From contig NZ_BONX01000002.1 in the NCBI RefSeq assembly GCF_016862935.1, forward strand, positions 124,001-188,000: a DNA stretch of 64,000 nt. The letters are read 5' to 3'. Positions 1 to 64,000 of the stretch are shown piece after piece. Source of the DNA: Plantactinospora mayteni (GTDB lineage Bacteria > Actinomycetota > Actinomycetes > Mycobacteriales > Micromonosporaceae). The notes below the pieces were generated by a model that had not been told where the DNA came from, made no database searches, and worked only from the letters and a program-made list of their open reading frames with translations. The position numbers and the translations under genes are program-made. Positions within the stretch are counted from its first letter, which is position 1. Each line of letters starts with the position of its first letter.

Positions 1-873
1 TGCGGCGATCCGCTGGTGGCCCGCAACCTCCTGCGGTACGTCGGGGTACGCCCCGGGGTCCGCCGCCTGCGGTTGATGGCCGGGCTGTGGCGCCGTGGTG
101 GCCCCGACGCGGTACGCGCGCTGCTCGACGAGGACCTGGGCGCGGTGCCCGGCCAGCGGACCAAGAAGTTCGACGCCAAGCTGGTGAAACTGCTGACCGA
201 ACTGCTGGCCGAGGCCGACCCGAGCGCCGCGTTGGACCGGCTGCGGGCCCACTTCCTGGTGGCGCTGCTGCGCGGCTCGGCCGCCAGCGCGCGTTCGGCC
301 GACCAGGAGGACCTCGCGACCGCAGACCTGATCGCGGTCGAGCTACCAAGTTGGAACTGGGACACGGTGCTGGCCGAACACCTCCGCGAGCCGCTGCCGC
401 CCGGGTCGCTGCCCCACCTGGTCGACGTGCCGGCCTGTCCCGACGAACTGGCGAAGGCGGGTCGGTCGCGCCCTGGGCCGGCTTCGCCGCGCCGCCCGGC
501 GACGGGGTTGGCGGCGTTGGCGAAGGGCCCCGCCCCGGACTACCCGCCGGGCCGCCTGGCCGCCGGTGTCGAGGCTCGGGAGGTGCTCACCGACACCCCG
601 CTGGACAAGCGCCCCTGGCAGAACTGGGCGGACCGGGCGTTGCAGGACGGGCTGCTCCGGGCCGAGGACCTGCTCCGGTACGGCCACCCGGCGCGGAGAG
701 TGCTGGGCCTGTTCCCGTCCGGTGTGGCCGAGCCGGACAACGCGCTGCTGACCGAACTGGTCGCCCCGATCGACGGCAACCTGGAGGCGTGGTTGCTGGC
801 CCTGCGCCTCCTGCCAGACTTCCCCGGGACAATCACGGAGTTGATCGTCACCGCCGAGAGGGCCAACCGATGA
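1..873 (+). CDS. Large repeat protein, paralogue A (5' end outside window)
   Basis: The reading frame is open from the first base, so this is the C-terminal 290 residues of a longer protein. The GTG at 16 is not a convincing start. The last 60 residues (PDNALLTELVAPIDGNLEAW then a leucine-rich tail ending in PGTITELI) align with the C-termini of the two large minus-strand proteins at 4599-7118 and 7115-9796 (PDNPLPRLCADLL..LDAW..TLPELL), so the three are paralogues. Function is unknown. It overlaps the vWA gene downstream by ATGA (870-873), which implies translational coupling and a role in the same complex. A Pro/Arg/Ala-rich stretch near residues 145-185 looks like a linker. Confidence 0.8.
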   Translation, partial: CGDPLVARNLLRYVGVRPGVRRLRLMAGLWRRGGPDAVRALLDEDLGAVPGQRTKKFDAKLVKLLTELLAEADPSAALDRLRAHFLVALLRGSAASARSADQEDLATADLIAVELPSWNWDTVLAEHLREPLPPGSLPHLVDVPACPDELAKAGRSRPGPASPRRPATGLAALAKGPAPDYPPGRLAAGVEAREVLTDTPLDKRPWQNWADRALQDGLLRAEDLLRYGHPARRVLGLFPSGVAEPDNALLTELVAPIDGNLEAWLLALRLLPDFPGTITELIVTAERANR

Positions 874-2477
874 GTCGACTCGACCACCCCCGGGCCACCG
901 ACACCGAGCCGGCGCGCCGTCCCGGGACACATCGGGTCCGTCGCGGTCCCGACCTGGCCGACCTGCGGGCACTGCTGGCCGAAGAGCCGGCCGAGCCGGA
1001 GGTGGTGGAGCGGGCCCGCCGGCTGAAGGAGTCCGCACTGCTGGACTTCGGCGTCGGGCAGAGCGTGCTGGCGTCCTGGCTGTACGCCAAGTGCCACCAC
1101 CACATCGCCACCACCGCCGTACCCACCGCCGCCGTGGTGGCCACCGGTGACGGCGGGTGCGCCCTGCTCTACAACCCGTACTTCCTCACCGAACTGGACC
1201 TGGACGGGGTCAAGTTCGTGCTGTTCCACGAGGCGCGGCATCTGATGCACCGGCATCTGCACGTGGAAGAGGAACTGCGGGGCGACCCCGCGTTCGTGCT
1301 CGCCGCCGAGGTCGCGATCAACCACGTGGCGATGCGCCGGCTGGAGCGGAGCACGCTGCCGAACCAGACGACCCGCGACGAGGCGGGCCAGCCGGTGCCC
1401 AGGACGGTCGGGGTCGACCCCCGGCAGGTCCACCAGACATACATGGCGGACCTGCGGGCACAGAGAATGAACCCGCTGCCGTACGACGACTTCGTCTACA
1501 CCGACCTCACGGTCTACGGGGAGCTGAGGCGGATGACCGATCCGGTGTGGCCAGAGGTGGTGGTCTGCATCCACCTGGATGGCGAACCGGACGGCGACGG
1601 AGAATCCGGGGGCGAGGACGGGGAGTCCGAGGGCCGGGACGGGGAGTCCAACCGCAACCCCGACGGCAGCCGGGAGGCGGGCACCGGTCGCGGCAGCGTT
1701 CGCGGACAGGGCCGGTGGGGCGTGCCGCTGGACGACGAGACCGTCGAGCGGGTGGCCGGCGACGTGTTGCAGGAGGTGATGCGGGGGGCGTTGCGCGGCA
1801 ACCCGGCCGCCCGTGAGGAGCTGCTCGACCTGGCGGACCGTACGGCGGACGGCGGTGAACGGCTCACCCGGCTGTGGGGCGGGCTGGGCCTGGACAAGCT
1901 GCGCGGCAGCACCCCACAGACCCGCCGGATCGACTGGTGGCAGAAGTGGCTGACCGACGTACTGGCATCGAAGCTGACCGAGGCCGAGCGGCTGGTCTAT
2001 CCGAAGAAGCACGGCGCGGTGCTGCTGGCTCTCGGGCACGAGCCGATGTTGCAGCGGCGCGGGCCCGAGCGCATGAAGGTGGTGCTGGTCGCCTTCGACA
2101 CCTCGGGCTCGATGCCGGACCGGGTGGTCGAATGGCTGACCACGCTGGTCGGGCAGACCGACGGGGTGGAGAGCCACTGGCTCAGTTTCGACGGCCGGGT
2201 GACGCCGTTCGTGCCGGGCGAGCGGGTCACCGGAGGCGGCGGGACCAATTTCCAGAACGTCGTCGACTATGCCGAGGGCCGGGTCGAGGTCGACGGGAAA
2301 CGGTTCGAGCTGGAGCCCGACGCGATCATCATGGTGACCGACGGGTACGCCCCCGCCGTCACCCCCGCCCAGCCCGACCGCTGGATCTGGCTGATCACCG
2401 ACGACGGCGACGACTGGCCGGAACGGCACCACCCCCCGATGGCCTGCCACCGGGTCAGGTCAGGACAACAGGCATGA
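870..2477 (+). CDS. Metallopeptidase-like/vWA two-domain protein (DUF2201 type)
   Basis: 535 aa. The start is fixed by the ATGA overlap with the upstream gene. The N-terminal half carries a zinc-metallopeptidase-like helix HEARHLMHRH at residues 120-129 (HExxH), as in the putative metallopeptidase domain often found fused to vWA-like domains. A Glu/Asp/Gly-rich linker (about residues 230-275) leads to a C-terminal vWA domain with a MIDAS motif DTSGS starting at residue 410 and a later TDGYAP segment, so metal-dependent protein binding is likely. Proteins of this build are regularly encoded beside MoxR AAA ATPases, as here (next gene, ATGA overlap), where the vWA protein acts as ATPase partner. 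Whether the HExxH is catalytic cannot be told from sequence. Confidence 0.88.
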   Translation: MSRLDHPRATDTEPARRPGTHRVRRGPDLADLRALLAEEPAEPEVVERARRLKESALLDFGVGQSVLASWLYAKCHHHIATTAVPTAAVVATGDGGCALLYNPYFLTELDLDGVKFVLFHEARHLMHRHLHVEEELRGDPAFVLAAEVAINHVAMRRLERSTLPNQTTRDEAGQPVPRTVGVDPRQVHQTYMADLRAQRMNPLPYDDFVYTDLTVYGELRRMTDPVWPEVVVCIHLDGEPDGDGESGGEDGESEGRDGESNRNPDGSREAGTGRGSVRGQGRWGVPLDDETVERVAGDVLQEVMRGALRGNPAAREELLDLADRTADGGERLTRLWGGLGLDKLRGSTPQTRRIDWWQKWLTDVLASKLTEAERLVYPKKHGAVLLALGHEPMLQRRGPERMKVVLVAFDTSGSMPDRVVEWLTTLVGQTDGVESHWLSFDGRVTPFVPGERVTGGGGTNFQNVVDYAEGRVEVDGKRFELEPDAIIMVTDGYAPAVTPAQPDRWIWLITDDGDDWPERHHPPMACHRVRSGQQA

Positions 2478-4465
2478 GGAGTCTGGTGGACACTGTGGAC
2501 CTCGTTCGGACGGACGCCCCGGAGCAACCGCCCGCCAGCCGGAAATCCGGCGGACGCAAGCGGGGCGGCGGCGATCGGGCCAGCGGCTCCCGGGGGCGTG
2601 GCAGGGACGACGGTGGCGGGGACGACCGTCCGGACGCCGGACGGCGGTTCACGCCGAACGCCACCTATCCGAAGCCGCCGACGGACGGCCCGGCGGCACG
2701 GCTGGAGCAGTTCATCGACGCGATGATCGCGATCGGGCAGACCGGCCAGATCTTCGGCGACCACGGCATCGGCAAGACCTCGACGTTCGTGTCGTACGTG
2801 CCCCGGCGTTACCCCGACACCACGCTGGTGGTGGTGCCGGCGGCCAACCTGACCCCGGACGACCTGCTGGTCAACGCCCCGGTCCGGGACGCTCGCAGCG
2901 GCGAGCTGATGCTCCAGCAACTGGTCATGCGGCAGTTGGTGCCGGGCCAGCCGTTCGTGCTGCTGCTCGACGACTCGTTGCAGGCGGGCAACACGGTGCA
3001 GTCCCAGCTCATGCAGATCGCCTGCAACTGGACGCTGGGCGAGTATGACCTGCGGCAGCTCGGCTGCGTCGGGGTGTTCCTCACCGACAACGAGTCACTG
3101 GCCGAAACCAGCGTACGCCGCTCTGACCTGGCGATCCTGGACCGAATGGTCACCATCCGGCTCACCGCCAACGACACCGGCTGGCGGTACGCGCTGGCCG
3201 AGCGGTTCCCCGACTGGGACCTGCGGGAGGTGTTCCGGACCTGGGCCTCGCTGAGCCCGGCACTGCGGCACCTGCTCTCGCCCCGCACCCTGGAGCACGT
3301 GCTGTCCTGCGCTCGGCAGGGCTTTCCGCTGGCCTGGGGCCTGCCGTTGCAGAACGGCACCCGGCTGGCCCTGGTCGATCGGAAGGGCTCGACCAACCGG
3401 GACCGCACCAGCGAGATCCTCGACGGCATCGCGGCGGCGGTCGGGGTACGGAATCCGGGGACCGTGCCCGACCCGGTACGCCGGATCCTGCGCGCGGCGA
3501 TCGCCAACCGCTGGGCGGTACTGCTCCAGGGGCCGCCGGGCTGCGGCAAGACGGAGATCACTCGGCAGATCGCCCGGGAGGAGACGGGCCGCGAGCCGGT
3601 GTACTTCTCGCTCCCGGTCACCAACGTCGAGGACCTCTGCGTGCCGGTTCCCACCCCGGACGGCCAGCTCGACGCGCTGCTGACCCGGTCGTTGCTGAGC
3701 CCGGAGCCGAAGGTGTTGGTCTGGGACGAGTACAACCGTCCCAAGGACAAGGCGACCTTCGCCAAGCTGATGGAGGTCACCCAGGAGTGGACGCTCGCCG
3801 GGCGGGTGATCCCGAACCTACGCGCCCAGGTGGCGTTGCAGAACCCGCCGTACCACCTGGGTCGGAAGCTCCTGGTGGCCAGCAACAACGTCGCCCAGGC
3901 GAGCCGGTTCACGGTGAGCTACGAGGTACGCCCGGAGGACATCCCGGCGAACGAGTGGCTCATCTCGACGTACGGCGAGACGGCCGAGACGGTGTTGGAG
4001 TGGTGGAAGAACGACATCGACGACGAGGGGCGGGACTGGATCACCAAGCGCACCCTGGAACGGTTGATCAAACTGCACCGGGTGGGCATGCCGCTCCAGC
4101 CAGCCCTGGTCTACCTCGGTGACGGCGAGTATGCTCCGGTGCCGCTCTCCGGGTTGGAGGCGCGGCTGGCCGAGCGTCCCGCGATCGGGCTCACCGAGGT
4201 CGCGCGGCACCGGGCGAGCTGGGAGGCACGGCTGGCGGCAGCCTCCGAGGCGTCGGACGAGGGCACCGACGACACCGACCTGGTGCACCAGGTCTTCTCC
4301 AACGCCGAGGTGTCGCAGTTGGAGAAGCACCTGGACGTGGTGGCCGCGCTGCTGCCGTACCTGCCGCCGAAGCTGCGTGCCACCTACCTGGTCGGGCAGA
4401 GCCCGGAACGGCAACGGTTCTGGGTCGCGGCGCTGGCCCGAATGGCGGAACTCACCGGACGCTGA
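2474..4465 (+). CDS. MoxR-like ATPase with two AAA domains
   Basis: 663 aa; the start is set by ATGA overlap with the vWA gene. After a basic, Gly/Arg-rich disordered N-terminus (about 60 residues) there are two P-loop domains. The first has Walker A GDHGIGKTST (about 95-104) and Walker B FVLLLDDS (about 160). The second has GPPGCGKTE (about 354-362) and Walker B VLVWDE (about 414-419) with SNN as sensor-like segment. The second domain looks fully canonical; in the first, DD replaces the usual DE. MoxR-type ATPases with vWA partners act as chaperone-like remodelers of a client, and the client here may be one of the large repeat paralogues. It is the last gene of the plus-strand operon, followed by a strong hairpin. 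Confidence 0.9.
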   Translation: MRSLVDTVDLVRTDAPEQPPASRKSGGRKRGGGDRASGSRGRGRDDGGGDDRPDAGRRFTPNATYPKPPTDGPAARLEQFIDAMIAIGQTGQIFGDHGIGKTSTFVSYVPRRYPDTTLVVVPAANLTPDDLLVNAPVRDARSGELMLQQLVMRQLVPGQPFVLLLDDSLQAGNTVQSQLMQIACNWTLGEYDLRQLGCVGVFLTDNESLAETSVRRSDLAILDRMVTIRLTANDTGWRYALAERFPDWDLREVFRTWASLSPALRHLLSPRTLEHVLSCARQGFPLAWGLPLQNGTRLALVDRKGSTNRDRTSEILDGIAAAVGVRNPGTVPDPVRRILRAAIANRWAVLLQGPPGCGKTEITRQIAREETGREPVYFSLPVTNVEDLCVPVPTPDGQLDALLTRSLLSPEPKVLVWDEYNRPKDKATFAKLMEVTQEWTLAGRVIPNLRAQVALQNPPYHLGRKLLVASNNVAQASRFTVSYEVRPEDIPANEWLISTYGETAETVLEWWKNDIDDEGRDWITKRTLERLIKLHRVGMPLQPALVYLGDGEYAPVPLSGLEARLAERPAIGLTEVARHRASWEARLAAASEASDEGTDDTDLVHQVFSNAEVSQLEKHLDVVAALLPYLPPKLRATYLVGQSPERQRFWVAALARMAELTGR

Positions 4466-4591
4466 CCCCCCGCCCCGTGGCGGTACCCGCCGCTGGACTC
4501 GGTCCGGCCGGACTGAGCCCGGCGGCATACCCGGCGCCGGGCGCGTCTGCCGGTCCTGAGGTCGATGCCGGACCGGTCACCCCGACGCCGT

Positions 4592-4634
4592 GCCGTGGTC
4601 ACCCCGACGCCGCCGGCATCGGGGTGACCACGGC
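4592..4634. terminator. Long inverted repeat between convergent operons
   Basis: GCCGTGGTCACCCC (4592-4605) pairs perfectly with GGGGTGACCACGGC (4621-4634), and the loop bases can extend the stem with one mismatch. There is no U-tract. The right arm lies inside the 3' end of the minus-strand gene that stops at 4599. It is placed to terminate both operons. A partial direct copy of the left arm lies just upstream (about 4575-4590). Confidence 0.7.
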
Positions 4635-7118
4635 TGCGGCGGTACGGAGTAGCTCGGGCAGAGTGTCGGGGAAGTCGTCGAGCAGGGTGACCACGAGCTG
4701 CCAGGCGTCCAGGTCCGTGCGGAGCAGATCGGCACAGAGCCGGGGCAGCGGGTTGTCCGGGCGCTGCCACCAGCCATTCCGCTCACCGATCCAGAGCACA
4801 TCCCGGGCGGGCTGGGCGGCGGCCAGGATGTTGTCGAGCGTCGTCTCGCCCGCCGCCAGCGCCGCTGAGTGATCGCGCCAGCGCTCCAGCCAGCCGCCGT
4901 CGGTACGCTGCGGCAGTGGTGGGCACCCCGGCAGCTTCTCCAGGTATGTAAGAACGTCCGGCGGGAAGGTGGATCGCTCGTGCTCCCGCACCAGCAACGC
5001 CCAGTCGACGGTGTGGCGTTCCGCGTCGAGTTTCGCCTCGATCCCCGCCGCGGCCTGGGACGACACTTCGCGCAGCCGCGCGATCCAGCGCTCCGGGCCG
5101 CTCCATTCGACGACGATGTCGGCGAGCCGCCCGACCGCTACCGCGTCGCCGTCGGCCGCGGTCGTCGCCAGTGCGGTCTGGGCCGCCTGGTGGGCGTCCT
5201 TCTCCCAGGCCGCTCCCTTGTACTTCCGGTCGGAGAGGTCCGCCGCGAGCAGCTCGCGGGCCGCCGGCACGCCGTCGCGCCGCGCCACCGCGAGCAGCAT
5301 CCGCAACTGGAGCAGCCCGCTGGGGATCCGGATGGCCTTGAGCAGCGCGATCGCGACATCGACCTGCCCCGATTCGAGCGCCGGGCTGAGCGTCGCCCAC
5401 TGCCGTTTCGAGTCGAAATAGAAGAACCGAAGCACGTTGCCCAGCCGGACCGGGTCTGGATCGGCGAACATCGGGTCGCCGTCACCGACCGTGCCGAACC
5501 GGCGTACCCCGATGGCGATCTCGCGTTTCCTGGGGTCCGACACCCGGAAGTAGAGTTGCGCGTGGACGTCCGGGTCCCCCAGGGCGAGCAGTCGGGCCCG
5601 CTGCTCGTCGGTCAGGTGGCGGTTCGCCGCCAGGAGCCGCAGCAGGGGCCGGTCACCCCGGTTGAGCACCCCGTCGAACACCTCCGGCGCGAACCGGAGC
5701 CGGCTGAGCAGGTCGAACTGCGCCAGCTCGTCCAGCACCGGCAGCACGTCCAGCCGGATCCGGGCCGGGCAGGCGTTGAGCAGGGCATACAGGGCGGTAC
5801 GCGGCACCGTCATCTTCGGCGCGGCCATGAACTGCTCCGGCGACGGGTACGGCGCCGTCTTCGGGCTGACCCACTCCGCCGTACGCCCCGCGTTCTCGAC
5901 CGCGGCGGCGAGAAGCGGGGCGAGCGGCTCCTTCCACCGGGGCAGCAGCTTCCACAGTGCTCGCCAGGCGCCCGGATCGGAGCCGAGCGTCCCCTCCACC
6001 CGAGCACCCACCGCCTCGTTCAGCATGCCGTCGCCCTTGTGGAGGATGCCGCAGAGGGTGGACATCGGGGTGAGGATCGTCAGCACGTCGTCCACGGTGA
6101 CGGTGCCCTGCTCCAGGCTGGCGCGCACCACCGAGGCGAACCTCGCGTCCGCGTCGCCACCCTCGCGGGGCGCCTGGACGAAGGCGGCCAACACCGCCAG
6201 GCTCACCCCGCGTTCGTGCTTGGCGAGCGGTGCCAGCAGGTCCCGGCCGGCCGGTACCGCCAGTTTCCGGTCGAGGATGCCGACCAGGAACTCGTCCGGG
6301 CACTCCTCCCGCCTCACCAACTGGGCCAACACGGAGTACGAGAACGGCTGTCTCCGATGCTCCGCGAGCACAGCCGGCCAGTCGATCCGCTGGTCGTCGG
6401 CGAGCTCCTGTCCGTGTCTCTCCTCGACCAGCCGAAGCATCCGTACCGACCACTGTGGTTCGCGAAGCGGCTCGACCTGCCGCCGAAGGGCCAGGTGGTC
6501 GTCGGTGCCCGTCTCCGGCTCCGCCAGCGCGGCGTCCACCAACTCGGCGACGAGCGGATGCCGTTGCGCCGCCTGGGCGAACACGGTCCGCACCTCCGCC
6601 CGGCCGTGGTGCCGCCAGAGATTCTCCAGCGCCGCCAACTGGAGGCGCCACCCGCCCAGCACATGCCGCAGAAAGGCCGCGTCGATCTCCGGGAACGGCG
6701 ACCGTCCGACACAGTGCCACAGAGGCTGCTGTCTCCTCCAGTCCCGGTTGACCAGCAGGGCGACGAGGCCCCCGGGCGCCCGCCAACCCGGGTCGGTCGG
6801 ATCGGCGGCCTGCCACACCGCCGTACGGATCTCGTCGTCGGTCTCCTCGTTGAGCAGCAGCGCCGTACCGGTCAGCGGATCACCGCCGGTGCGGGCCAGC
6901 TCCACCGCCCGCTCCCGGTGGTCCCGGAGGAAGATCCGGTTGCCGGCCAACGCCCTCCGCAGGACCATATCGTCGCTGGCCATGACGGCGTCGACCAGCG
7001 CCGTCGGGAGCAGATCGGCGTCAAGGGCGGTCCGGGCGCCGGCGCTACGTGCCATCAGGCGCCCCACCAGCACTGGATCCGCCGCACCGAGCAGTGCCGC
7101 CACCGCCGTCTTATTCAT
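4599..7118 (-). CDS. Large repeat protein, paralogue B
   Basis: 839 aa; starts ATG at 7118 overlapping the previous gene's stop (ATGA). No catalytic motif, signal peptide or membrane segment is visible. The sequence is built of short Leu/Ala helical units such as SDDMVLRRALAGNRIFLRDH and LLALGDPDVHAQLYFRVS, resembling leucine-rich-variant or HEAT-like repeats, which suggests a curved binding scaffold. It matches paralogue C along its whole length and paralogue A at its C-terminus. It faces the vWA/MoxR operon tail to tail. I infer that A, B and C are clients or adaptors of the MoxR/vWA pair; no published function is known to me. Confidence 0.82.
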   Translation of the reverse strand: MNKTAVAALLGAADPVLVGRLMARSAGARTALDADLLPTALVDAVMASDDMVLRRALAGNRIFLRDHRERAVELARTGGDPLTGTALLLNEETDDEIRTAVWQAADPTDPGWRAPGGLVALLVNRDWRRQQPLWHCVGRSPFPEIDAAFLRHVLGGWRLQLAALENLWRHHGRAEVRTVFAQAAQRHPLVAELVDAALAEPETGTDDHLALRRQVEPLREPQWSVRMLRLVEERHGQELADDQRIDWPAVLAEHRRQPFSYSVLAQLVRREECPDEFLVGILDRKLAVPAGRDLLAPLAKHERGVSLAVLAAFVQAPREGGDADARFASVVRASLEQGTVTVDDVLTILTPMSTLCGILHKGDGMLNEAVGARVEGTLGSDPGAWRALWKLLPRWKEPLAPLLAAAVENAGRTAEWVSPKTAPYPSPEQFMAAPKMTVPRTALYALLNACPARIRLDVLPVLDELAQFDLLSRLRFAPEVFDGVLNRGDRPLLRLLAANRHLTDEQRARLLALGDPDVHAQLYFRVSDPRKREIAIGVRRFGTVGDGDPMFADPDPVRLGNVLRFFYFDSKRQWATLSPALESGQVDVAIALLKAIRIPSGLLQLRMLLAVARRDGVPAARELLAADLSDRKYKGAAWEKDAHQAAQTALATTAADGDAVAVGRLADIVVEWSGPERWIARLREVSSQAAAGIEAKLDAERHTVDWALLVREHERSTFPPDVLTYLEKLPGCPPLPQRTDGGWLERWRDHSAALAAGETTLDNILAAAQPARDVLWIGERNGWWQRPDNPLPRLCADLLRTDLDAWQLVVTLLDDFPDTLPELLRTAAAVVTPMPAASG

Positions 7119-9796
7119 TCGGCTCCCTCACTCGTTCGTACCGCGCCGACCTGGCCAAACCTAGGGTGTTGTTCGACCACGGCGACGGTGGCCGTGGCGG
7201 GAGCAGCGGCGACGTCGACCGACGCGCGAGCGGCAGTGGCGGTGGCCGCCGACCCGAGCAGTTCCGGCACGGTCCCGGCGAACTCGTCGAGCAGCGCGCC
7301 CGCGAGCTGCCAGGCGTCGAGATCCGCACCGAGCAGGTCGGCACAGAGCCCGGGCAACGGGTTGTCCGGACGTCGCCACCAGCCGTGTTCGCTGCCGGCC
7401 CGGAGCACCCGGGCGGCGGGTCGGCCGGTGGCGAGGATCCTGTCCAGAGTGGTCTCGTCGGCCACCAGCGCCGCATCGAGGTCGTCCCAGGGGGTGTTCC
7501 ACGGGGGTGGCAGGGCGGGGTCGTGAAGCGCCCTGAGGAAGTTGACCAGGTGGTCGTGAAACGGCAACCGTTCGTGCTCCCGCCCCAGCAGCGACCAGTC
7601 CATCGTGTACCGTTCGGCGCCGACCTCGAGCAGGTCGTCCTGGATCAGCTCGAAACCTCCGAACGACATGCCGCTGACGAACGAGGACAGCTCGCGAAGG
7701 CGCGCGATCCAGCGAGCCGGGCTGCTCCACTCGGCGACCACCTCCACGAGCCGGCGCAGCGCCTCGCCGTCGTCGGCGTCGCCCCCGGCCGCCCCGAGCG
7801 CCGCCCCGGCCGCCCCGAGCGCCGCCTCGGCCGCCTGGAATGCTGGTGGGTCCCAGGGCGGATCCCGGTACTGCCGATCGGACAGATCGGTGCCGAGCAC
7901 CTCCCGGGCCGCCGGTACGCCGTCGCGGCGGGCAACGGCGAGCAGCAGTCGTAACTGGAGCAGCCCGGTCGGCACCTGAACCGCCCGGAGCACTTCGACC
8001 GCGATCTCGGCCTGTCCCGACTCGACCAACGGGCTCAGGGTGTGCCACTGGCTCACCCCGGGGTAGTCCAGATGGCTCCGGAAGACGTACCGGCGCAGTT
8101 GATCGCTCATTCGGACCAGATCAGGCTCGGCGAGTACGTCGTCGAGGTCGTCCCCGCTTCGCCGGCGTACCCCGATGGCAAGATCCCGGCGCCACCGGTC
8201 CAGCCGACCCCTCGGTATCGCCCACAGGTTGACGTAGAACTGGGCGTGGACGTCCGGGTCGCCCAGGGCGAGAAGCCGCGCCTTCTGGCTGTCGTCGAGG
8301 CCGCGGTTCGCCGCCAGCATCAGCTGGTCGGCCCGGTCACCGCCGGCGGCCACCCCGTCGGAGAACGCCGGCTCGACCTGGTGCCGGGCGAGCAGGTCGA
8401 ACCGGGCCAGCTCGTCCAGGATCGGCAGCACGTCGAGCCGGACCTGTACCGAGCAGCAGCCGAACAGGGCGTACAACGCGGCCCGGGGCGCGGTGATCTT
8501 CGGCGCATCGGCGTGCTGCCGCCGTCCGGGGGACGGCGCCGGCTCCGGCTTCGCCCATTCCGGGGTACCCGGGCCGGCGTCGGCGGCGGCGGTCAGCAGT
8601 CGGGCCAGCGGTTGCCGCCACCGGGGCAGCAGCTTCCACAGTGCCCGCCAGGCGCCCGGATCGGAGCCGAGTGCCGCCTCCACCCGGGCACCCACGGCCT
8701 GGTTCAGCAAGCCGTCGCCCTTTTCCAGCACGCCGCAGAGGGTGGCGAGCGGGGTCAGCACCTCCAGGGCCTCGTCCACGGTGACCGTGCCCTGCTCCAG
8801 GCTGGCGTGTACGACCGAGGCGAGCGCGGCGTCGGCGTCACCCGACCCCCGAGGTGCCCGGACGAAGGCGGCCAGCACCGCCAGGCTCACCCCAGGTGAC
8901 CGCTTGGCGAGCGGGGTCAACAGTTCCCGGCCGGCGACCTGCGGAGCCTTGCGGTCGACGAGGCCGAGCAGAAAGTGCTCCGGGCAGTCGGCGCGACCGA
9001 CCAGGTCCCGGAGGGTACGCACCGAGAACGGGCGCTCGCGGTGTGCGGCCAGCACCTCGGACCAGTCGAGTTCGTACTTGTCGGCGAGCCGGGCGTGCGC
9101 CTCGTCGGCGAGCCGGAGCAGCCGTACCGACCACTGTGGATGGCGCAGGGCCTCGATCCGCTCCGTCAGTGCCAGTTGCTCGTCGACGTCGCGCTCCGGC
9201 TCGGCCAGCGCGGCACCCACCACCTCGGCGGCGAACGGGTGCGGTGTCACCTCGGCGAGCGCGGCGATCACCTCCGTACGGCCGTGGTGCCGCCAGAGGT
9301 TGCCCAGCACCGCCAACTGCCTGTCCCACGAGTCACGGCGAGTCCGCAGGTATTCCCGATCGATCTCGCCGAACGGCGACCTGCCCGCCCATTCGGCGAC
9401 CTCGTGATCCACCCGGTCCGACATCCGTGCCAGGACTCCGGAGACGAACCCGTCGGGTGAGCGCCAGCTCGGGTCGGCTGGATCGATCACCTCGAATACG
9501 GTCGCGCGGAGCCGCTCGTCCGAGGCGGGGTTGCCGAGCAGGGCGGCACAGATCCGCGGCTCACCAGTCCCGGCCAGGTCCAGCGCCCGCTCCCGGTGAT
9601 CCCGTACGAAAGCCGGGTTACCCGTCAACGCCAGGCGCAGGGTCTCGTCGTCGCCGGCCAGCACCACGTCCACCAACGCCGTCGACAGCGGGTCGCCCGC
9701 GACCGCCGCCCGGGCCGCCCCACCACGCGCCAGCAGCCGCTCGACCAGAGCCCGATCCGCCGTACTGACCAGGGCCGCCACCGCCCGCTCGCCCAT
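7115..9796 (-). CDS. Large repeat protein, paralogue C
   Basis: 893 aa from the ATG at 9796, chosen because its first residues (MGERAVAAL) align with the start of paralogue B (MNKTAVAAL). ATGs at 9820/9817 are alternatives, and the frame continues to 9940. The sequence shows the same helical repeat units as paralogue B (for example GDDETLRLALTGNPAFVRDH) and the same C-terminal WWRRPDNPLPGLCADLLG block. It is first in a two-gene operon and its stop overlaps the start of paralogue B. A run of alanine-rich duplicated units near 7790-7830 (GAAGAALGAAGG) suggests local slippage. It looks cytoplasmic and is probably a scaffold. Tandem duplication of B and C next to MoxR/vWA is the notable point. 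Confidence 0.8.
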   Translation of the reverse strand: MGERAVAALVSTADRALVERLLARGGAARAAVAGDPLSTALVDVVLAGDDETLRLALTGNPAFVRDHRERALDLAGTGEPRICAALLGNPASDERLRATVFEVIDPADPSWRSPDGFVSGVLARMSDRVDHEVAEWAGRSPFGEIDREYLRTRRDSWDRQLAVLGNLWRHHGRTEVIAALAEVTPHPFAAEVVGAALAEPERDVDEQLALTERIEALRHPQWSVRLLRLADEAHARLADKYELDWSEVLAAHRERPFSVRTLRDLVGRADCPEHFLLGLVDRKAPQVAGRELLTPLAKRSPGVSLAVLAAFVRAPRGSGDADAALASVVHASLEQGTVTVDEALEVLTPLATLCGVLEKGDGLLNQAVGARVEAALGSDPGAWRALWKLLPRWRQPLARLLTAAADAGPGTPEWAKPEPAPSPGRRQHADAPKITAPRAALYALFGCCSVQVRLDVLPILDELARFDLLARHQVEPAFSDGVAAGGDRADQLMLAANRGLDDSQKARLLALGDPDVHAQFYVNLWAIPRGRLDRWRRDLAIGVRRRSGDDLDDVLAEPDLVRMSDQLRRYVFRSHLDYPGVSQWHTLSPLVESGQAEIAVEVLRAVQVPTGLLQLRLLLAVARRDGVPAAREVLGTDLSDRQYRDPPWDPPAFQAAEAALGAAGAALGAAGGDADDGEALRRLVEVVAEWSSPARWIARLRELSSFVSGMSFGGFELIQDDLLEVGAERYTMDWSLLGREHERLPFHDHLVNFLRALHDPALPPPWNTPWDDLDAALVADETTLDRILATGRPAARVLRAGSEHGWWRRPDNPLPGLCADLLGADLDAWQLAGALLDEFAGTVPELLGSAATATAARASVDVAAAPATATVAVVEQHPRFGQVGAVRTSEGAE

Positions 9797-10068
9797 CGGC
9801 CCCCACACCCCGTCCATCATGTACCGATCATGGCAAACGGTACGACATCCCCACGACACTCCCCGGAGCACCGAAAGGGCGCTCAGCCGCGCCGTCGACG
9901 ATCTTGTGCACCGGGTACGGGAGCACCAGGCCGACATCATCCACGATCGCGACGGGTTCGACCGGGCCAGCAGGTAACTTCGTGCTGGTCAGGGCCACCG
10001 AGGCCACCGGGTAGGGTTGCCGTGGTGCCGGCTCACGCGGGCGTCGACCGCCATCGGAGGGGAATGCA

Positions 10069-11220
10069 TTGACACCGCCACCGGCTACCGCGTCGGGTAC
10101 GTCCGTCAACCGTCCGGCCACCGCTTTCCCGCTGCTCGCGGTGGTGGCCCTGATCGCGGTCTGGGGGCGTAGCCTGCCCGCCGCGGTCGAGGTCGTCGTG
10201 GTGATCCTGCTGGCCGGCTCGGTGCTCGCCGCGGTGCACCATGCGGAGGTCGTCGCCCACCGGGTCGGAGAGCCGTTCGGCTCGTTGATCCTCGCGGTCG
10301 CCGTGACCGTCATCGAGGTGGGCCTGATCATCACGCTCATGGTGTCCGGAGGGCCCGGTACGGCCTCGTTGGCCCGCGACACCGTGTTCGCGGCGGTCAT
10401 GATCACCTGCAACGGCATCGTCGGGCTGTCGCTGCTGGTAGCCACCGCGCGGCAGCGGGTGACGTCGTTCAACGCCGAGGGGACCGGTGCCGCGCTGGCC
10501 ACCGTCCTCACCCTCGCCGCGCTCAGTCTGGTACTGCCCACCTTCACCACCGGCACGCCGGGGCCGGAGTTCACCGGGGCCCAACTGGCGTTCGCCGCAG
10601 TCGCGTCGCTGGTCCTCTACGCCCTCTTCGTCGTGGTGCAGAGCGTCCGGCACCGGGACTACTTCCTGCCGGTGGACGACGGCACCACCCAGCGGAACCA
10701 CAAGCCGGTGCCGCCGAGCGCCGACGCCGGCACGGTCGACGACGAGCACGCGGCGGCGCCGTCCACGCGTACCACGCTGTTCAGCCTCGGGTTGCTCGTC
10801 GCCGCCCTGGTCGCGGTGGTCGGCCTGGCAAAGGTGGAGTCCAAGACCATCGAGAACGCCGTCACCGGCGCCGGCCTGCCGCACGCGGTCGTCGGCGTGG
10901 TCATCGCCCTGCTGATCCTGCTGCCGGAGACCATCGCCGCGGTACGCAACGCCCGCCGCAGGCGGGTCCAGATCAGCCTCAACCTCGCCCTCGGCTCCGC
11001 CATGGCCAGCATCGGGCTGACCATTCCCGCCATCGCGATCGCCTCGATCTGGCTCGACGGTCCACTGATGCTCGGCCTCGGCCCGACCCAGCTCGTGCTG
11101 CTGACGCTGACCGCGGGCGTCGGCGTACTGACCGTCATGCCCGGCCGGGCCACGGTGTTGCAGGGCGCCGTACACCTCTCGGTCTGCGCGGCGTTCCTGT
11201 TCCTGGCCACCAACCCCTGA
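10069..11220 (+). CDS. Calcium/proton antiporter, ChaA-like
   Basis: 383 aa. The start is TTG at 10069, supported by CGGAGGGG six bases upstream; the nearby ATG at 10064 is out of frame. About eleven hydrophobic helices fall in two halves separated by a charged loop (residues about 205-240, HRDYFLPV then Asp/Glu-rich). The two acidic helix motifs typical of the Ca2+/cation antiporter superfamily are visible: GSLILAVAVTVIEVGLI (about residues 66-82) and LILLPETIAAVRNA (about 284-297). It would extrude Ca2+ (or Na+/K+) across the membrane using the proton gradient. Monocistronic, divergent from the repeat-protein operon. Confidence 0.88.
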   Translation: MTPPPATASGTSVNRPATAFPLLAVVALIAVWGRSLPAAVEVVVVILLAGSVLAAVHHAEVVAHRVGEPFGSLILAVAVTVIEVGLIITLMVSGGPGTASLARDTVFAAVMITCNGIVGLSLLVATARQRVTSFNAEGTGAALATVLTLAALSLVLPTFTTGTPGPEFTGAQLAFAAVASLVLYALFVVVQSVRHRDYFLPVDDGTTQRNHKPVPPSADAGTVDDEHAAAPSTRTTLFSLGLLVAALVAVVGLAKVESKTIENAVTGAGLPHAVVGVVIALLILLPETIAAVRNARRRRVQISLNLALGSAMASIGLTIPAIAIASIWLDGPLMLGLGPTQLVLLTLTAGVGVLTVMPGRATVLQGAVHLSVCAAFLFLATNP

Positions 11221-11422
11221 CGGCTCACCGGGGTCAGCCGACCCTAGCCGCGTGGCTTGACCGCCCGGAGGAGTCGGCGAAGACCGACAGGTCGCGCATG
11301 TCGCCGAGGACGCCGCCGGTGCGGGGGTGCGACGCGACCTGCCCGGCATCGAGAAGCCCACCGTGGTCGACGGCCCGGCACACCGGTACGCGTGGAGATC
11401 ACCCGCTCGGCCGTACCCCCGG

Positions 11423-13819
11423 TCAGCGGTGGCGTCCGGCCGCCGGGTCGACGCCCCAGCCACCCGGACCCGCCTGGGTGTGGTGGTGCTGCCCGGTGGC
11501 CGGCTGATACTCGACCGGCACCCGGTGCGGCGACGCCAGCCAGCTCTGGAGGCTGTCCGCGCTCATCGGCTCACCGGACAGGCCACCCTGGACGCCGAAA
11601 CAGCCGGCGAGCGCCACCGCGTCGCGCAGGTCGGGCGAGGCGACCCCTTCCACGATGGTGGGCATGCCCAGGGATCGGGCCAGCTCGACGGTCGAGCGGA
11701 CCACGACGGCATCCTGGGTGCTGTTGACCATGGGTTCGACGAACGACGGGTCCAGCTTCAGCTCGTCGACCGGCATGCTGCGCAGCCGGGTCAGGGACGG
11801 CGCGGAGCGGCCGTAGTGGTCCAGACAGAGCCGGACGCCGAAGTGGCGGAACTGGCCCAGCGCGGTGGCCGTCCGACGGGCATCGACGAGCAGCACCTCC
11901 TCGGCGATCTCCAGGGTCAACGCGGCCGGTGGCATGCCCACCTTGTTGATCATCTTGGCCACGTCGTACGGCAGGTGGGAGTCGAGCACGTCGGCCACCG
12001 AGATGTCCGCGGCGACCCCGAGGTCGTAGCCCTTCCGCCGCCAGGTGGCACAGCTCTGCATCGCGGAGAGCAGCAGGACCCGGGTGAGTTGCCGGGTCAG
12101 CCCGACCTGTGCGGCCAGTCGTTGCAGCGGTTCCGCCTCGATCCACCCGTAGACCGGGTGACGCCAGCGCAGCAGCGCCTCCAGGGCCACCGGGCGGCGC
12201 GTCGTCAGCTCGACCTTCGGCTGGTAGTACACGAAGAGCTGCTCGTTCTCGACGGCGCGCAACAGGTCCGGCAGCAGATGCGAACTCAGGTCGCCGCGAA
12301 GGCTCGGATCGTAGATCTCGACCTCCGAGCGGTTCGCCTTCGCCTCGTGCAACGCGTCGGCGGCGCAGTGGATCAGCTCGGCGGAGCTGGTCGCGTGCCC
12401 CGGCGCGATGGCGACTCCGGCGCTCAGCTCGATCTGCACCGGGACCGGCCCGGCGGTGACCGGGCCGCCCAGGCTGCGGAGCAGGAGTGCGGTGTCCCGG
12501 CCGATGCTCTCCGGGGTGCCCGCCGCGACCGTCCGCAGGATGGCGATCTCCGCCCCGCCGAGCCGAACCGCGACCGCGTCGCCCGGCAGCGCCGCACGCA
12601 ACCGGGAGCCGACGGTGTGCAGGATCATGTCGCCGGCCGTGTAGCCGAGGGTACGGTTCATCTCCCGCAGATGGTCCACGCTGACGATGGTGAGCGGCAG
12701 CGCGGCGCCCGGCGGAAGACTGCCGAGCATGCCGGGCAGCGCGGAGTCGAGAACCCGTCGGTTGCCCAGGCCGCTCAACTCGTCCGTTGCCGCCTCGACC
12801 CGGGTACGGGTCAACTCGCGGGTCTGCTCGAAGGTGAGCGCCGTCCGGACACCGGCGGCGACCAGGCAACCGCTCGCCATGACGATCGACACCGGGTGCA
12901 GCGGGACCAGGGTGCCGACGATGAGCACGGCGAGCGCGCAGAGCGAGAAGAGGATCGGCACCAGCAGCGCGGCGAAGCCCTTCACCTCGTCGACGGGTCG
13001 ACGGCGGAACAGCGAGCCGGCCAGCGCCATCAGGACCAGGCCGATCATCCACGTCCCGTCGATCCAGGTCCCGTCCTCGTACGTGTCGCCGGCCAGGCCG
13101 AACAGGTACGCCGTGTCGGCCACCGCGAAGGCCGCCGCGCCCAGCCCGAGCAGCCACCACACCGGGTCGGTACGCCACCGCACCATCGCCAGCGCCGCGA
13201 CCGCGACGACCATGAGTACCAGGTCGCCGATCGGATAGCTGAGGTTCGTGACGGTCTCCCCCAGCGCCCCACCGGTGCTGGACGACAGCAGGTCGGTGAG
13301 CGTCACGGCGGAGAACACGGCCCCGACGGCCAGCGAGGTGACCACGCCGTCGAGCCACACCGAGGCGGGCAGGCGGCGTACCGTGGCCCGGGCCAGCACG
13401 ATGAACCCGACGTACGCCAGCGGGTAGAGGCCCACGTAGAACACGTCCGCGAGCGACGGCACCGGGATCTCGCTGGCCTCGGCGCTGGCGAAGTTGGCCG
13501 ACCAGTAGATGTCGCCGGCAGCCCAGGAGGCGATCCCCGCCCCGACGCAGGTCCACGCCGGACGGTTGTGCCGCACCAGGATCGGCCGAGCGAGCGCCAG
13601 CAGCGACGTGGCGACCAGCACCGCGGAGTAGAACCAGGTGTCCAGGAAGGCCGGTCGCTGGCCGTCGAACGGGATCAGGGTGCTGAGCGCGTACGCGACG
13701 CCGAGCGTGCCGACCGATATCTTCGCGGCCCGGTAGACGGGCGAACCCAGAACCGTCAGATCGGTGTCCGGGGCGGGATCGGCCACGCGGGAGGTCCTCA
13801 CTGCTGTCCTCATTCCCAT
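11423..13819 (-). CDS. Membrane-anchored degenerate GGDEF-EAL protein
   Basis: 798 aa from ATG 13819; ATG 13813 (preceded by GGATGGGA) or GTG 13786 are possible alternatives. About nine hydrophobic segments fill residues 25-330, a sensor-like membrane region with no signal peptide. A GGDEF-type domain follows (about 350-510) in which the active-site loop reads RLGGAEIAIL (GGAEI at 421-425) instead of GG[DE]EF. The EAL domain (about 525-780) keeps EALLRWRHP (547-555) and the Lys of DELKLD, but the DDFG motif reads LDHYG (Asp667-His668). The cyclase is therefore probably inactive and the phosphodiesterase impaired or altered, so a c-di-GMP-binding or signalling role seems likelier than turnover. 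Confidence 0.85.
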   Translation of the reverse strand: MGMRTAVRTSRVADPAPDTDLTVLGSPVYRAAKISVGTLGVAYALSTLIPFDGQRPAFLDTWFYSAVLVATSLLALARPILVRHNRPAWTCVGAGIASWAAGDIYWSANFASAEASEIPVPSLADVFYVGLYPLAYVGFIVLARATVRRLPASVWLDGVVTSLAVGAVFSAVTLTDLLSSSTGGALGETVTNLSYPIGDLVLMVVAVAALAMVRWRTDPVWWLLGLGAAAFAVADTAYLFGLAGDTYEDGTWIDGTWMIGLVLMALAGSLFRRRPVDEVKGFAALLVPILFSLCALAVLIVGTLVPLHPVSIVMASGCLVAAGVRTALTFEQTRELTRTRVEAATDELSGLGNRRVLDSALPGMLGSLPPGAALPLTIVSVDHLREMNRTLGYTAGDMILHTVGSRLRAALPGDAVAVRLGGAEIAILRTVAAGTPESIGRDTALLLRSLGGPVTAGPVPVQIELSAGVAIAPGHATSSAELIHCAADALHEAKANRSEVEIYDPSLRGDLSSHLLPDLLRAVENEQLFVYYQPKVELTTRRPVALEALLRWRHPVYGWIEAEPLQRLAAQVGLTRQLTRVLLLSAMQSCATWRRKGYDLGVAADISVADVLDSHLPYDVAKMINKVGMPPAALTLEIAEEVLLVDARRTATALGQFRHFGVRLCLDHYGRSAPSLTRLRSMPVDELKLDPSFVEPMVNSTQDAVVVRSTVELARSLGMPTIVEGVASPDLRDAVALAGCFGVQGGLSGEPMSADSLQSWLASPHRVPVEYQPATGQHHHTQAGPGGWGVDPAAGRHR

Positions 13820-14647
13820 CCAACGGCGACGAGTCGACGGGTAGTGCGGCAGGCGGGCGGCGCGTCGGGACGGTGGTGGTCGGGACGTACGCCGGCGCCA
13901 GCCGGAAACCCTCGGCGGCGAACCCGCCCGGCGATTCGGGCGGGTGGGGACGAGGACGAGGACGGTGGCGGTGAATACGCTCGCGACACCGAGGAACGTG
14001 GCCGGAAGAGGCCGGTCGGCCCCGCCGCCCGGATCCGCAGCCCCATTGATCGCCCCGTGTGGCAGCGTCGGTCGCCATTGCTCTGCTCGCCCCGACCTGA
14101 GCATCGACGTCAATACCCGAAATCACGCACTCGCGGTGCGAGCCGTGCGCCTGCGCTGTGCCGGACCGTAAGCTATCACGGTCGCTTTCTGTCCACAATC
14201 AACGGATCGTCATCGTTCAGCGGTGCTGTAAGGGGCGACTCCGGACCGATTAATATGATCATCGGAAGCGAACGTGGGGGCGTCTCGTGCCGTTTTGTGC
14301 GGGACACCGAGTCCGTGGTCGACGATTACCCACTACCGCGCACACTCGCTCGGCTCGGTGAATGCCTTTCACGGTGCGGTACTTTCCGCGATAGGGAACG
14401 ACCAGCGGGAGGAGCCGACCGTGGCCTCTCCGCGAAAAGTACTGGCACGTCGCGCGGGTCCTCGCTCCGTACCCGGCGTCCGGGCGCGGACGGCGGGCCT
14501 GGCCATCGGATCGCCACGTCCTCGGCGTCGGTGGCCGAGGCGGCGTGGCGCCGGCACTGTCCGCACATCGCCCTTGGGGGTGTCAGGACCGAATACGGCA
14601 CCGGATCGAGGAACTGCCAGCCGCCTGCCGTGCGGTGGACCGGCCGG
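13820..14647. other. 828-bp region without a convincing gene
   Basis: Open frames here on both strands have no recognisable motifs and no ribosome-binding site in front of a start. The stretch 14165-14270 is distinctly AT-richer than its surroundings and carries the only promoter-like sequence (see 14173-14202). It probably serves as the leader and promoter region of the GGDEF-EAL gene. Confidence 0.5.
14173..14202 (-). promoter_or_regulatory. Possible promoter for the GGDEF-EAL gene
   Basis: Read on the minus strand, TTGATT (14202-14197), 18 bases, then TGATAG (14178-14173), inside the only AT-rich stretch upstream of the gene. It would give a leader of about 350 nt. Weak match, no direct evidence. 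Confidence 0.3.
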
Positions 14648-15190
14648 TCAGACGGGCGGTGGCAGCCCGGCGGTGAGGTCGAGGGCGGTCGCGATGAGGG
14701 CATGCGCGCGGGCGGTGAGCGCGGTGAGCAGGCCATGCGCGTGTTCGTCGCTCTGTCGCGCGGCGGCTTGCAGGGCGTGCAGCGCGTTGTCGAGTTGGTC
14801 GAGCCTGGCGTCGAGGTCGTCGGCCACGGGCTGGCGCAGCGCCGCCGCGATCTCCTGCAACGGCACGCCGTGCGTCTCCAGGGCACGGATCGTGGCGATC
14901 CGCTCGATCACCTCTGGGTGGTAGAGCCGGTAGTTCCCGCCGGTGCGGGCAGCGGGAGCGATGAGGTCGAGACTGGTGTAGAAGTCGACGGTGCGCGGTG
15001 AGACGCCGGCTTGCGCGGCCACCTCCCCGATCCGCAACAGGGTCGCGTCGACGGTCCACCTCCTCGCCTCGTCCCGATCCTGCCGAGACTGTACAGCGGC
15101 AGGTAGCGCCGCTCGGCGACCTACGCGCCGTCCGCCGGCCGGTGGTCCCGGGCCGGTGGTCCCGGGCCGCCGGCCCGGCCGTGCGTCCAC
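14648..15190 (-). CDS. MerR-family transcriptional regulator, start uncertain
   Basis: The domain begins at TLLRIGEVAAQAGVSPRT, a typical MerR winged helix-turn-helix, followed by the FYTSLDLIAPA and NYRLYHPEVI wing segments and a coiled-coil dimerisation helix of Leu/Ala heptads. There is no metal-binding Cys cluster, so the effector is unknown. The frame is open back to a GTG at 15190, which would add a 46-residue Arg/Gly-rich tail unlike the family. The only strong Shine-Dalgarno, GAGGAGG (15065-15059), sits six bases before a GTC codon (15052), and the nearest usable start is TTG 15037. No obvious target gene adjoins it on the same strand other than TerC upstream. Confidence 0.7.
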   Translation of the reverse strand: MDARPGRRPGTTGPGPPAGGRRVGRRAALPAAVQSRQDRDEARRWTVDATLLRIGEVAAQAGVSPRTVDFYTSLDLIAPAARTGGNYRLYHPEVIERIATIRALETHGVPLQEIAAALRQPVADDLDARLDQLDNALHALQAAARQSDEHAHGLLTALTARAHALIATALDLTAGLPPPV

Positions 15191-15256
15191 TCCTGTTCAC
15201 GGCCCTGGTCGGAGTCGTGGTCGCACCGCCGGTGAGGGTGGTCGCGCGGTCCGTTC

Positions 15257-16045
15257 TCAGTCGGCCGACGCGGTCGAGTTCTCCTTCTCGGGTGACTTCA
15301 CGTAGGTGGGGTGCAGTTGCACGGGCTGCGGCGCCCTCCGCTGCTGACGGGCCCGTACCCGCAGGTTGAGGAACTCGACGAAGATGGAGAACGCGATCGG
15401 GCCGTACACGTATCCCTTGGGGATGTGCTGGTCGAAGCCCTCGGCGATCAGGCTGGCGCCGATGAGCAGCAGGAACGACAGGGCCAGCATCTTCACCGTC
15501 GGATGCGTGTTGACGAACCGGCTGACGGCGCCGGCCGACACCAACATGATCACCATCGCGACCACGACGGCGGCCACCATGATGAACAGTTCGTCCACCA
15601 TGCCGACTGCGGTGATCACCGAGTCCAGGGAGAAGACGATGTCGAGGACGAGGATCTGGACGATCACCGCCGCGAACGACGACGTCGCCCGGGCCGCGCC
15701 GCCGTGTTCGGCGCCCTCGAGATGCTCGTGGATCTCGTATGTCGCCTTCCCGAGTAGGAACAACCCACCCAGCAACAGGATCAGGTCGCGGCCGGAGATC
15801 TCCTGCCCGAAGACCGTGAACAGTGGCGCGGTCAGCCCGATCACCCAGGACAGCGACGCCAGCAGCAACAGCCGGGTCACCAGGGCCAGCGACAGGCCGA
15901 TGGTGCGGGCGCGTGCCTGCTGGTGCTCGGGCAGTCGACCGGCCAGGATCGAGATGAACACCACGTTGTCGATGCCCAGTACGACCTCCAGCAGCAGCAG
16001 CGTCGCGAACGCGATCCACAGCTCGGGGCTGCTCAGGAACTCCAT
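15257..16045 (-). CDS. TerC-family integral membrane protein
   Basis: 262 aa from ATG 16045, preceded by GAGGGTGAG. The frame continues upstream to a GTG at 16273, but that extension is not part of the family. Seven to nine membrane helices are present, with the two acidic signature segments of TerC/Alx proteins: GIDNVVFISILAGRLP near the N-terminus and SLDSVITAVGM after the central loop. Family members are linked to tellurite resistance and to metal (Mn2+) export or homeostasis. A cytoplasmic loop HEHLEGAEHGG is rich in His/Glu. It appears to be a single gene. Confidence 0.88.
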   Translation of the reverse strand: MEFLSSPELWIAFATLLLLEVVLGIDNVVFISILAGRLPEHQQARARTIGLSLALVTRLLLLASLSWVIGLTAPLFTVFGQEISGRDLILLLGGLFLLGKATYEIHEHLEGAEHGGAARATSSFAAVIVQILVLDIVFSLDSVITAVGMVDELFIMVAAVVVAMVIMLVSAGAVSRFVNTHPTVKMLALSFLLLIGASLIAEGFDQHIPKGYVYGPIAFSIFVEFLNLRVRARQQRRAPQPVQLHPTYVKSPEKENSTASAD

Positions 16046-16313
16046 CTCACCCTCGACATCTCGGCATGCCAGCGCCGGACCGCCAGCCAGGTCCGCAAAC
16101 CATACAGTGTCACGTGCTGGTGAAGGTGAGACGCCGTCGGGTCCGGCGAGCGCGTCGCGACCACCGGTCAGGCCGACGGGGTACGCCGAGAACCGGATCG
16201 CCGTCGCGGGTACGACCTCGTCCTCGTCGATCCGGCCGAGCAGGTAGCGGCTGGTGTCGTCGAGCCGCAGCACCCGTTCAGGTAAACCGTACGGCTGCCG
16301 CCGAGAGCGCGGG

Positions 16314-17162
16314 TCAGCGGAGGCGCTGCCGGATCGCCCGCAGGTAGGCGAGATTGTCCCGGAGCCGGTCCTCCAGCGGCAGGACGGTCGAGAAGTCCTC
16401 CACGGTCACCCACCCGTCGTAGCCGTGCCGGTGCAACGCCCGCAGGTACGCCTCGACGTCGGCCTGCCCGTCCCGCAGCGTCGCCCACTCCTCGGCCCAG
16501 ACCGACGAGCCGTCCGGCGTGTAGCCGGTACGGTGCCAGGCGGCGTTCTTCACGTGCACGTGCGCGAGGTACGGGCCGAGCATCTGGAAGCCGGCGAGGT
16601 AGTCCTCCCGCCCCTCGATGACGAGGTTGCCGAGGTCGTGGATGACGCCGACGCTGGCCGGGTCGAGTCCGTCGACCAGCCGGATCGCGGCGGAGGCCGA
16701 GGCGACGACGGTACGGTGGTGCAGTTCGACCAGCGCGGTGACGCCGTGCCGGGCGGCGCGTCCGGCCACCCACTCCAGGTCCCGGCGGGTGGCCTCGAAC
16801 AGTTCCCGGTAGTCGCCCCGGGACAGGGCCGGCATGGTCACCCGGACCCGTCCGGCCCCGAGCCGCGCGGTGGCGGCCAGCATCCGTTCGACGCCCGGCC
16901 GGTCGTGGCAGGGGACATAGCCGCCGATGCCGGAGAAGTCCAGCCCCGCCTCCCGGGTGAGCCGGGCGATCGCCGGCAGGCTCTCCTCCAGCCCGGTCAG
17001 CGGCCAGGTCGCCCGGTTGCCGGCCCAGAAGCCGGGGTCGGGTGCGTCGTCCTGGTCGGTGACCCGCCACTCGACGCCGTCCCAGCCCTGGTAGGCGAGG
17101 ATCGCCGTCACCTCGGCCGGCGTCCACTCCGGGGTCGACGCGGTGAAGACCGAGAACCTCAT
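16314..17162 (-). CDS. Sugar phosphate isomerase/epimerase (TIM-barrel, IolE-like)
   Basis: 282 aa; ATG 17162 overlaps the stop of the oxidoreductase gene (ATGA). The sequence has the alternating pattern of a xylose-isomerase-like TIM barrel with metal/substrate segments ALVELHHRT, VGVIHDLGNL and HVHVKNAAWH, and VTVEDFS near the C-terminus. Family members isomerise or epimerise keto-sugars or inositol derivatives. It is the last gene of the ABC transporter operon and probably acts with the Gfo/Idh/MocA dehydrogenase on the imported sugar. The exact substrate is not predictable. Confidence 0.85.
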   Translation of the reverse strand: MRFSVFTASTPEWTPAEVTAILAYQGWDGVEWRVTDQDDAPDPGFWAGNRATWPLTGLEESLPAIARLTREAGLDFSGIGGYVPCHDRPGVERMLAATARLGAGRVRVTMPALSRGDYRELFEATRRDLEWVAGRAARHGVTALVELHHRTVVASASAAIRLVDGLDPASVGVIHDLGNLVIEGREDYLAGFQMLGPYLAHVHVKNAAWHRTGYTPDGSSVWAEEWATLRDGQADVEAYLRALHRHGYDGWVTVEDFSTVLPLEDRLRDNLAYLRAIRQRLR

Positions 17163-18535
17163 CGCCGCCCCTCCCGCTCCCGCCGCTCTCCGGCCGACTC
17201 CGCCGCCCGCCCCGGCCGCTCCCCCGGCGCGGCGCGCCCGCCGACCGGATCGTCGGACCCGCCGATCGGATCGCCGCGCCCGCCCACCGGATCGCCGGGG
17301 TCAGCGTCTGGATCGCCGGGCACGGGCGACGCACCGCCGGTGCCGTGCGTCAACCTGCCCGGTGGTCCCGTCGCCACCGGTACGTCGTCGAAGGCTCCCC
17401 GGGCCACCTCGTCGACGGAGATCGGCCGGCCCAGGGTCGCGGCCAGATAGACCGCCCTGACCAGGGCGAGAGCGGCGAAGCCGTCCGCCACCCGGATGCT
17501 GGCCCGGCGCCCGGCGTCGATCGCCGCCACGATGTCGGCGTACTGGCGCAGGTGTCCGAGGACGAAGGTGTCCGGCGGCTTCGCCGCGCCGCGCAGTTCC
17601 GCCGCCGGCAGCAGCTCGGCCGCCTGGTTGACCGGGTCGGTCGGGTCGTCCGGGCCGGTCCCGCCGGCCGCGTGCAGGTACTCCAACTGGTCGTCGTCGA
17701 GGATCGCCGAGCCACGGGTCCCGTGGATCTGGAGCCGGGCCGACAGTCCCGGATAGGCACCGGTGCTGGCGTGCAGTACGGCGAGCGCGCCGGAGGCGAA
17801 CCGGACGGTGGCGACCGCCACGTCCTCCACCTCGATCCGCCGATGGGCGAGCCGGGACGTGTAGCCGAACACCTCGGTCGGCCGACCGAGCAGCCAGATC
17901 AGCAGGTCGACGGTGTGCACCGCCTGGTTCAGCAGGGCACCGCCGCCGTCCAGCGCCCAACTGCCGCGCCAGTCCGCCGAGTCGTAGTAGCGCTGGCTGC
18001 GCCACCAGGCGACGGAGGCGACCGCCGAGGTGATCCGGCCGAGCCGGCCCGCCGTCACCGCCCGGTGCACCGCGAGGCTCGCCGGGTCGAAGCGGTGTTG
18101 GCTGATCACCGAGCAGACGAGTCCCCGGGCCTCGGCCTCGGCGGCCAGCCGGGCGAGTCGGCGGGCCCGGGACAGCGAGACGTCCAGCGGCTTCTCGATC
18201 ACGACGTGCCGGCCCGCGCCGAGCGCCTCCTCGGTGAGGTCGGCGTGCGTACCGCTCGGGGTGCAGACCACGACCAGGCCGACCTCCTGCTTGGCGAGGG
18301 CGTCGGTCAGCGACTCGTACCGGGCCGGCGGCTCGGCGCCGGTCTGCGCCGCCACCTGTTCGGTGAGCGCCCGACCGGCCAGCGGGGCCGGGTCGACGAC
18401 GCAGCCGACCCGTAACCGGGGGTGCCGGAGGATGGCGGCGGCGTGGTTGCGCCCGATGACACCGCCGCCGACGATGGCGATCGGGATCGGCGGGACGGTC
18501 GGGGTCGGATCGGCACCGGCATCTCTGGTCGTCAC
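17159..18535 (-). CDS. Gfo/Idh/MocA-family NAD(P)-dependent oxidoreductase
   Basis: 458 aa. The start is GTG 18535, which overlaps the permease stop (GTGA) and follows AGGAGGGG. A Rossmann motif VGGGVIGRNHAAAIL (about residues 18-32) and the family's EKPLDVSLSRARRLA segment (catalytic Lys of EKP) are clear, followed by the substrate-binding beta-sheet domain. The last 60 residues are low complexity, with Asp/Pro/Gly repeats (GDPVGGRGDPIGGSDDPVGG), unusual for the family and probably disordered. It likely oxidises a sugar or inositol imported by the adjacent ABC transporter. Confidence 0.88.
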   Translation of the reverse strand: MTTRDAGADPTPTVPPIPIAIVGGGVIGRNHAAAILRHPRLRVGCVVDPAPLAGRALTEQVAAQTGAEPPARYESLTDALAKQEVGLVVVCTPSGTHADLTEEALGAGRHVVIEKPLDVSLSRARRLARLAAEAEARGLVCSVISQHRFDPASLAVHRAVTAGRLGRITSAVASVAWWRSQRYYDSADWRGSWALDGGGALLNQAVHTVDLLIWLLGRPTEVFGYTSRLAHRRIEVEDVAVATVRFASGALAVLHASTGAYPGLSARLQIHGTRGSAILDDDQLEYLHAAGGTGPDDPTDPVNQAAELLPAAELRGAAKPPDTFVLGHLRQYADIVAAIDAGRRASIRVADGFAALALVRAVYLAATLGRPISVDEVARGAFDDVPVATGPPGRLTHGTGGASPVPGDPDADPGDPVGGRGDPIGGSDDPVGGRAAPGERPGRAAESAGERREREGRR

Positions 18536-19470
18536 TTGACCCCTCCTGCGGTGAGTCCGCTGATCAGGTAGCGCTGGAAGACGAGGTAGAGCACGACGAC
18601 CGGCGCGGCGCAGACCAGCGCGGCGGCCATCATCTGGCCGTACACCGGGATGGCACCGCCCTCCTGGGTGGCGCCGAACACCTGCAACGCCACCGCCGCC
18701 GTCCGGCTGTCGGGGTTGGTCAGCACCGACGCGAAGAGCACGTCGTTCCAGCCGAGCAGCAGCGCGAAGATTCCGGCGACCACCAGACCGGGCCAGCTCA
18801 GCGGCAGGATGACCCGGGTCAGCACCTGCCAGGCGGAGGCGCCGTCGACCCGGGCGGCCTCGTCCAGCTCCGGTGGCAGCCCGCGCAGGTAGGTCACCAT
18901 CACCCAGGTGGAGAACGGCAGCGCGAAGGTCAGGTAGGTGACGAACAGCGCCCACCGGGTACCGATGACCGGCACCCCGAGCAGTTGCGCGGCGCTGGCG
19001 AAGAGCACGAAGACCGGCAGCAGCATCAGGGTGCCCGGGATGCTCTGTAGGGCCAGCAGGCCGCGCAGGATGGCCAGCCGGCCCCGGAAGGCGTACCGGA
19101 CCAGGACGTACGCGCTGCCGAGTGCGACGAACGCGCAGACCGCGGCCACCGCTCCGGCCACCAGCAGGCTGTTCACCAGTCCCCGGCCCAGCTCCACCGT
19201 CGACCAGATCCGCAGGTAGTTGCCGAGGTCGAGGCTGGTGGGCAGGAACGCACCCTCGGCCACCGAGAGGTCGGAGCTGACCGAGGCGAAGAGCATGTAG
19301 AGCACCGGGGCGAGCACGACGACCAGCAGTACGCCGAGCACGAGTACCCGCAGTGGCGCCGGCAGCAGCCGGGTGACCGTGCCGCGCCCGGACGTGGCGG
19401 TGCCCCGGCCGCCGGGCCGCGGTGCCGGACCGGCCGCGCCTCGGGTCGGCGCGCTCTCCCGGACCGTCAT
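18532..19470 (-). CDS. Carbohydrate ABC transporter permease (MalG type)
   Basis: 312 aa from ATG 19470 (ATGA overlap with the preceding permease). A basic, Gly/Ala-rich cytoplasmic N-terminus of about 40 residues precedes six membrane helices. The EAA loop reads LPPELDEAARVDGASAWQVL, the ATPase-contact signature of binding-protein-dependent permeases. No ATPase gene is in the operon, so it probably shares a genome-wide MsiK-type ATPase, as is usual in actinobacterial sugar transporters. Confidence 0.9.
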   Translation of the reverse strand: MTVRESAPTRGAAGPAPRPGGRGTATSGRGTVTRLLPAPLRVLVLGVLLVVVLAPVLYMLFASVSSDLSVAEGAFLPTSLDLGNYLRIWSTVELGRGLVNSLLVAGAVAAVCAFVALGSAYVLVRYAFRGRLAILRGLLALQSIPGTLMLLPVFVLFASAAQLLGVPVIGTRWALFVTYLTFALPFSTWVMVTYLRGLPPELDEAARVDGASAWQVLTRVILPLSWPGLVVAGIFALLLGWNDVLFASVLTNPDSRTAAVALQVFGATQEGGAIPVYGQMMAAALVCAAPVVVLYLVFQRYLISGLTAGGVK

Positions 19471-20390
19471 GGCCGGCTCCCCTCGGCCGCGCCGTCCGGG
19501 CCGACGTCGAGCCGGACCGCGCGCAGGTACGCGGCCAGCGGGACGGCGATCAGCACCAGCGAGAGCACCGCCATCGCCGCGCTGAGCCCGAACCGGAAGT
19601 TCTGGAAGCTCTCCACGTAGGTCAGCACCGGCAGCACCTCCACGTCCCGGGGGCTCGGCACGCCGAAGAGCACGAACGGCAGCGTGAAGTTGTTGATGTT
19701 GTGCAGGAACGCGATGATCACGGCGAGCGAGACCGGTCCGCGCAGGTGCGGGAAGATCACGTACCGCAGCTTGGTCCACCAGCCGGCGCCGTCGAGCGCG
19801 GCGGCCTCGTGCAGCACCGGGTCGACCGCCTGGAGGCCGGCGAGGGCGAGCAGGTAGAGCAGGGGCCAGCTCGCCCAGATCTGCACCACGACCAGGGCCC
19901 AGAAGCTGCGTGGCCCGTTGAGCCACAGCCCGCCGTCGAGGCCGAGCCGGGCCAGCAGCCCGTTGGCCACCCCGTCGGGCTGGAGGATGATCCGCCAGAC
20001 GGTGCCGACGACGAAGGCCGGCAGGACGTACGGGACGAGGAAGATCGAGCGGACCAGTCCCCGGCCCCGGAACCGGTCCTGGGTGGCGAGGGCGGCGGCG
20101 ACCCCGATCGGCAGGGTCACCACGGTGACGATCGCCGCGTACGAGGTGCTGAGCACGATCGCGTGCACCGTGCCGGACGCCCGTACCGCCTCGGTGTAGT
20201 TGGCCAACCCGACGAAGGGCGCCCGTACCCACTGCCGGAACGAGTACTGGTCGAGGTCCAGCAGGGAGATGTGCAGCGCCACCACCAGGGGCACCACGAC
20301 CACCAGGATGGTCAGCACCGCCCCGGGTGCGAGCATCCACAGCGGACGGTGCCGCTGCACCCTTCGGTACGGCGGGACTGCTCCGGGCAT
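19467..20390 (-). CDS. Carbohydrate ABC transporter permease (MalF type)
   Basis: 307 aa from ATG 20390, one base overlapping the stop of the binding protein (TGATG). Six hydrophobic helices, with EAA loop DPVLHEAAALDGAGWWTKL. It pairs with the following permease to form the membrane channel of a sugar importer. Confidence 0.9.
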   Translation of the reverse strand: MPGAVPPYRRVQRHRPLWMLAPGAVLTILVVVVPLVVALHISLLDLDQYSFRQWVRAPFVGLANYTEAVRASGTVHAIVLSTSYAAIVTVVTLPIGVAAALATQDRFRGRGLVRSIFLVPYVLPAFVVGTVWRIILQPDGVANGLLARLGLDGGLWLNGPRSFWALVVVQIWASWPLLYLLALAGLQAVDPVLHEAAALDGAGWWTKLRYVIFPHLRGPVSLAVIIAFLHNINNFTLPFVLFGVPSPRDVEVLPVLTYVESFQNFRFGLSAAMAVLSLVLIAVPLAAYLRAVRLDVGPDGAAEGSRP

Positions 20391-21715
20391 CACTTCGCCT
20401 TGTCGAGGGCCGCCTGCGCGGACGACTGCGCCTCGGTCAGCAGCGTGCCGAGCCGGGCGTCGTCGACCCGGCCGGCCGACAACCCGGGTACGGACTGCAC
20501 GACGACGTTGACCAGGGCCAGTTGCACCTGGCTCCACGCCCCGCTGAACGGCGTCGCGACCGATCTCGCCGACGAGTCGACCATCGCGGCCAGCGCCGGG
20601 TCGGCCTGGAGCGCCGCCGCCGCGCTCGCGTCGGTGGGCAGCTCGCCGAAGGTCTGGTAGTAGTCCCGCTGCTGCTCCGGGCTGGTGAGCAGCTTCACCA
20701 GGGCGAGGGCCAGGTCCCGCTGCCTGGTGTACTTGGCCACCACCAGGTTGTCCCCGGAGAGGATGCTGGTGGCGTCCTGCCCGCCGCCGGGCCGGGCGGT
20801 GGCGCCGGGCGGGATGGTCGGCATGACCGCGTAGCCGTACTTGCCGGCCACGGCGGAGGCGTCGAGGGTGACCTTCGAGGTCGCCGAGACCATCGGCAGG
20901 AAGGCGGCCCTGCCGGCGCCGAAGGCCGCGATCGCCTGGGCGTTCTTCCAGCCGACCGCGGCCGGGTCGACCACCTTGTCGGTCGCCAACCAGCCCAGGT
21001 ACGTCTGGTAGGCGGTACGCACCACGGGCTCGTCGAGCCGGGCCTTCCCGTCGCCGACCAGCGGGTTGCCCGCCTGGAGGCTCATCGCCCAGATGAACTT
21101 CCACGGGTCGAAGCTGTCGGCGTAGCCGATCGCCATCCCGTACCGGCCGCCGGTGCTGAGCCGCTTCGCCTGCTCGCGCAGCCCGTCCCAGCTCTCCGCC
21201 GGCTTGTCGATCCCAGCCGCCGTCAGCAGTTCCCGGTTGTACGCCATCACGAACGGCCGGGTGGTGAACGGTACGCCCACCTCGTGGTCCCGGTCCGGGC
21301 CGGAGATGCCGAGCGTGGCCGGCAGGAACCTGTCCCGGCCGCCGAGCTTGGTCCAGTCGTCCGGGGTGAGTTCGAGGAACGCCCCGGTGGCGTAGACGGT
21401 CGGGGTGAAGGTGGTGCCGATGGCGTAGATGTCGGGGCCCTGGCCGGAGAGCACCGAGGTCTGTATCTTCGTCAGTTCGTCGTTGGGCGAGGCGAACGTC
21501 TCGAATTCGACGGTGGCCCCGGACTCCCGTTGGAACCGGGCGGAGATGTCGGCGAACCATTTCCGCTGCTGTTCCGGATAGATCGTGTTGGCTCCGATGA
21601 GGACGTTGAGGGTCTCTCCCCCGCTGGTCGAGCCGCTGTCGGAACCACAGCCGGTCAGGGTGGCGGCCAGGACGATCGCGCCGGACAGCACGCTGAGGAC
21701 TCGTTTCGCTGTCAT
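20390..21715 (-). CDS. Extracellular sugar-binding lipoprotein
   Basis: 441 aa from ATG 21715 (MTAKRVLSVL). The signal sequence ends in the lipobox LTGC (Cys about residue 24), so it is a lipid-anchored substrate-binding protein of the CUT1 sugar family, with the GPDIYAIGTTF and YADSFDPWKF segments lining the cleft. It is the first gene of the operon, behind a promoter at 21788-21817 and a LacI-type operator. The sugar is not predictable from sequence. Confidence 0.9.
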   Translation of the reverse strand: MTAKRVLSVLSGAIVLAATLTGCGSDSGSTSGGETLNVLIGANTIYPEQQRKWFADISARFQRESGATVEFETFASPNDELTKIQTSVLSGQGPDIYAIGTTFTPTVYATGAFLELTPDDWTKLGGRDRFLPATLGISGPDRDHEVGVPFTTRPFVMAYNRELLTAAGIDKPAESWDGLREQAKRLSTGGRYGMAIGYADSFDPWKFIWAMSLQAGNPLVGDGKARLDEPVVRTAYQTYLGWLATDKVVDPAAVGWKNAQAIAAFGAGRAAFLPMVSATSKVTLDASAVAGKYGYAVMPTIPPGATARPGGGQDATSILSGDNLVVAKYTRQRDLALALVKLLTSPEQQRDYYQTFGELPTDASAAAALQADPALAAMVDSSARSVATPFSGAWSQVQLALVNVVVQSVPGLSAGRVDDARLGTLLTEAQSSAQAALDKAK

Positions 21716-21787
21716 GTGCCTGCTCCTCGGGAGGAAATGCAGATAGCCGAATGCCGGGCGGCGCGGGCGGCCGGGCATCCAGGTATT

Positions 21788-21817
21788 TACATAGACGGCG
21801 GACTAGGGCGACCGTAA
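21788..21817 (-). promoter_or_regulatory. Promoter of the sugar ABC operon
   Basis: Minus-strand TTACGG (21817-21812), 18 bases, TATGTA (21793-21788), in a locally AT-rich patch about 75 bases upstream of the binding-protein start. Confidence 0.45.
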
Positions 21818-21834
21818 CAGTCTGGCAATCTGGC

Positions 21835-21848
21835 GGCAACCGTTTGCC
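21835..21848. promoter_or_regulatory. LacI-family operator
   Basis: GGCAACCGTTTGCC is a 14-bp dyad centred on the CG step with a single mismatched pair, the standard form of LacI/GalR operators. It lies between the sugar operon and the divergent lacI-type gene, so it probably controls one or both. Confidence 0.75.
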
Positions 21849-21879
21849 AACTTTTGCCACGTGTGCTTGTCTGTGCCCC

Positions 21880-22917
21880 GTGGACAACCCTGGGTCACCG
21901 AAGCGCGCCCGCCCGGTCACCATCACCGACATCGCCGCGCTCACCGGGGTGGCACCGTCCACGGTCTCCCGGGCCCTCACCCGGCCCGGTCGGGTCAACC
22001 CGGCCACCCGGGAGCGGATCGAGGCGGCGGCCCGGGAGCTGAACTACGTACCCAACTCCCAGGCCCGGGCGTTGACCTCCGGCCGGACCCGGACGGTCGC
22101 CGTACTCGTCTCCGGGGTCACCAACCCGTTCTACTTCGGCATCATCCGCGGCACCCAGCAGGAGTTGAAGGCCGCCGGGTACGCCCACCTGCTGATCGAC
22201 GTCGAGGACTCCGGTGAACTGGAGACCCAGATGCTGCACCGGATGCGGCAGTCCCTCGACGGCGCGATCCTGGCCGCGTCCCGGCTCTCCGAGCGGGAAC
22301 TGATCGGCCTCGCGGCGGAGATTCCGCTGGTCACGGTCAACCGCGAGGCGCGCGGCGTGCCGAGCGTGGTGATCGACACCCCGGCCGGGATCGGCCAGGC
22401 CGTGGAGCACCTGATCTCGCTCGGGCACCGCGACATCGTCTACGTCTCCGGCCCGGAGCGGTCCTGGCCCAACGAGGCCCGCTGGCACGCCATGCGCGCC
22501 ACCGCAGCCGGCCACGGCCTCCAGGTACGCCGGGTCGGGCCCTTCCCGCCGGAACGACCCTCCGGATCCGCCGCCGCCGACGCCGTGGTCAACACCCGGG
22601 CCACCGCCTGCATCGCCTTCAACGACCTGCTCGCCATCGGCATGCTCACCCGGCTGCGCGACCGGGGTGTCCGGGTGCCCGACGACCTCAGCGTGGTCGG
22701 CTGCGACGACATCTTCGGCGCCGACTTCTGCCACCCGCCGCTGACCACCCTCACCGCCCCGATCGACCAGGCCGGCCGGGTCGCGGTGGCCATGCTGCTG
22801 TCCCGGCTCACCGAACGGAGCGCCCCGCACCCGCTGCGCCGCTCGGTGGTGCTCCCCACCCACCTCACCATCCGGCAGTCGACCGGACCGGCCCCGGCCG
22901 GCACCGACCGCCCCTGA
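21880..22917 (+). CDS. LacI/GalR-family transcriptional repressor
   Basis: 345 aa from GTG 21880. The frame is open to 21751, but that would run through the operator. The N-terminal helix-turn-helix TITDIAALTGVAPSTVSRAL and hinge NYVPNSQARALTSGRT are typical. The periplasmic-binding-like effector domain follows, with SFGCDD-type segment VVGCDDIFGADFCHPPLTT near the C-terminus. It is divergent from the sugar ABC operon and almost certainly its local repressor, induced by the imported sugar or a derivative. Confidence 0.92.
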   Translation: MDNPGSPKRARPVTITDIAALTGVAPSTVSRALTRPGRVNPATRERIEAAARELNYVPNSQARALTSGRTRTVAVLVSGVTNPFYFGIIRGTQQELKAAGYAHLLIDVEDSGELETQMLHRMRQSLDGAILAASRLSERELIGLAAEIPLVTVNREARGVPSVVIDTPAGIGQAVEHLISLGHRDIVYVSGPERSWPNEARWHAMRATAAGHGLQVRRVGPFPPERPSGSAAADAVVNTRATACIAFNDLLAIGMLTRLRDRGVRVPDDLSVVGCDDIFGADFCHPPLTTLTAPIDQAGRVAVAMLLSRLTERSAPHPLRRSVVLPTHLTIRQSTGPAPAGTDRP

Positions 22918-23017
22918 CCGGCCGTCCCGACCACCTGACGCGGCGACGCCGGGCCGCGCCAGTCGCGCGTACAACAGGAGTTCGATGCCGGATCGTCGAT
23001 GTCGCGACACCTGTAGA

Positions 23018-23071
23018 TAGACCGATTTCACTGGAATCAGTACCTTTTCACTGCTGCCCGCTATCGGTCTA
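23018..23071 (+). promoter_or_regulatory. Stem-loop with internal direct repeat in the subtilase leader
   Basis: TAGACCGAT (23018-23026) pairs with ATCGGTCTA (23063-23071), extendable to 11 bp with one mismatch. The 36-base loop contains the start of one TTTCACTG (23026-23033) and a second copy at 23046-23053, spaced 20 bases (two helical turns). It ends just before the ribosome-binding site GGAGG. It could be a regulator-binding array or an RNA structure. Confidence 0.45.
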
Positions 23072-23086
23072 CCTTGGAGGTTCGGT

Positions 23087-24910
23087 ATGTCCAGGCGGTT
23101 GACCGCCCTACTCGCACTGGGCGCCCTCGTCGTGACAGGTCAGGCGGTCGGCACCGCCGCCGCACACGCCGGCGAGCCCCTGATCAGCATCGTCGACATC
23201 CCGTTGGACGCACCCGAGGCCCCCAATCTCGCCGGCCAGGGACAACTGGCGGTGACCCTGTTCAGTACCGCCACGGTGGACGCCAGCCGAATCGACCCCG
23301 GCACCGTCCGGCTCGGCCCGATCACCTCGGTCGACGCCCGCAACGGTGCGGCGGTCGCCCAGTGGGTCGGCGGCGGATTCCTCAGCACCGTGACCGACGC
23401 CAACTCCGACGGACGGTCCGACCTGCGGCTCTTCTTCGACAAGGAGGCGCTGCGGGCCACCGGGCACCTCAGCGCCGCCACCACCGCGCTGACCGTCTCC
23501 GGCCAACTACCCGACGGCCGGCTGGTGCGCGGCTCGGACACCGTGGCGCCCGCCGTCGTACTCGAAGTCAAGTTCGCCGAGACGGCGGCGGTACGCGGCA
23601 CGGACCGCGCGCTGCGCAGCGAGCGTGGCCGGGACCTGGGCCCGGTCCGGGCGGTCCTGGACCGGCACCGCGCCGTGGAACTCGGCCCGCTGCTGCCGGA
23701 GCAGACCCTCGGCCAGCTCTCCGGACTCGCCGCGACCGCGAAGGCCCGGTCCGGTCGGGCCACCCCCGACCTGGCCTCCTGGTATCACCTGACCCTGCCC
23801 GCCGGGGCGGACGTGTCGGCGGCACTGCGCGACCTGCTGGCCCTGCCCGACGTGGCGTACGCCTATCCGGCGCCGGAGGCGGCGCCGCCACCCGCCACCC
23901 CCGACTTCACCTCGATGCAGGGCTACCAGCGGCCGGCACCGCAGGGCGTCGACGCCGACTACGCGCGCCAGGACCCGCGCGCCCGGGGCGCGGGAATCCG
24001 GATCGTCGACCTGGAGTACGACTGGAACCCGTTCCACGAGGACCTCCAGCTCGACTGGTCCAGCGACCTCGGCGGTACCCAGTTCCCCCGCAACACCAGC
24101 TTCGCCGACGAGCACGGTACGGCGGTCTTCGGCGAACTGGTGGCCCAGCCGAACGGGTACGGGGTGACCGGCGGCGTGCCGGACGCCGACATGTTCGGCA
24201 TCTCGCCGATGCAGCGGCTGAGCAGCGGCCAGACCAGCTACCGGCCGGCGGCCGCGCTGTCGCACCTCGCCCAGTTCCTCCAGCCCGGCGACGCGGTACT
24301 CATCGAGCAGCAGACCGTCGGCCCGAACGGCGGTACCCGGTACGTCCCGGCCGAGTGGGTGCAGTCGGTGTTCGACGCGACGCTCCTACTCAGCCAGCTC
24401 GGCGCGGTCGTGGTGGCCACCGGCGGCAACGGGGGCGAGAACCTCGACGCTCCGGAGTTCCAGGGCCGGTTCAACCGGTCGGTCCGGGACTCCGGTGCGA
24501 TCATGGTCGGCGCCGGCTCCAGCACGAACCGGTCCCGGCTGAGCTTCTCGGTCTACGGCTCCCGCCTCGACCTCCAGGGCTGGGGGCAGAACATCACCAC
24601 CACCGGCAGCAACGGCAACCTCCAGGGCGGCACCAGCCCGGCGAACCTCAACATCCGCTACACCCGGTCGTTCGGCGGTACCTCCGGTGCCGGCCCGATC
24701 GTCACCGGCGCGGTGGTCGCGATCCAGTCCTACCTCAAGGCGACCGGCCGCCCGGTGATGACCGCCACGGCGGTGAGCAACCTGTTGAAGAGCACCGGCA
24801 CCCCGCAGGGCGGCGACACCGCCCAGCGGATCGGGCCGCTGCCGAACCTCCGGGCCGCCCTCGCGGCCGTCCCGCCGTCGCGGGCGGTCTCGACCTCCCC
24901 CGCCGGCTGA
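23087..24910 (+). CDS. Secreted subtilisin-like serine peptidase (S8)
   Basis: 607 aa from ATG 23087, with TTGGAGG upstream. A Sec signal peptide (hydrophobic ALLALGALVVTG, cleavage near AHAGE) is followed by a propeptide-like region of about 260 residues. The catalytic domain has Asp308 (IRIVDLEYD), His343 (DEHGTAVFGE) and Ser533 (FGGTSGAGP), with oxyanion segment VVATGGNGGEN. It would be an extracellular endopeptidase. It is the first of four secreted peptidases in 23-43 kb and could supply peptides to the hydroxyproline pathway, but its specificity is unknown. Confidence 0.9.
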   Translation: MSRRLTALLALGALVVTGQAVGTAAAHAGEPLISIVDIPLDAPEAPNLAGQGQLAVTLFSTATVDASRIDPGTVRLGPITSVDARNGAAVAQWVGGGFLSTVTDANSDGRSDLRLFFDKEALRATGHLSAATTALTVSGQLPDGRLVRGSDTVAPAVVLEVKFAETAAVRGTDRALRSERGRDLGPVRAVLDRHRAVELGPLLPEQTLGQLSGLAATAKARSGRATPDLASWYHLTLPAGADVSAALRDLLALPDVAYAYPAPEAAPPPATPDFTSMQGYQRPAPQGVDADYARQDPRARGAGIRIVDLEYDWNPFHEDLQLDWSSDLGGTQFPRNTSFADEHGTAVFGELVAQPNGYGVTGGVPDADMFGISPMQRLSSGQTSYRPAAALSHLAQFLQPGDAVLIEQQTVGPNGGTRYVPAEWVQSVFDATLLLSQLGAVVVATGGNGGENLDAPEFQGRFNRSVRDSGAIMVGAGSSTNRSRLSFSVYGSRLDLQGWGQNITTTGSNGNLQGGTSPANLNIRYTRSFGGTSGAGPIVTGAVVAIQSYLKATGRPVMTATAVSNLLKSTGTPQGGDTAQRIGPLPNLRAALAAVPPSRAVSTSPAG

Positions 24911-24940
24911 CGGCAGGCGGTCGCCCGACGTAGCCGAGCC

Positions 24941-25918
24941 CTACAACGCCGATTCATGGATACCCGCCGACTCCTTTGGCTGTGCTGGCGGGGTGACGGA
25001 CGGGCCCATGCCCCGGTCCGGAAGCTCGATACCGGCCGTGGCGTACCACAACGCCGAGACGGAGGCCGGGAGGTCATAGCCGGGTCGCCAGCCGAGCAGG
25101 CCGGCCGCGGCGCGGGTGTCGGCGCATGCCCAGGAGGCGCCGCCCGATCGGGAGGTACCGGGCGGGCCCGGCTCCTCGACGATCCGACCGGTGAAGCCGG
25201 CGGCCCGGGCCAGCAGTTCCACCGCGGTCCGGGTCGGCACGGCACGGCCGCTGCCGATGTTGAAGACTCGTCGGGGCAGCGCCGGGGTGCGTACCGCAGC
25301 CCGGACCGCGAGCGCCACGTCGCGGACGTCGACGAAGTCCCGGTAGGCGTCCAGGCTGCCCAGCACGATCCGGTCCTCGTCCCGGGCCAGCGCCTGGCGC
25401 AGCAGTACGGCGGCCCGGCCGAGGACGTTGCCGGTGGGCAGGCCGGGGCCGACGGCGTTGAACACCCGCAGCACCACCCCGTCGACCCGGCCGGCCTGGG
25501 CGGCCAGCTCGACGAGCCGGGTACCGGCCAGATGGCTGACCCCGTGCGCGCTGCCCGGCCGGGCGGCAGCGGATTCCTCGACCACCGCACCGACCGGCAT
25601 CGGCCCGTACTCGCCGGCGGACCCGATCCGGACCAGCCGGGCGCGGGGCGCGCCGACCGCGACCGCCTCGACGAGTTTCGCCGTCACCAGGGTGTTCGCC
25701 AGCACGAGTTGCTCGTCGGTGCCGTCCAGCGCGCCCGTACAGTTCACCACCGCGTCGGGTGCGACGGTCCGGACCAGCCGGGTCAGCTCACCGGGCTCGA
25801 CGGCGCCGAGGTCGCATTCCATGCGTCCGGGGCAGCACAGCTCGGCGTCGGGCGCGAGTACGGCCCGGACCTGCCGCCCGACGAATCCGGACGCTCCGAA
25901 CAGGAGTACGGTGCTCAC
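24941..25918 (-). CDS. NAD-dependent epimerase/dehydratase-like SDR, altered active site
   Basis: 325 aa; GTG 25918 overlaps the stop of the upstream fragment (GTGA). The Rossmann motif GASGFVG lies at residues 8-14. In extended SDRs for nucleotide sugars the catalytic motif is YxxxK; here the equivalent stretch reads [10 protein letters not shown], so both catalytic Tyr and Lys are His. The rest ([29 protein letters not shown]) is intact. It may be a binding protein, have another activity, or be decaying along with the broken genes upstream. It is the last member of the remnant nucleotide-sugar cluster. Confidence 0.8.
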
Positions 25919-26241
25919 ACCGGCTCCGGCACAGTCGAGGGCAGCAGCGGCGGCCGGAGCGTCTCGAAGGACCGGTTGGCCTCGTCGTAGTCCTCAGGCC
26001 AGCCGATGTCCAGCCAGTAGCCGTCGAAGGCGTAGCTGGCCGGCAGCCGGTCCTGGGCGATCAGGTCGAGCATGAGCTGGTCGAAGCCGAACGCGAGTCC
26101 GGCCGGGTAGGACTCGATCGCTGCGGCGGAGAGGCCGTAGACGGCCATGCTGACCCAGTAGTCGAGGGTGGGCTTCTCCTCGAACCGCACCACCCGGCCC
26201 CGCTCGGTGGCCAGCACCACAAAATCGATCTTGATCGTACG
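25915..26241 (-). pseudogene. Nucleotidyltransferase fragment (C-terminal part only)
   Basis: From [15 protein letters not shown] onward (26241 down to the stop at 25915) the sequence matches the C-terminal half of sugar-1-phosphate nucleotidyltransferases: [50 protein letters not shown]. The N-terminal half with the GxGTRL nucleotide-binding motif is missing. The frame continues upstream only through sequence from a different gene in the wrong frame. It is a deletion remnant, though the fragment is still joined by GTGA to the epimerase downstream. Confidence 0.8.
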
Positions 26242-26500
26242 ACCGTCCCGGGGAACACCACCGGTTCGCCGGAGATGGCCGCGTGGATGAACCTCGGGTT
26301 CACCGCCCCGCCCGATCCGGTGCCGCCGGATCCAGGATGGACGACTCGACGAGTTCGACGTCCTGCCCGCCCAGGTTGCCGCCCCGGCCGGTGGACAGGT
26401 CATCGACGACCCGAACCTCGGTGATCGCCGGATCCCGCAGGGCGGACTCGACCAGGTTGGAACCGATGAACCCGGCCCCGCCGTTCACCAGAAGTCGCAT
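26242..26500 (-). pseudogene. NAD-epimerase remnant with internal deletion
   Basis: ATG 26500 begins a typical epimerase N-terminus, [18 protein letters not shown], and continues to about [12 protein letters not shown], then stops at 26300. In another frame the text resumes with [16 protein letters not shown] (about 26303-26255), which belongs near residue 200 of the same family, then runs into the nucleotidyltransferase fragment. About half the gene has been deleted and the frame lost. Confidence 0.8.
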
Positions 26501-26598
26501 CCCGACCCCCTCCCTCTCCACAGGCGCAGCACCGGCGCGCGGTGTGGTCGGTTTCCGGCTCCCGGGCGGAGGGGTGAGGTACCGGGGAGCGGCAGCGC

Positions 26599-26628
26599 TT
26601 GACGAACGCCAGGTTACCGGCCTAATTA
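26599..26628 (+). promoter_or_regulatory. Strong-looking orphan promoter
   Basis: TTGACG (26599-26604), 18 bases, TAATTA (26623-26628): the best vegetative-type promoter match I found in the window. It reads rightward through a U-rich segment (about 26640-26675) toward the 3' end of the aldehyde dehydrogenase gene on the opposite strand, where I see no gene. It could drive an antisense or small RNA. Confidence 0.45.
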
Positions 26629-26755
26629 CCCCTTCACGGTATTTTTGAGCCTTTTTTCGGTGTTTTCCGGCTCGGCGCCTGCCCGTCCGTCCAGCCGCCA
26701 CCGCAACAGTGTCCAGGCTCCGATCGAAAGCGCACGGCGGGGCCGGCCACCGAGG

Positions 26756-28273
26756 TCAGGTCAGCGGTTCCCCGTTGACCCGGCGCGGAATGCCGAGCGG
26801 GTTCGCCGCGCGCAGCGCCGCCGGCAGCAACTCGTCGGGCATCCCCTGGTAGGCGACGGGACGCAGGAAGCGGCGCAGCGCGGTGACCCCGACCGAGGTG
26901 TGCAGCGAACCGGTGGTCGCAGGCCACGGCCCGCCGTGCTGCATCGCCCAGGTCACCGCCACCCCGGTCGGCCAGCCGTTCCAGATCACCCGGCCGGCCC
27001 GCCGGGCCACCAGCTCGACCACCCGGGCCGCCACCGGATCGCCGGCTCCCTCGCCGTGCACGGTGGCGGTCAGCGCGCCGGGTACGACGGCCAGCGCGGC
27101 CAGCAACTCCGCCTCGTCGGCGTACTCGACGAGCAGGGCGGCCGGGCCGAAGCACTCCGCCAGCAGCTCGTCGGCGTGCCGGACGAGGTCACCGGCCGAG
27201 ACCGCCAGCAGTTGTGCACCGGCCCGGTAGCCCGGCTGGTCGACCGGGGCGCGCGGCACCACCGTGCGTACCCCGGGCACCTGGGCCAGGGCGGCGGCAT
27301 CCTCCTGGTACGCGTCGCGGATCCGGGCGTTCAGCAGCGGGCCGAACGACGCCGCGGCGACCGCCTTGCCGAGTACCCCGTCGAGTTGGTGCCCGGCGGG
27401 CAGGAAGAGCAGGCCGGGCTTGGTGCAGAACTGGCCCGAGCCGAGGGTGACCGAGCCGACGAACGCCTCGGCGATCGGGTTGCCCCGGGCGGCGAGCGCC
27501 GCCGGGGTGACCACGGTCGGGTTCAGCGAGCCGAGTTCGCCGTAGAACGGGATCGGGTCGGGCCGGCCGGCGGCGAGGTCGGCCAGCGCCCGCCCACCGG
27601 CGGCGGAGCCGGTGAAGGCGCCGGCCGCGATCGCCGGATGGGTGATCAGGGCCCGGCCGGCCGCCATCCCCCGGACCACGGCGAACGTGCCGACCGGGGC
27701 GCCACCCTCGGCGAGCGCGTTGGTGACCAGCGCGCCGCACAGGTCGGAGAGCCCGGGATGGCCGGGATGCGCCTTCACCACCACCGGGCAGCCGGCGGCC
27801 AGCACGCTGGCCGTGTCGCCGCCGGGCACCGAGAAGGCGAGCGGGAAGTTCGACGCCGCGTAGACCGCGACCGGACCGACCGGGACCAGCATCCGGCGCA
27901 GGTCCGGTCGGGGCGCCGGCAGCGCGCCCGGGTCGGGCAGGTCGATCACCGCCTCCAGGAACGACCCGTCGAGTACGGCGTCGGCGAACATCTCCAACTG
28001 CACCCGGGTCCGGGTCAGCTCGGTGTGCAGCCGGGCGGTACCGAGGCCGGTCTCGGCGTCGCCGAGCGCGACGATCTCGTCCCGGGAGCCCTCCAGCGCG
28101 GCACCGATCCGGCGGAGCAGTTCCGCGCGGGTGGTCAACGGCAGTGCCGCGTACGCCGGGGCGGCGGCGGCCACCAGCCGGCAGACCGCGTCCAGTCCGT
28201 CGGTACCGGTGTGCGGCACCGGATCACCGGTCGGCGCGCCGGTGTACGGGTTCATCGGCTGGTCGGTGTCCAT
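26756..28273 (-). CDS. Alpha-ketoglutarate semialdehyde dehydrogenase (NADP+)
   Basis: 505 aa from ATG 28273, chosen because GGAG lies six bases upstream; GTG 28303 (overlapping the TlpA-like gene's stop) is the alternative. It belongs to the aldehyde dehydrogenase subgroup that oxidises 2,5-dioxovalerate, with NPYTGAP start, VAVYAASNFPLAFSVPGGDT, catalytic Glu in FYGELGSLNP and catalytic Cys283 in GSGQFCTKPG. It would convert alpha-ketoglutarate semialdehyde to 2-oxoglutarate, the last step of trans-4-hydroxyproline degradation. The first four enzymes are encoded at 31.9-37 kb, which supports this role over other semialdehydes. It sits in a separate transcription unit with a TlpA-like lipoprotein. 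Confidence 0.9.
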   Translation of the reverse strand: MDTDQPMNPYTGAPTGDPVPHTGTDGLDAVCRLVAAAAPAYAALPLTTRAELLRRIGAALEGSRDEIVALGDAETGLGTARLHTELTRTRVQLEMFADAVLDGSFLEAVIDLPDPGALPAPRPDLRRMLVPVGPVAVYAASNFPLAFSVPGGDTASVLAAGCPVVVKAHPGHPGLSDLCGALVTNALAEGGAPVGTFAVVRGMAAGRALITHPAIAAGAFTGSAAGGRALADLAAGRPDPIPFYGELGSLNPTVVTPAALAARGNPIAEAFVGSVTLGSGQFCTKPGLLFLPAGHQLDGVLGKAVAAASFGPLLNARIRDAYQEDAAALAQVPGVRTVVPRAPVDQPGYRAGAQLLAVSAGDLVRHADELLAECFGPAALLVEYADEAELLAALAVVPGALTATVHGEGAGDPVAARVVELVARRAGRVIWNGWPTGVAVTWAMQHGGPWPATTGSLHTSVGVTALRRFLRPVAYQGMPDELLPAALRAANPLGIPRRVNGEPLT

Positions 28274-28299
28274 ACCAGTCTCCGTCGGGGCAGTCGGGG

Positions 28300-28890
28300 T
28301 CACGGGGCGAGTACCAGTTTCCGCAGCATGCTGTCGAGGGTGGCGGCGTCCACCCCGCCGGGCCAGCCCCGCAGCAGCGTGCCGCCCTTGGCGACGAGCA
28401 CCACCGCCGGTGGCTCCCGGACCGCGTACGCCCGCGCGACGCGCTGGTCCGCGTCGACGAGTACCGGATATTCCACCCGGTGCTGGCGCAGGTATTCCTG
28501 GAGGGCGTCCGGCTCGTCCTCGCCGGCCACCCCGACGAAGACCACCCGGTCGCGGTGGCTGCGGGCCAGCTCACTGAGGCCGTCCTGCCGTTCGACACAG
28601 GTGTTGCACCAGGAGCTGAAGAAGGTCAGCACCACCGGCCGGTCGGCCCACAGTTCCGCCGTCGCCAGCGGGCTGCCGTCGGTGAGCGTACCGGTGACCT
28701 TCGGCGCGGCCGGCAGGTCGGTCGGGGCCGGTCGCAGCGCCAGGTCGGCCGGCACCGGACCGGGCAGTACGGCGGCGCCGCCGGCCACCGGGGTCGGCTC
28801 GGGGTCGGCGCCGTCACCGGTGCAGCCGGCCGCGACCAGCGCGACCAGCGCGGCGATCCCGACCACGGCGGCGAGGCGACGTCGGCGCAT
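28300..28890 (-). CDS. TlpA/thioredoxin-like lipoprotein
   Basis: 196 aa from ATG 28890. A basic start and hydrophobic stretch end in lipobox VAAGC, so it is anchored outside the membrane. The thioredoxin fold has the redox motif WCNTC within FFSSWCNTCVERQDGL and a cis-Pro segment REPPAVVLV. Likely an extracytoplasmic thiol-disulfide reductase. Its stop overlaps the GTG alternative start of the dehydrogenase. It could keep secreted enzymes of the region in the right redox state, but that is inference. Confidence 0.87.
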   Translation of the reverse strand: MRRRRLAAVVGIAALVALVAAGCTGDGADPEPTPVAGGAAVLPGPVPADLALRPAPTDLPAAPKVTGTLTDGSPLATAELWADRPVVLTFFSSWCNTCVERQDGLSELARSHRDRVVFVGVAGEDEPDALQEYLRQHRVEYPVLVDADQRVARAYAVREPPAVVLVAKGGTLLRGWPGGVDAATLDSMLRKLVLAP

Positions 28891-28910
28891 CACGCCTCCC
28901 CACCGCGCTC

Positions 28911-29030
28911 GTCGGCCCGGTGCGACCACGCGCGGCACCGACGACCGGGGGTCACGACGGCACCACCGCTGTCGGCCCGGTGCGACCACGCGCGGCACCG
29001 GCGTCCGGGGGTCACGACGGCACCACCGCG
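28911..29030. repeat. Two tandem 60-bp direct repeats
   Basis: 28911-28970 and 28971-29030 are near-identical (differences at the ACGACC/GCGTCC position and at the ends). Each unit contains a small dyad CGGTGC...GCACCG. The right copy covers the last codons and stop of the lipoprotein gene ending at 29012; the left copy is intergenic. It looks like a recent duplication of a gene end, possibly doubling a weak terminator. Confidence 0.9.
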
Positions 29031-29452
29031 ACCAGCGCGGGTCCCTCGCTGTCGTCCCTGGTCAGCGGGATCGGCCGGCGGTCGTCCACGATCAGCCGGT
29101 ACGCGTCCCGCTCGGCCACCGAGACCGGGACGGCGAACTCGCAGAACGTCGGGATGCGCGGCACTTCCAGGTCCTCCTCGAAGGTGCGGACCGACTTGCC
29201 GGCCGGCAGTTCGCCCTCGGCCAGCGTCGCGCCGTCGCCGTCCACCACCCGGTAGGCGGCCCTGTTGTGGAAGTAGGTGTACGGCCCGGTGCCGGCGCAC
29301 TCGACGCCCTCGGGCCGGATGTTGATGTCCCGGACCAGCACCCGGACGGTCATCGCGGCGCGCGGCTCCTCGTCGTCGCCGCAGCCGGCCAGCGGTGCGA
29401 GCAGCAGCAGCGGCAGTGCGGTCAGCAGGTGGCGGTAGCGGAGCCGCCGCAT
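29012..29452 (-). CDS. Small lipoprotein of unknown function
   Basis: 146 aa from ATG 29452 with GAGGGACG in front. The signal peptide ends in lipobox LAGC; the mature part is beta-rich with paired Cys (ECAG and FCEF) and no family I recognise. It lies between the metallopeptidase gene and the TlpA-like gene on the same strand, so it may be in one unit with them. The possible disulfide fits the redox lipoprotein next door. Confidence 0.75.
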   Translation of the reverse strand: MRRLRYRHLLTALPLLLLAPLAGCGDDEEPRAAMTVRVLVRDINIRPEGVECAGTGPYTYFHNRAAYRVVDGDGATLAEGELPAGKSVRTFEEDLEVPRIPTFCEFAVPVSVAERDAYRLIVDDRRPIPLTRDDSEGPALVAVVPS

Positions 29453-29532
29453 CGTCCCTCCGGGATGGTCGGAGCGAGGTGCCCGGGAGGTGGCGCCGTG
29501 CGCGCCACTCCCCGGGCGTCCCGCCGAGCGCG

Positions 29533-31575
29533 TCAGGACTTCTGGACGCGGCACTGCTTGGTCACGGTCTTCGTCGGGTCGCTCTCCGAGGTGGCGGTGA
29601 GCTTGACGACGCCGGTCTGGGTGGCCGACGGGGTCGCCCCGACCGAGACCCGGACCGTGCTGGACTTGCCGAACCCGGCCGTGGCCAGTGCGTTCGGCAC
29701 CTCCACCCGCCAGCCCTTGCCGCCCACCGAGGCGGAGAGCCGGTACACGTCGGACTTCAGGTATGCCGTCGCGTTCTCCGGGTGCGCCTGACCGCCGGCC
29801 GCGTACGAGCCGGTGTTGGTCAGGGTGAAGGAGCAGGTCACGCCCCGGTTGGTCGGCCGGGTCGCGGTGGTAACCTCCCCGTTCGACAGCGCCACGCCGT
29901 GACTGCTCGGCCCGGCGCCGTCGAGCGACCGCACCGCGACCGTGTACGACAGCACGCCGTCGGCGTTCCGCTTCAGGTCGAGTACGTAGAAGTGCAGCCG
30001 GTTGGCCTCGTCCACGTACTCGTACTCGCTGCCCGACCGGGTGCCGGCGTGGAACAGCGCGTCGGAGAGCTGCCGGTAGTCCCCCATGGTGATCTTCTGC
30101 GGGGTGCCGTCCGGCTGGTAGAAGTCGATCATGTCGATGTCCTGCGGGTTGGCGTCGACCACCCAGACGAAGGGAGCGCTGTCGGCGTTCTTCGTCTTGG
30201 AGACCAGCACGCCGCTGTCCGGGGTGAACGAGTCCGCACCCATCCGGTCCACGACCTCGACCGTGTAGTTGTTGTACGCGCCGCCGTCGCAGAGCGGGTT
30301 GGTGCTGGTGTCGCAGGCCGGCGACCGGTCCCGGTTCATCGCGATGTTGATCCCGGTGAGCCCCTTCGGACCGGCGTCCACCGCCCGGGCGGTCACCGTC
30401 GCCACCACCATGCCGGAGGTGGCCAGCGCCTCCCGGCTCAGCCGCAGCAGGTTCTCCTCACCGAGCAGACCGATCTTTATCTTGTCCCGCACGGTGTGCA
30501 GCGAACCCATCGAGCCGCCGTTGACCGGTGGGATCTGCCACCGGGTGTGCGGTCCGCCGGGCCCGTTGAACGAGCCGCGCGACATCATGCTCCAGATGCC
30601 GGTGTACGCCCGCCGCAACGGCGTGCCGTACGGGTTGTTGTAGTTGTCCCCGATGCTGAGCAGGTGGCTCAGCTCGTGCGCGTACACGCCCATGCCGGAG
30701 CTCTCGGCCTGGGTCGAGGAGCCGCCACCGGCGTTCGGCCAGATGGTCGACGCCGCCTTCCAGGAGGTCCACTCGACATACCGGGTACGCGCGTGGTTCG
30801 GCAGGTTCGGGTCCGGCGGACCCCACGCGTCCGGTACGTCCTCCTTGGTCTGGAACATCATCTGGCCGAACTCCTGCCAGGTGGACGACTCGTCCTGCCC
30901 GGCGGAGAGGATGAAGACCAGCTCGAACGAGTTGGCCACCTCCTCGCCGACCGCCGCCCGCCAGGCACCCAGCCCGTCGGTCCGGATGTTCTTCGCGCAC
31001 TGCTCGCCACTCGGGCAGGCGCCCGGGTTGAAGCCGTTGTCGATGCCGTACTGGTAGGACTTCGCCGGCATCTCGTACGGGCCGAACCCGGTCAGGTCCA
31101 CCCCGTACCGGCCGTTGGAGTCCTGCATCCAGTACTCGTGCAGGGTGTGGCCCTTGTTCAGGCCGTTCGGCTTGTTGAGGAAATCGGTGTAGAAGGTCGA
31201 CACCTGGTCACGCGGGATGTTCGCCGCCGTCGACTGGGGGTTGCCGAAGACCGTCGACCGGGCCCGCTGGGTGACCACGAACGGCTGGTCCGGGTAGTCG
31301 AGGGTGACCAGAGCGATCTTGAAGTTGCGGACCGAGCCGGCCACGGTCGGGTCGGCCCAGTTCGTGTTCGGCGGGGTGACGTAGTCGTCCCAGGTCATCC
31401 CGTCCGGGTTCACCCACGCCTGCGGGTCGAGTACGTCGAACGGGCCGTTGCCGCCGGCCGGGTTGCCCGGTGCGGCGGCGGCCGGCGTGCTGGCGGCGCC
31501 GACGATCAGCGCTGCCGCGAGCGTCGCGGCCAGCGTCGACCGCCACGCCGTGCGTCTGGTGGACAGTAGGTGCAT
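29533..31575 (-). CDS. Secreted HExxHxxxxxD metallopeptidase 1 (M6-like)
   Basis: 680 aa from ATG 31575, with GAGGTGACTGG in front. A Sec signal peptide (LAATLAAALIVGAAS, cleavage after AAA) is followed by a large domain resembling M6/immune-inhibitor-A-type peptidases. The zinc site is HELSHLLSIGD (His300, Glu301, His304, likely third ligand Asp310), with Met-turn-like WSMMSRGSFNGPGGP downstream. The C-terminal 100 residues form a beta-sandwich-like domain. It is a close paralogue of the protein at 37068-39101. Both flank the hydroxyproline operon, suggesting that they release hydroxyproline peptides outside the cell. Confidence 0.88.
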   Translation of the reverse strand: MHLLSTRRTAWRSTLAATLAAALIVGAASTPAAAAPGNPAGGNGPFDVLDPQAWVNPDGMTWDDYVTPPNTNWADPTVAGSVRNFKIALVTLDYPDQPFVVTQRARSTVFGNPQSTAANIPRDQVSTFYTDFLNKPNGLNKGHTLHEYWMQDSNGRYGVDLTGFGPYEMPAKSYQYGIDNGFNPGACPSGEQCAKNIRTDGLGAWRAAVGEEVANSFELVFILSAGQDESSTWQEFGQMMFQTKEDVPDAWGPPDPNLPNHARTRYVEWTSWKAASTIWPNAGGGSSTQAESSGMGVYAHELSHLLSIGDNYNNPYGTPLRRAYTGIWSMMSRGSFNGPGGPHTRWQIPPVNGGSMGSLHTVRDKIKIGLLGEENLLRLSREALATSGMVVATVTARAVDAGPKGLTGINIAMNRDRSPACDTSTNPLCDGGAYNNYTVEVVDRMGADSFTPDSGVLVSKTKNADSAPFVWVVDANPQDIDMIDFYQPDGTPQKITMGDYRQLSDALFHAGTRSGSEYEYVDEANRLHFYVLDLKRNADGVLSYTVAVRSLDGAGPSSHGVALSNGEVTTATRPTNRGVTCSFTLTNTGSYAAGGQAHPENATAYLKSDVYRLSASVGGKGWRVEVPNALATAGFGKSSTVRVSVGATPSATQTGVVKLTATSESDPTKTVTKQCRVQKS

Positions 31576-31913
31576 CCAGTCACCTCTCGTTCTCCTTCGG
31601 GGCGCCGGCGGCGCTCCACTCAGGTGCGCGGGACGCTGGCCTGGTCGTCCGGCCAGTTGGGGGTTCCGTCCCGACACCTCGGGCCCGATCATCCATGATC
31701 ACGCCGACGCGAATCTATGCGGCGCGACCCGCGGCGTCACCCTACAGATGTCGCCGGGTACCCCGACCGGTTCCGACACCTGCCGAAGCCGGTCCGGCCC
31801 GGACCAGCCGAAGCCCTCCGGCCCGGACCAGCCGAATCGGGCGGACCGGGCCGGGTGGGCCGGATCCGGATCGGACCGATCAGATCCGGATCGGACGGAC
31901 CAGGCCGGGTGGG
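31576..31913. other. 338-bp intergenic region with short repeats
   Basis: No gene. It separates the hydroxyproline operon from metallopeptidase 1 and must hold the latter's promoter. A 20-bp direct repeat (31793-31812 and 31817-31836) and two copies of GATCCGGATCGGAC (about 31863-31876 and 31883-31896), each with a palindromic GATCCGGATC core, lie just past the epimerase stop. These may act as a terminator or a binding array. Confidence 0.6.
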
Positions 31914-32918
31914 TCAGATCTGGAAGCCCTCGGGGAACGGGTCCTCGGGGTCGAGCAGATATTGCGCGGTGCCGGTGACCCAGGCCCGGCCGGTCACCGT
32001 CGGCACCACCGCCGGCAGCTCGCCAACCGTGGTGGTCTCGACCAGCCGGCCGGTGAACCGGGTCCCGATCACCGACTCGTTGACGAACGGCGTGTCCAGG
32101 TCGAGCAGGCCCCGGGCGTGCCGCTGGGCCATCCGGGCCGACGTGCCGGTGCCGCACGGCGACCGGTCCACCCAGCCGGGATGGATCACCACCGCGTTGC
32201 GGGCGTCCGCGCCGTCGGTGCCGTCCTGCACCACCTGGACGTGCCGGCAGTCGTCGATCGCCGGGATCGTCGGGTGCCGGGGCGGCGCCTGCTCGTTGAT
32301 CGCGTCCATGATCCGCAGCCCGCGCCGGATCAGCTCCGGCACCGCCGCCGGCTCGACCGGCAGTCCCAGGTCGGCGGCGTCCACGATGGCGTAGAAGTTG
32401 CCGCCGAACGCCATGTCGTAGCGGATGGTGCCGATCTCCCCGCCCACCTCGACCTTCCGGTCGGCGGCGAGCAGGAACGACGGCACGTTCCGCAGCGTCA
32501 CCCCGGTCGCCCGGCCGTCCCGGACCGCGACGTCCACGCTGACCAGCCCCGCCGGGGTGTCCAGCCGGATGGTGGTGACCGGCTCGACCACCGGCACCAT
32601 CCCGGTCTCGACCAGCACCGTGGCCACCCCGATGGTGCCGTGCCCGCACATCGGCAGGCAGCCGGATACCTCGACGAACAGCACCCCGACGTCGGCGTCC
32701 GGCCGGGTCGGCGGCTGGAGGATCGCCCCGGACATCGCCGAGTGACCGCGCGGCTCGAACATCAGCAGCCGGCGCAGCCCGTCCCGGTCCCGCTCGAAGA
32801 GCCGCTTGCGCTCCAGCATGGTGTCGCCGGGCAGCACCCCGACGCCACCGGTGATCACCCGGGTCGGCATCCCCTCGGTGTGCGAGTCGACGGCGTGCAG
32901 CACCAGCCGGCTACGCAT
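31914..32918 (-). CDS. 4-hydroxyproline 2-epimerase
   Basis: 334 aa of the proline racemase superfamily. Both catalytic Cys are present: Cys91 in MCGHGTIG and Cys255 in SPCGTGTSARMA. The Ser before the second Cys and the DSHTEGMPTRV start fit hydroxyproline epimerases; trans-3-hydroxyproline dehydratases have Thr in place of one Cys. It converts trans-4-hydroxy-L-proline to cis-4-hydroxy-D-proline. The start overlaps the preceding gene by eight bases (ATGCGTAG). It is the last gene of the overlapping operon whose other members encode the next two steps. Confidence 0.93.
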   Translation of the reverse strand: MRSRLVLHAVDSHTEGMPTRVITGGVGVLPGDTMLERKRLFERDRDGLRRLLMFEPRGHSAMSGAILQPPTRPDADVGVLFVEVSGCLPMCGHGTIGVATVLVETGMVPVVEPVTTIRLDTPAGLVSVDVAVRDGRATGVTLRNVPSFLLAADRKVEVGGEIGTIRYDMAFGGNFYAIVDAADLGLPVEPAAVPELIRRGLRIMDAINEQAPPRHPTIPAIDDCRHVQVVQDGTDGADARNAVVIHPGWVDRSPCGTGTSARMAQRHARGLLDLDTPFVNESVIGTRFTGRLVETTTVGELPAVVPTVTGRAWVTGTAQYLLDPEDPFPEGFQI

Positions 32919-33807
32919 CGGCGTCGGCCTTCAACGCCCGCTCCATGTCCTTGGTCACCTGAATCCGGGCCGGCTCGGCGAGGCTGCCCCGGGGCGGCCG
33001 GCACGGGCCGCCGTACCGGCCGGCCAGCTCCATGCCGAGCTTGATGGCCTGGACGAACTCCGGCTTCGAGTCCCAACCGAAGATCGGGTGCAGTTCGGTG
33101 TAGAGCGGCAGCGCCGCCGCCAGGTCACCGGCCCGGCACCGCTCGTAGAGGCGTACGGAGAGCCGGGGCAACGCGTTCGGGAAGCCGGCGATCCAACCGG
33201 TGGCCCCACAGACCACCAGTTCCAGGAGTACGTCGTCGGCGCCGGCCAGCACGTCCAGGTGCGGGGCGAGGTCGCGGATCCGGTGCAGCCGGCGTACGTC
33301 CCCGCTGAACTCCTTCACCGCCACCACGCCGTCCGTCTCGGCGACCGACGCCAGCAGTTCCGGGGTGAGGTCCACCTTGGTGTCGAACGGGTTGTTGTAC
33401 GCCACCACCGGCAGCCCGACCGCGGCCACCTCCCGGTAGTGCGCGAGCACGTCCACGTCCCGGGCCGCGTAGGTGTTCGGCGGCAGCGCCAGTACGGCGT
33501 GCGCGCCGGCCGCCCGCGCCTGCTCGGCCCAGTGCCGGGACTGCCGGCTGCCGTACCCGCCGACGCCGGGTACCACCGAGAAGCCGGCCGGGGCCGCCTC
33601 GACGGTGGCGCGTACCACGTCCGCCCGCTCGGCGTCGGAGAGGTTCTGGTACTCCCCCAGCGAGCCGCACGGGGTCACGCCGTGGCAGCCCTCCTCGGCC
33701 AACCACCGGACATGCTCCTGGAGCCGGTCGAAGTCGACGGAGAGGTCGTCGCGGAACGGCGTGGGGATGGCGACGACGACACCCTGCCAGGGTTTGCGAG
33801 CAGTCAA
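32911..33807 (-). CDS. DHDPS-family 1-pyrroline-4-hydroxy-2-carboxylate deaminase
   Basis: 298 aa from TTG 33807, which overlaps the previous stop (TTGA) and has AGGAAGGA nine bases upstream. A class I aldolase TIM barrel: TPCGSLGEYQNL substrate loop, Tyr in AYNNPFD, Schiff-base Lys165 in VVAVKEFSGD. In hydroxyproline operons this family deaminates and dehydrates Delta1-pyrroline-4-hydroxy-2-carboxylate to alpha-ketoglutarate semialdehyde. The overlap with the epimerase and dehydrogenase genes makes that the best call; generic dihydrodipicolinate synthase is less likely. Confidence 0.9.
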   Translation of the reverse strand: MTARKPWQGVVVAIPTPFRDDLSVDFDRLQEHVRWLAEEGCHGVTPCGSLGEYQNLSDAERADVVRATVEAAPAGFSVVPGVGGYGSRQSRHWAEQARAAGAHAVLALPPNTYAARDVDVLAHYREVAAVGLPVVAYNNPFDTKVDLTPELLASVAETDGVVAVKEFSGDVRRLHRIRDLAPHLDVLAGADDVLLELVVCGATGWIAGFPNALPRLSVRLYERCRAGDLAAALPLYTELHPIFGWDSKPEFVQAIKLGMELAGRYGGPCRPPRGSLAEPARIQVTKDMERALKADADA

Positions 33808-35219
33808 CGCGGTGGTCCTTCCTCGGCGACGATACCCAGCGGTACCGGCATGACAATCTGACGCTTGGCGAAGTCTTCGAGCGGCTGGTCCCGGCCGGAG
33901 GCGGCGGCGAGCAGGCAGGCGGCGGCCCGGCCGCACACCCGGCCCTGGCACAGCCCCATCCCGACCCGGGTGACGAGTTTCAGCGCGCGGATGTCGTCGA
34001 GGCCGTACCCGGCGACGTCGGCGCGGAGTCGGCCGGCGGTGACCTCCTCGCACCGGCAGACCACGGTCTCCGGACGGAGCCAGTCGGTCCAGCCGTCCGG
34101 CACCCGGTGCACCCGGTGCATCGCGGCGGCGAACCGGCGCTGCCGGGCGGTCCGGCGTACGACCGGTGTGCTGGCCCGGGCCAGTCCGGCGTCGTCCAGC
34201 AGGCCCAGCCGGTGTGCGGCGGCGAGTCCGGCCAGCCGGCCCTCCTCGACGGCCAGGTCCGCCCCGCCCACCCCGGTCGCCTCCCCGGCCACCAACACCC
34301 CCGGTACGCTGCTGCGACCCAGCTCGTCCACGCTGACCACCAGGCTGCCGTCGGCCGGGTCGGTCCGGGTGGCACAGCCGAGCGCGACGGCGAGGTCGAC
34401 CGACGGGGTGAAGCCGTATCCGACGCAGACCGCGTCGACCTCGACGTTCCGGGTCAGCTCGCCGGCCCACCAGTCGGCGTCCACCCGGCGCACGGTGGCG
34501 CGCAGCCCGCTGCCGTGCTCGGCCACCTCGGTCACCGCCTGGCCCCGCCACAGCGGTATCCGGTGCCGGCGCAGCGCGGCGAAGTGCCGGGCCGCCTCGG
34601 CGAGCTTGCCCGGTGCCCCGGCGACCGCCAGCGGGTGCCGGGACCAGCGGCGCAGCGGCGCCGCCTCGACCACACCGGCGACCTCGGCTCCGGTCGAGGC
34701 CAGCCCGGCCGCGACGACGAGCAGGAACGGGCCGGTACCGGCGACCAGCACCCGCCGGCCCACCAGCACGCCCTGGCCCTTGGCGAGCGCCTGGGCGGCC
34801 CCGGCGGTGACGACGCCGGGCAGGTCCCAGCCGGGGAAGGGCACCACCCGGTCGTACCCGCCGGGGGCCAGCACCACGACGGGCGCCGCCAGGGTGCTCG
34901 GGCCGGCCGGGCCAGACAGCCGCAGGGTCGCCCCGCCGGTGCCGTCGTCGGCCGGTTCCGCCGACCAGACCTGGTGCCCGGAGCGGACGGTGACCCGGGG
35001 GTGTGTGCCGACCCGGCGCAGCAGGTCGGCGAAGCGGGCCGGGTGCGGGGCCGGCCGGACGCCGTCGACGGTGGGCTGGCGCAGGTACTGTCCGCCGGGC
35101 CGCTGGCCCAGGTCGAGCACGGTGACCTCGGCACCGGCCTCCGCTGCCGCGAGCGCGGCGGCGAGCCCGGCCGGACCGGCACCCACGACCGCCAGCCGAC
35201 CCGTTCCGCCGCCGCTCAT
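33804..35219 (-). CDS. D-hydroxyproline dehydrogenase, FAD/BFD-type subunit (HcnB-like)
   Basis: 471 aa from ATG 35219 (ATGA overlap). The N-terminal FAD motif is VVGAGPAGLAAALAAAEAG, with a central NAD(P)-like Rossmann segment (VLVAGTGPFLLVVAAGLAS). The C-terminal 80 residues are a BFD-like [2Fe-2S] domain with Cys pairs VVCRCEE and LCQGRVCGR. This matches the HcnB-type subunit of amino-acid dehydrogenase complexes. Together with the small ferredoxin-like subunit and the D-amino-acid-oxidase-like subunit upstream it should oxidise cis-4-hydroxy-D-proline. Confidence 0.88.
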   Translation of the reverse strand: MSGGGTGRLAVVGAGPAGLAAALAAAEAGAEVTVLDLGQRPGGQYLRQPTVDGVRPAPHPARFADLLRRVGTHPRVTVRSGHQVWSAEPADDGTGGATLRLSGPAGPSTLAAPVVVLAPGGYDRVVPFPGWDLPGVVTAGAAQALAKGQGVLVGRRVLVAGTGPFLLVVAAGLASTGAEVAGVVEAAPLRRWSRHPLAVAGAPGKLAEAARHFAALRRHRIPLWRGQAVTEVAEHGSGLRATVRRVDADWWAGELTRNVEVDAVCVGYGFTPSVDLAVALGCATRTDPADGSLVVSVDELGRSSVPGVLVAGEATGVGGADLAVEEGRLAGLAAAHRLGLLDDAGLARASTPVVRRTARQRRFAAAMHRVHRVPDGWTDWLRPETVVCRCEEVTAGRLRADVAGYGLDDIRALKLVTRVGMGLCQGRVCGRAAACLLAAASGRDQPLEDFAKRQIVMPVPLGIVAEEGPPR

Positions 35220-35776
35220 CCGGCTACCTCCCCTTCGCTCGGCCCTGGACCGAGCACATCCTCGGACCCGACCCCGTTTCCGGCACCGACCCCGTTGCCT
35301 CCCGGCTCCTGTCCGGCGGGCGCCGCGCCCGGTGGTGGCTGTCCGGCGGGCGCCGCGCCCGGTAGGCGCCGGCCGGCGGGGGCCGCGCCCGGCGAGGGCT
35401 GGCCGGCGTGGACCGCGTCCGCAGGATGCTGGCCGGGTTCGGCCGTGCCTGCGGTGGCCCGACCGGTGTCGACGGTGTCGCCGGGCGCGGCCGGGCGCAG
35501 GCAGGCCCGCACGCCCGGCTCACCGTTGCAGACGACCAGGCAGTCGAAGCAGATCCCGATGCCGCAGAAGACGCCGCGCGGCCGGTCGGCGAACCGGGTC
35601 CGCCGGGTCGTCCGGCGGCCGGCGGCCAGCAGTGCCGCCGCCAGGGTCTGGCCGGCGCGCACCGGTACGGGTTCGCCGTCGACGGCGATGGTGAACTCCG
35701 CCGGCCGACTCGGGTCGGGCCGTGGTAACCCACCCGGAACGTCGGCGCGGCTGGCGACGGGCTCAGGCGGCGGCAC
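35216..35776 (-). CDS. D-hydroxyproline dehydrogenase, [2Fe-2S] subunit (HcnA-like)
   Basis: 186 aa from GTG 35776, chosen because GGAG lies six bases upstream; it overlaps the preceding gene by 14 bases. Residues 27-100 form a short ferredoxin-like domain with cluster ligands Cys71, Cys76, Cys79 and Cys92 (CGIGICFDC...RAC). After it comes an unusual 80-residue tail of Ala/Pro/Gly with repeated PGAAPAG units, about 33 bases each in DNA and mirrored in the low-complexity sequence 35325-35400. Family members usually end soon after the last Cys, so the tail is an expansion. It transfers electrons within the dehydrogenase. Confidence 0.85.
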   Translation of the reverse strand: MPPPEPVASRADVPGGLPRPDPSRPAEFTIAVDGEPVPVRAGQTLAAALLAAGRRTTRRTRFADRPRGVFCGIGICFDCLVVCNGEPGVRACLRPAAPGDTVDTGRATAGTAEPGQHPADAVHAGQPSPGAAPAGRRLPGAAPAGQPPPGAAPAGQEPGGNGVGAGNGVGSEDVLGPGPSEGEVAG

Positions 35777-36959
35777 CGGCGGTCTCCACTTCGGACGAGA
35801 ACCGGGCCGGGTCGAACGGCTCCAGCGGCAGGTCGGGCCGCTCACCGGTCAGCACCTGGGCGACCAGGTGCGCGGTGGCCGGCGCCAGCCCGATCCCGGC
35901 ACCCTCGTGCCCGTGCGCGTGTACCAGGCCGGGTATCCGCGGGTCGGTGCCGATCACCGGCAGGTGGTCCGGGGAGAACGGTCGGAAGCCGTGGTAGACG
36001 CGCATCGCCCGGACCGCCGCCAGCGCCGGGAAGAGCCGTACCGCGCCCTGGGCCATCCGGCGTACCGCCTCGGCGTTGTGGCGCCGGTCGAAGTCGACCA
36101 GTTCCCGGGTGGCGCCGATCAGGATGGTGCCGGCCGGGGTGCCCTCGACGACCGTCGAGGTCTGCAACCCGGCGTCGCCGCTGGCCACGTTCGCCAGGTA
36201 GTCGGCCGAGTAGACCTTGTGCCGGACCAGCGGCGGGACCGGCTCGGTGACCAGGATGAAGCCCCGGCGCGGCGCGACCGGGGTGTCGGCGCCGGCCAGC
36301 CCGGCGAGCTTGCCGGCCCAGGCCCCGGCCGCGTTCACCACGTGTCCGGCTGCCACCGGACCGGCACCGGTCCGCACCCCCACGACCCGGCCGTCGTCCC
36401 GGAGCATCCCGGTGACCTCGGTGCGCAGCCGTACCTCGGCACCGTGGTCCCGGGCGGCGGCCAGCAGTGCAGCGGTGGCCTTCGCCGGCATGAGCTGCAT
36501 GTCCTGCGGGTAGTAGAGGCCACCGGCCAACTCCGGGGTGATCGCCGGTTCGCGCTCACGCACCCCGGCCGGGTCCAGCAGTTCGACCAGCACGCCCGCC
36601 GCCGACTGCGCCCGGGCGGTCTCCCGCAACCCGGCCAGCCCGGCCGCGCCGTCGGCGCCGGGGCCCACCCCGGTGACCACCAGGCCGCCCTTGGCCTCCA
36701 GCTCGATGTCGCCGTACCGGTCGCCGAGTTCGGCCGCCCAGCGCCGCCAGAGACCGTTGCTGAACAGCGCCAACTCCAGCTCGGGGCCGGGCAGCTTGTC
36801 CGAGACCAGCAGGTTGCCCTCGCCGGAACCGGTGGCCCCGGCGACCAGGCCGGCCCGCTCCAGTACGACGACCGTCAAGCCCCGCCGGGCACAGGCGTAC
36901 GCGCAGGCCGCGCCGACGATACCGGCGCCGACCACCACCACGTCGAAGCTGCCCGCCAT
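35763..36959 (-). CDS. D-hydroxyproline dehydrogenase, FAD oxidase-type subunit (HcnC-like)
   Basis: 398 aa. FAD-binding VVVVGAGIVGAACAYACARR at the N-terminus and HGHEGAGIGLAPATAHLVA at the C-terminus mark the DAO/glycine-oxidase fold. YHGFRPFSPDHLPVIG is the conserved substrate/flavin segment. It is the probable catalytic subunit that oxidises cis-4-hydroxy-D-proline to the pyrroline. First gene of the five-gene overlapping operon (35763-31914). A hairpin at 36982-37026 separates it from metallopeptidase 2 upstream. Confidence 0.88.
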   Translation of the reverse strand: MAGSFDVVVVGAGIVGAACAYACARRGLTVVVLERAGLVAGATGSGEGNLLVSDKLPGPELELALFSNGLWRRWAAELGDRYGDIELEAKGGLVVTGVGPGADGAAGLAGLRETARAQSAAGVLVELLDPAGVREREPAITPELAGGLYYPQDMQLMPAKATAALLAAARDHGAEVRLRTEVTGMLRDDGRVVGVRTGAGPVAAGHVVNAAGAWAGKLAGLAGADTPVAPRRGFILVTEPVPPLVRHKVYSADYLANVASGDAGLQTSTVVEGTPAGTILIGATRELVDFDRRHNAEAVRRMAQGAVRLFPALAAVRAMRVYHGFRPFSPDHLPVIGTDPRIPGLVHAHGHEGAGIGLAPATAHLVAQVLTGERPDLPLEPFDPARFSSEVETAGAAA

Positions 36960-36981
36960 GCCCTTCCCTCCCGTGAGCCGG

Positions 36982-37026
36982 CTGGACCACCTCCGCGCAC
37001 CGGTCGGGGCGCGGGAGGCGGTCCAG
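36982..37026 (-). terminator. Hairpin between metallopeptidase 2 and the hydroxyproline operon
   Basis: CTGGACCACCTCCGCGC (36982-36998) pairs with the stretch 37009-37026 with one bulge and one wobble pair. No U-tract. Its position after the metallopeptidase stop fits a terminator or attenuator. Confidence 0.5.
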
Positions 37027-37067
37027 CGGTCCGTTCCTCCGCTACCGGTTAACCCGGCAGGGCTCCG

Positions 37068-39101
37068 CTAGCGGTTCACCCGGCAGGTGGCCGTCGCCGT
37101 CCGGCTCGGATCGCTCTCCGAGCGGGCGGTCAGGGTGACCCGGCCGACCTGGGTCGCCCCCGTGGTGGCGGTGGCCACCGCCTTGACGTTCACGGTCCGA
37201 CCGAACTCGGCCGTGGTCAAGGCGTTGGGCAGGGTGACCGTCCAGCCCGCCCCGCTGACCGTGGCGGAGAGCCGGTAGACGTCCCCGCGCAGGTACGCCG
37301 AGGCGTCCTCCGGGTGCGCCTGCCCACCGGCGACGTACCGGCCGGTGTTGGTGACGCCGAAGGTGCAGGTCGCGCCGCCGCCGGTCGGGCTGCCGGTGGG
37401 GCTGCCGGAGGAGGCGGCCGTGACGCCGCGTACCGAGTTGCCGGCCCCGTCCAGGTGCCGGACCCCCAGGGTGTACGACAGCACCCCGTCCGCGCCGAGC
37501 TTCCGGTCGATGACGTAGAAGTGCAGCCGGTTGGCGGTGTCGACGTACTCGTACTCGCTGCCGGAGCGGGTACCGGCGTGGAACAGCGCGTCGTTGAGCT
37601 GCCGGTAGTCGGCGACGGTCCGCTTCACCGGGGTACCGTCCGGCTTGTAGTAGTCGACCATGTCGATGTCCTGCGGGTTGGCGTCGACGACCCAGGTGAA
37701 GCAGGTGTAGCCGCAGGTGTTCGTCTCGGCGTCCTTGTTCTTGGCCAGCAGTACCCCGTTGTCCGGGGTGAACGAGTCCGCCCCGATCCGCTGCACCGTC
37801 TCCAGGCTGTACCAGTTGTAGACCGGGCTGCCCGGGCAGAGCGGGTCGGCGTTGCTGTCACAGGCCGGGGTCAGGTCCCGGTCCATCCCGATCCGGACGC
37901 CCTGGATGTCCCGGGCCGCCGGTACCGCCGTCCGGGCCTTCACGGTGACCACCGCGACGCCGGTGGTGCGCAGCGCCTCCCGGGAGAGCCGCAGCACCTG
38001 CGCCTCGTCGATGTGCCCGAGCTTGAGCTTGCTGCGCAGGGTCTGCCCGGCCGGCATCGCCGCGCCCTGGGCCGCCGGCACCACCCACCGGTTGTGCGGG
38101 CCGCCCGGCCCGTTGAACGAGCCCCGGTCCATCACGTCCCAGGTCCCCGACCCGACCCGCCGGTACGGCGACACGTACGGATTGTTGTTGTTGTCGGCGA
38201 TCCCGAAGGTGTGCGCGATCTCGTGCGTGATGGTGCCGGAACTCTCGCCCTGCCGCATGCTCGACGAGCCCCAGAGCTGCGCGCCGGCCTTCCAGGAGGT
38301 CCAGTCGACATAGCGGGACCGCACCCAGTTCGGCAGGTTCGGGTCCGGCGGGCCCCAGGCGTCCGGCACGTCCTCCTTGGTCTGGAACATCATCTCGCCG
38401 AACTCCTGCCAGACCGACGTCTCGTCGTAGCCGGCGTAGACCCGCAGCACCAGGTCGAACCGGCTGCGCACGTCCGAGCCCTCGGCGGCCCGCCAGAGCG
38501 TGTCCACGTCCGCGTCCAGGTTGCCGTTGCAGGTCGAGCCGGCCGGGCAGCCACCACCGTTCTGCCCGATGTCGTTGAGCCCGTACTCGAACTGCTTGCG
38601 GGGCAGCCGGTACGGGCCGAACGGGGTGAACTCCACCCCGATCCGCCCGTTGGTCTGCTCCATCCAGTACTCGTGCACGGTGTGGCCGTGGTTGAGCGTG
38701 CTCGGCTTGCCCCAGAAGTCGGCGTAGAACCGGGACACGTCGGCCCGGGCGACCGGGGCGACCTGCGGGTTGCGGAACGGGTCCGAGCCCCGGTTCTGGG
38801 TGATCACAAACGACTGGTCGGGATAGTCGGCGGCGACCAGGGCGATCCGGAGCTTGCGCTGGCTCGGCTGCCGGGTCGGGTCGGCCCAGCTGGCGCCGGG
38901 CACCGCCCGGTAGTCGTCCCAGGTCATCGTCTCCTGGTCCTGCCAGGTCTGCGGGTCGACCGGGTCCAGTGCGGCCCGGGTACCCGGCCCGGCCTGGGCC
39001 GGTCCGATCCCGGGTCCGGTCAGCAGGGCGGTCGCGGCGACGACCGCGACGACCGCGGTGAACGCCCTGCGGAGCTGGTCTGTGCGGGTAGCGCGGCGCA
39101 A
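37068..39101 (-). CDS. Secreted HExxHxxxxxD metallopeptidase 2 (M6-like)
   Basis: 677 aa from TTG 39101, supported by AAGGAG six bases upstream; the ATG at 39106 is out of frame. Signal peptide AVVAVVAATALLTGPGIG ends near AQAG. The zinc site is HEIAHTFGIAD (His293, Glu294, His297, Asp303), with DVMDRGSFNGPGGP downstream. It differs from metallopeptidase 1 by a CGYTC insertion and a short Ser/Gly/Pro/Thr linker (GSPTGSPTGGG) before the C-terminal domain. The two share long identical segments (for example DVPDAWGPPDPNLPN and GADSFTPD). It is probably co-regulated by the PucR protein encoded divergently. Confidence 0.88.
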   Translation of the reverse strand: MRRATRTDQLRRAFTAVVAVVAATALLTGPGIGPAQAGPGTRAALDPVDPQTWQDQETMTWDDYRAVPGASWADPTRQPSQRKLRIALVAADYPDQSFVITQNRGSDPFRNPQVAPVARADVSRFYADFWGKPSTLNHGHTVHEYWMEQTNGRIGVEFTPFGPYRLPRKQFEYGLNDIGQNGGGCPAGSTCNGNLDADVDTLWRAAEGSDVRSRFDLVLRVYAGYDETSVWQEFGEMMFQTKEDVPDAWGPPDPNLPNWVRSRYVDWTSWKAGAQLWGSSSMRQGESSGTITHEIAHTFGIADNNNNPYVSPYRRVGSGTWDVMDRGSFNGPGGPHNRWVVPAAQGAAMPAGQTLRSKLKLGHIDEAQVLRLSREALRTTGVAVVTVKARTAVPAARDIQGVRIGMDRDLTPACDSNADPLCPGSPVYNWYSLETVQRIGADSFTPDNGVLLAKNKDAETNTCGYTCFTWVVDANPQDIDMVDYYKPDGTPVKRTVADYRQLNDALFHAGTRSGSEYEYVDTANRLHFYVIDRKLGADGVLSYTLGVRHLDGAGNSVRGVTAASSGSPTGSPTGGGATCTFGVTNTGRYVAGGQAHPEDASAYLRGDVYRLSATVSGAGWTVTLPNALTTAEFGRTVNVKAVATATTGATQVGRVTLTARSESDPSRTATATCRVNR

Positions 39102-39463
39102 CGCATCTCCTTCGGGTCGGGGTGCTCGAATCCGTGCTGAGCAGGCTGAGGAGGATGGGGCGGATCGGATCGGGTCGGGCGGCTCGGCTCAGTCGGGGCG
39201 GGGCGGGGCGGGGCGCGGGAGGTGGCGCCACGGTCGGTGGATGTCGCAAGCACGGTAAGGACATCGACGTTTCCGGGTCTTCGGACAGATGCAGGAAGCC
39301 CGCTGGGCGGATCAGGACTTCTGTCGGGACTTGTGCCGTACGCCCCGAACCACTTGCGTACCGGGCCGGTGTCGTCGGAGGGTAAGGACCGGTGGTGCCC
39401 GACGTCGGTGCCTCCGGCGGAGCAGGCCGCCCGGCCCCGGCCACGAGGAGGATCAGCGAAGGC
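39102..39463. promoter_or_regulatory. Divergent promoter region of metallopeptidase 2 and pucR-type gene
   Basis: 362 bp with no gene. It contains four GGGG runs separated by single C residues (39195-39213, plus strand), a canonical G-quadruplex pattern, and imperfect copies of GGGACTT/GGACTT around 39313-39331. No convincing -10 box is visible. Confidence 0.55.
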
Positions 39464-40696
39464 ATGCACACGGAGCTGCAACGCATCGTCGACGCGGTGG
39501 CGGCCCGGGTGGGCCGGCCGGCGCTGATCGAGGACCGCCGGCAGCGGGTGGTCGTGTACAGCGAGCACACCGGACTGATGGACGACGTACGCCGAACCTC
39601 CATCCTGCGCCGGCACACCACGCCCGAGGTCATCTCCTGGTTCCACGACGTGGGCATCATGAAGGCCCGTACGCCGGTCCGCACCCCGGCCTGCCCCGAG
39701 CTGGACCTGCTGCCCCGGCTCTGCGTACCGATCACCCACCACGACCTGCTGCTCGGCTTCGTCTGGTTCATCGACGCCGACGGCGGCATGACCGACGCCG
39801 ACATCGAGACCGTCACCCGGGCGATGTCCGACCTCTCGCTCGCCCTCTACCGGGAGAACCTGCTCGGCGAACTGGCCTCGCAGCGGGAGGCGGAGGCGGC
39901 CCGGACGCTGCTGGTGGACAGTCCGGAGATCCGTGCCGAGGCGGTCCGTTCGCTGCTCGCCGAGGGTGTGGTCGCGGCCGACGGGCCGGCCAACGCGGTG
40001 GTGGCGCAGCTCGTCCCGGCCCGGGGGCAGGTGCTCGACGAGGTGGCCCGGATCGCCCTGGAACAGATGCTGGTGGCGACCCGCCGCTGGATCGGGGTAC
40101 GCGAGGCGCTGCACCTGATCCGGCACGACCAGGGCGTACTGCTGATCTCCGGTGGTCAGGGCGCCGGCCGCCCGTCCGCCGAGGCGACCGCCAAGCACCT
40201 GAGCGAGGCGCTGCACAAGGCGACCCGGAGCCTGCCCTCGGTGGCCCGGGTGGTGGTCGGGATCGGCGAGCCCCGCCCCCGGCTCGCCGACGTGGTGCAC
40301 GCCTACGACGAGGCGCTCCAGTCGGCCCGGGTGGGTGGGCAGCTCTCCGCGCTCGGGCCGATCATCGCCTGGTCGAACCTCGGCATCTATCGGATGCTGT
40401 CCCGGATGAACGGCCAGCATCTCGACGTCGCGGGCGTGCACCCGGGGCTGGAACGGCTACTCCGCGACGACTCCAACCAGGTACTGCTGGAGACGCTGGA
40501 GGCGTACCTCGACCTTGCCGGGAACGCGCACGCCACGGCAGAGCAGCTACGGCTGCACCGGACCACGCTCTACTACCGGCTGCACCGGGTGGAGCAGCTC
40601 GCCGAGACCGACCTCAAGGACGGCAACGAACGGCTCTGCCTGCACCTGGCGCTGAAACTCGGCCGGCTCACCGGCCACTACCGACCGGCGAACTGA
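39464..40696 (+). CDS. PucR-family transcriptional regulator
   Basis: 410 aa from ATG 39464. The N-terminal sensory domain is GAF-like, followed by a degenerate cyclase-like middle. The C-terminal helix-turn-helix LLETLEAYLDLAGNAHATAE then LRLHRTTLYYRLHRVEQL is the hallmark of the PucR/CdaR group. Some members respond to proline (PutR). Placed divergently from metallopeptidase 2 and upstream of the hydroxyproline genes, it is the likely sensor of hydroxyproline or a pathway intermediate. Activator or repressor cannot be told. Confidence 0.88.
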   Translation: MHTELQRIVDAVAARVGRPALIEDRRQRVVVYSEHTGLMDDVRRTSILRRHTTPEVISWFHDVGIMKARTPVRTPACPELDLLPRLCVPITHHDLLLGFVWFIDADGGMTDADIETVTRAMSDLSLALYRENLLGELASQREAEAARTLLVDSPEIRAEAVRSLLAEGVVAADGPANAVVAQLVPARGQVLDEVARIALEQMLVATRRWIGVREALHLIRHDQGVLLISGGQGAGRPSAEATAKHLSEALHKATRSLPSVARVVVGIGEPRPRLADVVHAYDEALQSARVGGQLSALGPIIAWSNLGIYRMLSRMNGQHLDVAGVHPGLERLLRDDSNQVLLETLEAYLDLAGNAHATAEQLRLHRTTLYYRLHRVEQLAETDLKDGNERLCLHLALKLGRLTGHYRPAN

Positions 40697-40730
40697 CCCC
40701 CGGCCCGGCCCGCGCGCCGGGCGGCCCGGG

Positions 40731-40814
40731 TCACCCGCACACTGCGGGCGGTCACCCGCGCACTGCCTGAGGGCACCCGCGCATTGCCGGAGGGCACCCG
40801 CGCACTGCCGGACG
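40731..40814. repeat. Four tandem 21-bp repeats
   Basis: Units TCACCCGCACACTGCGGGCGG, TCACCCGCGCACTGCCTGAGG and two GCACCCGCGCA-TGCCGGA-type copies run without gap at 40731-40751, 40752-40772, 40773-40793 and 40794-40814. They lie between two convergent genes. Variable-number tandem repeat; function unknown. Confidence 0.9.
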
Positions 40815-40828
40815 GGCGACCACCTGGT

Positions 40829-42955
40829 TCACCGGCCGACCGGGGAGCGGGCGGCTGCCCGGACCAGGGCGGAGCGCTGCCGGGCGGTGATCACCTCGGC
40901 GGCGACGAGCCGGTCGGCGACCTCGGTCACGTGCCGGACGAACCGGCCGTGGTCCGGCCACTCCTCGGTGTCCAGGACGTGGTCGTTGACGGTGCAGGTG
41001 CCGGCCAGCGCCCGGTTCGGCACCCCGCTGTCGATCCCGCCGACCACCACGGTCGGCCGGGTGTCCGGCTGGGCGCAGACCGGCATCGCCAGCGGCCCGC
41101 CGACGACGGGCAGCTCGACCGAGGTCCGGGCCAGGTCGACGGTGAGCACGGTGCCCGGCGCGGGGTGCAGGGTGAACTCGTGGTCGGTCGACCAGATCAT
41201 CAGCCCGATCCGCGCTCCGGCGGGGACGACCTGGTCGTCCGGCTGCAACGGTACGGTCAGCTCGACGAACCTGCCCGGCTTGAGCGGGGTGCCGTGTCGC
41301 AGCGAGCGGTGGTTCTGCGGGTCGGCCCAGCCCCGGGTGATGATGCTGGTCGTCGCGCCCCGGGTGCTGGACTCGCAGTCGGCGGCACCGGTCCAGGGCA
41401 GCCGGACCAGTGCCACCGACAGGTTCGCCGCCGGCCTGCTGGCCGCCAGCCGGAGCCGGACCTGCGGGGTGCCGGAGATGTGCACCGGGGCGCTGAGTTC
41501 CGGGGTGACGTAGAGCAGCCGGTTCGGCGAGACCTGGCTGGCCAGGGTGCCGGCGTTGCAGGCCAGGTTGCCGGCGTCGACGAGCTGCTCGGTGCCACTG
41601 TCCGCCCGGGCCAGCGAGGTCAACCCGCCGGCCGTGTCGCCACCGCGTTGCAGCGTCAGGCTGACCGGCGCCGCCGCCGGGTTCGGATAGTCGGCGTACG
41701 GGGTGAGCTGGCTCGTTCCCGTCTCGTTGCGGACGATCCAGGCGCGCGGATCGTCCTCGACACCGTTGCGCACTCCGTAGAGATAGCGGGTGAACCACCG
41801 GTTGCGCAGGTCCAGCGGTGGCGCCCCGCCGTGCCCGCCCTGGTGGAAGTACGCCTGCGTCGGGGTGCCCTGTGCCTTCAGCGCGTCGAGGATCCGGACG
41901 CTGTGCTCGGGTACCACGTTCCAGTCGTTGAAGGCGTGGGCCATCAGGGTGGCCGCCCGGACCCGGCGTACCGAGGGCAGGTAGTCCCGGCTGGCCCAGA
42001 AGTCGTTGTAGTCGCCGGTCGCCCGGTCCTGGTACCGGTTCATCTCGTCGACCCGGACGTGCTGGGCGCAGTACTCCCGGCGGTCCGGATAGCCGCTGCT
42101 GATGTAGTCGAAGAGGTAGTCGATGTCCTCGCCGACCCAGCCGCCCGGGTTCCGGACCAGCCCGTTCGACCGGTAGTAGTGGTAGTAGGAGGTGTTCGGC
42201 GCGATCGGGATGATCGCCTCCAGCCCCCGTACCCCGGTGGTCGCGGCGGCCAGCGGAAGCGTCCCGTTGTACGACGTACCCGTCATCCCGACCCTGCCGG
42301 TCGACCAGCCGGTGGCCGAGACCCGCTGCCCGCCCTCGACGCTGGTGTAGCCGCTGGCCCGGCCGTTGAGCCAGTCCACGACCGCCTTCGGGGCCAGCGA
42401 CTCGTTGGCGCCGCCGACTGTCGGACAGCCCTGGGACAGCCCGGTGCCGGGCGAGTCGGAGTGCACCACCGCGAAGCCGCGCGGTACCCAGGTGTTGACC
42501 TCGCTGGTCGACACGGCGGTCCGGTCCGCCCGGTGCGGGATCGGCGGTGGTGAGGTCCGGGCCGGTGGCCGCTGACCCAGCTCGGTGTTGACGTTCCAGA
42601 AGTACTGCCGCTGGGTCGAGGCGGTGCCGGCGTAGTACGGGCTGCTCTCGTAGACGACCGGGACCTTCAGCCCGGCGGCGGTCGGCGCCGGCCGGGTGAC
42701 GTCCACGTGCATGCGGTCGCGCCGGCCGTCGCCGTCGGAGTCGAACTCGGTCTCGACCCAGAGCCGCTCCCTGATCCAGGTCGCGGGGTCGGCGAACTCG
42801 GGAACGACCTGGGCCTGCCCGTCGACGAAGACCGGCCCGACCGGGGGCGGATCGGCGGCGGCGGGCCCGGCGATCCCGGTGGCGGCGGCGAGCGCCACCA
42901 GTGCCGGTACGACCAGCAGGGCGCAGGTCCTGCGCCGCGTGCTCCCACGTGTCAT
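40829..42955 (-). CDS. Secreted Xaa-Pro dipeptidyl-peptidase (S15)
   Basis: 708 aa from ATG 42955. Signal peptide LLVVPALVALAAATG, cleavage near AAA. The alpha/beta-hydrolase of peptidase family S15 shows the nucleophile Ser228 in GMTGTSYNGT, an acid in HAFNDWNV and a His in HQGGHGGAP; the C-terminal half is the jelly-roll domain. It removes Xaa-Pro dipeptides from N-termini and may accept hydroxyproline at P1. In this setting it would trim Pro/Hyp-rich peptides made by the secreted endopeptidases. Its own promoter is in the 496-bp divergent region shared with the GH127 gene. Confidence 0.9.
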   Translation of the reverse strand: MTRGSTRRRTCALLVVPALVALAAATGIAGPAAADPPPVGPVFVDGQAQVVPEFADPATWIRERLWVETEFDSDGDGRRDRMHVDVTRPAPTAAGLKVPVVYESSPYYAGTASTQRQYFWNVNTELGQRPPARTSPPPIPHRADRTAVSTSEVNTWVPRGFAVVHSDSPGTGLSQGCPTVGGANESLAPKAVVDWLNGRASGYTSVEGGQRVSATGWSTGRVGMTGTSYNGTLPLAAATTGVRGLEAIIPIAPNTSYYHYYRSNGLVRNPGGWVGEDIDYLFDYISSGYPDRREYCAQHVRVDEMNRYQDRATGDYNDFWASRDYLPSVRRVRAATLMAHAFNDWNVVPEHSVRILDALKAQGTPTQAYFHQGGHGGAPPLDLRNRWFTRYLYGVRNGVEDDPRAWIVRNETGTSQLTPYADYPNPAAAPVSLTLQRGGDTAGGLTSLARADSGTEQLVDAGNLACNAGTLASQVSPNRLLYVTPELSAPVHISGTPQVRLRLAASRPAANLSVALVRLPWTGAADCESSTRGATTSIITRGWADPQNHRSLRHGTPLKPGRFVELTVPLQPDDQVVPAGARIGLMIWSTDHEFTLHPAPGTVLTVDLARTSVELPVVGGPLAMPVCAQPDTRPTVVVGGIDSGVPNRALAGTCTVNDHVLDTEEWPDHGRFVRHVTEVADRLVAAEVITARQRSALVRAAARSPVGR

Positions 42956-43451
42956 CGTCCATCACCCCAGGTCAACGCGGCGCCCGGCGAGTACTCCGGA
43001 CGGCGCCGACGCGCGTCGGTGCACTGTGGAGCGTGCGGTGCCGACGAGCGGGGCGAGCTGCCGTCCGGTGAGCCGACCGTATCGGGCGAGATCATTCCCC
43101 GAAACCCGACACCTGACGGAACTTCGGCCGTCGCGGCCCGTCAGACCGTCGGGGTCCGGTGCCGACGGTGCACCGCGTCGACGCGGTTGATCCGCATCCG
43201 GCTATTGACCCGACGCGACCTGTGAGCGCTAACATGCTCTGCACCGCCGGATCTTCCGGCTTCCCGCCACGAGAGTTCGACGTCGACGCGCCGCCGCCCG
43301 ACGCACGGCGGCGCCCGTCCCCTGACCCGGCGTACCCGATCGATCGGGCGCGTCGGAGCCCGCCCGGACCTTTCGTCCACAACGGATCGGGGATGTCCGG
43401 CCACCCGTCCCGGCCGCGACCGCGAGCGTCGGCAGCACAGAGGAGGCCACC
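42956..43451. other. 496-bp divergent regulatory region (Xaa-Pro peptidase / GH127)
   Basis: No gene. The GH127 side has a promoter and operator at 43205-43235, giving a leader of about 210 nt that is unexplained. On the Xaa-Pro peptidase side I see no confident promoter. Confidence 0.6.
43205..43235 (+). promoter_or_regulatory. GH127 promoter with overlapping LacI-type operator
   Basis: TTGACC (43205-43210), 19 bases, TAACAT (43230-43235). The near-perfect palindrome TGTGAGCGCTAACA (43221-43234, one mismatched pair) covers the spacer and -10 and matches the GAGCGCTC-cored operators of sugar LacI repressors. No lacI gene is adjacent, and the operator differs from that at 21835. Confidence 0.65.
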
Positions 43452-46376
43452 GTGACCAACCACCTCTCCCGACGGGACGCCCTGCGCCTGGGCGCGCTGG
43501 CGACCGCCGCACCCGCCGCCGCGTCGGTCGTCCCGGCCCCGGCCGCCGCAGCGCCGCCGCCCGCTGGCACCGGGACCGGCGGCCACCCCGGACCGGTCCC
43601 CCGGCCCGGCTGGGTCGCGGAGAACTGGGTGGTCAAGCCGTTCGCCCTCAACCAGGTGGCGCTGCGCGACGGGATCTTCCAGCAGAAGCGCGACCGGATG
43701 CTCAACTACGCGCGGAACTATCCGGGCACCGGCGGCGTCCTCGACGGCCCCGACCGGATGCTGCACCTGTTCCGGGCCAACGCCGGACTGCCCGCCCCCG
43801 GCACCTGGCCCGGCGGCTGGGACACCCCGAACCACCTGCTCCGGGGCCACTTCACCGGGCACTACCTGACGATGCTGGCGCAGTGCTACGCCGACACCGG
43901 CGAGGAGATCTTCCGCCAGAAGCTCGACTACCTGGTGACCGAGCTGGGCACGTGCCAGCGGGAACTGGACCGGCGCAACCCCGGCCGGGTCGCCGGCCGC
44001 TCCGGGCGGGCCGTCCGGCTCGGCGACCCGCACCCCAACCAGTACGTGCTGATGCCGGCCGGCATCCTCGACGGCGTCACCGACCTCACGGTCGCCACCT
44101 GGGTGAACCTGGCGACCGCGCAGGCCGCCGCCCGGATCTTCAGTTTCGGCGCCGGACCGCAGTCCTACCTGTCGCTGACCGCCCGGATCGCGGCCGGCGG
44201 CGGCCCGAGGTTCGCGATCACCACCGGCGGCAGCGGCAGCGAGCAACGGGTCGACGCCACCGTGCCCGTCCCGGTCGGCGAGTGGGCGCACCTGGCGGTC
44301 ACCCTCTCCACCGCCGATGCCACCGCCCGGATCTACCTCGACGGCACCGAGGTCGGCGCCGGGCCGGTGACGCTCGGCCCGGCCAGTCTCGGCCGGACCA
44401 CCGCCAACTGGATCGGCCGCTCCCCCGCCACCAACGATCCGCTGCTCAACGCGACAGTGGACGACCTTCAGATCTACGACCGGGCACTGAGCGGGGACGA
44501 GGTCCACGCGCTCGCCGCCCCGGACGGGTCGCCGGCCACTACTCCGCTGGCGTGGTACCGGTTCGAGGAGGACGGCGAGACCGCCGCCGACCACTCCGGC
44601 CACGGGTACGCCGGCACGATCGTCGGCACCGCCCACCCCGGTTTCCTGGCCGCGTTCCCGGAGGGCCAGTTCAGCCGCCTCGAACCGCCGACCTTCCAGC
44701 CGAACAACGGGCCGAACGCCGTCTGGGCGGTCTGGTACACCTGCCACAAGATCATGCGCGGCCTGCTGAACGCGTACCAGTTGGCCGGCAACGAGGAGGC
44801 GCTGGGGATCGTCCTGCGGATGGGCGACTGGGTGCACAGTCGACTCAGCCGGCTCAGCCGGGCCGACCTGGACCGGATGTGGGACATCTACAGCGCCGGT
44901 GAGGCCGGCTCGATGAACGAGGTGATGGCCGAACTCTCCGCCCTCGCCCCCGACCGCGAGCGGCGCAGACGATACCTCGACACGGCGAAGGCGTTCACCT
45001 TCAGCACCCTCTTCGCCGCCTCGCTGGCCGAGCGCGACGAACTCAGCGGCCGGCACGCCAACCAGTACATGGCGCCGAACATCGGCTATCTGCGGATCTT
45101 CGAGCGGACCGGCGAGCGGGACTACCAGCGGGCGGCCCGGAACTTCTGGTCCATGGTGGTGCCGCACCGCATCTTCAGCAACGGCGGCGCCGGGCAGAGC
45201 GAGCACTTCCGGGCGCGCGGCATCATCACCTCCGGGTTCACCTCCGGCAACGACCCCCGGCACGCCGAGACCTGCTGCGCCTACAACATGCTCCGGCTGA
45301 CCCGGAACCTCTTCTTCCACGACCCGGACCCGGCGTACATGGACTACTACGAGAAGGCGCTGCACAACCAGATCCTCAGCTCCCGGCGGGACGTCGACAG
45401 CGTCACCAGCACCGAGGTCACCTACCACCAGAACATGTGGCCCGGCCGGTCCCGGCGGATCGGCAACGTCGTGGAATACAGCCGGTACGGCGGCAACGGA
45501 AGCTGCTGCAACGGCACCGGCCTGGAGAGCCACACCAAATACCAGGAGTCGATCTACTTCCGCTCGGCCGACGACTCGGCGCTCTACGTCAACCTCTTCA
45601 TCGCCTCGGTGCTGAGCTGGCCGGAGCGGGGCTTCGTGATCAGCCAGGAGACGGCCTATCCGACCGAGGGCACCAGTACGCTCCGGTTCGACCGTGGGCA
45701 CGGCCGGCTCAAGGTCAGGCTGCGGGTGCCGTCCTGGGCCGGCCCCGACCACACGGTACGGGTCAACGGGGTTCGGCAGCGGGTCAAGGCCGTACCCGGC
45801 AGCTATCTCACCCTGGACCGGCGGTGGCGCGAGGGCGACCGGATCGACATCTCGATGCCGCTGCGCTTCCGGGTGGAGAAGGCCCTCGACGACAGGTCCG
45901 TGCAGTCCATCATGTACGGCCCGACCCTGATGGTCGTCCGGGACGCCACCCCCAGCTACCGCGAGTTCACCTTCTTTCCCACCGTCAAGTTGGACGGCGA
46001 CCTCGGCAGGACGATCCAGCCCACCGAGACACCGATGCACTTCAGCACCCACGGCTACCTGCTGGCCCCGTACTACGTCTCCGACCCGGTGCCGGGCGAG
46101 TTCAACGCCTACCACCCGTACGTCCGGCGGGTCGAGCCGGAGGTGGTGTTCGGGTCGGTCGGCACCGGCGTACCCAACGACGGGCTGCGCGACGCCGACG
46201 GCGAGACCTTCCTCGACCGGGTCTGGGCGGCGGCACCGTTCGAACGGCACGGAGACTTCCTCCGTACCGTCGAGGAGGTCTCGGACGAGTGGCTGGCGGC
46301 CGGCCGGCACACCGCCGAGCAACGCCGGACCATCCTCGTCGCGGCGGCCCGGTCCCGCCCGGACCTGGAGCCCTGA
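43452..46376 (+). CDS. Secreted GH127 beta-L-arabinofuranosidase with LamG insertion
   Basis: 974 aa from ATG 43452. A Tat signal (SRRDALRLGAL) is followed by the GH127 (alpha/alpha)6 barrel. The zinc/nucleophile residues are all present: Glu606, Cys608 (ETCCAYN), Cys685 and Cys686 (GSCCNGTG). The 77-residue step from Cys608 to Cys685 equals that between Cys340 and Cys417 in the hydroxyproline-arabinoside enzyme HypBA1. A concanavalin-like LamG domain (about 185-385) interrupts the barrel, with its usual N-terminal strand (WYRFEEDGETAADHSGHGY) placed last, so it appears circularly permuted. It would remove terminal beta-L-arabinofuranose, e.g. from hydroxyproline-linked chains. Confidence 0.9.
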   Translation: MTNHLSRRDALRLGALATAAPAAASVVPAPAAAAPPPAGTGTGGHPGPVPRPGWVAENWVVKPFALNQVALRDGIFQQKRDRMLNYARNYPGTGGVLDGPDRMLHLFRANAGLPAPGTWPGGWDTPNHLLRGHFTGHYLTMLAQCYADTGEEIFRQKLDYLVTELGTCQRELDRRNPGRVAGRSGRAVRLGDPHPNQYVLMPAGILDGVTDLTVATWVNLATAQAAARIFSFGAGPQSYLSLTARIAAGGGPRFAITTGGSGSEQRVDATVPVPVGEWAHLAVTLSTADATARIYLDGTEVGAGPVTLGPASLGRTTANWIGRSPATNDPLLNATVDDLQIYDRALSGDEVHALAAPDGSPATTPLAWYRFEEDGETAADHSGHGYAGTIVGTAHPGFLAAFPEGQFSRLEPPTFQPNNGPNAVWAVWYTCHKIMRGLLNAYQLAGNEEALGIVLRMGDWVHSRLSRLSRADLDRMWDIYSAGEAGSMNEVMAELSALAPDRERRRRYLDTAKAFTFSTLFAASLAERDELSGRHANQYMAPNIGYLRIFERTGERDYQRAARNFWSMVVPHRIFSNGGAGQSEHFRARGIITSGFTSGNDPRHAETCCAYNMLRLTRNLFFHDPDPAYMDYYEKALHNQILSSRRDVDSVTSTEVTYHQNMWPGRSRRIGNVVEYSRYGGNGSCCNGTGLESHTKYQESIYFRSADDSALYVNLFIASVLSWPERGFVISQETAYPTEGTSTLRFDRGHGRLKVRLRVPSWAGPDHTVRVNGVRQRVKAVPGSYLTLDRRWREGDRIDISMPLRFRVEKALDDRSVQSIMYGPTLMVVRDATPSYREFTFFPTVKLDGDLGRTIQPTETPMHFSTHGYLLAPYYVSDPVPGEFNAYHPYVRRVEPEVVFGSVGTGVPNDGLRDADGETFLDRVWAAAPFERHGDFLRTVEEVSDEWLAAGRHTAEQRRTILVAAARSRPDLEP

Positions 46377-46417
46377 CCTGCCGCAGGCCGCCCGTCGGCG
46401 AGGACAAGCGTCGGACT

Positions 46418-46444
46418 GGGCGTGACGCTGCCCGTGTCACGCCC
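46418..46444. terminator. Hairpin between GH127 and the convergent YbaB-like gene
   Basis: GGGCGTGAC (46418-46426), 9-base loop, GTCACGCCC (46436-46444). Perfect 9-bp stem 40 bases after the GH127 stop; serves both directions. Confidence 0.65.
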
Positions 46445-46482
46445 GGTCGCCGCCCCGACGGTCGAGGTGACCCGGCACCTCC

Positions 46483-46887
46483 TCAACCAGCGTTGTCGGG
46501 CGGTCCAGGGTCCGGCACCGCCAGCCGGCCACGGTACGAGTCGATCAGCGCCCGACCGCGCGGGTCGTCGGCACCCAGCAACTCCACGGTCGCCTCGGTG
46601 ACCCGGTGCAGCAGTTCCGCCCGGGCGGCCCGGACGGTGGCCAGGATCTCCTCGGCCATCCGGGCGGCGGGCTGCTGCCGGGTCCGCTCGTCCAGCCGGA
46701 GGTCGACCAGCGCGCCGGTCGAGTCGAGCGTCGCCTCGACCAGCCCGTCGGCGCCGCACGCCGTCACCCGCAGCCCGGCCAGTCGGCGGGACAGCTCACC
46801 GGTCCGCTCCGCCCGGTCGGCGAACGACGCCTGCCAGGCGTCGACCCGTTGCTGCGCCGCGTCGAGTTCCGCCCCGTTTTCCCACAT
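46483..46887 (-). CDS. YbaB/EbfC-like protein
   Basis: 134 aa from ATG 46887 with GGAGG eight bases upstream. An N-terminal helix with WENGAELDAAQQRVDAWQ, a beta-sheet core VTACGADGLVEATLDSTGAL and a C-terminal helical pair match the YbaB/EbfC DNA-binding fold, in the longer form that often accompanies type VII secretion genes in actinobacteria. It follows a small CxxC gene on the same strand. It may belong functionally to the ESX-like locus 6 kb away; that link is inference. Confidence 0.78.
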   Translation of the reverse strand: MWENGAELDAAQQRVDAWQASFADRAERTGELSRRLAGLRVTACGADGLVEATLDSTGALVDLRLDERTRQQPAARMAEEILATVRAARAELLHRVTEATVELLGADDPRGRALIDSYRGRLAVPDPGPPDNAG

Positions 46888-47017
46888 GTCGGCATCCTCC
46901 CTGCCCACCCGGGTAACCACCGACAAGTCTGCCCCGTACGGCGTACCAGACCGGGTCGAGGCCGGGCTGCCCGTCGACCGCCCCAACCGGCGAACCGCTC
47001 CGAGAGACAGCCCCTAG

Positions 47018-47356
47018 CTAGTAGCTGGAGAACCGCTTTGCGAGGCCCCGGTGCCGCTGCCCGACCTGGCTGGCCTGGTCGCTGGTGATGGTGCTGCCCG
47101 CCATCCGGCTCAACCGCTCGACCCGGCCGGCGAAATGCAGGTGCTCGCGGTGGGCATGTTCGCGGCAGGGCAGGCAGGTGACGCTCTCCGGGCGGGCAGA
47201 GGTCATCGCGTACGGCACCTCGAGTCCGCAACCGGTGGAGACGACAGCGGGTGCGTCGGTCACCAGCCCGAACGCCGAGGCCATCACGTCGCGGAGGCCG
47301 GCGCTCGCCTGCACCACCTGCCGATCGACGTGGATGTGCGGATCGATCTCGCTCAT
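47018..47356 (-). CDS. Small conserved-looking protein with CxxC-His segment
   Basis: 112 aa from ATG 47356, GGAGGGAGG about eleven bases upstream. Not recognised. The N-terminal half (ASAGLRDVMASAFGLVTDAP) is helical; CLPCREHAHREHLH could bind zinc or iron. Good codon bias and the same strand as the YbaB-like gene support a real gene. Confidence 0.6.
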   Translation of the reverse strand: MSEIDPHIHVDRQVVQASAGLRDVMASAFGLVTDAPAVVSTGCGLEVPYAMTSARPESVTCLPCREHAHREHLHFAGRVERLSRMAGSTITSDQASQVGQRHRGLAKRFSSY

Positions 47357-47627
47357 CTACGCCCACGCCTCCCTCCGGGTGTGCCGGAAACAGGCTAATC
47401 CGTCGGCAACTCCCGCCGGCGCGGCCCGCTGGACCACATCCCGCCGGGACGACAGGGGCGCCGGGCAGCCGACCGTGCGGGGTCGGATGAAGCCGTCGTG
47501 AAACACCCGGGTGGTTCGGTGGGTGGCAGCCGCCCCGGCGGACCACCGCCGACCGGGGTCGGGATCCGTCAGGCCGGCACGGCTCGTCCGGCCGCTGCGG
47601 CCCGAGCCGTCGAGGAGAGGAAACCGC

Positions 47628-47972
47628 ATGCGTATCGAGTCCACCGTCGCCGCACTCACCCTCGGCGCCGCCTCGCTGGTCGCGGCCGTCGTCCCCGGTA
47701 CGCCCGCGCTGGCGGCCCCCGCCGCGACCTGCCCCGACAACGGTTGGAGCATCAGGGACGGCGGCACGGGCTATCTCTTCGCCGCCTCCGGCGTGAACAT
47801 CCGCACCGGTCCGAGCACCGACTGCACCTCGGTCGGGCTCGGCTACCCCAGCCACCTGGTACGGCTGGACTGCCAGAAGGCCGGCTGGTCGCACATCTAC
47901 AACCACACCACCGGCCGGCTCGGCTGGGTCCGCAACGACATGCTCACCAACCTGCCGCTGCGCACCTGCTGA
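47628..47972 (+). CDS. Secreted SH3-like domain protein
   Basis: 114 aa from ATG 47628 with GAGGAGAGG upstream. Signal peptide (ALTLGAASLVAAVVPG, cleavage near LAAPA). The mature part is one bacterial SH3-like domain: SGVNIRTGPSTDCTSVGLGY and GRLGWVRNDMLTN. Four Cys suggest two disulfides. Such domains bind cell-wall peptide or are found as stand-alone exported proteins in actinomycetes. Monocistronic. Confidence 0.82.
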   Translation: MRIESTVAALTLGAASLVAAVVPGTPALAAPAATCPDNGWSIRDGGTGYLFAASGVNIRTGPSTDCTSVGLGYPSHLVRLDCQKAGWSHIYNHTTGRLGWVRNDMLTNLPLRTC

Positions 47973-47995
47973 ACCCGCCGAGCCCTCGGAGAGTG

Positions 47996-48039
47996 CGCTG
48001 CCCAGGCGACGCGTCGATCGCGAGCACGCCTGGGCAGCG
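47996..48039. terminator. Bidirectional hairpin between SH3 gene and siderophore operon
   Basis: CGCTGCCCAGGCG (47996-48008) pairs perfectly with CGCCTGGGCAGCG (48027-48039), 18-base loop. It lies between convergent stops. Confidence 0.75.
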
Positions 48040-48065
48040 GAACCGGTGTCGGTCGGTCGGGCTGG

Positions 48066-49016
48066 TCAGGCGGCCGGGACGTACTTCTCCAGGTCGTCGA
48101 GGATCTTGCCGGCGGCGGTGACGCCGATCCCGGTCATCCAGGTCTCGTCGGCGACCACGTACGCCTTGCCGGCCTGCACCGCCGTGAGGTTCTTCCAGAG
48201 GCTGCCGCCGGTCACCTTCGCCTGCTCGGCGGCGGCCTTCTCGCCGAACGCGGTGACGAAGATGATGTCCCCGTCGACCTCGGCGATCCGCTCCGGGCTC
48301 ACCTTGTCGAACCGCTTGTCCTCCTTGCCGGCCAGCAGTTGGCGCTCCGGCCGCCCCAGCCCGACGTCACCGAGGACGAGGCCGGAGAAGGACTCCGGAC
48401 CGTACACCCGGATCTCGGTGGGGCGGAAGCGGACGATCGAGATCTTCCGGGCGGCGGCGTCGCCGAGCGTGGCGCCGAGGTCCTTGGCCCGCTTCTCGTA
48501 CCCGGCGAGCAGGTCCTTGGCCTCCTGCTCCTTGCCGAGCGCCTGCCCGTCGAGGAGGAAGTTCTCCTTCCAGGTGATCCCGACCCGCTCGGTGAAGACC
48601 GTCGGGGCGATCGCGGACAACTCGTCGTAGAACTTCTCCTGGCGGAATTTGCTGCCCAGGATCAGGTCCGGCTGGAGCGCGGTGATCGCCTCCAGGTCCG
48701 GCTCGGTGAGCAGCCCGACCTGCTTGATCCCGGCGACCTTCTCCGCACCGAAGTACGACGGCCAGCCGGCCACCTCGCCGGCCTGCGCGGCGCCGATAGG
48801 CACGACACCGAGCGAGAGGGCGGTGTCGATCTTGTCGGAGTCGAGTACCACGACCCGCTTCGGCTGCGCCGGCACCTCGGTACTGCCCATCGCGTGGGTG
48901 ATGGTCCGGGTGTCTCCGCCGGCCCCCTCGCCGGCCACCGGATCGCTGCTGGTGCAGCCGGTCAGGCCGGCGCCGAGGGCGGCGACGGTGAGCAGGATCA
49001 GGACTGTGCGGCGCAT
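48066..49016 (-). CDS. Iron-siderophore ABC transporter binding lipoprotein
   Basis: 316 aa from ATG 49016, overlapping the ATPase gene by 19 bases. Lipobox LTGC near residue 21. Helical-backbone class III binding protein (FecB/FepB-like), with AQPKRVVVLDSDKIDTALSL and ITALQPDLILGS. It delivers ferric siderophore to the two permeases upstream. Last gene of the iron-box-controlled operon. Confidence 0.9.
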   Translation of the reverse strand: MRRTVLILLTVAALGAGLTGCTSSDPVAGEGAGGDTRTITHAMGSTEVPAQPKRVVVLDSDKIDTALSLGVVPIGAAQAGEVAGWPSYFGAEKVAGIKQVGLLTEPDLEAITALQPDLILGSKFRQEKFYDELSAIAPTVFTERVGITWKENFLLDGQALGKEQEAKDLLAGYEKRAKDLGATLGDAAARKISIVRFRPTEIRVYGPESFSGLVLGDVGLGRPERQLLAGKEDKRFDKVSPERIAEVDGDIIFVTAFGEKAAAEQAKVTGGSLWKNLTAVQAGKAYVVADETWMTGIGVTAAGKILDDLEKYVPAA

Positions 49017-49813
49017 GAGGAACCTTTCTCCAGGGACAGCGTGCCGAGGGCCGGGACGACCAGCGGTGCCCCGGTCACCGGGCAGGGCACGACGACGCAG
49101 TCGAGCCCGAACACGTCGCGGACCAGGTCCGCGGTGAGAATCTGCCGGGGCGGCCCGGCCGCGACCACCGCGCCGTCCCGCATCGCGACCAGGTGGTCGG
49201 CGTACCGGGCGGCCTGGTTGAGGTCGTGCAGGACGGCGACGACGGTACGGCCACGTTCGGTACGCAGCCGGTGCAGCAGGTCAAGCACCTCCACCTGGTG
49301 CGCCAGGTCGAGGAAGGTGGTCGGCTCGTCGAGCAGCAGTGCTTCGGTGTCCTGGGCCAGCGTCATGGCGATCCAGACCCGCTGCCGCTGCCCGCCGGAG
49401 AGGGTGTCGACGGGCCGCTCGGCCAGCGCCGCGACGTCGGCCAGCACCATCGCCTCGCGGACCGCGACCTCGTCCTCCGGCGACCACTGCCGCCACCACC
49501 GCTGGTACGGCTGCCGCCCCCGGCCGACCAGGTCGGCCACGGTCACCCCCTCGGGCACCAGCGGGCTCTGCGGGAGTACGCCCAGCCGGCGGGCGACGGC
49601 ACGGGTCGGCAGGTCCCGGATCGCCTCCCCGTCCAGCAGTACGGTGCCCCGGCGCGGGGTGAGCAGCCGGGCCATGGTGCGCAGCAGGGTCGACTTGCCG
49701 CAGGCGTTCGGCCCGACGATGACGGTGAACGCGTCGGACGGCAACTCCAGGTCGAGCCCGTCGATGACGGTCCGGTCCTCGTACCCGACCGCGAGATCGC
49801 GTGTGGAGAGCAT
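48998..49813 (-). CDS. Iron-siderophore ABC transporter ATPase
   Basis: 271 aa from ATG 49813, immediately after the permease stop. Walker A GPNACGKST (34-42), signature LSGGQRQRVWIAM, Walker B ALLLDEPTTFLD. It powers uptake of ferric siderophores through the adjacent FecCD-type permeases. Confidence 0.93.
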   Translation of the reverse strand: MLSTRDLAVGYEDRTVIDGLDLELPSDAFTVIVGPNACGKSTLLRTMARLLTPRRGTVLLDGEAIRDLPTRAVARRLGVLPQSPLVPEGVTVADLVGRGRQPYQRWWRQWSPEDEVAVREAMVLADVAALAERPVDTLSGGQRQRVWIAMTLAQDTEALLLDEPTTFLDLAHQVEVLDLLHRLRTERGRTVVAVLHDLNQAARYADHLVAMRDGAVVAAGPPRQILTADLVRDVFGLDCVVVPCPVTGAPLVVPALGTLSLEKGSSCAAQS

Positions 49814-50872
49814 CTAGGAGACCTTCCGTCGGCCACGGATCAGCAGGTAGATCAGGTACGGCCCGCCTAGCGCGGCGGTGAGTACCCCGGCCGGAAGCTG
49901 GGTGGGGGCGAAGAGTCGGCGGCCGGCGAGGTCGGCCAGGACGACCAGCAGGGCCCCGACCAGGGCGGCGCAGAGCAGTGGCGGCCGTTCGGCCCGGACC
50001 AGCCGGCGGGCCATCTGCGGGGCGGCGAGGGCGACGAAGTCCACCGCGCCGACCTGGGCGGTGACCATCGCGGCGGCCAGTACCCCGGTGGTGGCCAGGC
50101 CGATCCGGCGGGCGACCGGACGCAGCCCGATCCCCCGGGCCGTGTCGTCGTCGAGCGCGCTGCCGTTCAGCGCCCAGCCGGCCCAGAGCAGCACCGGCAG
50201 CAGCACCAGCAGGGTCGCCCCGAGGTACGCCGTCTCCCGCCAGCCCTTGCCGGCCAGCGTGCCGACCAGCCAGAGCTGCGCCCGGATCCCGTCGATCGGG
50301 TCCGCCGACAGCATCACCACCTCGGTCAGTGCCCGCAGCGCGACCGCGACGGCGACCCCGGCCAGCACGAACCGCTGCGCGGCCAGCCCGTGCCGCAGGC
50401 CGAGCAGCAGCACCGCGACCGCCGCGAGGAGGCCACCGGCGAGCGCGGCCGGTGCGATCAGCGCGGCGCTCACCCCGGTGGTCAGCGCCACGGTGGCGGC
50501 GAGTCCGGCCCCCTGACTGACGCCGACGACGTCGGGGCTGGCCAGCGGGTTGCGGGCGACGCTCTGGATCAGTGTGCCGGCGATGCCGAAGACCGCCCCG
50601 ACCGCCACCGCCAGTACCACCCGGGGCAACCGCAGTTCGAGTACGACGAGGTCGTACCGGGTACCGGTGCCGGTGAGCGACCGGAGCACGTCCTGCGGGG
50701 CGACGTACGGGGTGCCGAGGGAGAGCGCCAGCACCACGGCGGCGGCGAGCAGCATGACCAGTACGCCGCCGACCAGCAGCGGCCGGTGGCGTACGACCAG
50801 TCGGGTGGGGCCGAGCCGGAGCCGGGTCCGGCCGGTCGCCGACGCCGAGAGCAGTTCGCTTTGCGCGGTCAC
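49814..50872 (-). CDS. Iron-siderophore ABC transporter permease 2 (FecCD)
   Basis: 352 aa from GTG 50872 (GTGA overlap with permease 1). Ten hydrophobic helices, LRLPRVVLAVAVGAVFGIAG and RNPLASPDVVGVSQGAG as family landmarks. Forms a heterodimer with permease 1. Confidence 0.9.
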   Translation of the reverse strand: MTAQSELLSASATGRTRLRLGPTRLVVRHRPLLVGGVLVMLLAAAVVLALSLGTPYVAPQDVLRSLTGTGTRYDLVVLELRLPRVVLAVAVGAVFGIAGTLIQSVARNPLASPDVVGVSQGAGLAATVALTTGVSAALIAPAALAGGLLAAVAVLLLGLRHGLAAQRFVLAGVAVAVALRALTEVVMLSADPIDGIRAQLWLVGTLAGKGWRETAYLGATLLVLLPVLLWAGWALNGSALDDDTARGIGLRPVARRIGLATTGVLAAAMVTAQVGAVDFVALAAPQMARRLVRAERPPLLCAALVGALLVVLADLAGRRLFAPTQLPAGVLTAALGGPYLIYLLIRGRRKVS

Positions 50873-51915
50873 GCGGTCACCACCCGGGCCCGGCGGATCA
50901 GCAGGACCAGCAGTGGTGCCCCCAGCAGCGCGGTGACGATGCCGGCCGGTACCTCGCCGGGCGGCGCGACCAGCCGGCCGATGATGTCGGCGGCGAGCAG
51001 CAGCGCCGGCCCGAGCAGCGCGGCCACCGCGAGGGTCCAGCGATGGTCGGCGCCGACCAGGGCCCGGGCCAGGTGCGGCACGGCGAGCCCGATGAACGCG
51101 ATCGGCCCGGCCGCCGCGACCGCCGCCCCGATCAGGAGTACCGCGCCCGCTCCCCCGGCGGCCCGGACCAGCCCGACCCGGTGCCCGAGGCCACGGGCGA
51201 CGTCGTCGCCGAGGGCGAGCGCGTCCAGCCCACGGGCGGCGAAGACGGCCAGCAGGATGCCGGCCAGTACGAAGGGTGCGACCTGCCCGGCGACCGCCGC
51301 GTCCCGCCCGGTCAGGCCGCCGACGACCCAGAACCGGTACTCCTCGAAGGTGCGGGCGTCGGCGGTGAGCAGGGCGATGACGATCGCGCCGAGGCTGGCG
51401 TCCAGTGCGACGCCGACCAGCGCCAGGGTCACCGGACTGGCACCCTCGCGGGCCCGGTTGGCGATGCCGAAGACGAGCAGGCCGGCGAGGAGGGCCCCGA
51501 CGACCCCGAACCAGACGTACCCGGCCAGCGTGCCGACCCCGAACACCGCGATCGCCAGCACCACGCCGAGGGACGCGCCGGCGCTGACCCCGAGGATCCG
51601 GGGCTCGGCCAGCGGGTTGCGGGTCAGCGCCTGGAGGAGTACCCCGGCCAGCGCCAGCGCGGGACCCACCACGAGGCCGAGCAGGGTACGCGGCACCCGC
51701 AGCTCCCGGACGATGGTGCTCGCCTCGCCGCCGTCCGGTGCGACCAGCGCGCGCCATACCTCGCTGGGTGCAAGCGGCTTGCTACCGAGCGCGAGACTGG
51801 CCAGTACCGCCAGCACCAGGAGTACGGCCACCGCGCCGGTGACCGCCGCCCGCCGGCCGACCCGGCGGCGCGGCCCGGCTCCGGGCCTGGTCACCTCGGC
51901 CGCTACCGTCGTCAC
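50869..51915 (-). CDS. Iron-siderophore ABC transporter permease 1 (FecCD)
   Basis: 348 aa from GTG 51915. The same family as the next gene: LRVPRTLLGLVVGPALALAG and RNPLAEPRILGVSAGAS. First gene of the operon; the IdeR-type box ends 24 bases upstream of the start. Confidence 0.9.
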   Translation of the reverse strand: MTTVAAEVTRPGAGPRRRVGRRAAVTGAVAVLLVLAVLASLALGSKPLAPSEVWRALVAPDGGEASTIVRELRVPRTLLGLVVGPALALAGVLLQALTRNPLAEPRILGVSAGASLGVVLAIAVFGVGTLAGYVWFGVVGALLAGLLVFGIANRAREGASPVTLALVGVALDASLGAIVIALLTADARTFEEYRFWVVGGLTGRDAAVAGQVAPFVLAGILLAVFAARGLDALALGDDVARGLGHRVGLVRAAGGAGAVLLIGAAVAAAGPIAFIGLAVPHLARALVGADHRWTLAVAALLGPALLLAADIIGRLVAPPGEVPAGIVTALLGAPLLVLLIRRARVVTA

Positions 51916-51938
51916 GATCTTTCCCCGTACCCCTCGAA

Positions 51939-51957
51939 TTAGGTTCGGCTAACCTTA
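51939..51957. promoter_or_regulatory. IdeR/DtxR iron box
   Basis: TTAGGTTCGGCTAACCTTA, a 19-bp interrupted dyad close to the consensus TTAGGTTAGGCTAACCTAA. Directly upstream of the siderophore uptake operon, so iron-replete repression is expected. Confidence 0.9.
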
Positions 51958-52228
51958 CGGCCGACGATTCGCCGCACCTAACCGGGATGACGGATCTCAC
52001 CGCCGCGACCTGGGCAGGAGTCCGGGAGCGGACACCGAGGCCCGGCCCGCGAACTGACTGCAACGATGAAATCGTCCACCGCGACGAGGACGCGTCTCGC
52101 TCGAGGCCGACCGGGACAGCCCGCCGCACGGCGACACCCACCGTCGTGGCGACACCCATGGAACGACGGCAAGCCGGCAACAGCGGTCGCTTCGAACGGC
52201 GGTCGGGCGGCAGTCTGGTCAGGTGGTG
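51958..52228. other. Intergenic region upstream of the siderophore operon
   Basis: No gene or motif recognised apart from the adjoining iron box. It follows the stop of the WXG/PPE-like gene on the same strand and must contain the siderophore promoter near 51930-51990. Confidence 0.5.
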
Positions 52229-53251
52229 CTACGCGTCGTCGCGACCGAGGATCGGCGGCGGGGCGTCGGCCTCGCCACTCCACTCCAGCTTCCCGTCGGC
52301 GGACCACGCAGTGCCGTCGGCCGCCAGCCGCGGATCGATGATCGGGTAGCCGTCGGCGGGCCGACCCGCCAGCCCGGCAGCGCCGGCCGCGCCCATCATC
52401 GGCACCCCTCCGGCAGCCGCGGCCCCACCCTGGCCCGCGGCACCGGAACTGGATCGGCCCTCGGTTCCGGCAGCGCGGGTGATCAGGTGGCTGCCGAGCC
52501 CGGCCAGCGCCGGCCCGGCACCGCTCAGCGAACTGGCCGGCTGCGGTGACGCCGAGGGCGCGGCGGCGGCCAGTGCACCGACGCCACCCGGTGCCTCGCC
52601 GAAGGCCCCGGCACCGGCGAGCGCGGTGGTGCTGGCCGGCACCTCCGGAGCGAGCTGCGACGGATCGGGGTCGGTGACCGCCGGAGGAAGGCGGAGGTCA
52701 CCGACCAGGCCACCGACCACCGGCAGGTCGCTCGGTGCGACCGGGATCGTCGCCGGCCAGCTCCGGTGGTCGGTGACCGCGTACTCGGCGGCCAGCCGGG
52801 CAACCAGCACCGAAACCCGTTCCCGCGCCTTGACGCGCTCCTCTTCGGACATGACATGACCGAAGAACGTCTCGTCGTGCCGCCCCCGGGACGCCTCCGG
52901 CCGGTCGGGTTCGACCTGACGCTGAGTCTCGGCGAGCGAGCCGGCCATCACGGCGAGCCCGGTACGCATCGCCGCCGCCTCCTCGGCCAGCTTCGCGGCA
53001 TAGCTGATGATGAGACCCAGCCGGTAGTGGAACTCCCGACTGCCCGGCCCGGTCCAGGTCGGTAGCACCCGGGCGAGGTCGTCGCGCAGCGCGGTCGCGA
53101 CCGACCCGACCGCCTCCTCGACCGTGTGCCAGGTGTCGGCGACGCTGTCGACCTGTACCGGGAGGCCCGCCATCAACTGGCGGTAGAGCTCCTCGTGGGT
53201 CTGCTGCCGATAGCGCTCGTGGTAGTCGTCAACCATTGCGTCGGCCACCAT
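52229..53251 (-). CDS. WXG/PPE-like type VII-associated protein with PMMG tail
   Basis: 340 aa from ATG 53251 (GAGG six bases upstream); it overlaps the preceding gene by 23 bases. Helical N-terminal 150 residues with a WTG turn in VLPTWTGPGSREF resemble the PPE/WXG helical hairpin. A long Ala/Gly/Pro-rich region follows, with VPMMGAAG, and a C-terminal EWSGEADAPPPILG. The Gly-rich PMMG region and Trp...PPxxL tail recur in the proteins at 58664 and 60358. Probably a secreted substrate or structural partner of the EccC system. Confidence 0.75.
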   Translation of the reverse strand: MVADAMVDDYHERYRQQTHEELYRQLMAGLPVQVDSVADTWHTVEEAVGSVATALRDDLARVLPTWTGPGSREFHYRLGLIISYAAKLAEEAAAMRTGLAVMAGSLAETQRQVEPDRPEASRGRHDETFFGHVMSEEERVKARERVSVLVARLAAEYAVTDHRSWPATIPVAPSDLPVVGGLVGDLRLPPAVTDPDPSQLAPEVPASTTALAGAGAFGEAPGGVGALAAAAPSASPQPASSLSGAGPALAGLGSHLITRAAGTEGRSSSGAAGQGGAAAAGGVPMMGAAGAAGLAGRPADGYPIIDPRLAADGTAWSADGKLEWSGEADAPPPILGRDDA

Positions 53252-53597
53252 GCAGAGCCTCACTCACCGCGCCCACGGCGCCTGCGATCTGTTGGGCATT
53301 CGTCCGGCTGAGCTCGTCGACGTCTCGGTAACTCTCGATGATCTGGGTGGTGGCCGACTGCGCCACCGCCAGTGCGGTGACCAACCGGCGCAGCCGGGCA
53401 ACGTACTCGTCGTGCAGCTCCTGGTGCCGGTCGGCGGTCCGCTGCGCGTCGTGGAACCCGCCCAGCGCGGGCCGGTCGCTGCCGGGAGCGGTGGTGAGCG
53501 CGGTCAGCGCCGCGAACGCGGCCTCGACGCGGGGCTGGAGCCTCTGCTGAAAGTCCTGCAACGACAGGAGATCGACGGCGAACTCATCCGCGGCCAT
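53229..53597 (-). CDS. ESX-associated small helical protein
   Basis: 122 aa from ATG 53597 with GGAAGGG upstream. All-helical: FAVDLLSLQDFQQRLQPRVE and LRRLVTALAVAQSATTQII, without a WXG turn. It overlaps the PPE-like gene by 23 bases, so the two are probably co-translated and may form an EsxA/PE-PPE-like pair. Divergent from eccC. Confidence 0.72.
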   Translation of the reverse strand: MAADEFAVDLLSLQDFQQRLQPRVEAAFAALTALTTAPGSDRPALGGFHDAQRTADRHQELHDEYVARLRRLVTALAVAQSATTQIIESYRDVDELSRTNAQQIAGAVGAVSEALHGGRRNG

Positions 53598-53693
53598 CGC
53601 ACCCTTCCCAACACCCCGAAACGAAGGATGGTCCAAAGTCCAGCAACCGCCACGCAAGGTCTACCACTACCCACGGTGCCCGGGAGCCGTCCG

Positions 53694-53699
53694 TATAGT
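53694..53699 (+). promoter_or_regulatory. -10 element placing eccC transcription at its start codon
   Basis: TATAGT ends ten bases before the GTG at 53710. No Shine-Dalgarno precedes that GTG, so a leaderless or nearly leaderless mRNA is likely. Confidence 0.5.
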
Positions 53700-53709
53700 A
53701 TCGCGCCTC

Positions 53710-56700
53710 GTGGAGGTTACCGAGGCCCAGTCTCGCCTTCCGGGCACCCGCGAGGGCGCCGCAGGCACCGTCCTGTTCCGCCGTCCGCCCCGCCAGCCGT
53801 CACCACCGCTGCCCCGAGGCGAACTCGTCCTGGAGGCGCCGCCGGAGCTGTCGGAGCCGCTTCCCCGCAGCCTGCTCCAGGTGCTGATGCTGGTGCCGAT
53901 GGTGGCGGGCGTCGCCGCGATGGCGATCCTCTACTCCGGCCGGGGCGGCGGCGTACTCACCTATGTGGTCGGTGGCCTGTTCGGGCTCTCCATGCTGGGC
54001 ATGGCGGCCACCTCGATGGGCGGCGGGCACGGCAACAGCCGCGCCGAGGTGGACGTGCAGCGCCGTGACTACCTGCGCTACCTCACCCAGGCCCGGCGGA
54101 AGGCACGCAACGCGGCCGCACAGCAGCGCACCGCGCTGCTGTGGCGCCATCCGGCGCCGGCCGCGCTCTGGTCGGTCGGCGCGTCCCGGCGGATGTGGGA
54201 GCGGCGGAGCACCGACGACGACTTCGCCGAGATACGGGTCGCGGCGGGGACCCAGAAGCTCTCCGTGGCGATCCTGCCGCCGGAGACCAGGCCGGTCGAG
54301 GATCTGGAACCGTTGACCGCGATCGCGTTGCGCCGCTTCGTCCGGGCCCAGTCCGTGGTGCCGGACCTGCCGCTGGCGATCCAGCTCCGCTCGTTCAGCC
54401 GGCTGGTGCTGCGCGGTGACCGGGATCCGGTGCTGGGCCTCGCCCGGGCGCTCCTCTGCCAACTCGCGACGTTCCACTCGCCGGACGACGTCCGGATCGC
54501 GGTGGTGGCGGCGGCGCCGCGGCGGCCGGACTGGGACTGGGTCAAGTGGCTGCCGCACGCCCAGGACGACCGGATCACCGACGGCGCCGGGGCGACCAGA
54601 CTCGTCTTCGAGTCGATGACCGCGCTGGAGGAGGCGTTCCGCGAGGAGTTCACCACCCGCCCGCGACACTCCCCGGACGCCAGGCCGTTGACCACGGCGC
54701 CGCACGTGCTCGTCGTCCTCGACGGCGGTGAGGTGCCGGCCACCTCCCAGGTTCACGGCGCGGGCGTACTGGGCAGCACCGTGCTGGATCTGTCCGGGAT
54801 GGTCCCCCGCGACGCCGGCCGCTGGCTGCTCTGCCTCGACGTCGCCCCGGACGCCCTGTCGGCCGACCGGGGCGACCGGACCCTGACGCTCGGCGTCCCG
54901 GACCGGCTCACCGTCGAGGAGGCGACCGGGCTGGCCCGCCAGCTCGCGCCGTACCGGCTCTCCCGGCACGTGGAGACCGAGGAGGCCACGGCACGGGTCA
55001 CCGAGCTGCCCGAGCTGCTCGGCTTCGGCGACGCCGGCGCGGTCGACCCGGCCCGGAGCTGGCGACCCCGCCCCGAGCGGGACCGGCTGCGCATCCCGCT
55101 CGGCATCGGCGTCGACGGCTCGGTGGTGGAGCTGGACTTCAAGGAGGCCGCACAGGACGGTATGGGCCCACACGGGCTGATCATCGGCGCCACCGGTTCG
55201 GGCAAGAGCGAGCTGCTCCGGACCATCGTGGTCTCGCTCGCGGTCACCCACTCCTCCGCAGAGCTGAACCTCGTCCTGGTCGACTTCAAGGGCGGTGCCA
55301 CCTTCGCCTCCCTGGACGTGCTGCCGCACACCAGTGCGGTGATCACGAACCTGGCCGACGAACTGGCCATGGTGGACCGGATGGAGGACGCCGTCGCGGG
55401 CGAGCTGGTCCGCCGGCAGGAACTGCTGCGGGCCGCCGGCAACTACGTCTCCCGGTACGAGTACGAGAAGGCCCGCCGCGCCGGTGAACCGCTCGCCCCG
55501 CTGCCCAGCCTGCTGATCATCTGCGACGAGTTCAGCGAGCTGCTGGCGGCCAAGCCCGACTTCATCGACCTCTTCGTGACGATCGGCCGGCTCGGCCGCT
55601 CGCTCGGGGTGCACCTGCTGCTGGCCAGCCAGCGCCTGGAGGAGGGGCGGCTGCGCGGGCTGGACGGCCACCTGTCGTACCGGATCGGTCTGCGGACGTT
55701 CTCGGCGATGGAGAGCCGGGTGGTGCTCGGCGTGGCCGACGCGTACGAGCTGCCGAACGCGCCCGGACACGGCTACCTGAAGGCCGGCACTGCAACCATG
55801 CTGCGCTTCCGGGCCGCGTACGTCTCCGGCCCGTACCGCGCGGCCGTGGTGACCGGCCCCCGGGCCCAGGCCCTGGTACGCCGCCGGATCGCCCTGTACG
55901 GCACCTGGTACGCGCCGATCCCTCCCGAACTGCCGGCCGAGTCCGAGGAGCCGGCGGGGGCGGCCGGTGAGTCCACCGAGGCGGGGCGGCAGACCACGAT
56001 GCTCGACGTGATCGTGGACCGGCTGCGGCAGGGCCCGCCGGCACACCAGGTCTGGCTGCCCCCGCTGGACGTCGCGCCGAGCCTGGACGCGCTGCTCGGC
56101 GAGCCGGTCGTCGACGAGCGCCGGGGCCTGGTCGCCGCCACCTGGCCCGGCGTCGGGCGGCTCGTCGTGCCCGTCGGTATCGAGGACCGCCCCTACGAGC
56201 AACGCCGCGACGCGCTCCTGGTGGACCTGGCAGGGGCCGGCGGCAACGTGGTGATCGTCGGCCGCCCCCGGACCGGCAAGAGCACGCTGCTCCGATCCAT
56301 GCTGTGTGCGCTGGCGCTCACCCACAGCCCGCGCGAGGTGCAGTTCTTCTGTCTCGACTTCGGTGGCGGCGCGCTGCGGTCGCTGGAAGGGCTTCCGCAT
56401 CTGTCCGGGGTGGCCGTACGCCGCGACATCGAGGCGATCCGACGTACGGTCGCGGAGGTCCGGGTGCTGCTCGACGAGCGCGAGGCGCGCTTCGCCGAAC
56501 TCGGCATCGAGTCGATCGACGCGTACCGGGCGCGCCGGGCCAGCGGTGAGATCACCGACGATCCGTTCGGGGACGTCTTCCTCGTCGTCGACGGCTGGGG
56601 CACGGTACGGGAGGAGTTCGACGAGCAGGAGGAGATCATCACGCGGCTCGCCGCCCGCTGTCTCGGGTTCGGCATCCACATCGTGCTCACCGCCACCCGG

Positions 56701-57726
56701 TGGTCCGAGGTCAGGTACAACGTCCGGGAGCTGTTCGGCACCCGGCTCGAACTGCGGCTGGGCGACCCGACCGACTCCGAGATCGACCGGCGGGCCGCCG
56801 AGAACGTACCCGAGAACACGCCGGGTCGCGGCGTCACCCGCGACAAGTTGCAGTTCCTCGCCGCCGTGCCCCGCGTCGACGGCCGAGAAGGCGACGCGGA
56901 GCTGCCCGCCGGCACCGCTGATCTGGTACGGCGTGCCCAGGCCGGGTGGCGGCACGAGCCGGCGCCGAAGCTCCGGCTGCTGCCCCGGATGCTGCCGGTG
57001 GCGCGGCTGCACGAGGTCGTCGACCCGGCCGCGCCGGGAATTCCGATCGGGCTGAACGAGACCTATCTCGCCCCGGTGCAGTTGGCCTTCGAGGCCGAGC
57101 CGCATCTCATCGTGCTCGGCGACGCCCAGTGCGGCAAGACGAACCTGCTCCGGCTGATCGCCAGGACGATCGTGGAACGCCACCCGCCGGGCGAGGCGAA
57201 GCTGGTGATCGTCGACTACCGGCGTACCCTGCTGGGCACGGTCGAGGGAGAGCACCTGCTCGACTACACGCCGTCCGCTCAGACCACGACGGCGATGGTG
57301 GGCGGCATACACCAGGCGTTGACCGCGCGGCTGCCCGGCCCGGACGTGACGACCGAGCAACTGCGTAACCGTTCCTGGTGGACCGGTCCGGAGATCTACA
57401 TTCTGGTCGACGACTACGACATGGTCGCCAGCAGCAGTGGTAATCCGCTTAACGGGCTGGTTGACCTGCTGTCGCCCGCCAGGGACATCGGGCTGCACCT
57501 GATCCTGGCCCGCCGGTGCGGTGGGGTCGGGCGATCGATGTACGAGCCGATTCTCCAGCAGCTCACCGACTTGAACACACCGGGGCTGCTGATGTCCGGC
57601 AATCCCGACGAGGGCGCGGTGCTCGGACACGTACGCCCCAGCCAGCAGCCACCGGGGCGCGGCACCCTCGTCCGGCGCAGCGACGGCGTCAACCTGGTGC
57701 AGACCGCATGGCTTGATCCACAATGA
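53710..57726 (+). CDS. eccC: Type VII secretion ATPase EccC
   Basis: 1338 aa from GTG 53710. Two membrane helices (about 56-78 and 86-105) follow a cytoplasmic N-terminus. Three FtsK/SpoIIIE-type ATPase domains follow: Walker A GATGSGKSE (about 494), GRPRTGKST (about 851) and GDAQCGKTN (about 1137), with Walker B LLIICDE, VFLVVDG and IYILVDD. Only the first has a full DE Walker B; the second and third lack the catalytic Glu, as in known EccC proteins whose C-terminal domains bind substrate tails. It is the motor of an ESX-like export channel. Other membrane components (EccB, D, E, mycosin) are not in the window. Confidence 0.95.
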   Translation: MEVTEAQSRLPGTREGAAGTVLFRRPPRQPSPPLPRGELVLEAPPELSEPLPRSLLQVLMLVPMVAGVAAMAILYSGRGGGVLTYVVGGLFGLSMLGMAATSMGGGHGNSRAEVDVQRRDYLRYLTQARRKARNAAAQQRTALLWRHPAPAALWSVGASRRMWERRSTDDDFAEIRVAAGTQKLSVAILPPETRPVEDLEPLTAIALRRFVRAQSVVPDLPLAIQLRSFSRLVLRGDRDPVLGLARALLCQLATFHSPDDVRIAVVAAAPRRPDWDWVKWLPHAQDDRITDGAGATRLVFESMTALEEAFREEFTTRPRHSPDARPLTTAPHVLVVLDGGEVPATSQVHGAGVLGSTVLDLSGMVPRDAGRWLLCLDVAPDALSADRGDRTLTLGVPDRLTVEEATGLARQLAPYRLSRHVETEEATARVTELPELLGFGDAGAVDPARSWRPRPERDRLRIPLGIGVDGSVVELDFKEAAQDGMGPHGLIIGATGSGKSELLRTIVVSLAVTHSSAELNLVLVDFKGGATFASLDVLPHTSAVITNLADELAMVDRMEDAVAGELVRRQELLRAAGNYVSRYEYEKARRAGEPLAPLPSLLIICDEFSELLAAKPDFIDLFVTIGRLGRSLGVHLLLASQRLEEGRLRGLDGHLSYRIGLRTFSAMESRVVLGVADAYELPNAPGHGYLKAGTATMLRFRAAYVSGPYRAAVVTGPRAQALVRRRIALYGTWYAPIPPELPAESEEPAGAAGESTEAGRQTTMLDVIVDRLRQGPPAHQVWLPPLDVAPSLDALLGEPVVDERRGLVAATWPGVGRLVVPVGIEDRPYEQRRDALLVDLAGAGGNVVIVGRPRTGKSTLLRSMLCALALTHSPREVQFFCLDFGGGALRSLEGLPHLSGVAVRRDIEAIRRTVAEVRVLLDEREARFAELGIESIDAYRARRASGEITDDPFGDVFLVVDGWGTVREEFDEQEEIITRLAARCLGFGIHIVLTATRWSEVRYNVRELFGTRLELRLGDPTDSEIDRRAAENVPENTPGRGVTRDKLQFLAAVPRVDGREGDAELPAGTADLVRRAQAGWRHEPAPKLRLLPRMLPVARLHEVVDPAAPGIPIGLNETYLAPVQLAFEAEPHLIVLGDAQCGKTNLLRLIARTIVERHPPGEAKLVIVDYRRTLLGTVEGEHLLDYTPSAQTTTAMVGGIHQALTARLPGPDVTTEQLRNRSWWTGPEIYILVDDYDMVASSSGNPLNGLVDLLSPARDIGLHLILARRCGGVGRSMYEPILQQLTDLNTPGLLMSGNPDEGAVLGHVRPSQQPPGRGTLVRRSDGVNLVQTAWLDPQ

Positions 57727-57893
57727 GCGGCCACGAACGGCGTACGGCGCAAGCGGTGTGGAAACATCCGGTTACGGCTTCGCATATCGCCAATGTGGAC
57801 GGCGCGCACCGTCGCGGCTATCGGCTAGCCTGACCGAGTGGGAGACGCCGACGAGATGGCGTCCCGACCTCTGCCTAGTTTCCGGAGGGTAGC

Positions 57894-58211
57894 GTGGCGC
57901 AGCAATTCACCCACGAAGAGGGTAACGCCCGGCAGGCCGCACAGCTCGTGGATCAGGCCCGTGGCGCGATCGAGTTCCAGGTCAAGAACATCGACCAGAC
58001 GGTGCAGCAGCTCAGGGCGAAAGGCTGGGAGGGCGATTCGGCAAACAAGTTCTACGAGGTCGCCCAGGAAATGGTCGCCGGCGCCCGCCGCCTCCAGAAC
58101 AAGATGGACGAGATGCGGGGCGGCCTGGAGGACGTGAACCGCACGTACGCCGAGGCGACCGACATCATGACCGACTCCGTCAACAACATCAACGTCTACA
58201 ACATCGCGTAG
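57894..58211 (+). CDS. WXG100-family protein 1 (EsxB-like)
   Basis: 105 aa from GTG 57894 preceded by CCGGAGGG. Two helices joined by GWEGDSANKFYE, the WXG turn near residue 45. Length and motif are typical of secreted ESX substrates. Forms a likely heterodimer with the next gene product. Confidence 0.92.
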   Translation: MAQQFTHEEGNARQAAQLVDQARGAIEFQVKNIDQTVQQLRAKGWEGDSANKFYEVAQEMVAGARRLQNKMDEMRGGLEDVNRTYAEATDIMTDSVNNINVYNIA

Positions 58212-58301
58212 TCGCTACTCGCCGGGCAGCCACCCGGTCGGTGGGCGATCCGACCCGGCGACATCCACGCGGATGACCCAACGGTTCGAGCGGAGGAAGT
58301 C

Positions 58302-58598
58302 ATGAGCAACCAGATCCGTATGGTCCACAGCGAAGCCCACGCTGCGGCCGAGGCGCTCAAGAAGCACGGCACCATCATCGAGACCACCACCAAGGACTTC
58401 GTGGGTGAGCTGGCGAAACTCCCGTGGGAGAGTGACGCCCGGACCGAGTTCGATGCCTGGAAGCTCCAGATGGAGCAACTGTGGACCGATTTCCACCAGG
58501 TGGTGCTGAAGGCGGGCACGGTGGTCGTGGATGCGAGCACCGCCCTCCAGGACGCCGACCGTCGGGCCGCCTCGGTGATGGGAAACAGCGGCCGCTGA
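58302..58598 (+). CDS. WXG100-family protein 2 (EsxA-like)
   Basis: 98 aa from ATG 58302 with GGAGGAAG upstream. Helical hairpin with turn LPWESDARTEF, so the motif is WES rather than WXG. Partner of the preceding WXG100 protein; followed by a strong hairpin. Confidence 0.9.
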   Translation: MSNQIRMVHSEAHAAAEALKKHGTIIETTTKDFVGELAKLPWESDARTEFDAWKLQMEQLWTDFHQVVLKAGTVVVDASTALQDADRRAASVMGNSGR

Positions 58599-58603
58599 TC
58601 GAT

Positions 58604-58648
58604 CGTTCCGCGCTCGGCAGCACGATGGACGGTGCCGAGCGCGGAACG
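58604..58648. terminator. Perfect 16-bp inverted repeat
   Basis: CGTTCCGCGCTCGGCA (58604-58619) and TGCCGAGCGCGGAACG (58633-58648), 13-base loop. Lies between convergent stops at 58598 and 58664 and serves both. Confidence 0.8.
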
Positions 58649-58663
58649 CCCGGAGCACCGCCG

Positions 58664-59935
58664 TCAGGCGATGACCCCTGGCGGCGTAGACCGGTCCGGG
58701 CCGAACGTCTCCGCAGGCTCGTTCGTGAGCCACTCGTTGTTCGCCGTCTGTTGGTCTCCCTGCGGCCCGAGACCCGGGGCGCCCATCATCGGCATCATTC
58801 CCTGCATCGCCCCCATCCCGGCCGCTCCGCCGCCGACGGCGGGGGTGGCGAGGCGCCGGTCACGGGCGGCTGCGGCGGCCGCCATCACCCCCTCCGGCAG
58901 GGTCACCGCCGGCCCTATCGGCGGCAGCTTGCCGCCACCCAGCCCACCGAGGCCGGCAGCGCCGCCGCCGATCCCGCCACCCAGCCCGCCACCCAGGCCC
59001 GGGCCGCCGATCCCGCCGCCGGAGCCGAGATCGCTGCCGACCCCGGCGAGACCGAACTTCGAGTCGTCTGGATCGAAGCCGCTGTCCGGGTCGATATCCG
59101 GGAGCGGGTCGGGGCTGTAGCCAGGATCCGTGCTCGGATCGGTGACGCCCGGCGTGGCGACCGGCGGTGTCTCCGGTGTCGTGGTGGGTGTCGTCGTGGT
59201 GGGCGTCGTCGTGGCAGCCGTTGCGGCCTGCTGCTGGGCCTGCGAATTCTGCGCCGTCTGCTGGGCCGTGCCCGGCTGCTTGCCGGTGGCCTTGTCCGCG
59301 CCGGCTCCCCTGCCCGAGCCGTTTCTCGCCGCGCTCTGCGCCGAGTCCGCGCCGGGCACGGCCGCCCTGGTGCCGCTCTCCGGGAAGTGGGTCATCGCAC
59401 TGCCGTAGCCCTGGCGCAGCACCCGGTACGCCTGTTGGGCCTGCTCCTCGTGGTTCCGGATGAACTCCTCGACGTCCTTCCTGAGCTCGTTGGCGATCGG
59501 GTAGCCGCCGGAGACCCACCGCTCCAGGCCCTGCCAGAACGACCCCGGCGCCACCTCCACGAAGACGCCACCCTGGTCGAAGCTCTGCCGCTCCGCCTGT
59601 ACGGTCTCGTACATCCAACTGGGGATGGGGATCGTCCGGACCGCCTGTCGCAGGTAGGCGGCGGTCTCGTTCAGCCCGTGGACGATGGTGCGGTGCCGCT
59701 CACTCGTCACCGCCAATGCGCGGATCAACGCCCCGAGGTGCGCCCGGAAGGCGTCGGCTCCGCCACCCTTCCAGTCGGTGGTCTTTGCCGAGAGATCGGC
59801 TAGCCGGTCGCGCAGCGTGTCGATCTGGGTGAACGCGGCGGTCCATCGCTGCTCCGCCTCGGCCACCATGGCGTAGTTACTCGCGATGGTGACCCAGCTG
59901 ACGATCTCTTCCCAACTCGGTGCCGGCTTCGACAC
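58664..59935 (-). CDS. WXG/PPE-like type VII-associated protein with Gly-rich PMMG tail
   Basis: 423 aa from GTG 59935 (GAGGAGGG upstream). Helical N-terminal 190 residues with the turn TTDWKGGGADAF. Then come a Gln/Thr/Pro linker, an Asp/Pro-rich stretch and a long Gly-rich run (GGLGGGIGGGAAG). The end carries MMPMMGAPGLG and a terminal EWLTNEPAETFGPD...PPGVIA. Not an enzyme; likely secreted or envelope-associated. First gene before three further genes upstream on the same strand. Confidence 0.78.
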   Translation of the reverse strand: MSKPAPSWEEIVSWVTIASNYAMVAEAEQRWTAAFTQIDTLRDRLADLSAKTTDWKGGGADAFRAHLGALIRALAVTSERHRTIVHGLNETAAYLRQAVRTIPIPSWMYETVQAERQSFDQGGVFVEVAPGSFWQGLERWVSGGYPIANELRKDVEEFIRNHEEQAQQAYRVLRQGYGSAMTHFPESGTRAAVPGADSAQSAARNGSGRGAGADKATGKQPGTAQQTAQNSQAQQQAATAATTTPTTTTPTTTPETPPVATPGVTDPSTDPGYSPDPLPDIDPDSGFDPDDSKFGLAGVGSDLGSGGGIGGPGLGGGLGGGIGGGAAGLGGLGGGKLPPIGPAVTLPEGVMAAAAAARDRRLATPAVGGGAAGMGAMQGMMPMMGAPGLGPQGDQQTANNEWLTNEPAETFGPDRSTPPGVIA

Positions 59936-59947
59936 GGGGTGCCCTCC

Positions 59948-60358
59948 TCAGCGCGGAAGTCGCTTGAGAACGTCGGCCGCGGCGAGCCGGTTGCGTTCCT
60001 CCACGGTGTCGTAGAGTTTCGCGATCGCCGCGACCGCCTGCGCGGTGTCCCGCAGGCAGCTCTCCAGATCAGCGAGGTTGCCCGCGACCGCGTCGTGCGT
60101 ACGCCGTAGACGCCGCACGAGACCGTCCATCTCGGGATGGTTCACCTCGTCGATGTTGAAGCTGCCGAGGGCGCTGTGCCGGTGCTGGCCACCTGAATCG
60201 ACCACCTCGTGCGCCGACTGGACCGTCTGCCGCACGTGTGGAATCTGGTCCTGGAGGACCCGGAGGTACTCGCTGACCCGCTCCAGGTGAGCGACGTCGA
60301 CCTGCAACTCGCCGACCTGACGCATCGCCGTGTCGAAGCCGGGCTGGCCAGCCGCCAT
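59948..60358 (-). CDS. ESX-associated helical protein
   Basis: 136 aa from ATG 60358, one base overlapping the previous stop (TGATG). All-helical (LERVSEYLRVLQDQIPHVRQ; AVAAIAKLYDTVEERNRLA). Resembles WXG100-fold proteins without the WXG turn. Likely a chaperone or substrate partner of its operon neighbours. Confidence 0.72.
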   Translation of the reverse strand: MAAGQPGFDTAMRQVGELQVDVAHLERVSEYLRVLQDQIPHVRQTVQSAHEVVDSGGQHRHSALGSFNIDEVNHPEMDGLVRRLRRTHDAVAGNLADLESCLRDTAQAVAAIAKLYDTVEERNRLAAADVLKRLPR

Positions 60359-61419
60359 CAGCCGATCACCCCGTCCGGCGCGTCGCCCGGGTGCCATGAA
60401 TCGCCATCCTCGACCAGCCAGCCTGTGGCCTCGTGCTCGTCGGGCTCACCGGCACTGGCATGACCACCGAAGCCACCGACGCCCATCATGGGCACACCGG
60501 CACCGGCGACCGCCCGGCCGGCTCCAGCCGACGTGCCGGCCCCCGGGGCGCCGATCCCGGCCATGCCGACGCCGACCCCGGCGGCACCACCCTGCATGGT
60601 CGCGGCGGAGTTGCCGGCCGGCGCCCCGCTCAGGCTCACCCCGGCCAGGCTGGCGCCCGCGCCACCGAGGGGACCGCCCGCCCCGGCCAGGGCGGTCGCG
60701 CCCGGCAGACCGGCATCGGCGGTGATGACCGGCTCGGCGACGGCGGGAAGCGTCGTCGGCATCTGGCCGATGCCGGGGCTGATCGGTGTCGGAAGGGTCG
60801 GTGTCGGGAGGATCGGTGCCGGCTGGACACCTGGCACGGTCGGCAGCGACGTGGTCGCCGCGCCGGACTGCTTCGTGAACAGGCTGGTGAGGTAGTCGGT
60901 GGCCAGCTTCACCAGCGCCGCGGTGAGCTGTGTGTCCAACGTCGACGCCTGCGTGGTGGTGGCTTGGATCTGCGCCGTGTACTGCGCCGCTCTCGCCTGG
61001 TACATCGCCCACTTGGCGGCGCCACCGTGCGACCAGGTGGCCACGCAGTGCGCCCGCTGGGCCGGGCCGGGGACCACCTGTCCGGTCGGCAGCACCTGAT
61101 AGCCGCTCGCGGTCGCGCTGGCGACGATCGCGTCGAGCTGTGTCTTCGTGGTCTGCAACTGGGTGCCGCTGGTCTTGGTGGTCAACTGGGCCTGCGCGAC
61201 CGCGCCGATGACCTGCTGCAACGCGTTCAACGCGATGGTACGGCGATCCTGTTGGGCGGTGCCGGTCGCGCCGACCAGGTTCGGCAGTGTGGACGCGGTG
61301 CCGAAGTTGGTCGTGGTGTTGGTCATGCTGTTGACGAAGGACTGGACAACGGGGGTGAGAAGTGAACTGATCACGGCCGGGTTCGACAGTTGCAGGCCCA
61401 TGAAGGTCACCGTGCCCAT
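60358..61419 (-). CDS. Type VII-associated protein with PMMG tail
   Basis: 353 aa; ATG 61419 (GGGGGTGG five bases upstream) is preferred over GTG 61422. The N-terminal 190 residues are helical and Ala/Thr/Gln-rich with no WXG. A Pro/Thr repeat (PAPILPTPTLPTPISPG) leads into an Ala/Gly-rich region with GVPMMGVGGFGG. The terminus is TGWLVEDGDSWHPGDAPDGV, then IG. The tail parallels those of the proteins at 52229 and 58664 though the N-termini are unrelated. Confidence 0.75.
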   Translation of the reverse strand: MGTVTFMGLQLSNPAVISSLLTPVVQSFVNSMTNTTTNFGTASTLPNLVGATGTAQQDRRTIALNALQQVIGAVAQAQLTTKTSGTQLQTTKTQLDAIVASATASGYQVLPTGQVVPGPAQRAHCVATWSHGGAAKWAMYQARAAQYTAQIQATTTQASTLDTQLTAALVKLATDYLTSLFTKQSGAATTSLPTVPGVQPAPILPTPTLPTPISPGIGQMPTTLPAVAEPVITADAGLPGATALAGAGGPLGGAGASLAGVSLSGAPAGNSAATMQGGAAGVGVGMAGIGAPGAGTSAGAGRAVAGAGVPMMGVGGFGGHASAGEPDEHEATGWLVEDGDSWHPGDAPDGVIG

Positions 61420-61790
61420 CACGCCACCCCCGGTCCCGAGCCCAGTCGGGGGTCGAAGTGCAGCGCCGCGGCCCGCTGCCGCTGCTCCAGGTCGACCTCC
61501 TCGAAGTGCTGCGCCGCCTGCCGGACCTGCACCGCCTGCGTGTCCAGCTCGTCGGCGACGGTCCGGATCGCGGCCGAGACGACGGCGGTGTAGAAGTGAG
61601 ACATCGTGCTGAAGCTGGGCAAACCCGCGTTGCCCGCCACTGTGCCCTCGACCGCGCCGATGATCGGTGTGAAGGAGCCACGATAGTCATCGGCGAGGCT
61701 CGCGATCCGGGTGGCCGCCGTCTGCAGCTCCGGCAGGTCTGCCCGGAACTCGGGCCCGCCGACAGAGCCGGAACCATCCAAAGTGCTCAA
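61419..61790 (-). CDS. ESX-associated helical protein, likely TTG start
   Basis: 123 aa from TTG 61790: GGAGG (61801-61797) is six bases before that TTG but directly abuts the ATG at 61796, which would leave no spacing. The product is helical (FRADLPELQTAATRIASLAD; VSAAIRTVADELDTQAVQVR) and resembles small ESX-secretion-associated proteins. First gene of the four-gene overlapping minus-strand operon; divergent from the YbaB-like pair. Confidence 0.72.
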   Translation of the reverse strand: MSTLDGSGSVGGPEFRADLPELQTAATRIASLADDYRGSFTPIIGAVEGTVAGNAGLPSFSTMSHFYTAVVSAAIRTVADELDTQAVQVRQAAQHFEEVDLEQRQRAAALHFDPRLGSGPGVA

Positions 61791-61896
61791 CGCCATCCTC
61801 CAAGTATGTGACCGTGCATCGTGCGGAGGAACATCGAGATTGTCTCGGTAAAATATAGTGCCGACCGGGCCGACTCCCAACGCTGCGGAGGTTGCG

Positions 61897-62352
61897 ATGT
61901 CGACAGACCAGCCGCCCGATCCGAGCGCCTCCACCGTGGAGATGCCCGCCACCGAACTGGCAGCGCTGGAGGCGTCGATAGCCCGGACGGAGGCGGAGTG
62001 GCAACGGCTGCTGGCCGGCACCTACCAGGGCACCGATTCCGCCCGTCTCGTCACGGCCGTGGTCGACGGCCAGGGCATCGTGGTCACCGTGACGTTCGCG
62101 AAGACGATCGCCCGACACGAACCGGCGGTGGTCGAGGAGGCGGTCCTGGCCGCGGTCGCCGCCGCGCAACAGGTCCTCGGCGACGCCCTCGGCGCACTCG
62201 CCGTCGAGGTGGCGGCGCCCGCGCCGCAGCACGCCGGGCCGGGTCGGGAGCGGGCCGGCGCGGACGACTGGCGAACCGCCGACCTGGCACCGGATGCCGG
62301 GGCGGAACTGCCGGGTCTGCCCGGCGGAGTGGTGGGGAGGGCCGACGGGTGA
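61897..62352 (+). CDS. YbaB-like protein 2
   Basis: 151 aa from ATG 61897, GGAGG five bases upstream. Helix ELAALEASIARTEAEWQRLL, then sheet VTAVVDGQGIVVTVTFAKTI, then helix EEAVLAAVAAAQQVL: the YbaB/EbfC order. A Pro/Ala-rich C-terminal tail follows. Its stop overlaps the next start (GTGA). Confidence 0.75.
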   Translation: MSTDQPPDPSASTVEMPATELAALEASIARTEAEWQRLLAGTYQGTDSARLVTAVVDGQGIVVTVTFAKTIARHEPAVVEEAVLAAVAAAQQVLGDALGALAVEVAAPAPQHAGPGRERAGADDWRTADLAPDAGAELPGLPGGVVGRADG

Positions 62353-62741
62353 GCGGGCACGACGACGCGGACGACCTCGAACCGCTGGTGTACTCACCGC
62401 ACGACGAGACACGATACGAGGAGATGGCCCGACGGGCGATTGCCGCGCTCGACGGGATGGACGGCGCACTGCGCCGCCTCGCCGCGACCGAGGTGGAGGG
62501 GCACAGCCGGGACCGCCGGGTGAGTGTCCGAGTGACCGGGTCGGGTTCGGTCACCGAGGTCCGGCTGCGCGGCGGCGCGCTGCGTCAGTACAACCACGTC
62601 CGGCTCGGCGAGGTGGTCACCCGGGTGCTCCGCGCCACCCAGCTACAGGCCCGCGAGGCGTACGGGCAGGCGGCCGGCGACCTGACCCCGCCCGAGGTGG
62701 CCGAGTGCGAGCGGCTGATCCGCCGGGCACGGCGCTCGTGA
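62349..62741 (+). CDS. YbaB-like protein 3
   Basis: 130 aa from GTG 62349. Core RDRRVSVRVTGSGSVTEVRL then helix VRLGEVVTRVLRATQLQARE, again YbaB-like. Probably pairs with the preceding gene product. Confidence 0.75.
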   Translation: MSGHDDADDLEPLVYSPHDETRYEEMARRAIAALDGMDGALRRLAATEVEGHSRDRRVSVRVTGSGSVTEVRLRGGALRQYNHVRLGEVVTRVLRATQLQAREAYGQAAGDLTPPEVAECERLIRRARRS

Positions 62742-62903
62742 CCCTGGGATCCGCATGGCTATGCCACCGCGAGTCTCATCCGCGAGGTCGATGCTGCCGG
62801 CTTGCTGGCTCCGCACCGTACGCTACCGACTCTTGACCAAAGGCCCGCCGTCTAACGCGGCCCCCGGTGTTAGGTTGCCATTCACCCGACGAGGAGATCG
62901 CCG

Positions 62904-63632
62904 ATGGCTGACAACTTCCCGCCCGAGCTTCGAGAGATAGCGCAGGACCTGGCATGGGTGGAAATGACCGCCGCCGCCATCCGGGCCACGGCACCCGGGC
63001 GGGTCGAGACCACCGATCGCAGCGGAACTGTACGGCTCGTACTCGGCCCGGACGGCCTGCCCGAGTCGATCGACGTCGGCCAGGACTGGCAGCGAACACT
63101 CGGGTCGGAGTCGATCGGTGCGGCTGTCACCGAGGCGGGTCGGGCTGCGGTCGAAAAGCGGGCGGAACACTGGTCCGAGGCGCTCGATGAACGTACGAAA
63201 TCGGAGACCGGCGAGTCGACTGGGACACCCGATGAGCTGGAGCCCTACGCCGACGCGCTGCGGCAGAGCGTCAACTCGATGATGGAAAGCGCCGCACGGA
63301 TCACGCCGCGCCCGCTCGACGCGGTGCTGCGGGAGTTCAACGATGTGCTGAGTGAGCCGTTCGACCCCGCCGACATGGAACCACCCCAGGGCACCGGCGT
63401 CACCGGGTTCGGCAAGTTGACGCTGACCCTGCGCTCCGACGGCACCCTGTCGTGCGCCGTGGACCCGCACTGGGCGGCCGAGCTGTCGGCCGAGGAGCTG
63501 ACCGAGGAGCTCAACCGGGCCCTGGCATCCGCCCGAGCCGAGCTGCCCGACGGCATCGCCGCGCCGACGGCGGCGACCGTGCGGCTCCAGGCGCTGACTG
63601 CGGAGTTGCTGGCCATGATCCGGCCGACCTGA
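62904..63632 (+). CDS. YbaB-like protein 4, extended
   Basis: 242 aa from ATG 62904 with GAGGAGAT upstream. Two beta-helical units: SGTVRLVLGPDGLPESIDVG followed by a helix, and LTLTLRSDGTLSCAVDPHW followed by ELTEELNRALASARAEL. It may be a duplicated YbaB fold. Function in the ESX locus unknown. Confidence 0.68.
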   Translation: MADNFPPELREIAQDLAWVEMTAAAIRATAPGRVETTDRSGTVRLVLGPDGLPESIDVGQDWQRTLGSESIGAAVTEAGRAAVEKRAEHWSEALDERTKSETGESTGTPDELEPYADALRQSVNSMMESAARITPRPLDAVLREFNDVLSEPFDPADMEPPQGTGVTGFGKLTLTLRSDGTLSCAVDPHWAAELSAEELTEELNRALASARAELPDGIAAPTAATVRLQALTAELLAMIRPT

Positions 63633-63681
63633 CCGCCTCCATCCAGCCTCCCACCCGCCAGGACCGAAGGGATCCTCACCC

Positions 63682-64000
63682 ATGGCCGATCGCGACACCT
63701 TCGCGTTTAACGCAGAGCGAGCACAGAGGCATAGCAAGAAGTGGCAGGAAGAGTCGAAGAATCTGGCCGACGCCGGCTCCTTGCTGAGCCGGTCCCGGTT
63801 CCGCAGTCTGAGCGAACCCGGCATCTTCGCTGAGTTGATGCCCCAGCACGAGGCGCTCGTCGCGAAGATGACCGCACGCTACTCGGAGGGCGCGGCGGTC
63901 TGGTCGACGATCGGCGAGTTCCTCCTGATCGCCAACGACAAGTTCCAGGCCGAGGAGCAGCAGGCCGTGCAACGCCTCCGCAAGCTACAGGACGCGATCA
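63682..64000 (+). CDS. ESX-associated helical protein (3' end outside window)
   Basis: Starts ATG 63682 after GAAGGGA and stays open to the window edge (106 codons). Begins MADRDTFAFNAERAQRHSKK and is helical, with a hydrophobic FLLIAND segment. Likely another member of the ESX-associated set; too little is visible for a family call. Confidence 0.65.
   Translation, partial: MADRDTFAFNAERAQRHSKKWQEESKNLADAGSLLSRSRFRSLSEPGIFAELMPQHEALVAKMTARYSEGAAVWSTIGEFLLIANDKFQAEEQQAVQRLRKLQDAI

Follow-up and report, generated by a model that had tools for sequence, protein, structure and literature searches.

Bacterial enzymes acting on hydroxyproline-rich glycoproteins (HRGPs) have been described for the arabinose side chains, where the HypBA1/HypBA2/HypAA set of Bifidobacterium longum and the XeHypBA1/BA2/AA set of Xanthomonas euvesicatoria direct GH127/146 enzymes at hydroxyproline-arabinosides (PMC10850190, PMC6085000, PMC7263609, as far as the available portions describe them). 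Within this group, the GH146 members XeHypBA1 and Bll4HypBA1 cut Araf-beta1-Hyp, arabinan and arabinogalactan-protein side chains are also attacked by GH146 members, and the zinc ligands of Bll3HypBA1 are E723, C725, C804 and C805 (PMC10850190, available portion). The protein itself is cleaved, in the case of extensin, by Svx of Pectobacterium atrosepticum, a secreted zinc metallopeptidase built as a two-domain gluzincin with an acyltransferase-like domain (PMC13164431, in part), while for the Latescibacteria HRGP use was deduced in silico, with GH127 proposed for extensin (PMC4454575, in part). Close in its catabolic genes is the HypR regulon of Streptomyces coelicolor (SCO6289-6293 and SCO5912), which has a GntR-type regulator, a putative M9 collagenase (SCO5912) elsewhere on the chromosome and a remote semialdehyde dehydrogenase gene (PMC6608401, available portion).

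Here, we describe a locus in a 64,000-nucleotide stretch of the genome of Plantactinospora mayteni (the window), which we read, with a probability of about 0.6, as a modular locus for feeding on 4-hydroxyproline-rich proteins, most likely plant glycoproteins such as extensins. Its core is a hydroxyproline operon together with M6 metallopeptidases; GH146, S8 and peptidases of the S15 family recur as partners, each of some part of the locus. Similar clusters in several relatives suggest dedicated feeding on plant glycoproteins.

The hydroxyproline operon and its metallopeptidases

A preliminary description of this DNA had placed a full set of trans-4-hydroxyproline enzymes among secreted peptidases and a GH127-fold gene, which profile searches of 23087..46376 bear out, every enzyme class then named being found in its place (Table 1). 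It had omitted the PucR gene (39392..40696) and two small genes between M6a and the aldehyde dehydrogenase.

Table 1. Features of the locus, in window coordinates, with the evidence for each
Feature	Position	Strand	Evidence and remarks
Secreted subtilase-like S8 protein	23087..24910	+	Peptidase_S8 E 2.5e-17
Probable alpha-ketoglutaric semialdehyde dehydrogenase	26756..28303	-	Aldedh E 7.2e-36; last operon gene; role assigned from position
Thioredoxin-fold (TlpA/ResA-like) protein, lipoprotein-like leader	28300..28866	-	AhpC-TSA/Redoxin; travels with M6a
Small lipoprotein-like protein	29012..29452	-	adjoins M6a in genera g1, g11, g9 and g21
M6a, secreted M6-type metallopeptidase, HELSH	29533..~31575-31692	-	TIGR03296 159 bits, cut-off 110.8; within operon
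4-Hydroxyproline epimerase, proline racemase family	31914..32918	-	Pro_racemase PF05544 E 4.7e-130
DHDPS-fold deaminase of pyrroline-4-hydroxy-2-carboxylate	32911..33807 (frame to 34551)	-	PF00701 E 3.3e-52
D-hydroxyproline dehydrogenase alpha subunit (FAD, BFD [2Fe-2S])	33804..35219	-	Pyr_redox_2 and Fer2_BFD
D-hydroxyproline dehydrogenase gamma subunit (2Fe-2S)	35216..35780, start approximate (frame to 35845)	-	Fer2_4 E 1.5e-24
D-hydroxyproline dehydrogenase beta subunit (FAD, DAO fold)	35763..36959	-	DAO E 5.6e-73
M6b, second secreted M6-like metallopeptidase, HEIAH	37068..39101	-	TIGR03296 93 bits, under the cut-off of 110.8; operon head
Candidate operator between PucR and M6b, TCTTCGGACAGATGC + TTCTGTCGG	39278..39327	.	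conserved in g1 and g11 alignments, partly in G020 and G031
PucR-type transcription regulator	39392..40696	+	HTH_30 E 3.2e-19; divergent from operon
Secreted S15 Xaa-Pro dipeptidyl-peptidase, lineage-specific copy	40829..42955	-	NF003780 727 bits, cut-off 642; GTSYNG block
LacI-type operator-like palindrome, TGTGAGCGCTAACA	43221..43234	.	upstream of GH146 gene; only exact match in window
GH127/GH146-fold beta-L-arabinofuranosidase (predicted)	43452..46376	+	PF07944 E 2.3e-76; twin-arginine-like leader

The minus-strand operon is of the known trans-4-hydroxyproline type, in which the genes of a three-subunit D-hydroxyproline dehydrogenase adjoin that of a DHDPS-fold deaminase; here, M6a lies within it and M6b at its head, divergent from the PucR gene. 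The epimerase carries the motifs PMCGHG and SPCGTGT, containing the two cysteines of the proline racemase family that we take to be its catalytic pair, and scores 356 bits against the NCBIfam 4-hydroxyproline epimerase model, slightly below the cut-off of 376. For the aldehyde dehydrogenase, none of the 25 NCBIfam models listed was matched above its cut-off and only the Aldedh family could be assigned, while the small lipoprotein-like protein gave zero matches in Pfam and NCBIfam searches. The gene order PucR/(M6b)/DAO/Fer2/BFD/DHDPS/epimerase/M6a/lipoprotein/TlpA/ALDH is found in most of the g1 and g11 genomes read, and M6a adjoins the epimerase in g32 too.

The two metallopeptidases are 57% identical to each other, and all 29 M6 proteins examined have the HExxH motif, a set to which overlapping loci contribute the same gene more than once. 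A comparison of M6a with solved structures gave nothing below E 0.4; the export leaders of this and the other secreted proteins were called by eye. Linkage of M6 to the hydroxyproline genes is far above chance, 12 of the 56 epimerase-bearing Micromonosporaceae genomes, from five genera, having an M6 gene at most 12 kb from the epimerase, against an expectation of 0.08. A strong M6 match (E up to 1e-90) occurs in 22 of the 56, and in 10 of these 22 it is not near the epimerase; G008 and G113 have M6a and its small partner genes but no hydroxyproline genes, in G020 the set is separated from the epimerase, and M6 is present in only 2 of the 84 class-wide epimerase loci. With M6a inside the operon and a linkage that spans five genera, the earlier proposal that hydroxyproline catabolism is tied to secreted peptidases is supported.

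These counts come from a family sample covering the 55 epimerase places besides that of the window (56 in all), some stretches being short at contig ends (G104, G385 and others), and from a class-wide sample of 84 of 100 places, the window and the 15 lowest-ranked (genomes of 2.2 Mb or less) being excluded. The linkage statistic is built on counts of M6, epimerase and GH127/146 positions entered by hand, and one analysis on 50 of 80 named loci was kept out of the counts.

The GH146-like enzyme, its partners and their control

What had been called a Tat-exported GH127 enzyme does have the GH127 fold and, judged by eye, a twin-arginine-like leader, but its nearest solved relatives are GH146. Among solved structures it matches 5opj (presumably BT0349) with 245 bits, 8k7y with 132 bits and 3wkw with 38 bits, where we take the first two to be GH146 and the last to be the GH127 enzyme HypBA1; on the contrast of 38 with 245 bits, the GH127 label was dropped in favour of GH146 affinity. 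In the alignment to 5opj and 8k7y, its ETC and SCC motifs correspond to the E-x-C and C-C zinc ligands with the Cys nucleophile of GH146, and a Laminin_G_3 domain is inserted into the catalytic domain at residues 196-351. The enzyme probably removes arabinose from plant cell-wall proteins, and its GH146 affinity accords with hydroxyproline-arabinosides as substrates no less well than GH127 would.

GH127/146 genes near hydroxyproline genes proved to be a recurring theme in several lineages. At least 39 of the 56 epimerase genomes of the Micromonosporaceae carry one, and in at least 9 of the 56, from three genera, its distance to the epimerase is 12 kb or less, where 0.44 are expected (genus-level P ~0.007); the match list behind these figures reaches about E 4e-84, positions were taken from matches with E up to 1e-60 and from the stretches read, and a distant GH127 near an epimerase may be missed at these thresholds. 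GH127/146 genes also turn up in the stretches read from 11 of the 12 epimerase genomes of g88 (Jiangella) and in 5 of the 80 named epimerase loci, the lineages with co-location including Microbacterium and one Streptomyces, and all 11 GH matches among the 84 class-wide loci come from a single genus. In the tree, linked GH146 rows are scattered, so that linkage must have been gained or lost at least four times on supported branches, and around the 70-75% GH146 orthologs of G091 and G021 no hydroxyproline genes occur within the stretches read.

A different arrangement is seen in Microbacterium and in the genera g12 and g7, where GH146 and hydroxyproline genes stand within one gene series. The series SBP5-ABC-S33-M24-GH146-GntR-hydroxyproline is present in loci L112-L114, partially in L115 and in other orders in L116, L117, L013 and L014, and consists of a peptide transporter, a prolyl-peptidase-like hydrolase, a Xaa-Pro aminopeptidase and a GH146 enzyme that appears to be cytosolic, together with the hydroxyproline genes. 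Among the genes annotated at 23087-46986 of the window, there is no peptide transporter.

The remaining partners are less constant. S8 orthologs occur close to the operon in G058 and G092, about 20 kb off in G032, and beside a GH146 gene in G042 and G075. The S15 protein scores above the cut-off of its NCBIfam model, contains the GxSYxG block and has the solved relatives 6nff and 1lns; its gene has a 77% match in just one other of 121 family genomes (G037), some 150 kb from the epimerase there. Of the 42 other strong-M6 genomes, 10, from four genera, have a paralogous S15 gene (37-41% identical to the window's copy over part of it) no more than 5 kb from M6a, as counted by hand, and in these 10 genomes the epimerase is missing or located elsewhere. 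None of the 80 named epimerase loci contains M6, S8 or S15. For S15 the picture is therefore mixed: paralogs recur near M6a, but the window's own copy is not conserved. Synteny in relatives extends to M6 and GH127/146 near the epimerase but not to this S15 gene.

In the surroundings of the S8 gene, a sugar ABC transporter and a LacI gene are found at 18532-22917, and the SBP and LacI genes of this set are conserved by S8 in G032 and G092. The pieces of an SDR epimerase and a nucleotidyl transferase at 24941-26521 were rejected as a part of the system and taken as a sugar-nucleotide remnant, because a longer set exists in G032.

Control of the locus also appears to be divided. A PucR ortholog heads the operon in g1, g11 and g32, and the PucR-type regulator probably controls the operon including both M6 genes, whereas the GH146 gene is probably under separate, LacI-type control. 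The LacI-like palindrome is not present upstream of GH146 in G032 and G058. One operator motif for all parts was ruled out, the PucR/M6b motif not being found upstream of GH146, S8 or M6a. The claim that all parts are encoded as one unit was not supported, since the GH146 gene lies on the strand opposite to the operon, 10.5 kb from the epimerase and with its own LacI-like site, is not beside the operon in G092 and has moved to its other side in G058. A single conserved, co-regulated HRGP operon was accordingly rejected: the window's S15 gene is not conserved, the place of GH146 varies and the operator-like sites are separate.

A proposed route and its rivals

In the route that we propose, the M6 metallopeptidases and the subtilase would cut the protein outside the cell, where S15 may trim dipeptides that contain proline and the GH146-like enzyme would take arabinofuranose off hydroxyproline; the released peptides would then be imported and broken down to hydroxyproline. 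From there, the epimerase, three-subunit dehydrogenase, deaminase and aldehyde dehydrogenase would lead to 2-oxoglutarate, an established pathway whose genes are present. The relatives with a peptide importer may follow a second design, and we suggest tentatively, at a little under even odds, that Actinobacteria assembled HRGP-use loci more than once, in an extracellular and an import form. The extracellular form would combine M6 and S15-type peptidases, a secreted GH146 enzyme and the operon; the window and, as regards GH146, Jiangella would be examples. In the import form, intact arabinosylated peptides would be taken up and trimmed by the Xaa-Pro aminopeptidase and the prolyl-peptidase-like hydrolase, with the cytosolic GH146 enzyme stripping arabinose before hydroxyproline is oxidized to 2-oxoglutarate.

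The main rival, which we consider unlikely, is the scavenging of collagen or gelatin, where M6 would cut collagen, S15 would trim the products and GH146 would be an unrelated arabinan enzyme nearby. To our knowledge, the hydroxyproline of collagen does not carry arabinofuranose, and collagen use sits poorly with the presence, in several lineages, of GH127/146 genes by the hydroxyproline genes, the two standing in one series in Microbacterium, g12 and g7. It would agree with an M6 linkage much stronger than that of GH146, with an S15 that accompanies M6 and is uninformative on arabinose, with the apparent LacI-type control of GH146 alone, and with the S. coelicolor HypR regulon, in which the same hydroxyproline operon and a putative M9 collagenase come together (PMC6608401, available portion).

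That S8, S15 and GH127 are chance neighbours of a plain hydroxyproline operon, with no joint role, is harder to accept and in our view improbable, as several genera have M6 inside the operon, GH127/146 is co-located more often than expected and S15 recurs by M6a; the unconserved position of the window's S15, the variable position of GH127 within the genus and the majority of named and class-wide loci, which have hydroxyproline genes with none of these enzymes nearby, speak for it. Small CLE-type signalling peptides of the rhizosphere, which bear Hyp-O-arabinosides according to the portions of the literature available and whose size the importer design (L112-L117) would suit, are a most improbable target in place of wall extensins, secreted endopeptidases and a secreted GH146 enzyme being a better fit to a polymer.

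Comparison with known systems

Read as a modular locus for the use of plant glycoproteins, the window resembles the S. coelicolor HypR regulon in the order of dehydrogenase subunit, deaminase and epimerase genes and in the inclusion of a secreted metallopeptidase (PMC6608401), but differs in its PucR-type regulator and in having M6 peptidases inside the operon; an arabinofuranosidase is not named among the regulon's genes in the available portion of that paper. With the Bifidobacterium and Xanthomonas systems it shares a GH127/146 enzyme predicted for hydroxyproline-arabinosides, whereas those systems act on the sugar, hydroxyproline catabolism genes not being named in the available portions (PMC10850190, PMC6085000), and include GH121 and GH43 partners that do not occur among the annotated window genes. 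Svx parallels the window's secreted metallopeptidases but is not, in the available text, tied to hydroxyproline catabolism (PMC13164431), and the Latescibacteria study, a genome-wide inventory, presents in its available part no locus joining GH127 to that pathway (PMC4454575).

The enzymes are known and the combination is new, no description of such a locus having been found in the literature searched. The published bacterial HRGP systems found, as far as the available portions describe them, each either take the sugar or cut the protein; if our reading is true, deglycosylation, proteolysis and hydroxyproline oxidation would be united in one locus class as a complete path leading from the wall protein into central metabolism, which would provide a genomic marker for HRGP use and make the M6 peptidases and cytosolic GH146 enzymes candidates for study on defined substrates.

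The hydroxyproline operon and its M6 peptidases

The hydroxyproline operon comprises ten co-directional genes, several of which overlap their neighbours; taking 31575 as the start of M6a, the largest gap is the roughly 340 bases that separate it from the epimerase. A PucR-type regulator is divergent from M6b, the first gene of the series, and past it lie S15, a Xaa-Pro dipeptidyl-peptidase, and a GH127-fold gene, while the opposite flank carries the subtilase, S8. The window has a G+C content of 72% and the host genome is 9.84 Mb. Beside S8 are short nucleotide-sugar gene pieces, truncated-looking against a longer set in the genome G032 (locus L092, 13871-16580), as well as sugar uptake genes adjoining GFO/IDH/MocA and xylose-isomerase-like genes; of these uptake genes, those for the SBP and LacI are kept beside S8 in G032 and G092.

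Features of the locus, in window positions
Feature	Position	Strand	Details
LacI regulator and sugar ABC transporter	18532-22917		
S8 (subtilase)	23087..24910	+	
Nucleotide-sugar gene pieces	24941-26521		SDR, nucleotidyl transferase, SDR
Hydroxyproline operon	39101 to 26756	-	M6b, DAO, Fer2_4, BFD/FAD (the last three D-hydroxyproline dehydrogenase subunits), DHDPS, epimerase, M6a, small lipoprotein-like, TlpA-like, aldehyde dehydrogenase
Small lipoprotein-like and TlpA-like genes	28300-29452		
M6a (secreted M6-type metallopeptidase)	29533..31575	-	
M6b (secreted M6-type metallopeptidase)	37068..39101	-	
PucR-type regulator	39392..40696	+	
S15	40829..42955	-	
Shared tail in S15	40832-41122		residues 612-708
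GH146 (GH127-fold gene)	43452..46376	+	
Shared tail in GH146	46095-46373		residues 882-974

The preliminary description proposed that sugar stripping, proteolysis, dipeptide release and hydroxyproline oxidation are encoded as one unit for the use of plant extensin or collagen. Its link between hydroxyproline genes and a secreted peptidase holds for M6, though not as a strict tie. The family sample comprised 121 Micromonosporaceae genomes, counting that of the window; an epimerase was found in 56 of them (E up to 1e-60) and an M6 match in 51 (E up to 0.001). Where a strong M6 match (E up to 1e-90) and an epimerase occur together, the two lie within 12 kb in 12 of 22 genomes, with 0.08 expected, and these span five genera (g1, which includes the window, g11, g32, g37 and g22). 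In g1 and g11, M6a is usually flanked by the epimerase on one side and by the lipoprotein, TlpA and aldehyde dehydrogenase genes on the other, exceptions being G068 (M6a 7.7 kb from the epimerase) and G058 (aldehyde dehydrogenase beyond S8 and GH146); M6b is missing from g11. M6a closely follows the epimerase in G031 and G077 (g32), and the copy near the epimerase in G037 and G021 is M6b-like. Speaking against a strict tie, hydroxyproline genes are absent from the M6a clusters of G113 (with lipoprotein, TlpA and aldehyde dehydrogenase genes) and G008 (with lipoprotein, TlpA and PucR genes), and G020 groups PucR, a DHDPS and M6a with its epimerase elsewhere. Across 84 class-wide epimerase loci M6 was seen in two, near the stretch end and both from genus g101, and it was found in none of the 80 named loci or 32 further family loci. 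Within part of the Micromonosporaceae, the operon and M6 form a proteolytic hydroxyproline module that is conserved. The small lipoprotein-like protein, which has no family match, and the TlpA-like protein accompany M6a even where hydroxyproline genes are lacking (G008, G113), and are possibly helpers of this peptidase.

A GH146 enzyme as partner of the hydroxyproline genes

The GH127 label first given to the arabinofuranosidase-type gene gives way to an affinity with GH146, as the solved structures that match it best are 5opj, at 245 bits, and 8k7y, at 132 bits, which we take to be the GH146 enzymes BT0349 and Bll3HypBA1, with only 38 bits for the GH127 enzyme HypBA1 (3wkw). The protein has the ETC and SCC motifs and, judged by eye, a twin-arginine type leader (SRRDALRLGALA). 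BT0349 and Bll3HypBA1 are both placed in GH146 in the text consulted, where characterised members differ in substrate, BT0349 acting on arabinan-derived substrates, Bll3HypBA1 cleaving Araf-beta1,3-Araf, and XeHypBA1 and Bll4HypBA1 cutting Araf-beta1-Hyp, so that membership alone does not give specificity (PMC10850190).

The proposed co-occurrence itself recurs. A GH127/146 gene lies within 12 kb of the epimerase in 9 of 56 family epimerase genomes, against 0.44 expected (genus-level P ~0.007), namely in g1 (G000, the window's genome, G032, G058), g12 (G085, G069, G049, G117) and g7 (G084, G006). The 11 matches among 84 class-wide loci all belong to Jiangella (g88), and cover all but one of the 12 epimerase genomes of that genus; the exception, G385, offers a contig of only 6.2 kb, the gene of G282 runs off the contig end, and G303 has matching pieces with no GH127 gene called. 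Five of the 80 named loci also match (two Microbacterium, Jiangella muralis, Streptomyces tailanensis and, as a fragment, Promicromonospora kroppenstedtii). A tree was built from 27 GH127/146 proteins, 19 linked and 8 unlinked to hydroxyproline genes. In it the linked proteins do not form one group, requiring a minimum of five changes, four forced by supported branches, which may be gains or losses alike; the labels cluster modestly, 29 of 500 shuffles giving a value as low. GH146 is a recurrent partner of hydroxyproline genes, and this recurrence favours plant Hyp-arabinosides over collagen as the probable target.

Related loci have a second, putatively import-type design. In L112 and L114 (g12) genes for a peptide-binding protein and an ABC transporter are followed by those for an S33-type hydrolase, an M24 aminopeptidase P-like protein, GH146 and GntR, and then by the hydroxyproline genes and aldehyde dehydrogenase; L113 and L115 share this order, their transporter being truncated at the stretch edge, and in these four loci GH146 shows no evident signal peptide by eye. 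The hydroxyproline genes come first in L116 and L117 (g7), and in the Microbacterium loci L013 and L014 S33, M24 and GH146, joined in L013 by transporter parts, lie ahead of DHDPS and the epimerase. The S33 and M24 labels are family-level names because the three proteins of each scanned score below model cut-offs (S33, ~33 bits or less against 260 for prolyl aminopeptidase; M24, 184-198 bits against 465 for Xaa-Pro aminopeptidase). Since L125 (G108) holds the transporter-S33-M24-GH146-GntR part on a different contig from the epimerase, and L171 and L178 have S33, M24 and GntR beside hydroxyproline genes with no GH146 within the stretch, GH146 looks like an optional module of a peptide-to-hydroxyproline route. 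M24 genes recur in L112-L117, L125, L171 and L178, and lie near hydroxyproline operons in 21 of 80 named, 16 of 84 class-wide and 9 of 32 further family loci, as raw counts.

Flanking peptidases and regulation

S8 (E up to 1e-135) occurs in seven of the 121 family genomes. G000, G058 and G092 have it near the operon, G032 has it ~20 kb away from the epimerase, and G023 far from the epimerase; in G042 and G075 its neighbour is a GH146 gene, and G058 too has such a gene no more than 2 kb away. The G042 locus L118 (6686-13464) sets subtilase, GH146 and M64-type peptidase genes side by side, with the epimerase on another contig, a possible further glycoprotein-degrading set.

The suggested synteny of S15 with hydroxyproline genes did not emerge, the window gene having a counterpart (77% identity) in only one other of the 121 family genomes, G037. 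Paralogous S15 genes, with 37-41% identity to part of the query, do occur no more than 5 kb from M6a in 10 of 42 other strong-M6 genomes: G112, G103, G057 and G091 (g32), G008 (g9), G034, G079, G060 and G120 (g34), and G037 (g37). The only one scanned, from G008 (L111), scores 656 bits against a Xaa-Pro dipeptidyl-peptidase cut-off of 642. Elsewhere the distance is ~23 kb (G003, G024) or 36-98 kb (G010, G048, G058, G068). Only G103, G091 and G037 of the ten have an epimerase, never beside the S15-linked M6a, so it is with M6a, rather than directly with hydroxyproline genes, that S15-type peptidases seem to be partnered. This pairing away from hydroxyproline genes (L088, L089, L111) is a second recurrent M6 partnership.

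S15 and GH146 share a homologous C-terminal stretch of ~70 residues (E ~4e-8). Among the 3,781 proteins called in the fetched loci and window, all matches to the S15 tail (E up to 0.01) are S15 or GH127/146 proteins; in Pfam this tail best matches the end of Abhydrolase_10 (E 0.011), and the GH146 tail has no match. A Streptomyces fungicidicus protein annotated as GH16 carries the tail too, so the tail is a more general module and weak evidence.

Nor was common control of the whole set borne out. Two blocks in the PucR/operon intergenic region, conserved across g1 and g11 and partly retained by G020 and G031, were not found upstream of GH146, S8 or M6a. GH146 has a separate upstream site, TGTGAGCGCTAACA, 231 bases before its start. 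Sites of the form TGNNAGCGCTNNCA number 10 in 4.41 Mb of fetched, partly overlapping sequence, and lie within 500 bases upstream of 4 of 17 GH146 genes checked (window, G245, G211, G293), with none in the other 13. These sites suggest that some GH146 genes are under sugar control and speak against a single regulon in the window.

Comparison with known hydroxyproline loci

No published report joining an arabinofuranosidase to hydroxyproline catabolic genes was found in a literature search that covered few subscription journals. The catabolic part of the locus is ordinary. Its epimerase keeps both cysteine blocks, which distinguish epimerases from dehydratases in this family, and the stretches of the 80 named loci, centred on epimerase relatives, include a match to DHDPS in 77 cases and to DAO in 69. 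As described in the text consulted, deletion of the Streptomyces coelicolor epimerase abolishes growth on L-hydroxyproline, and SCO6289-6293 of that species run DAO, Fer2, BFD, DHDPS, epimerase, an order that the window operon shares (PMC6608401).
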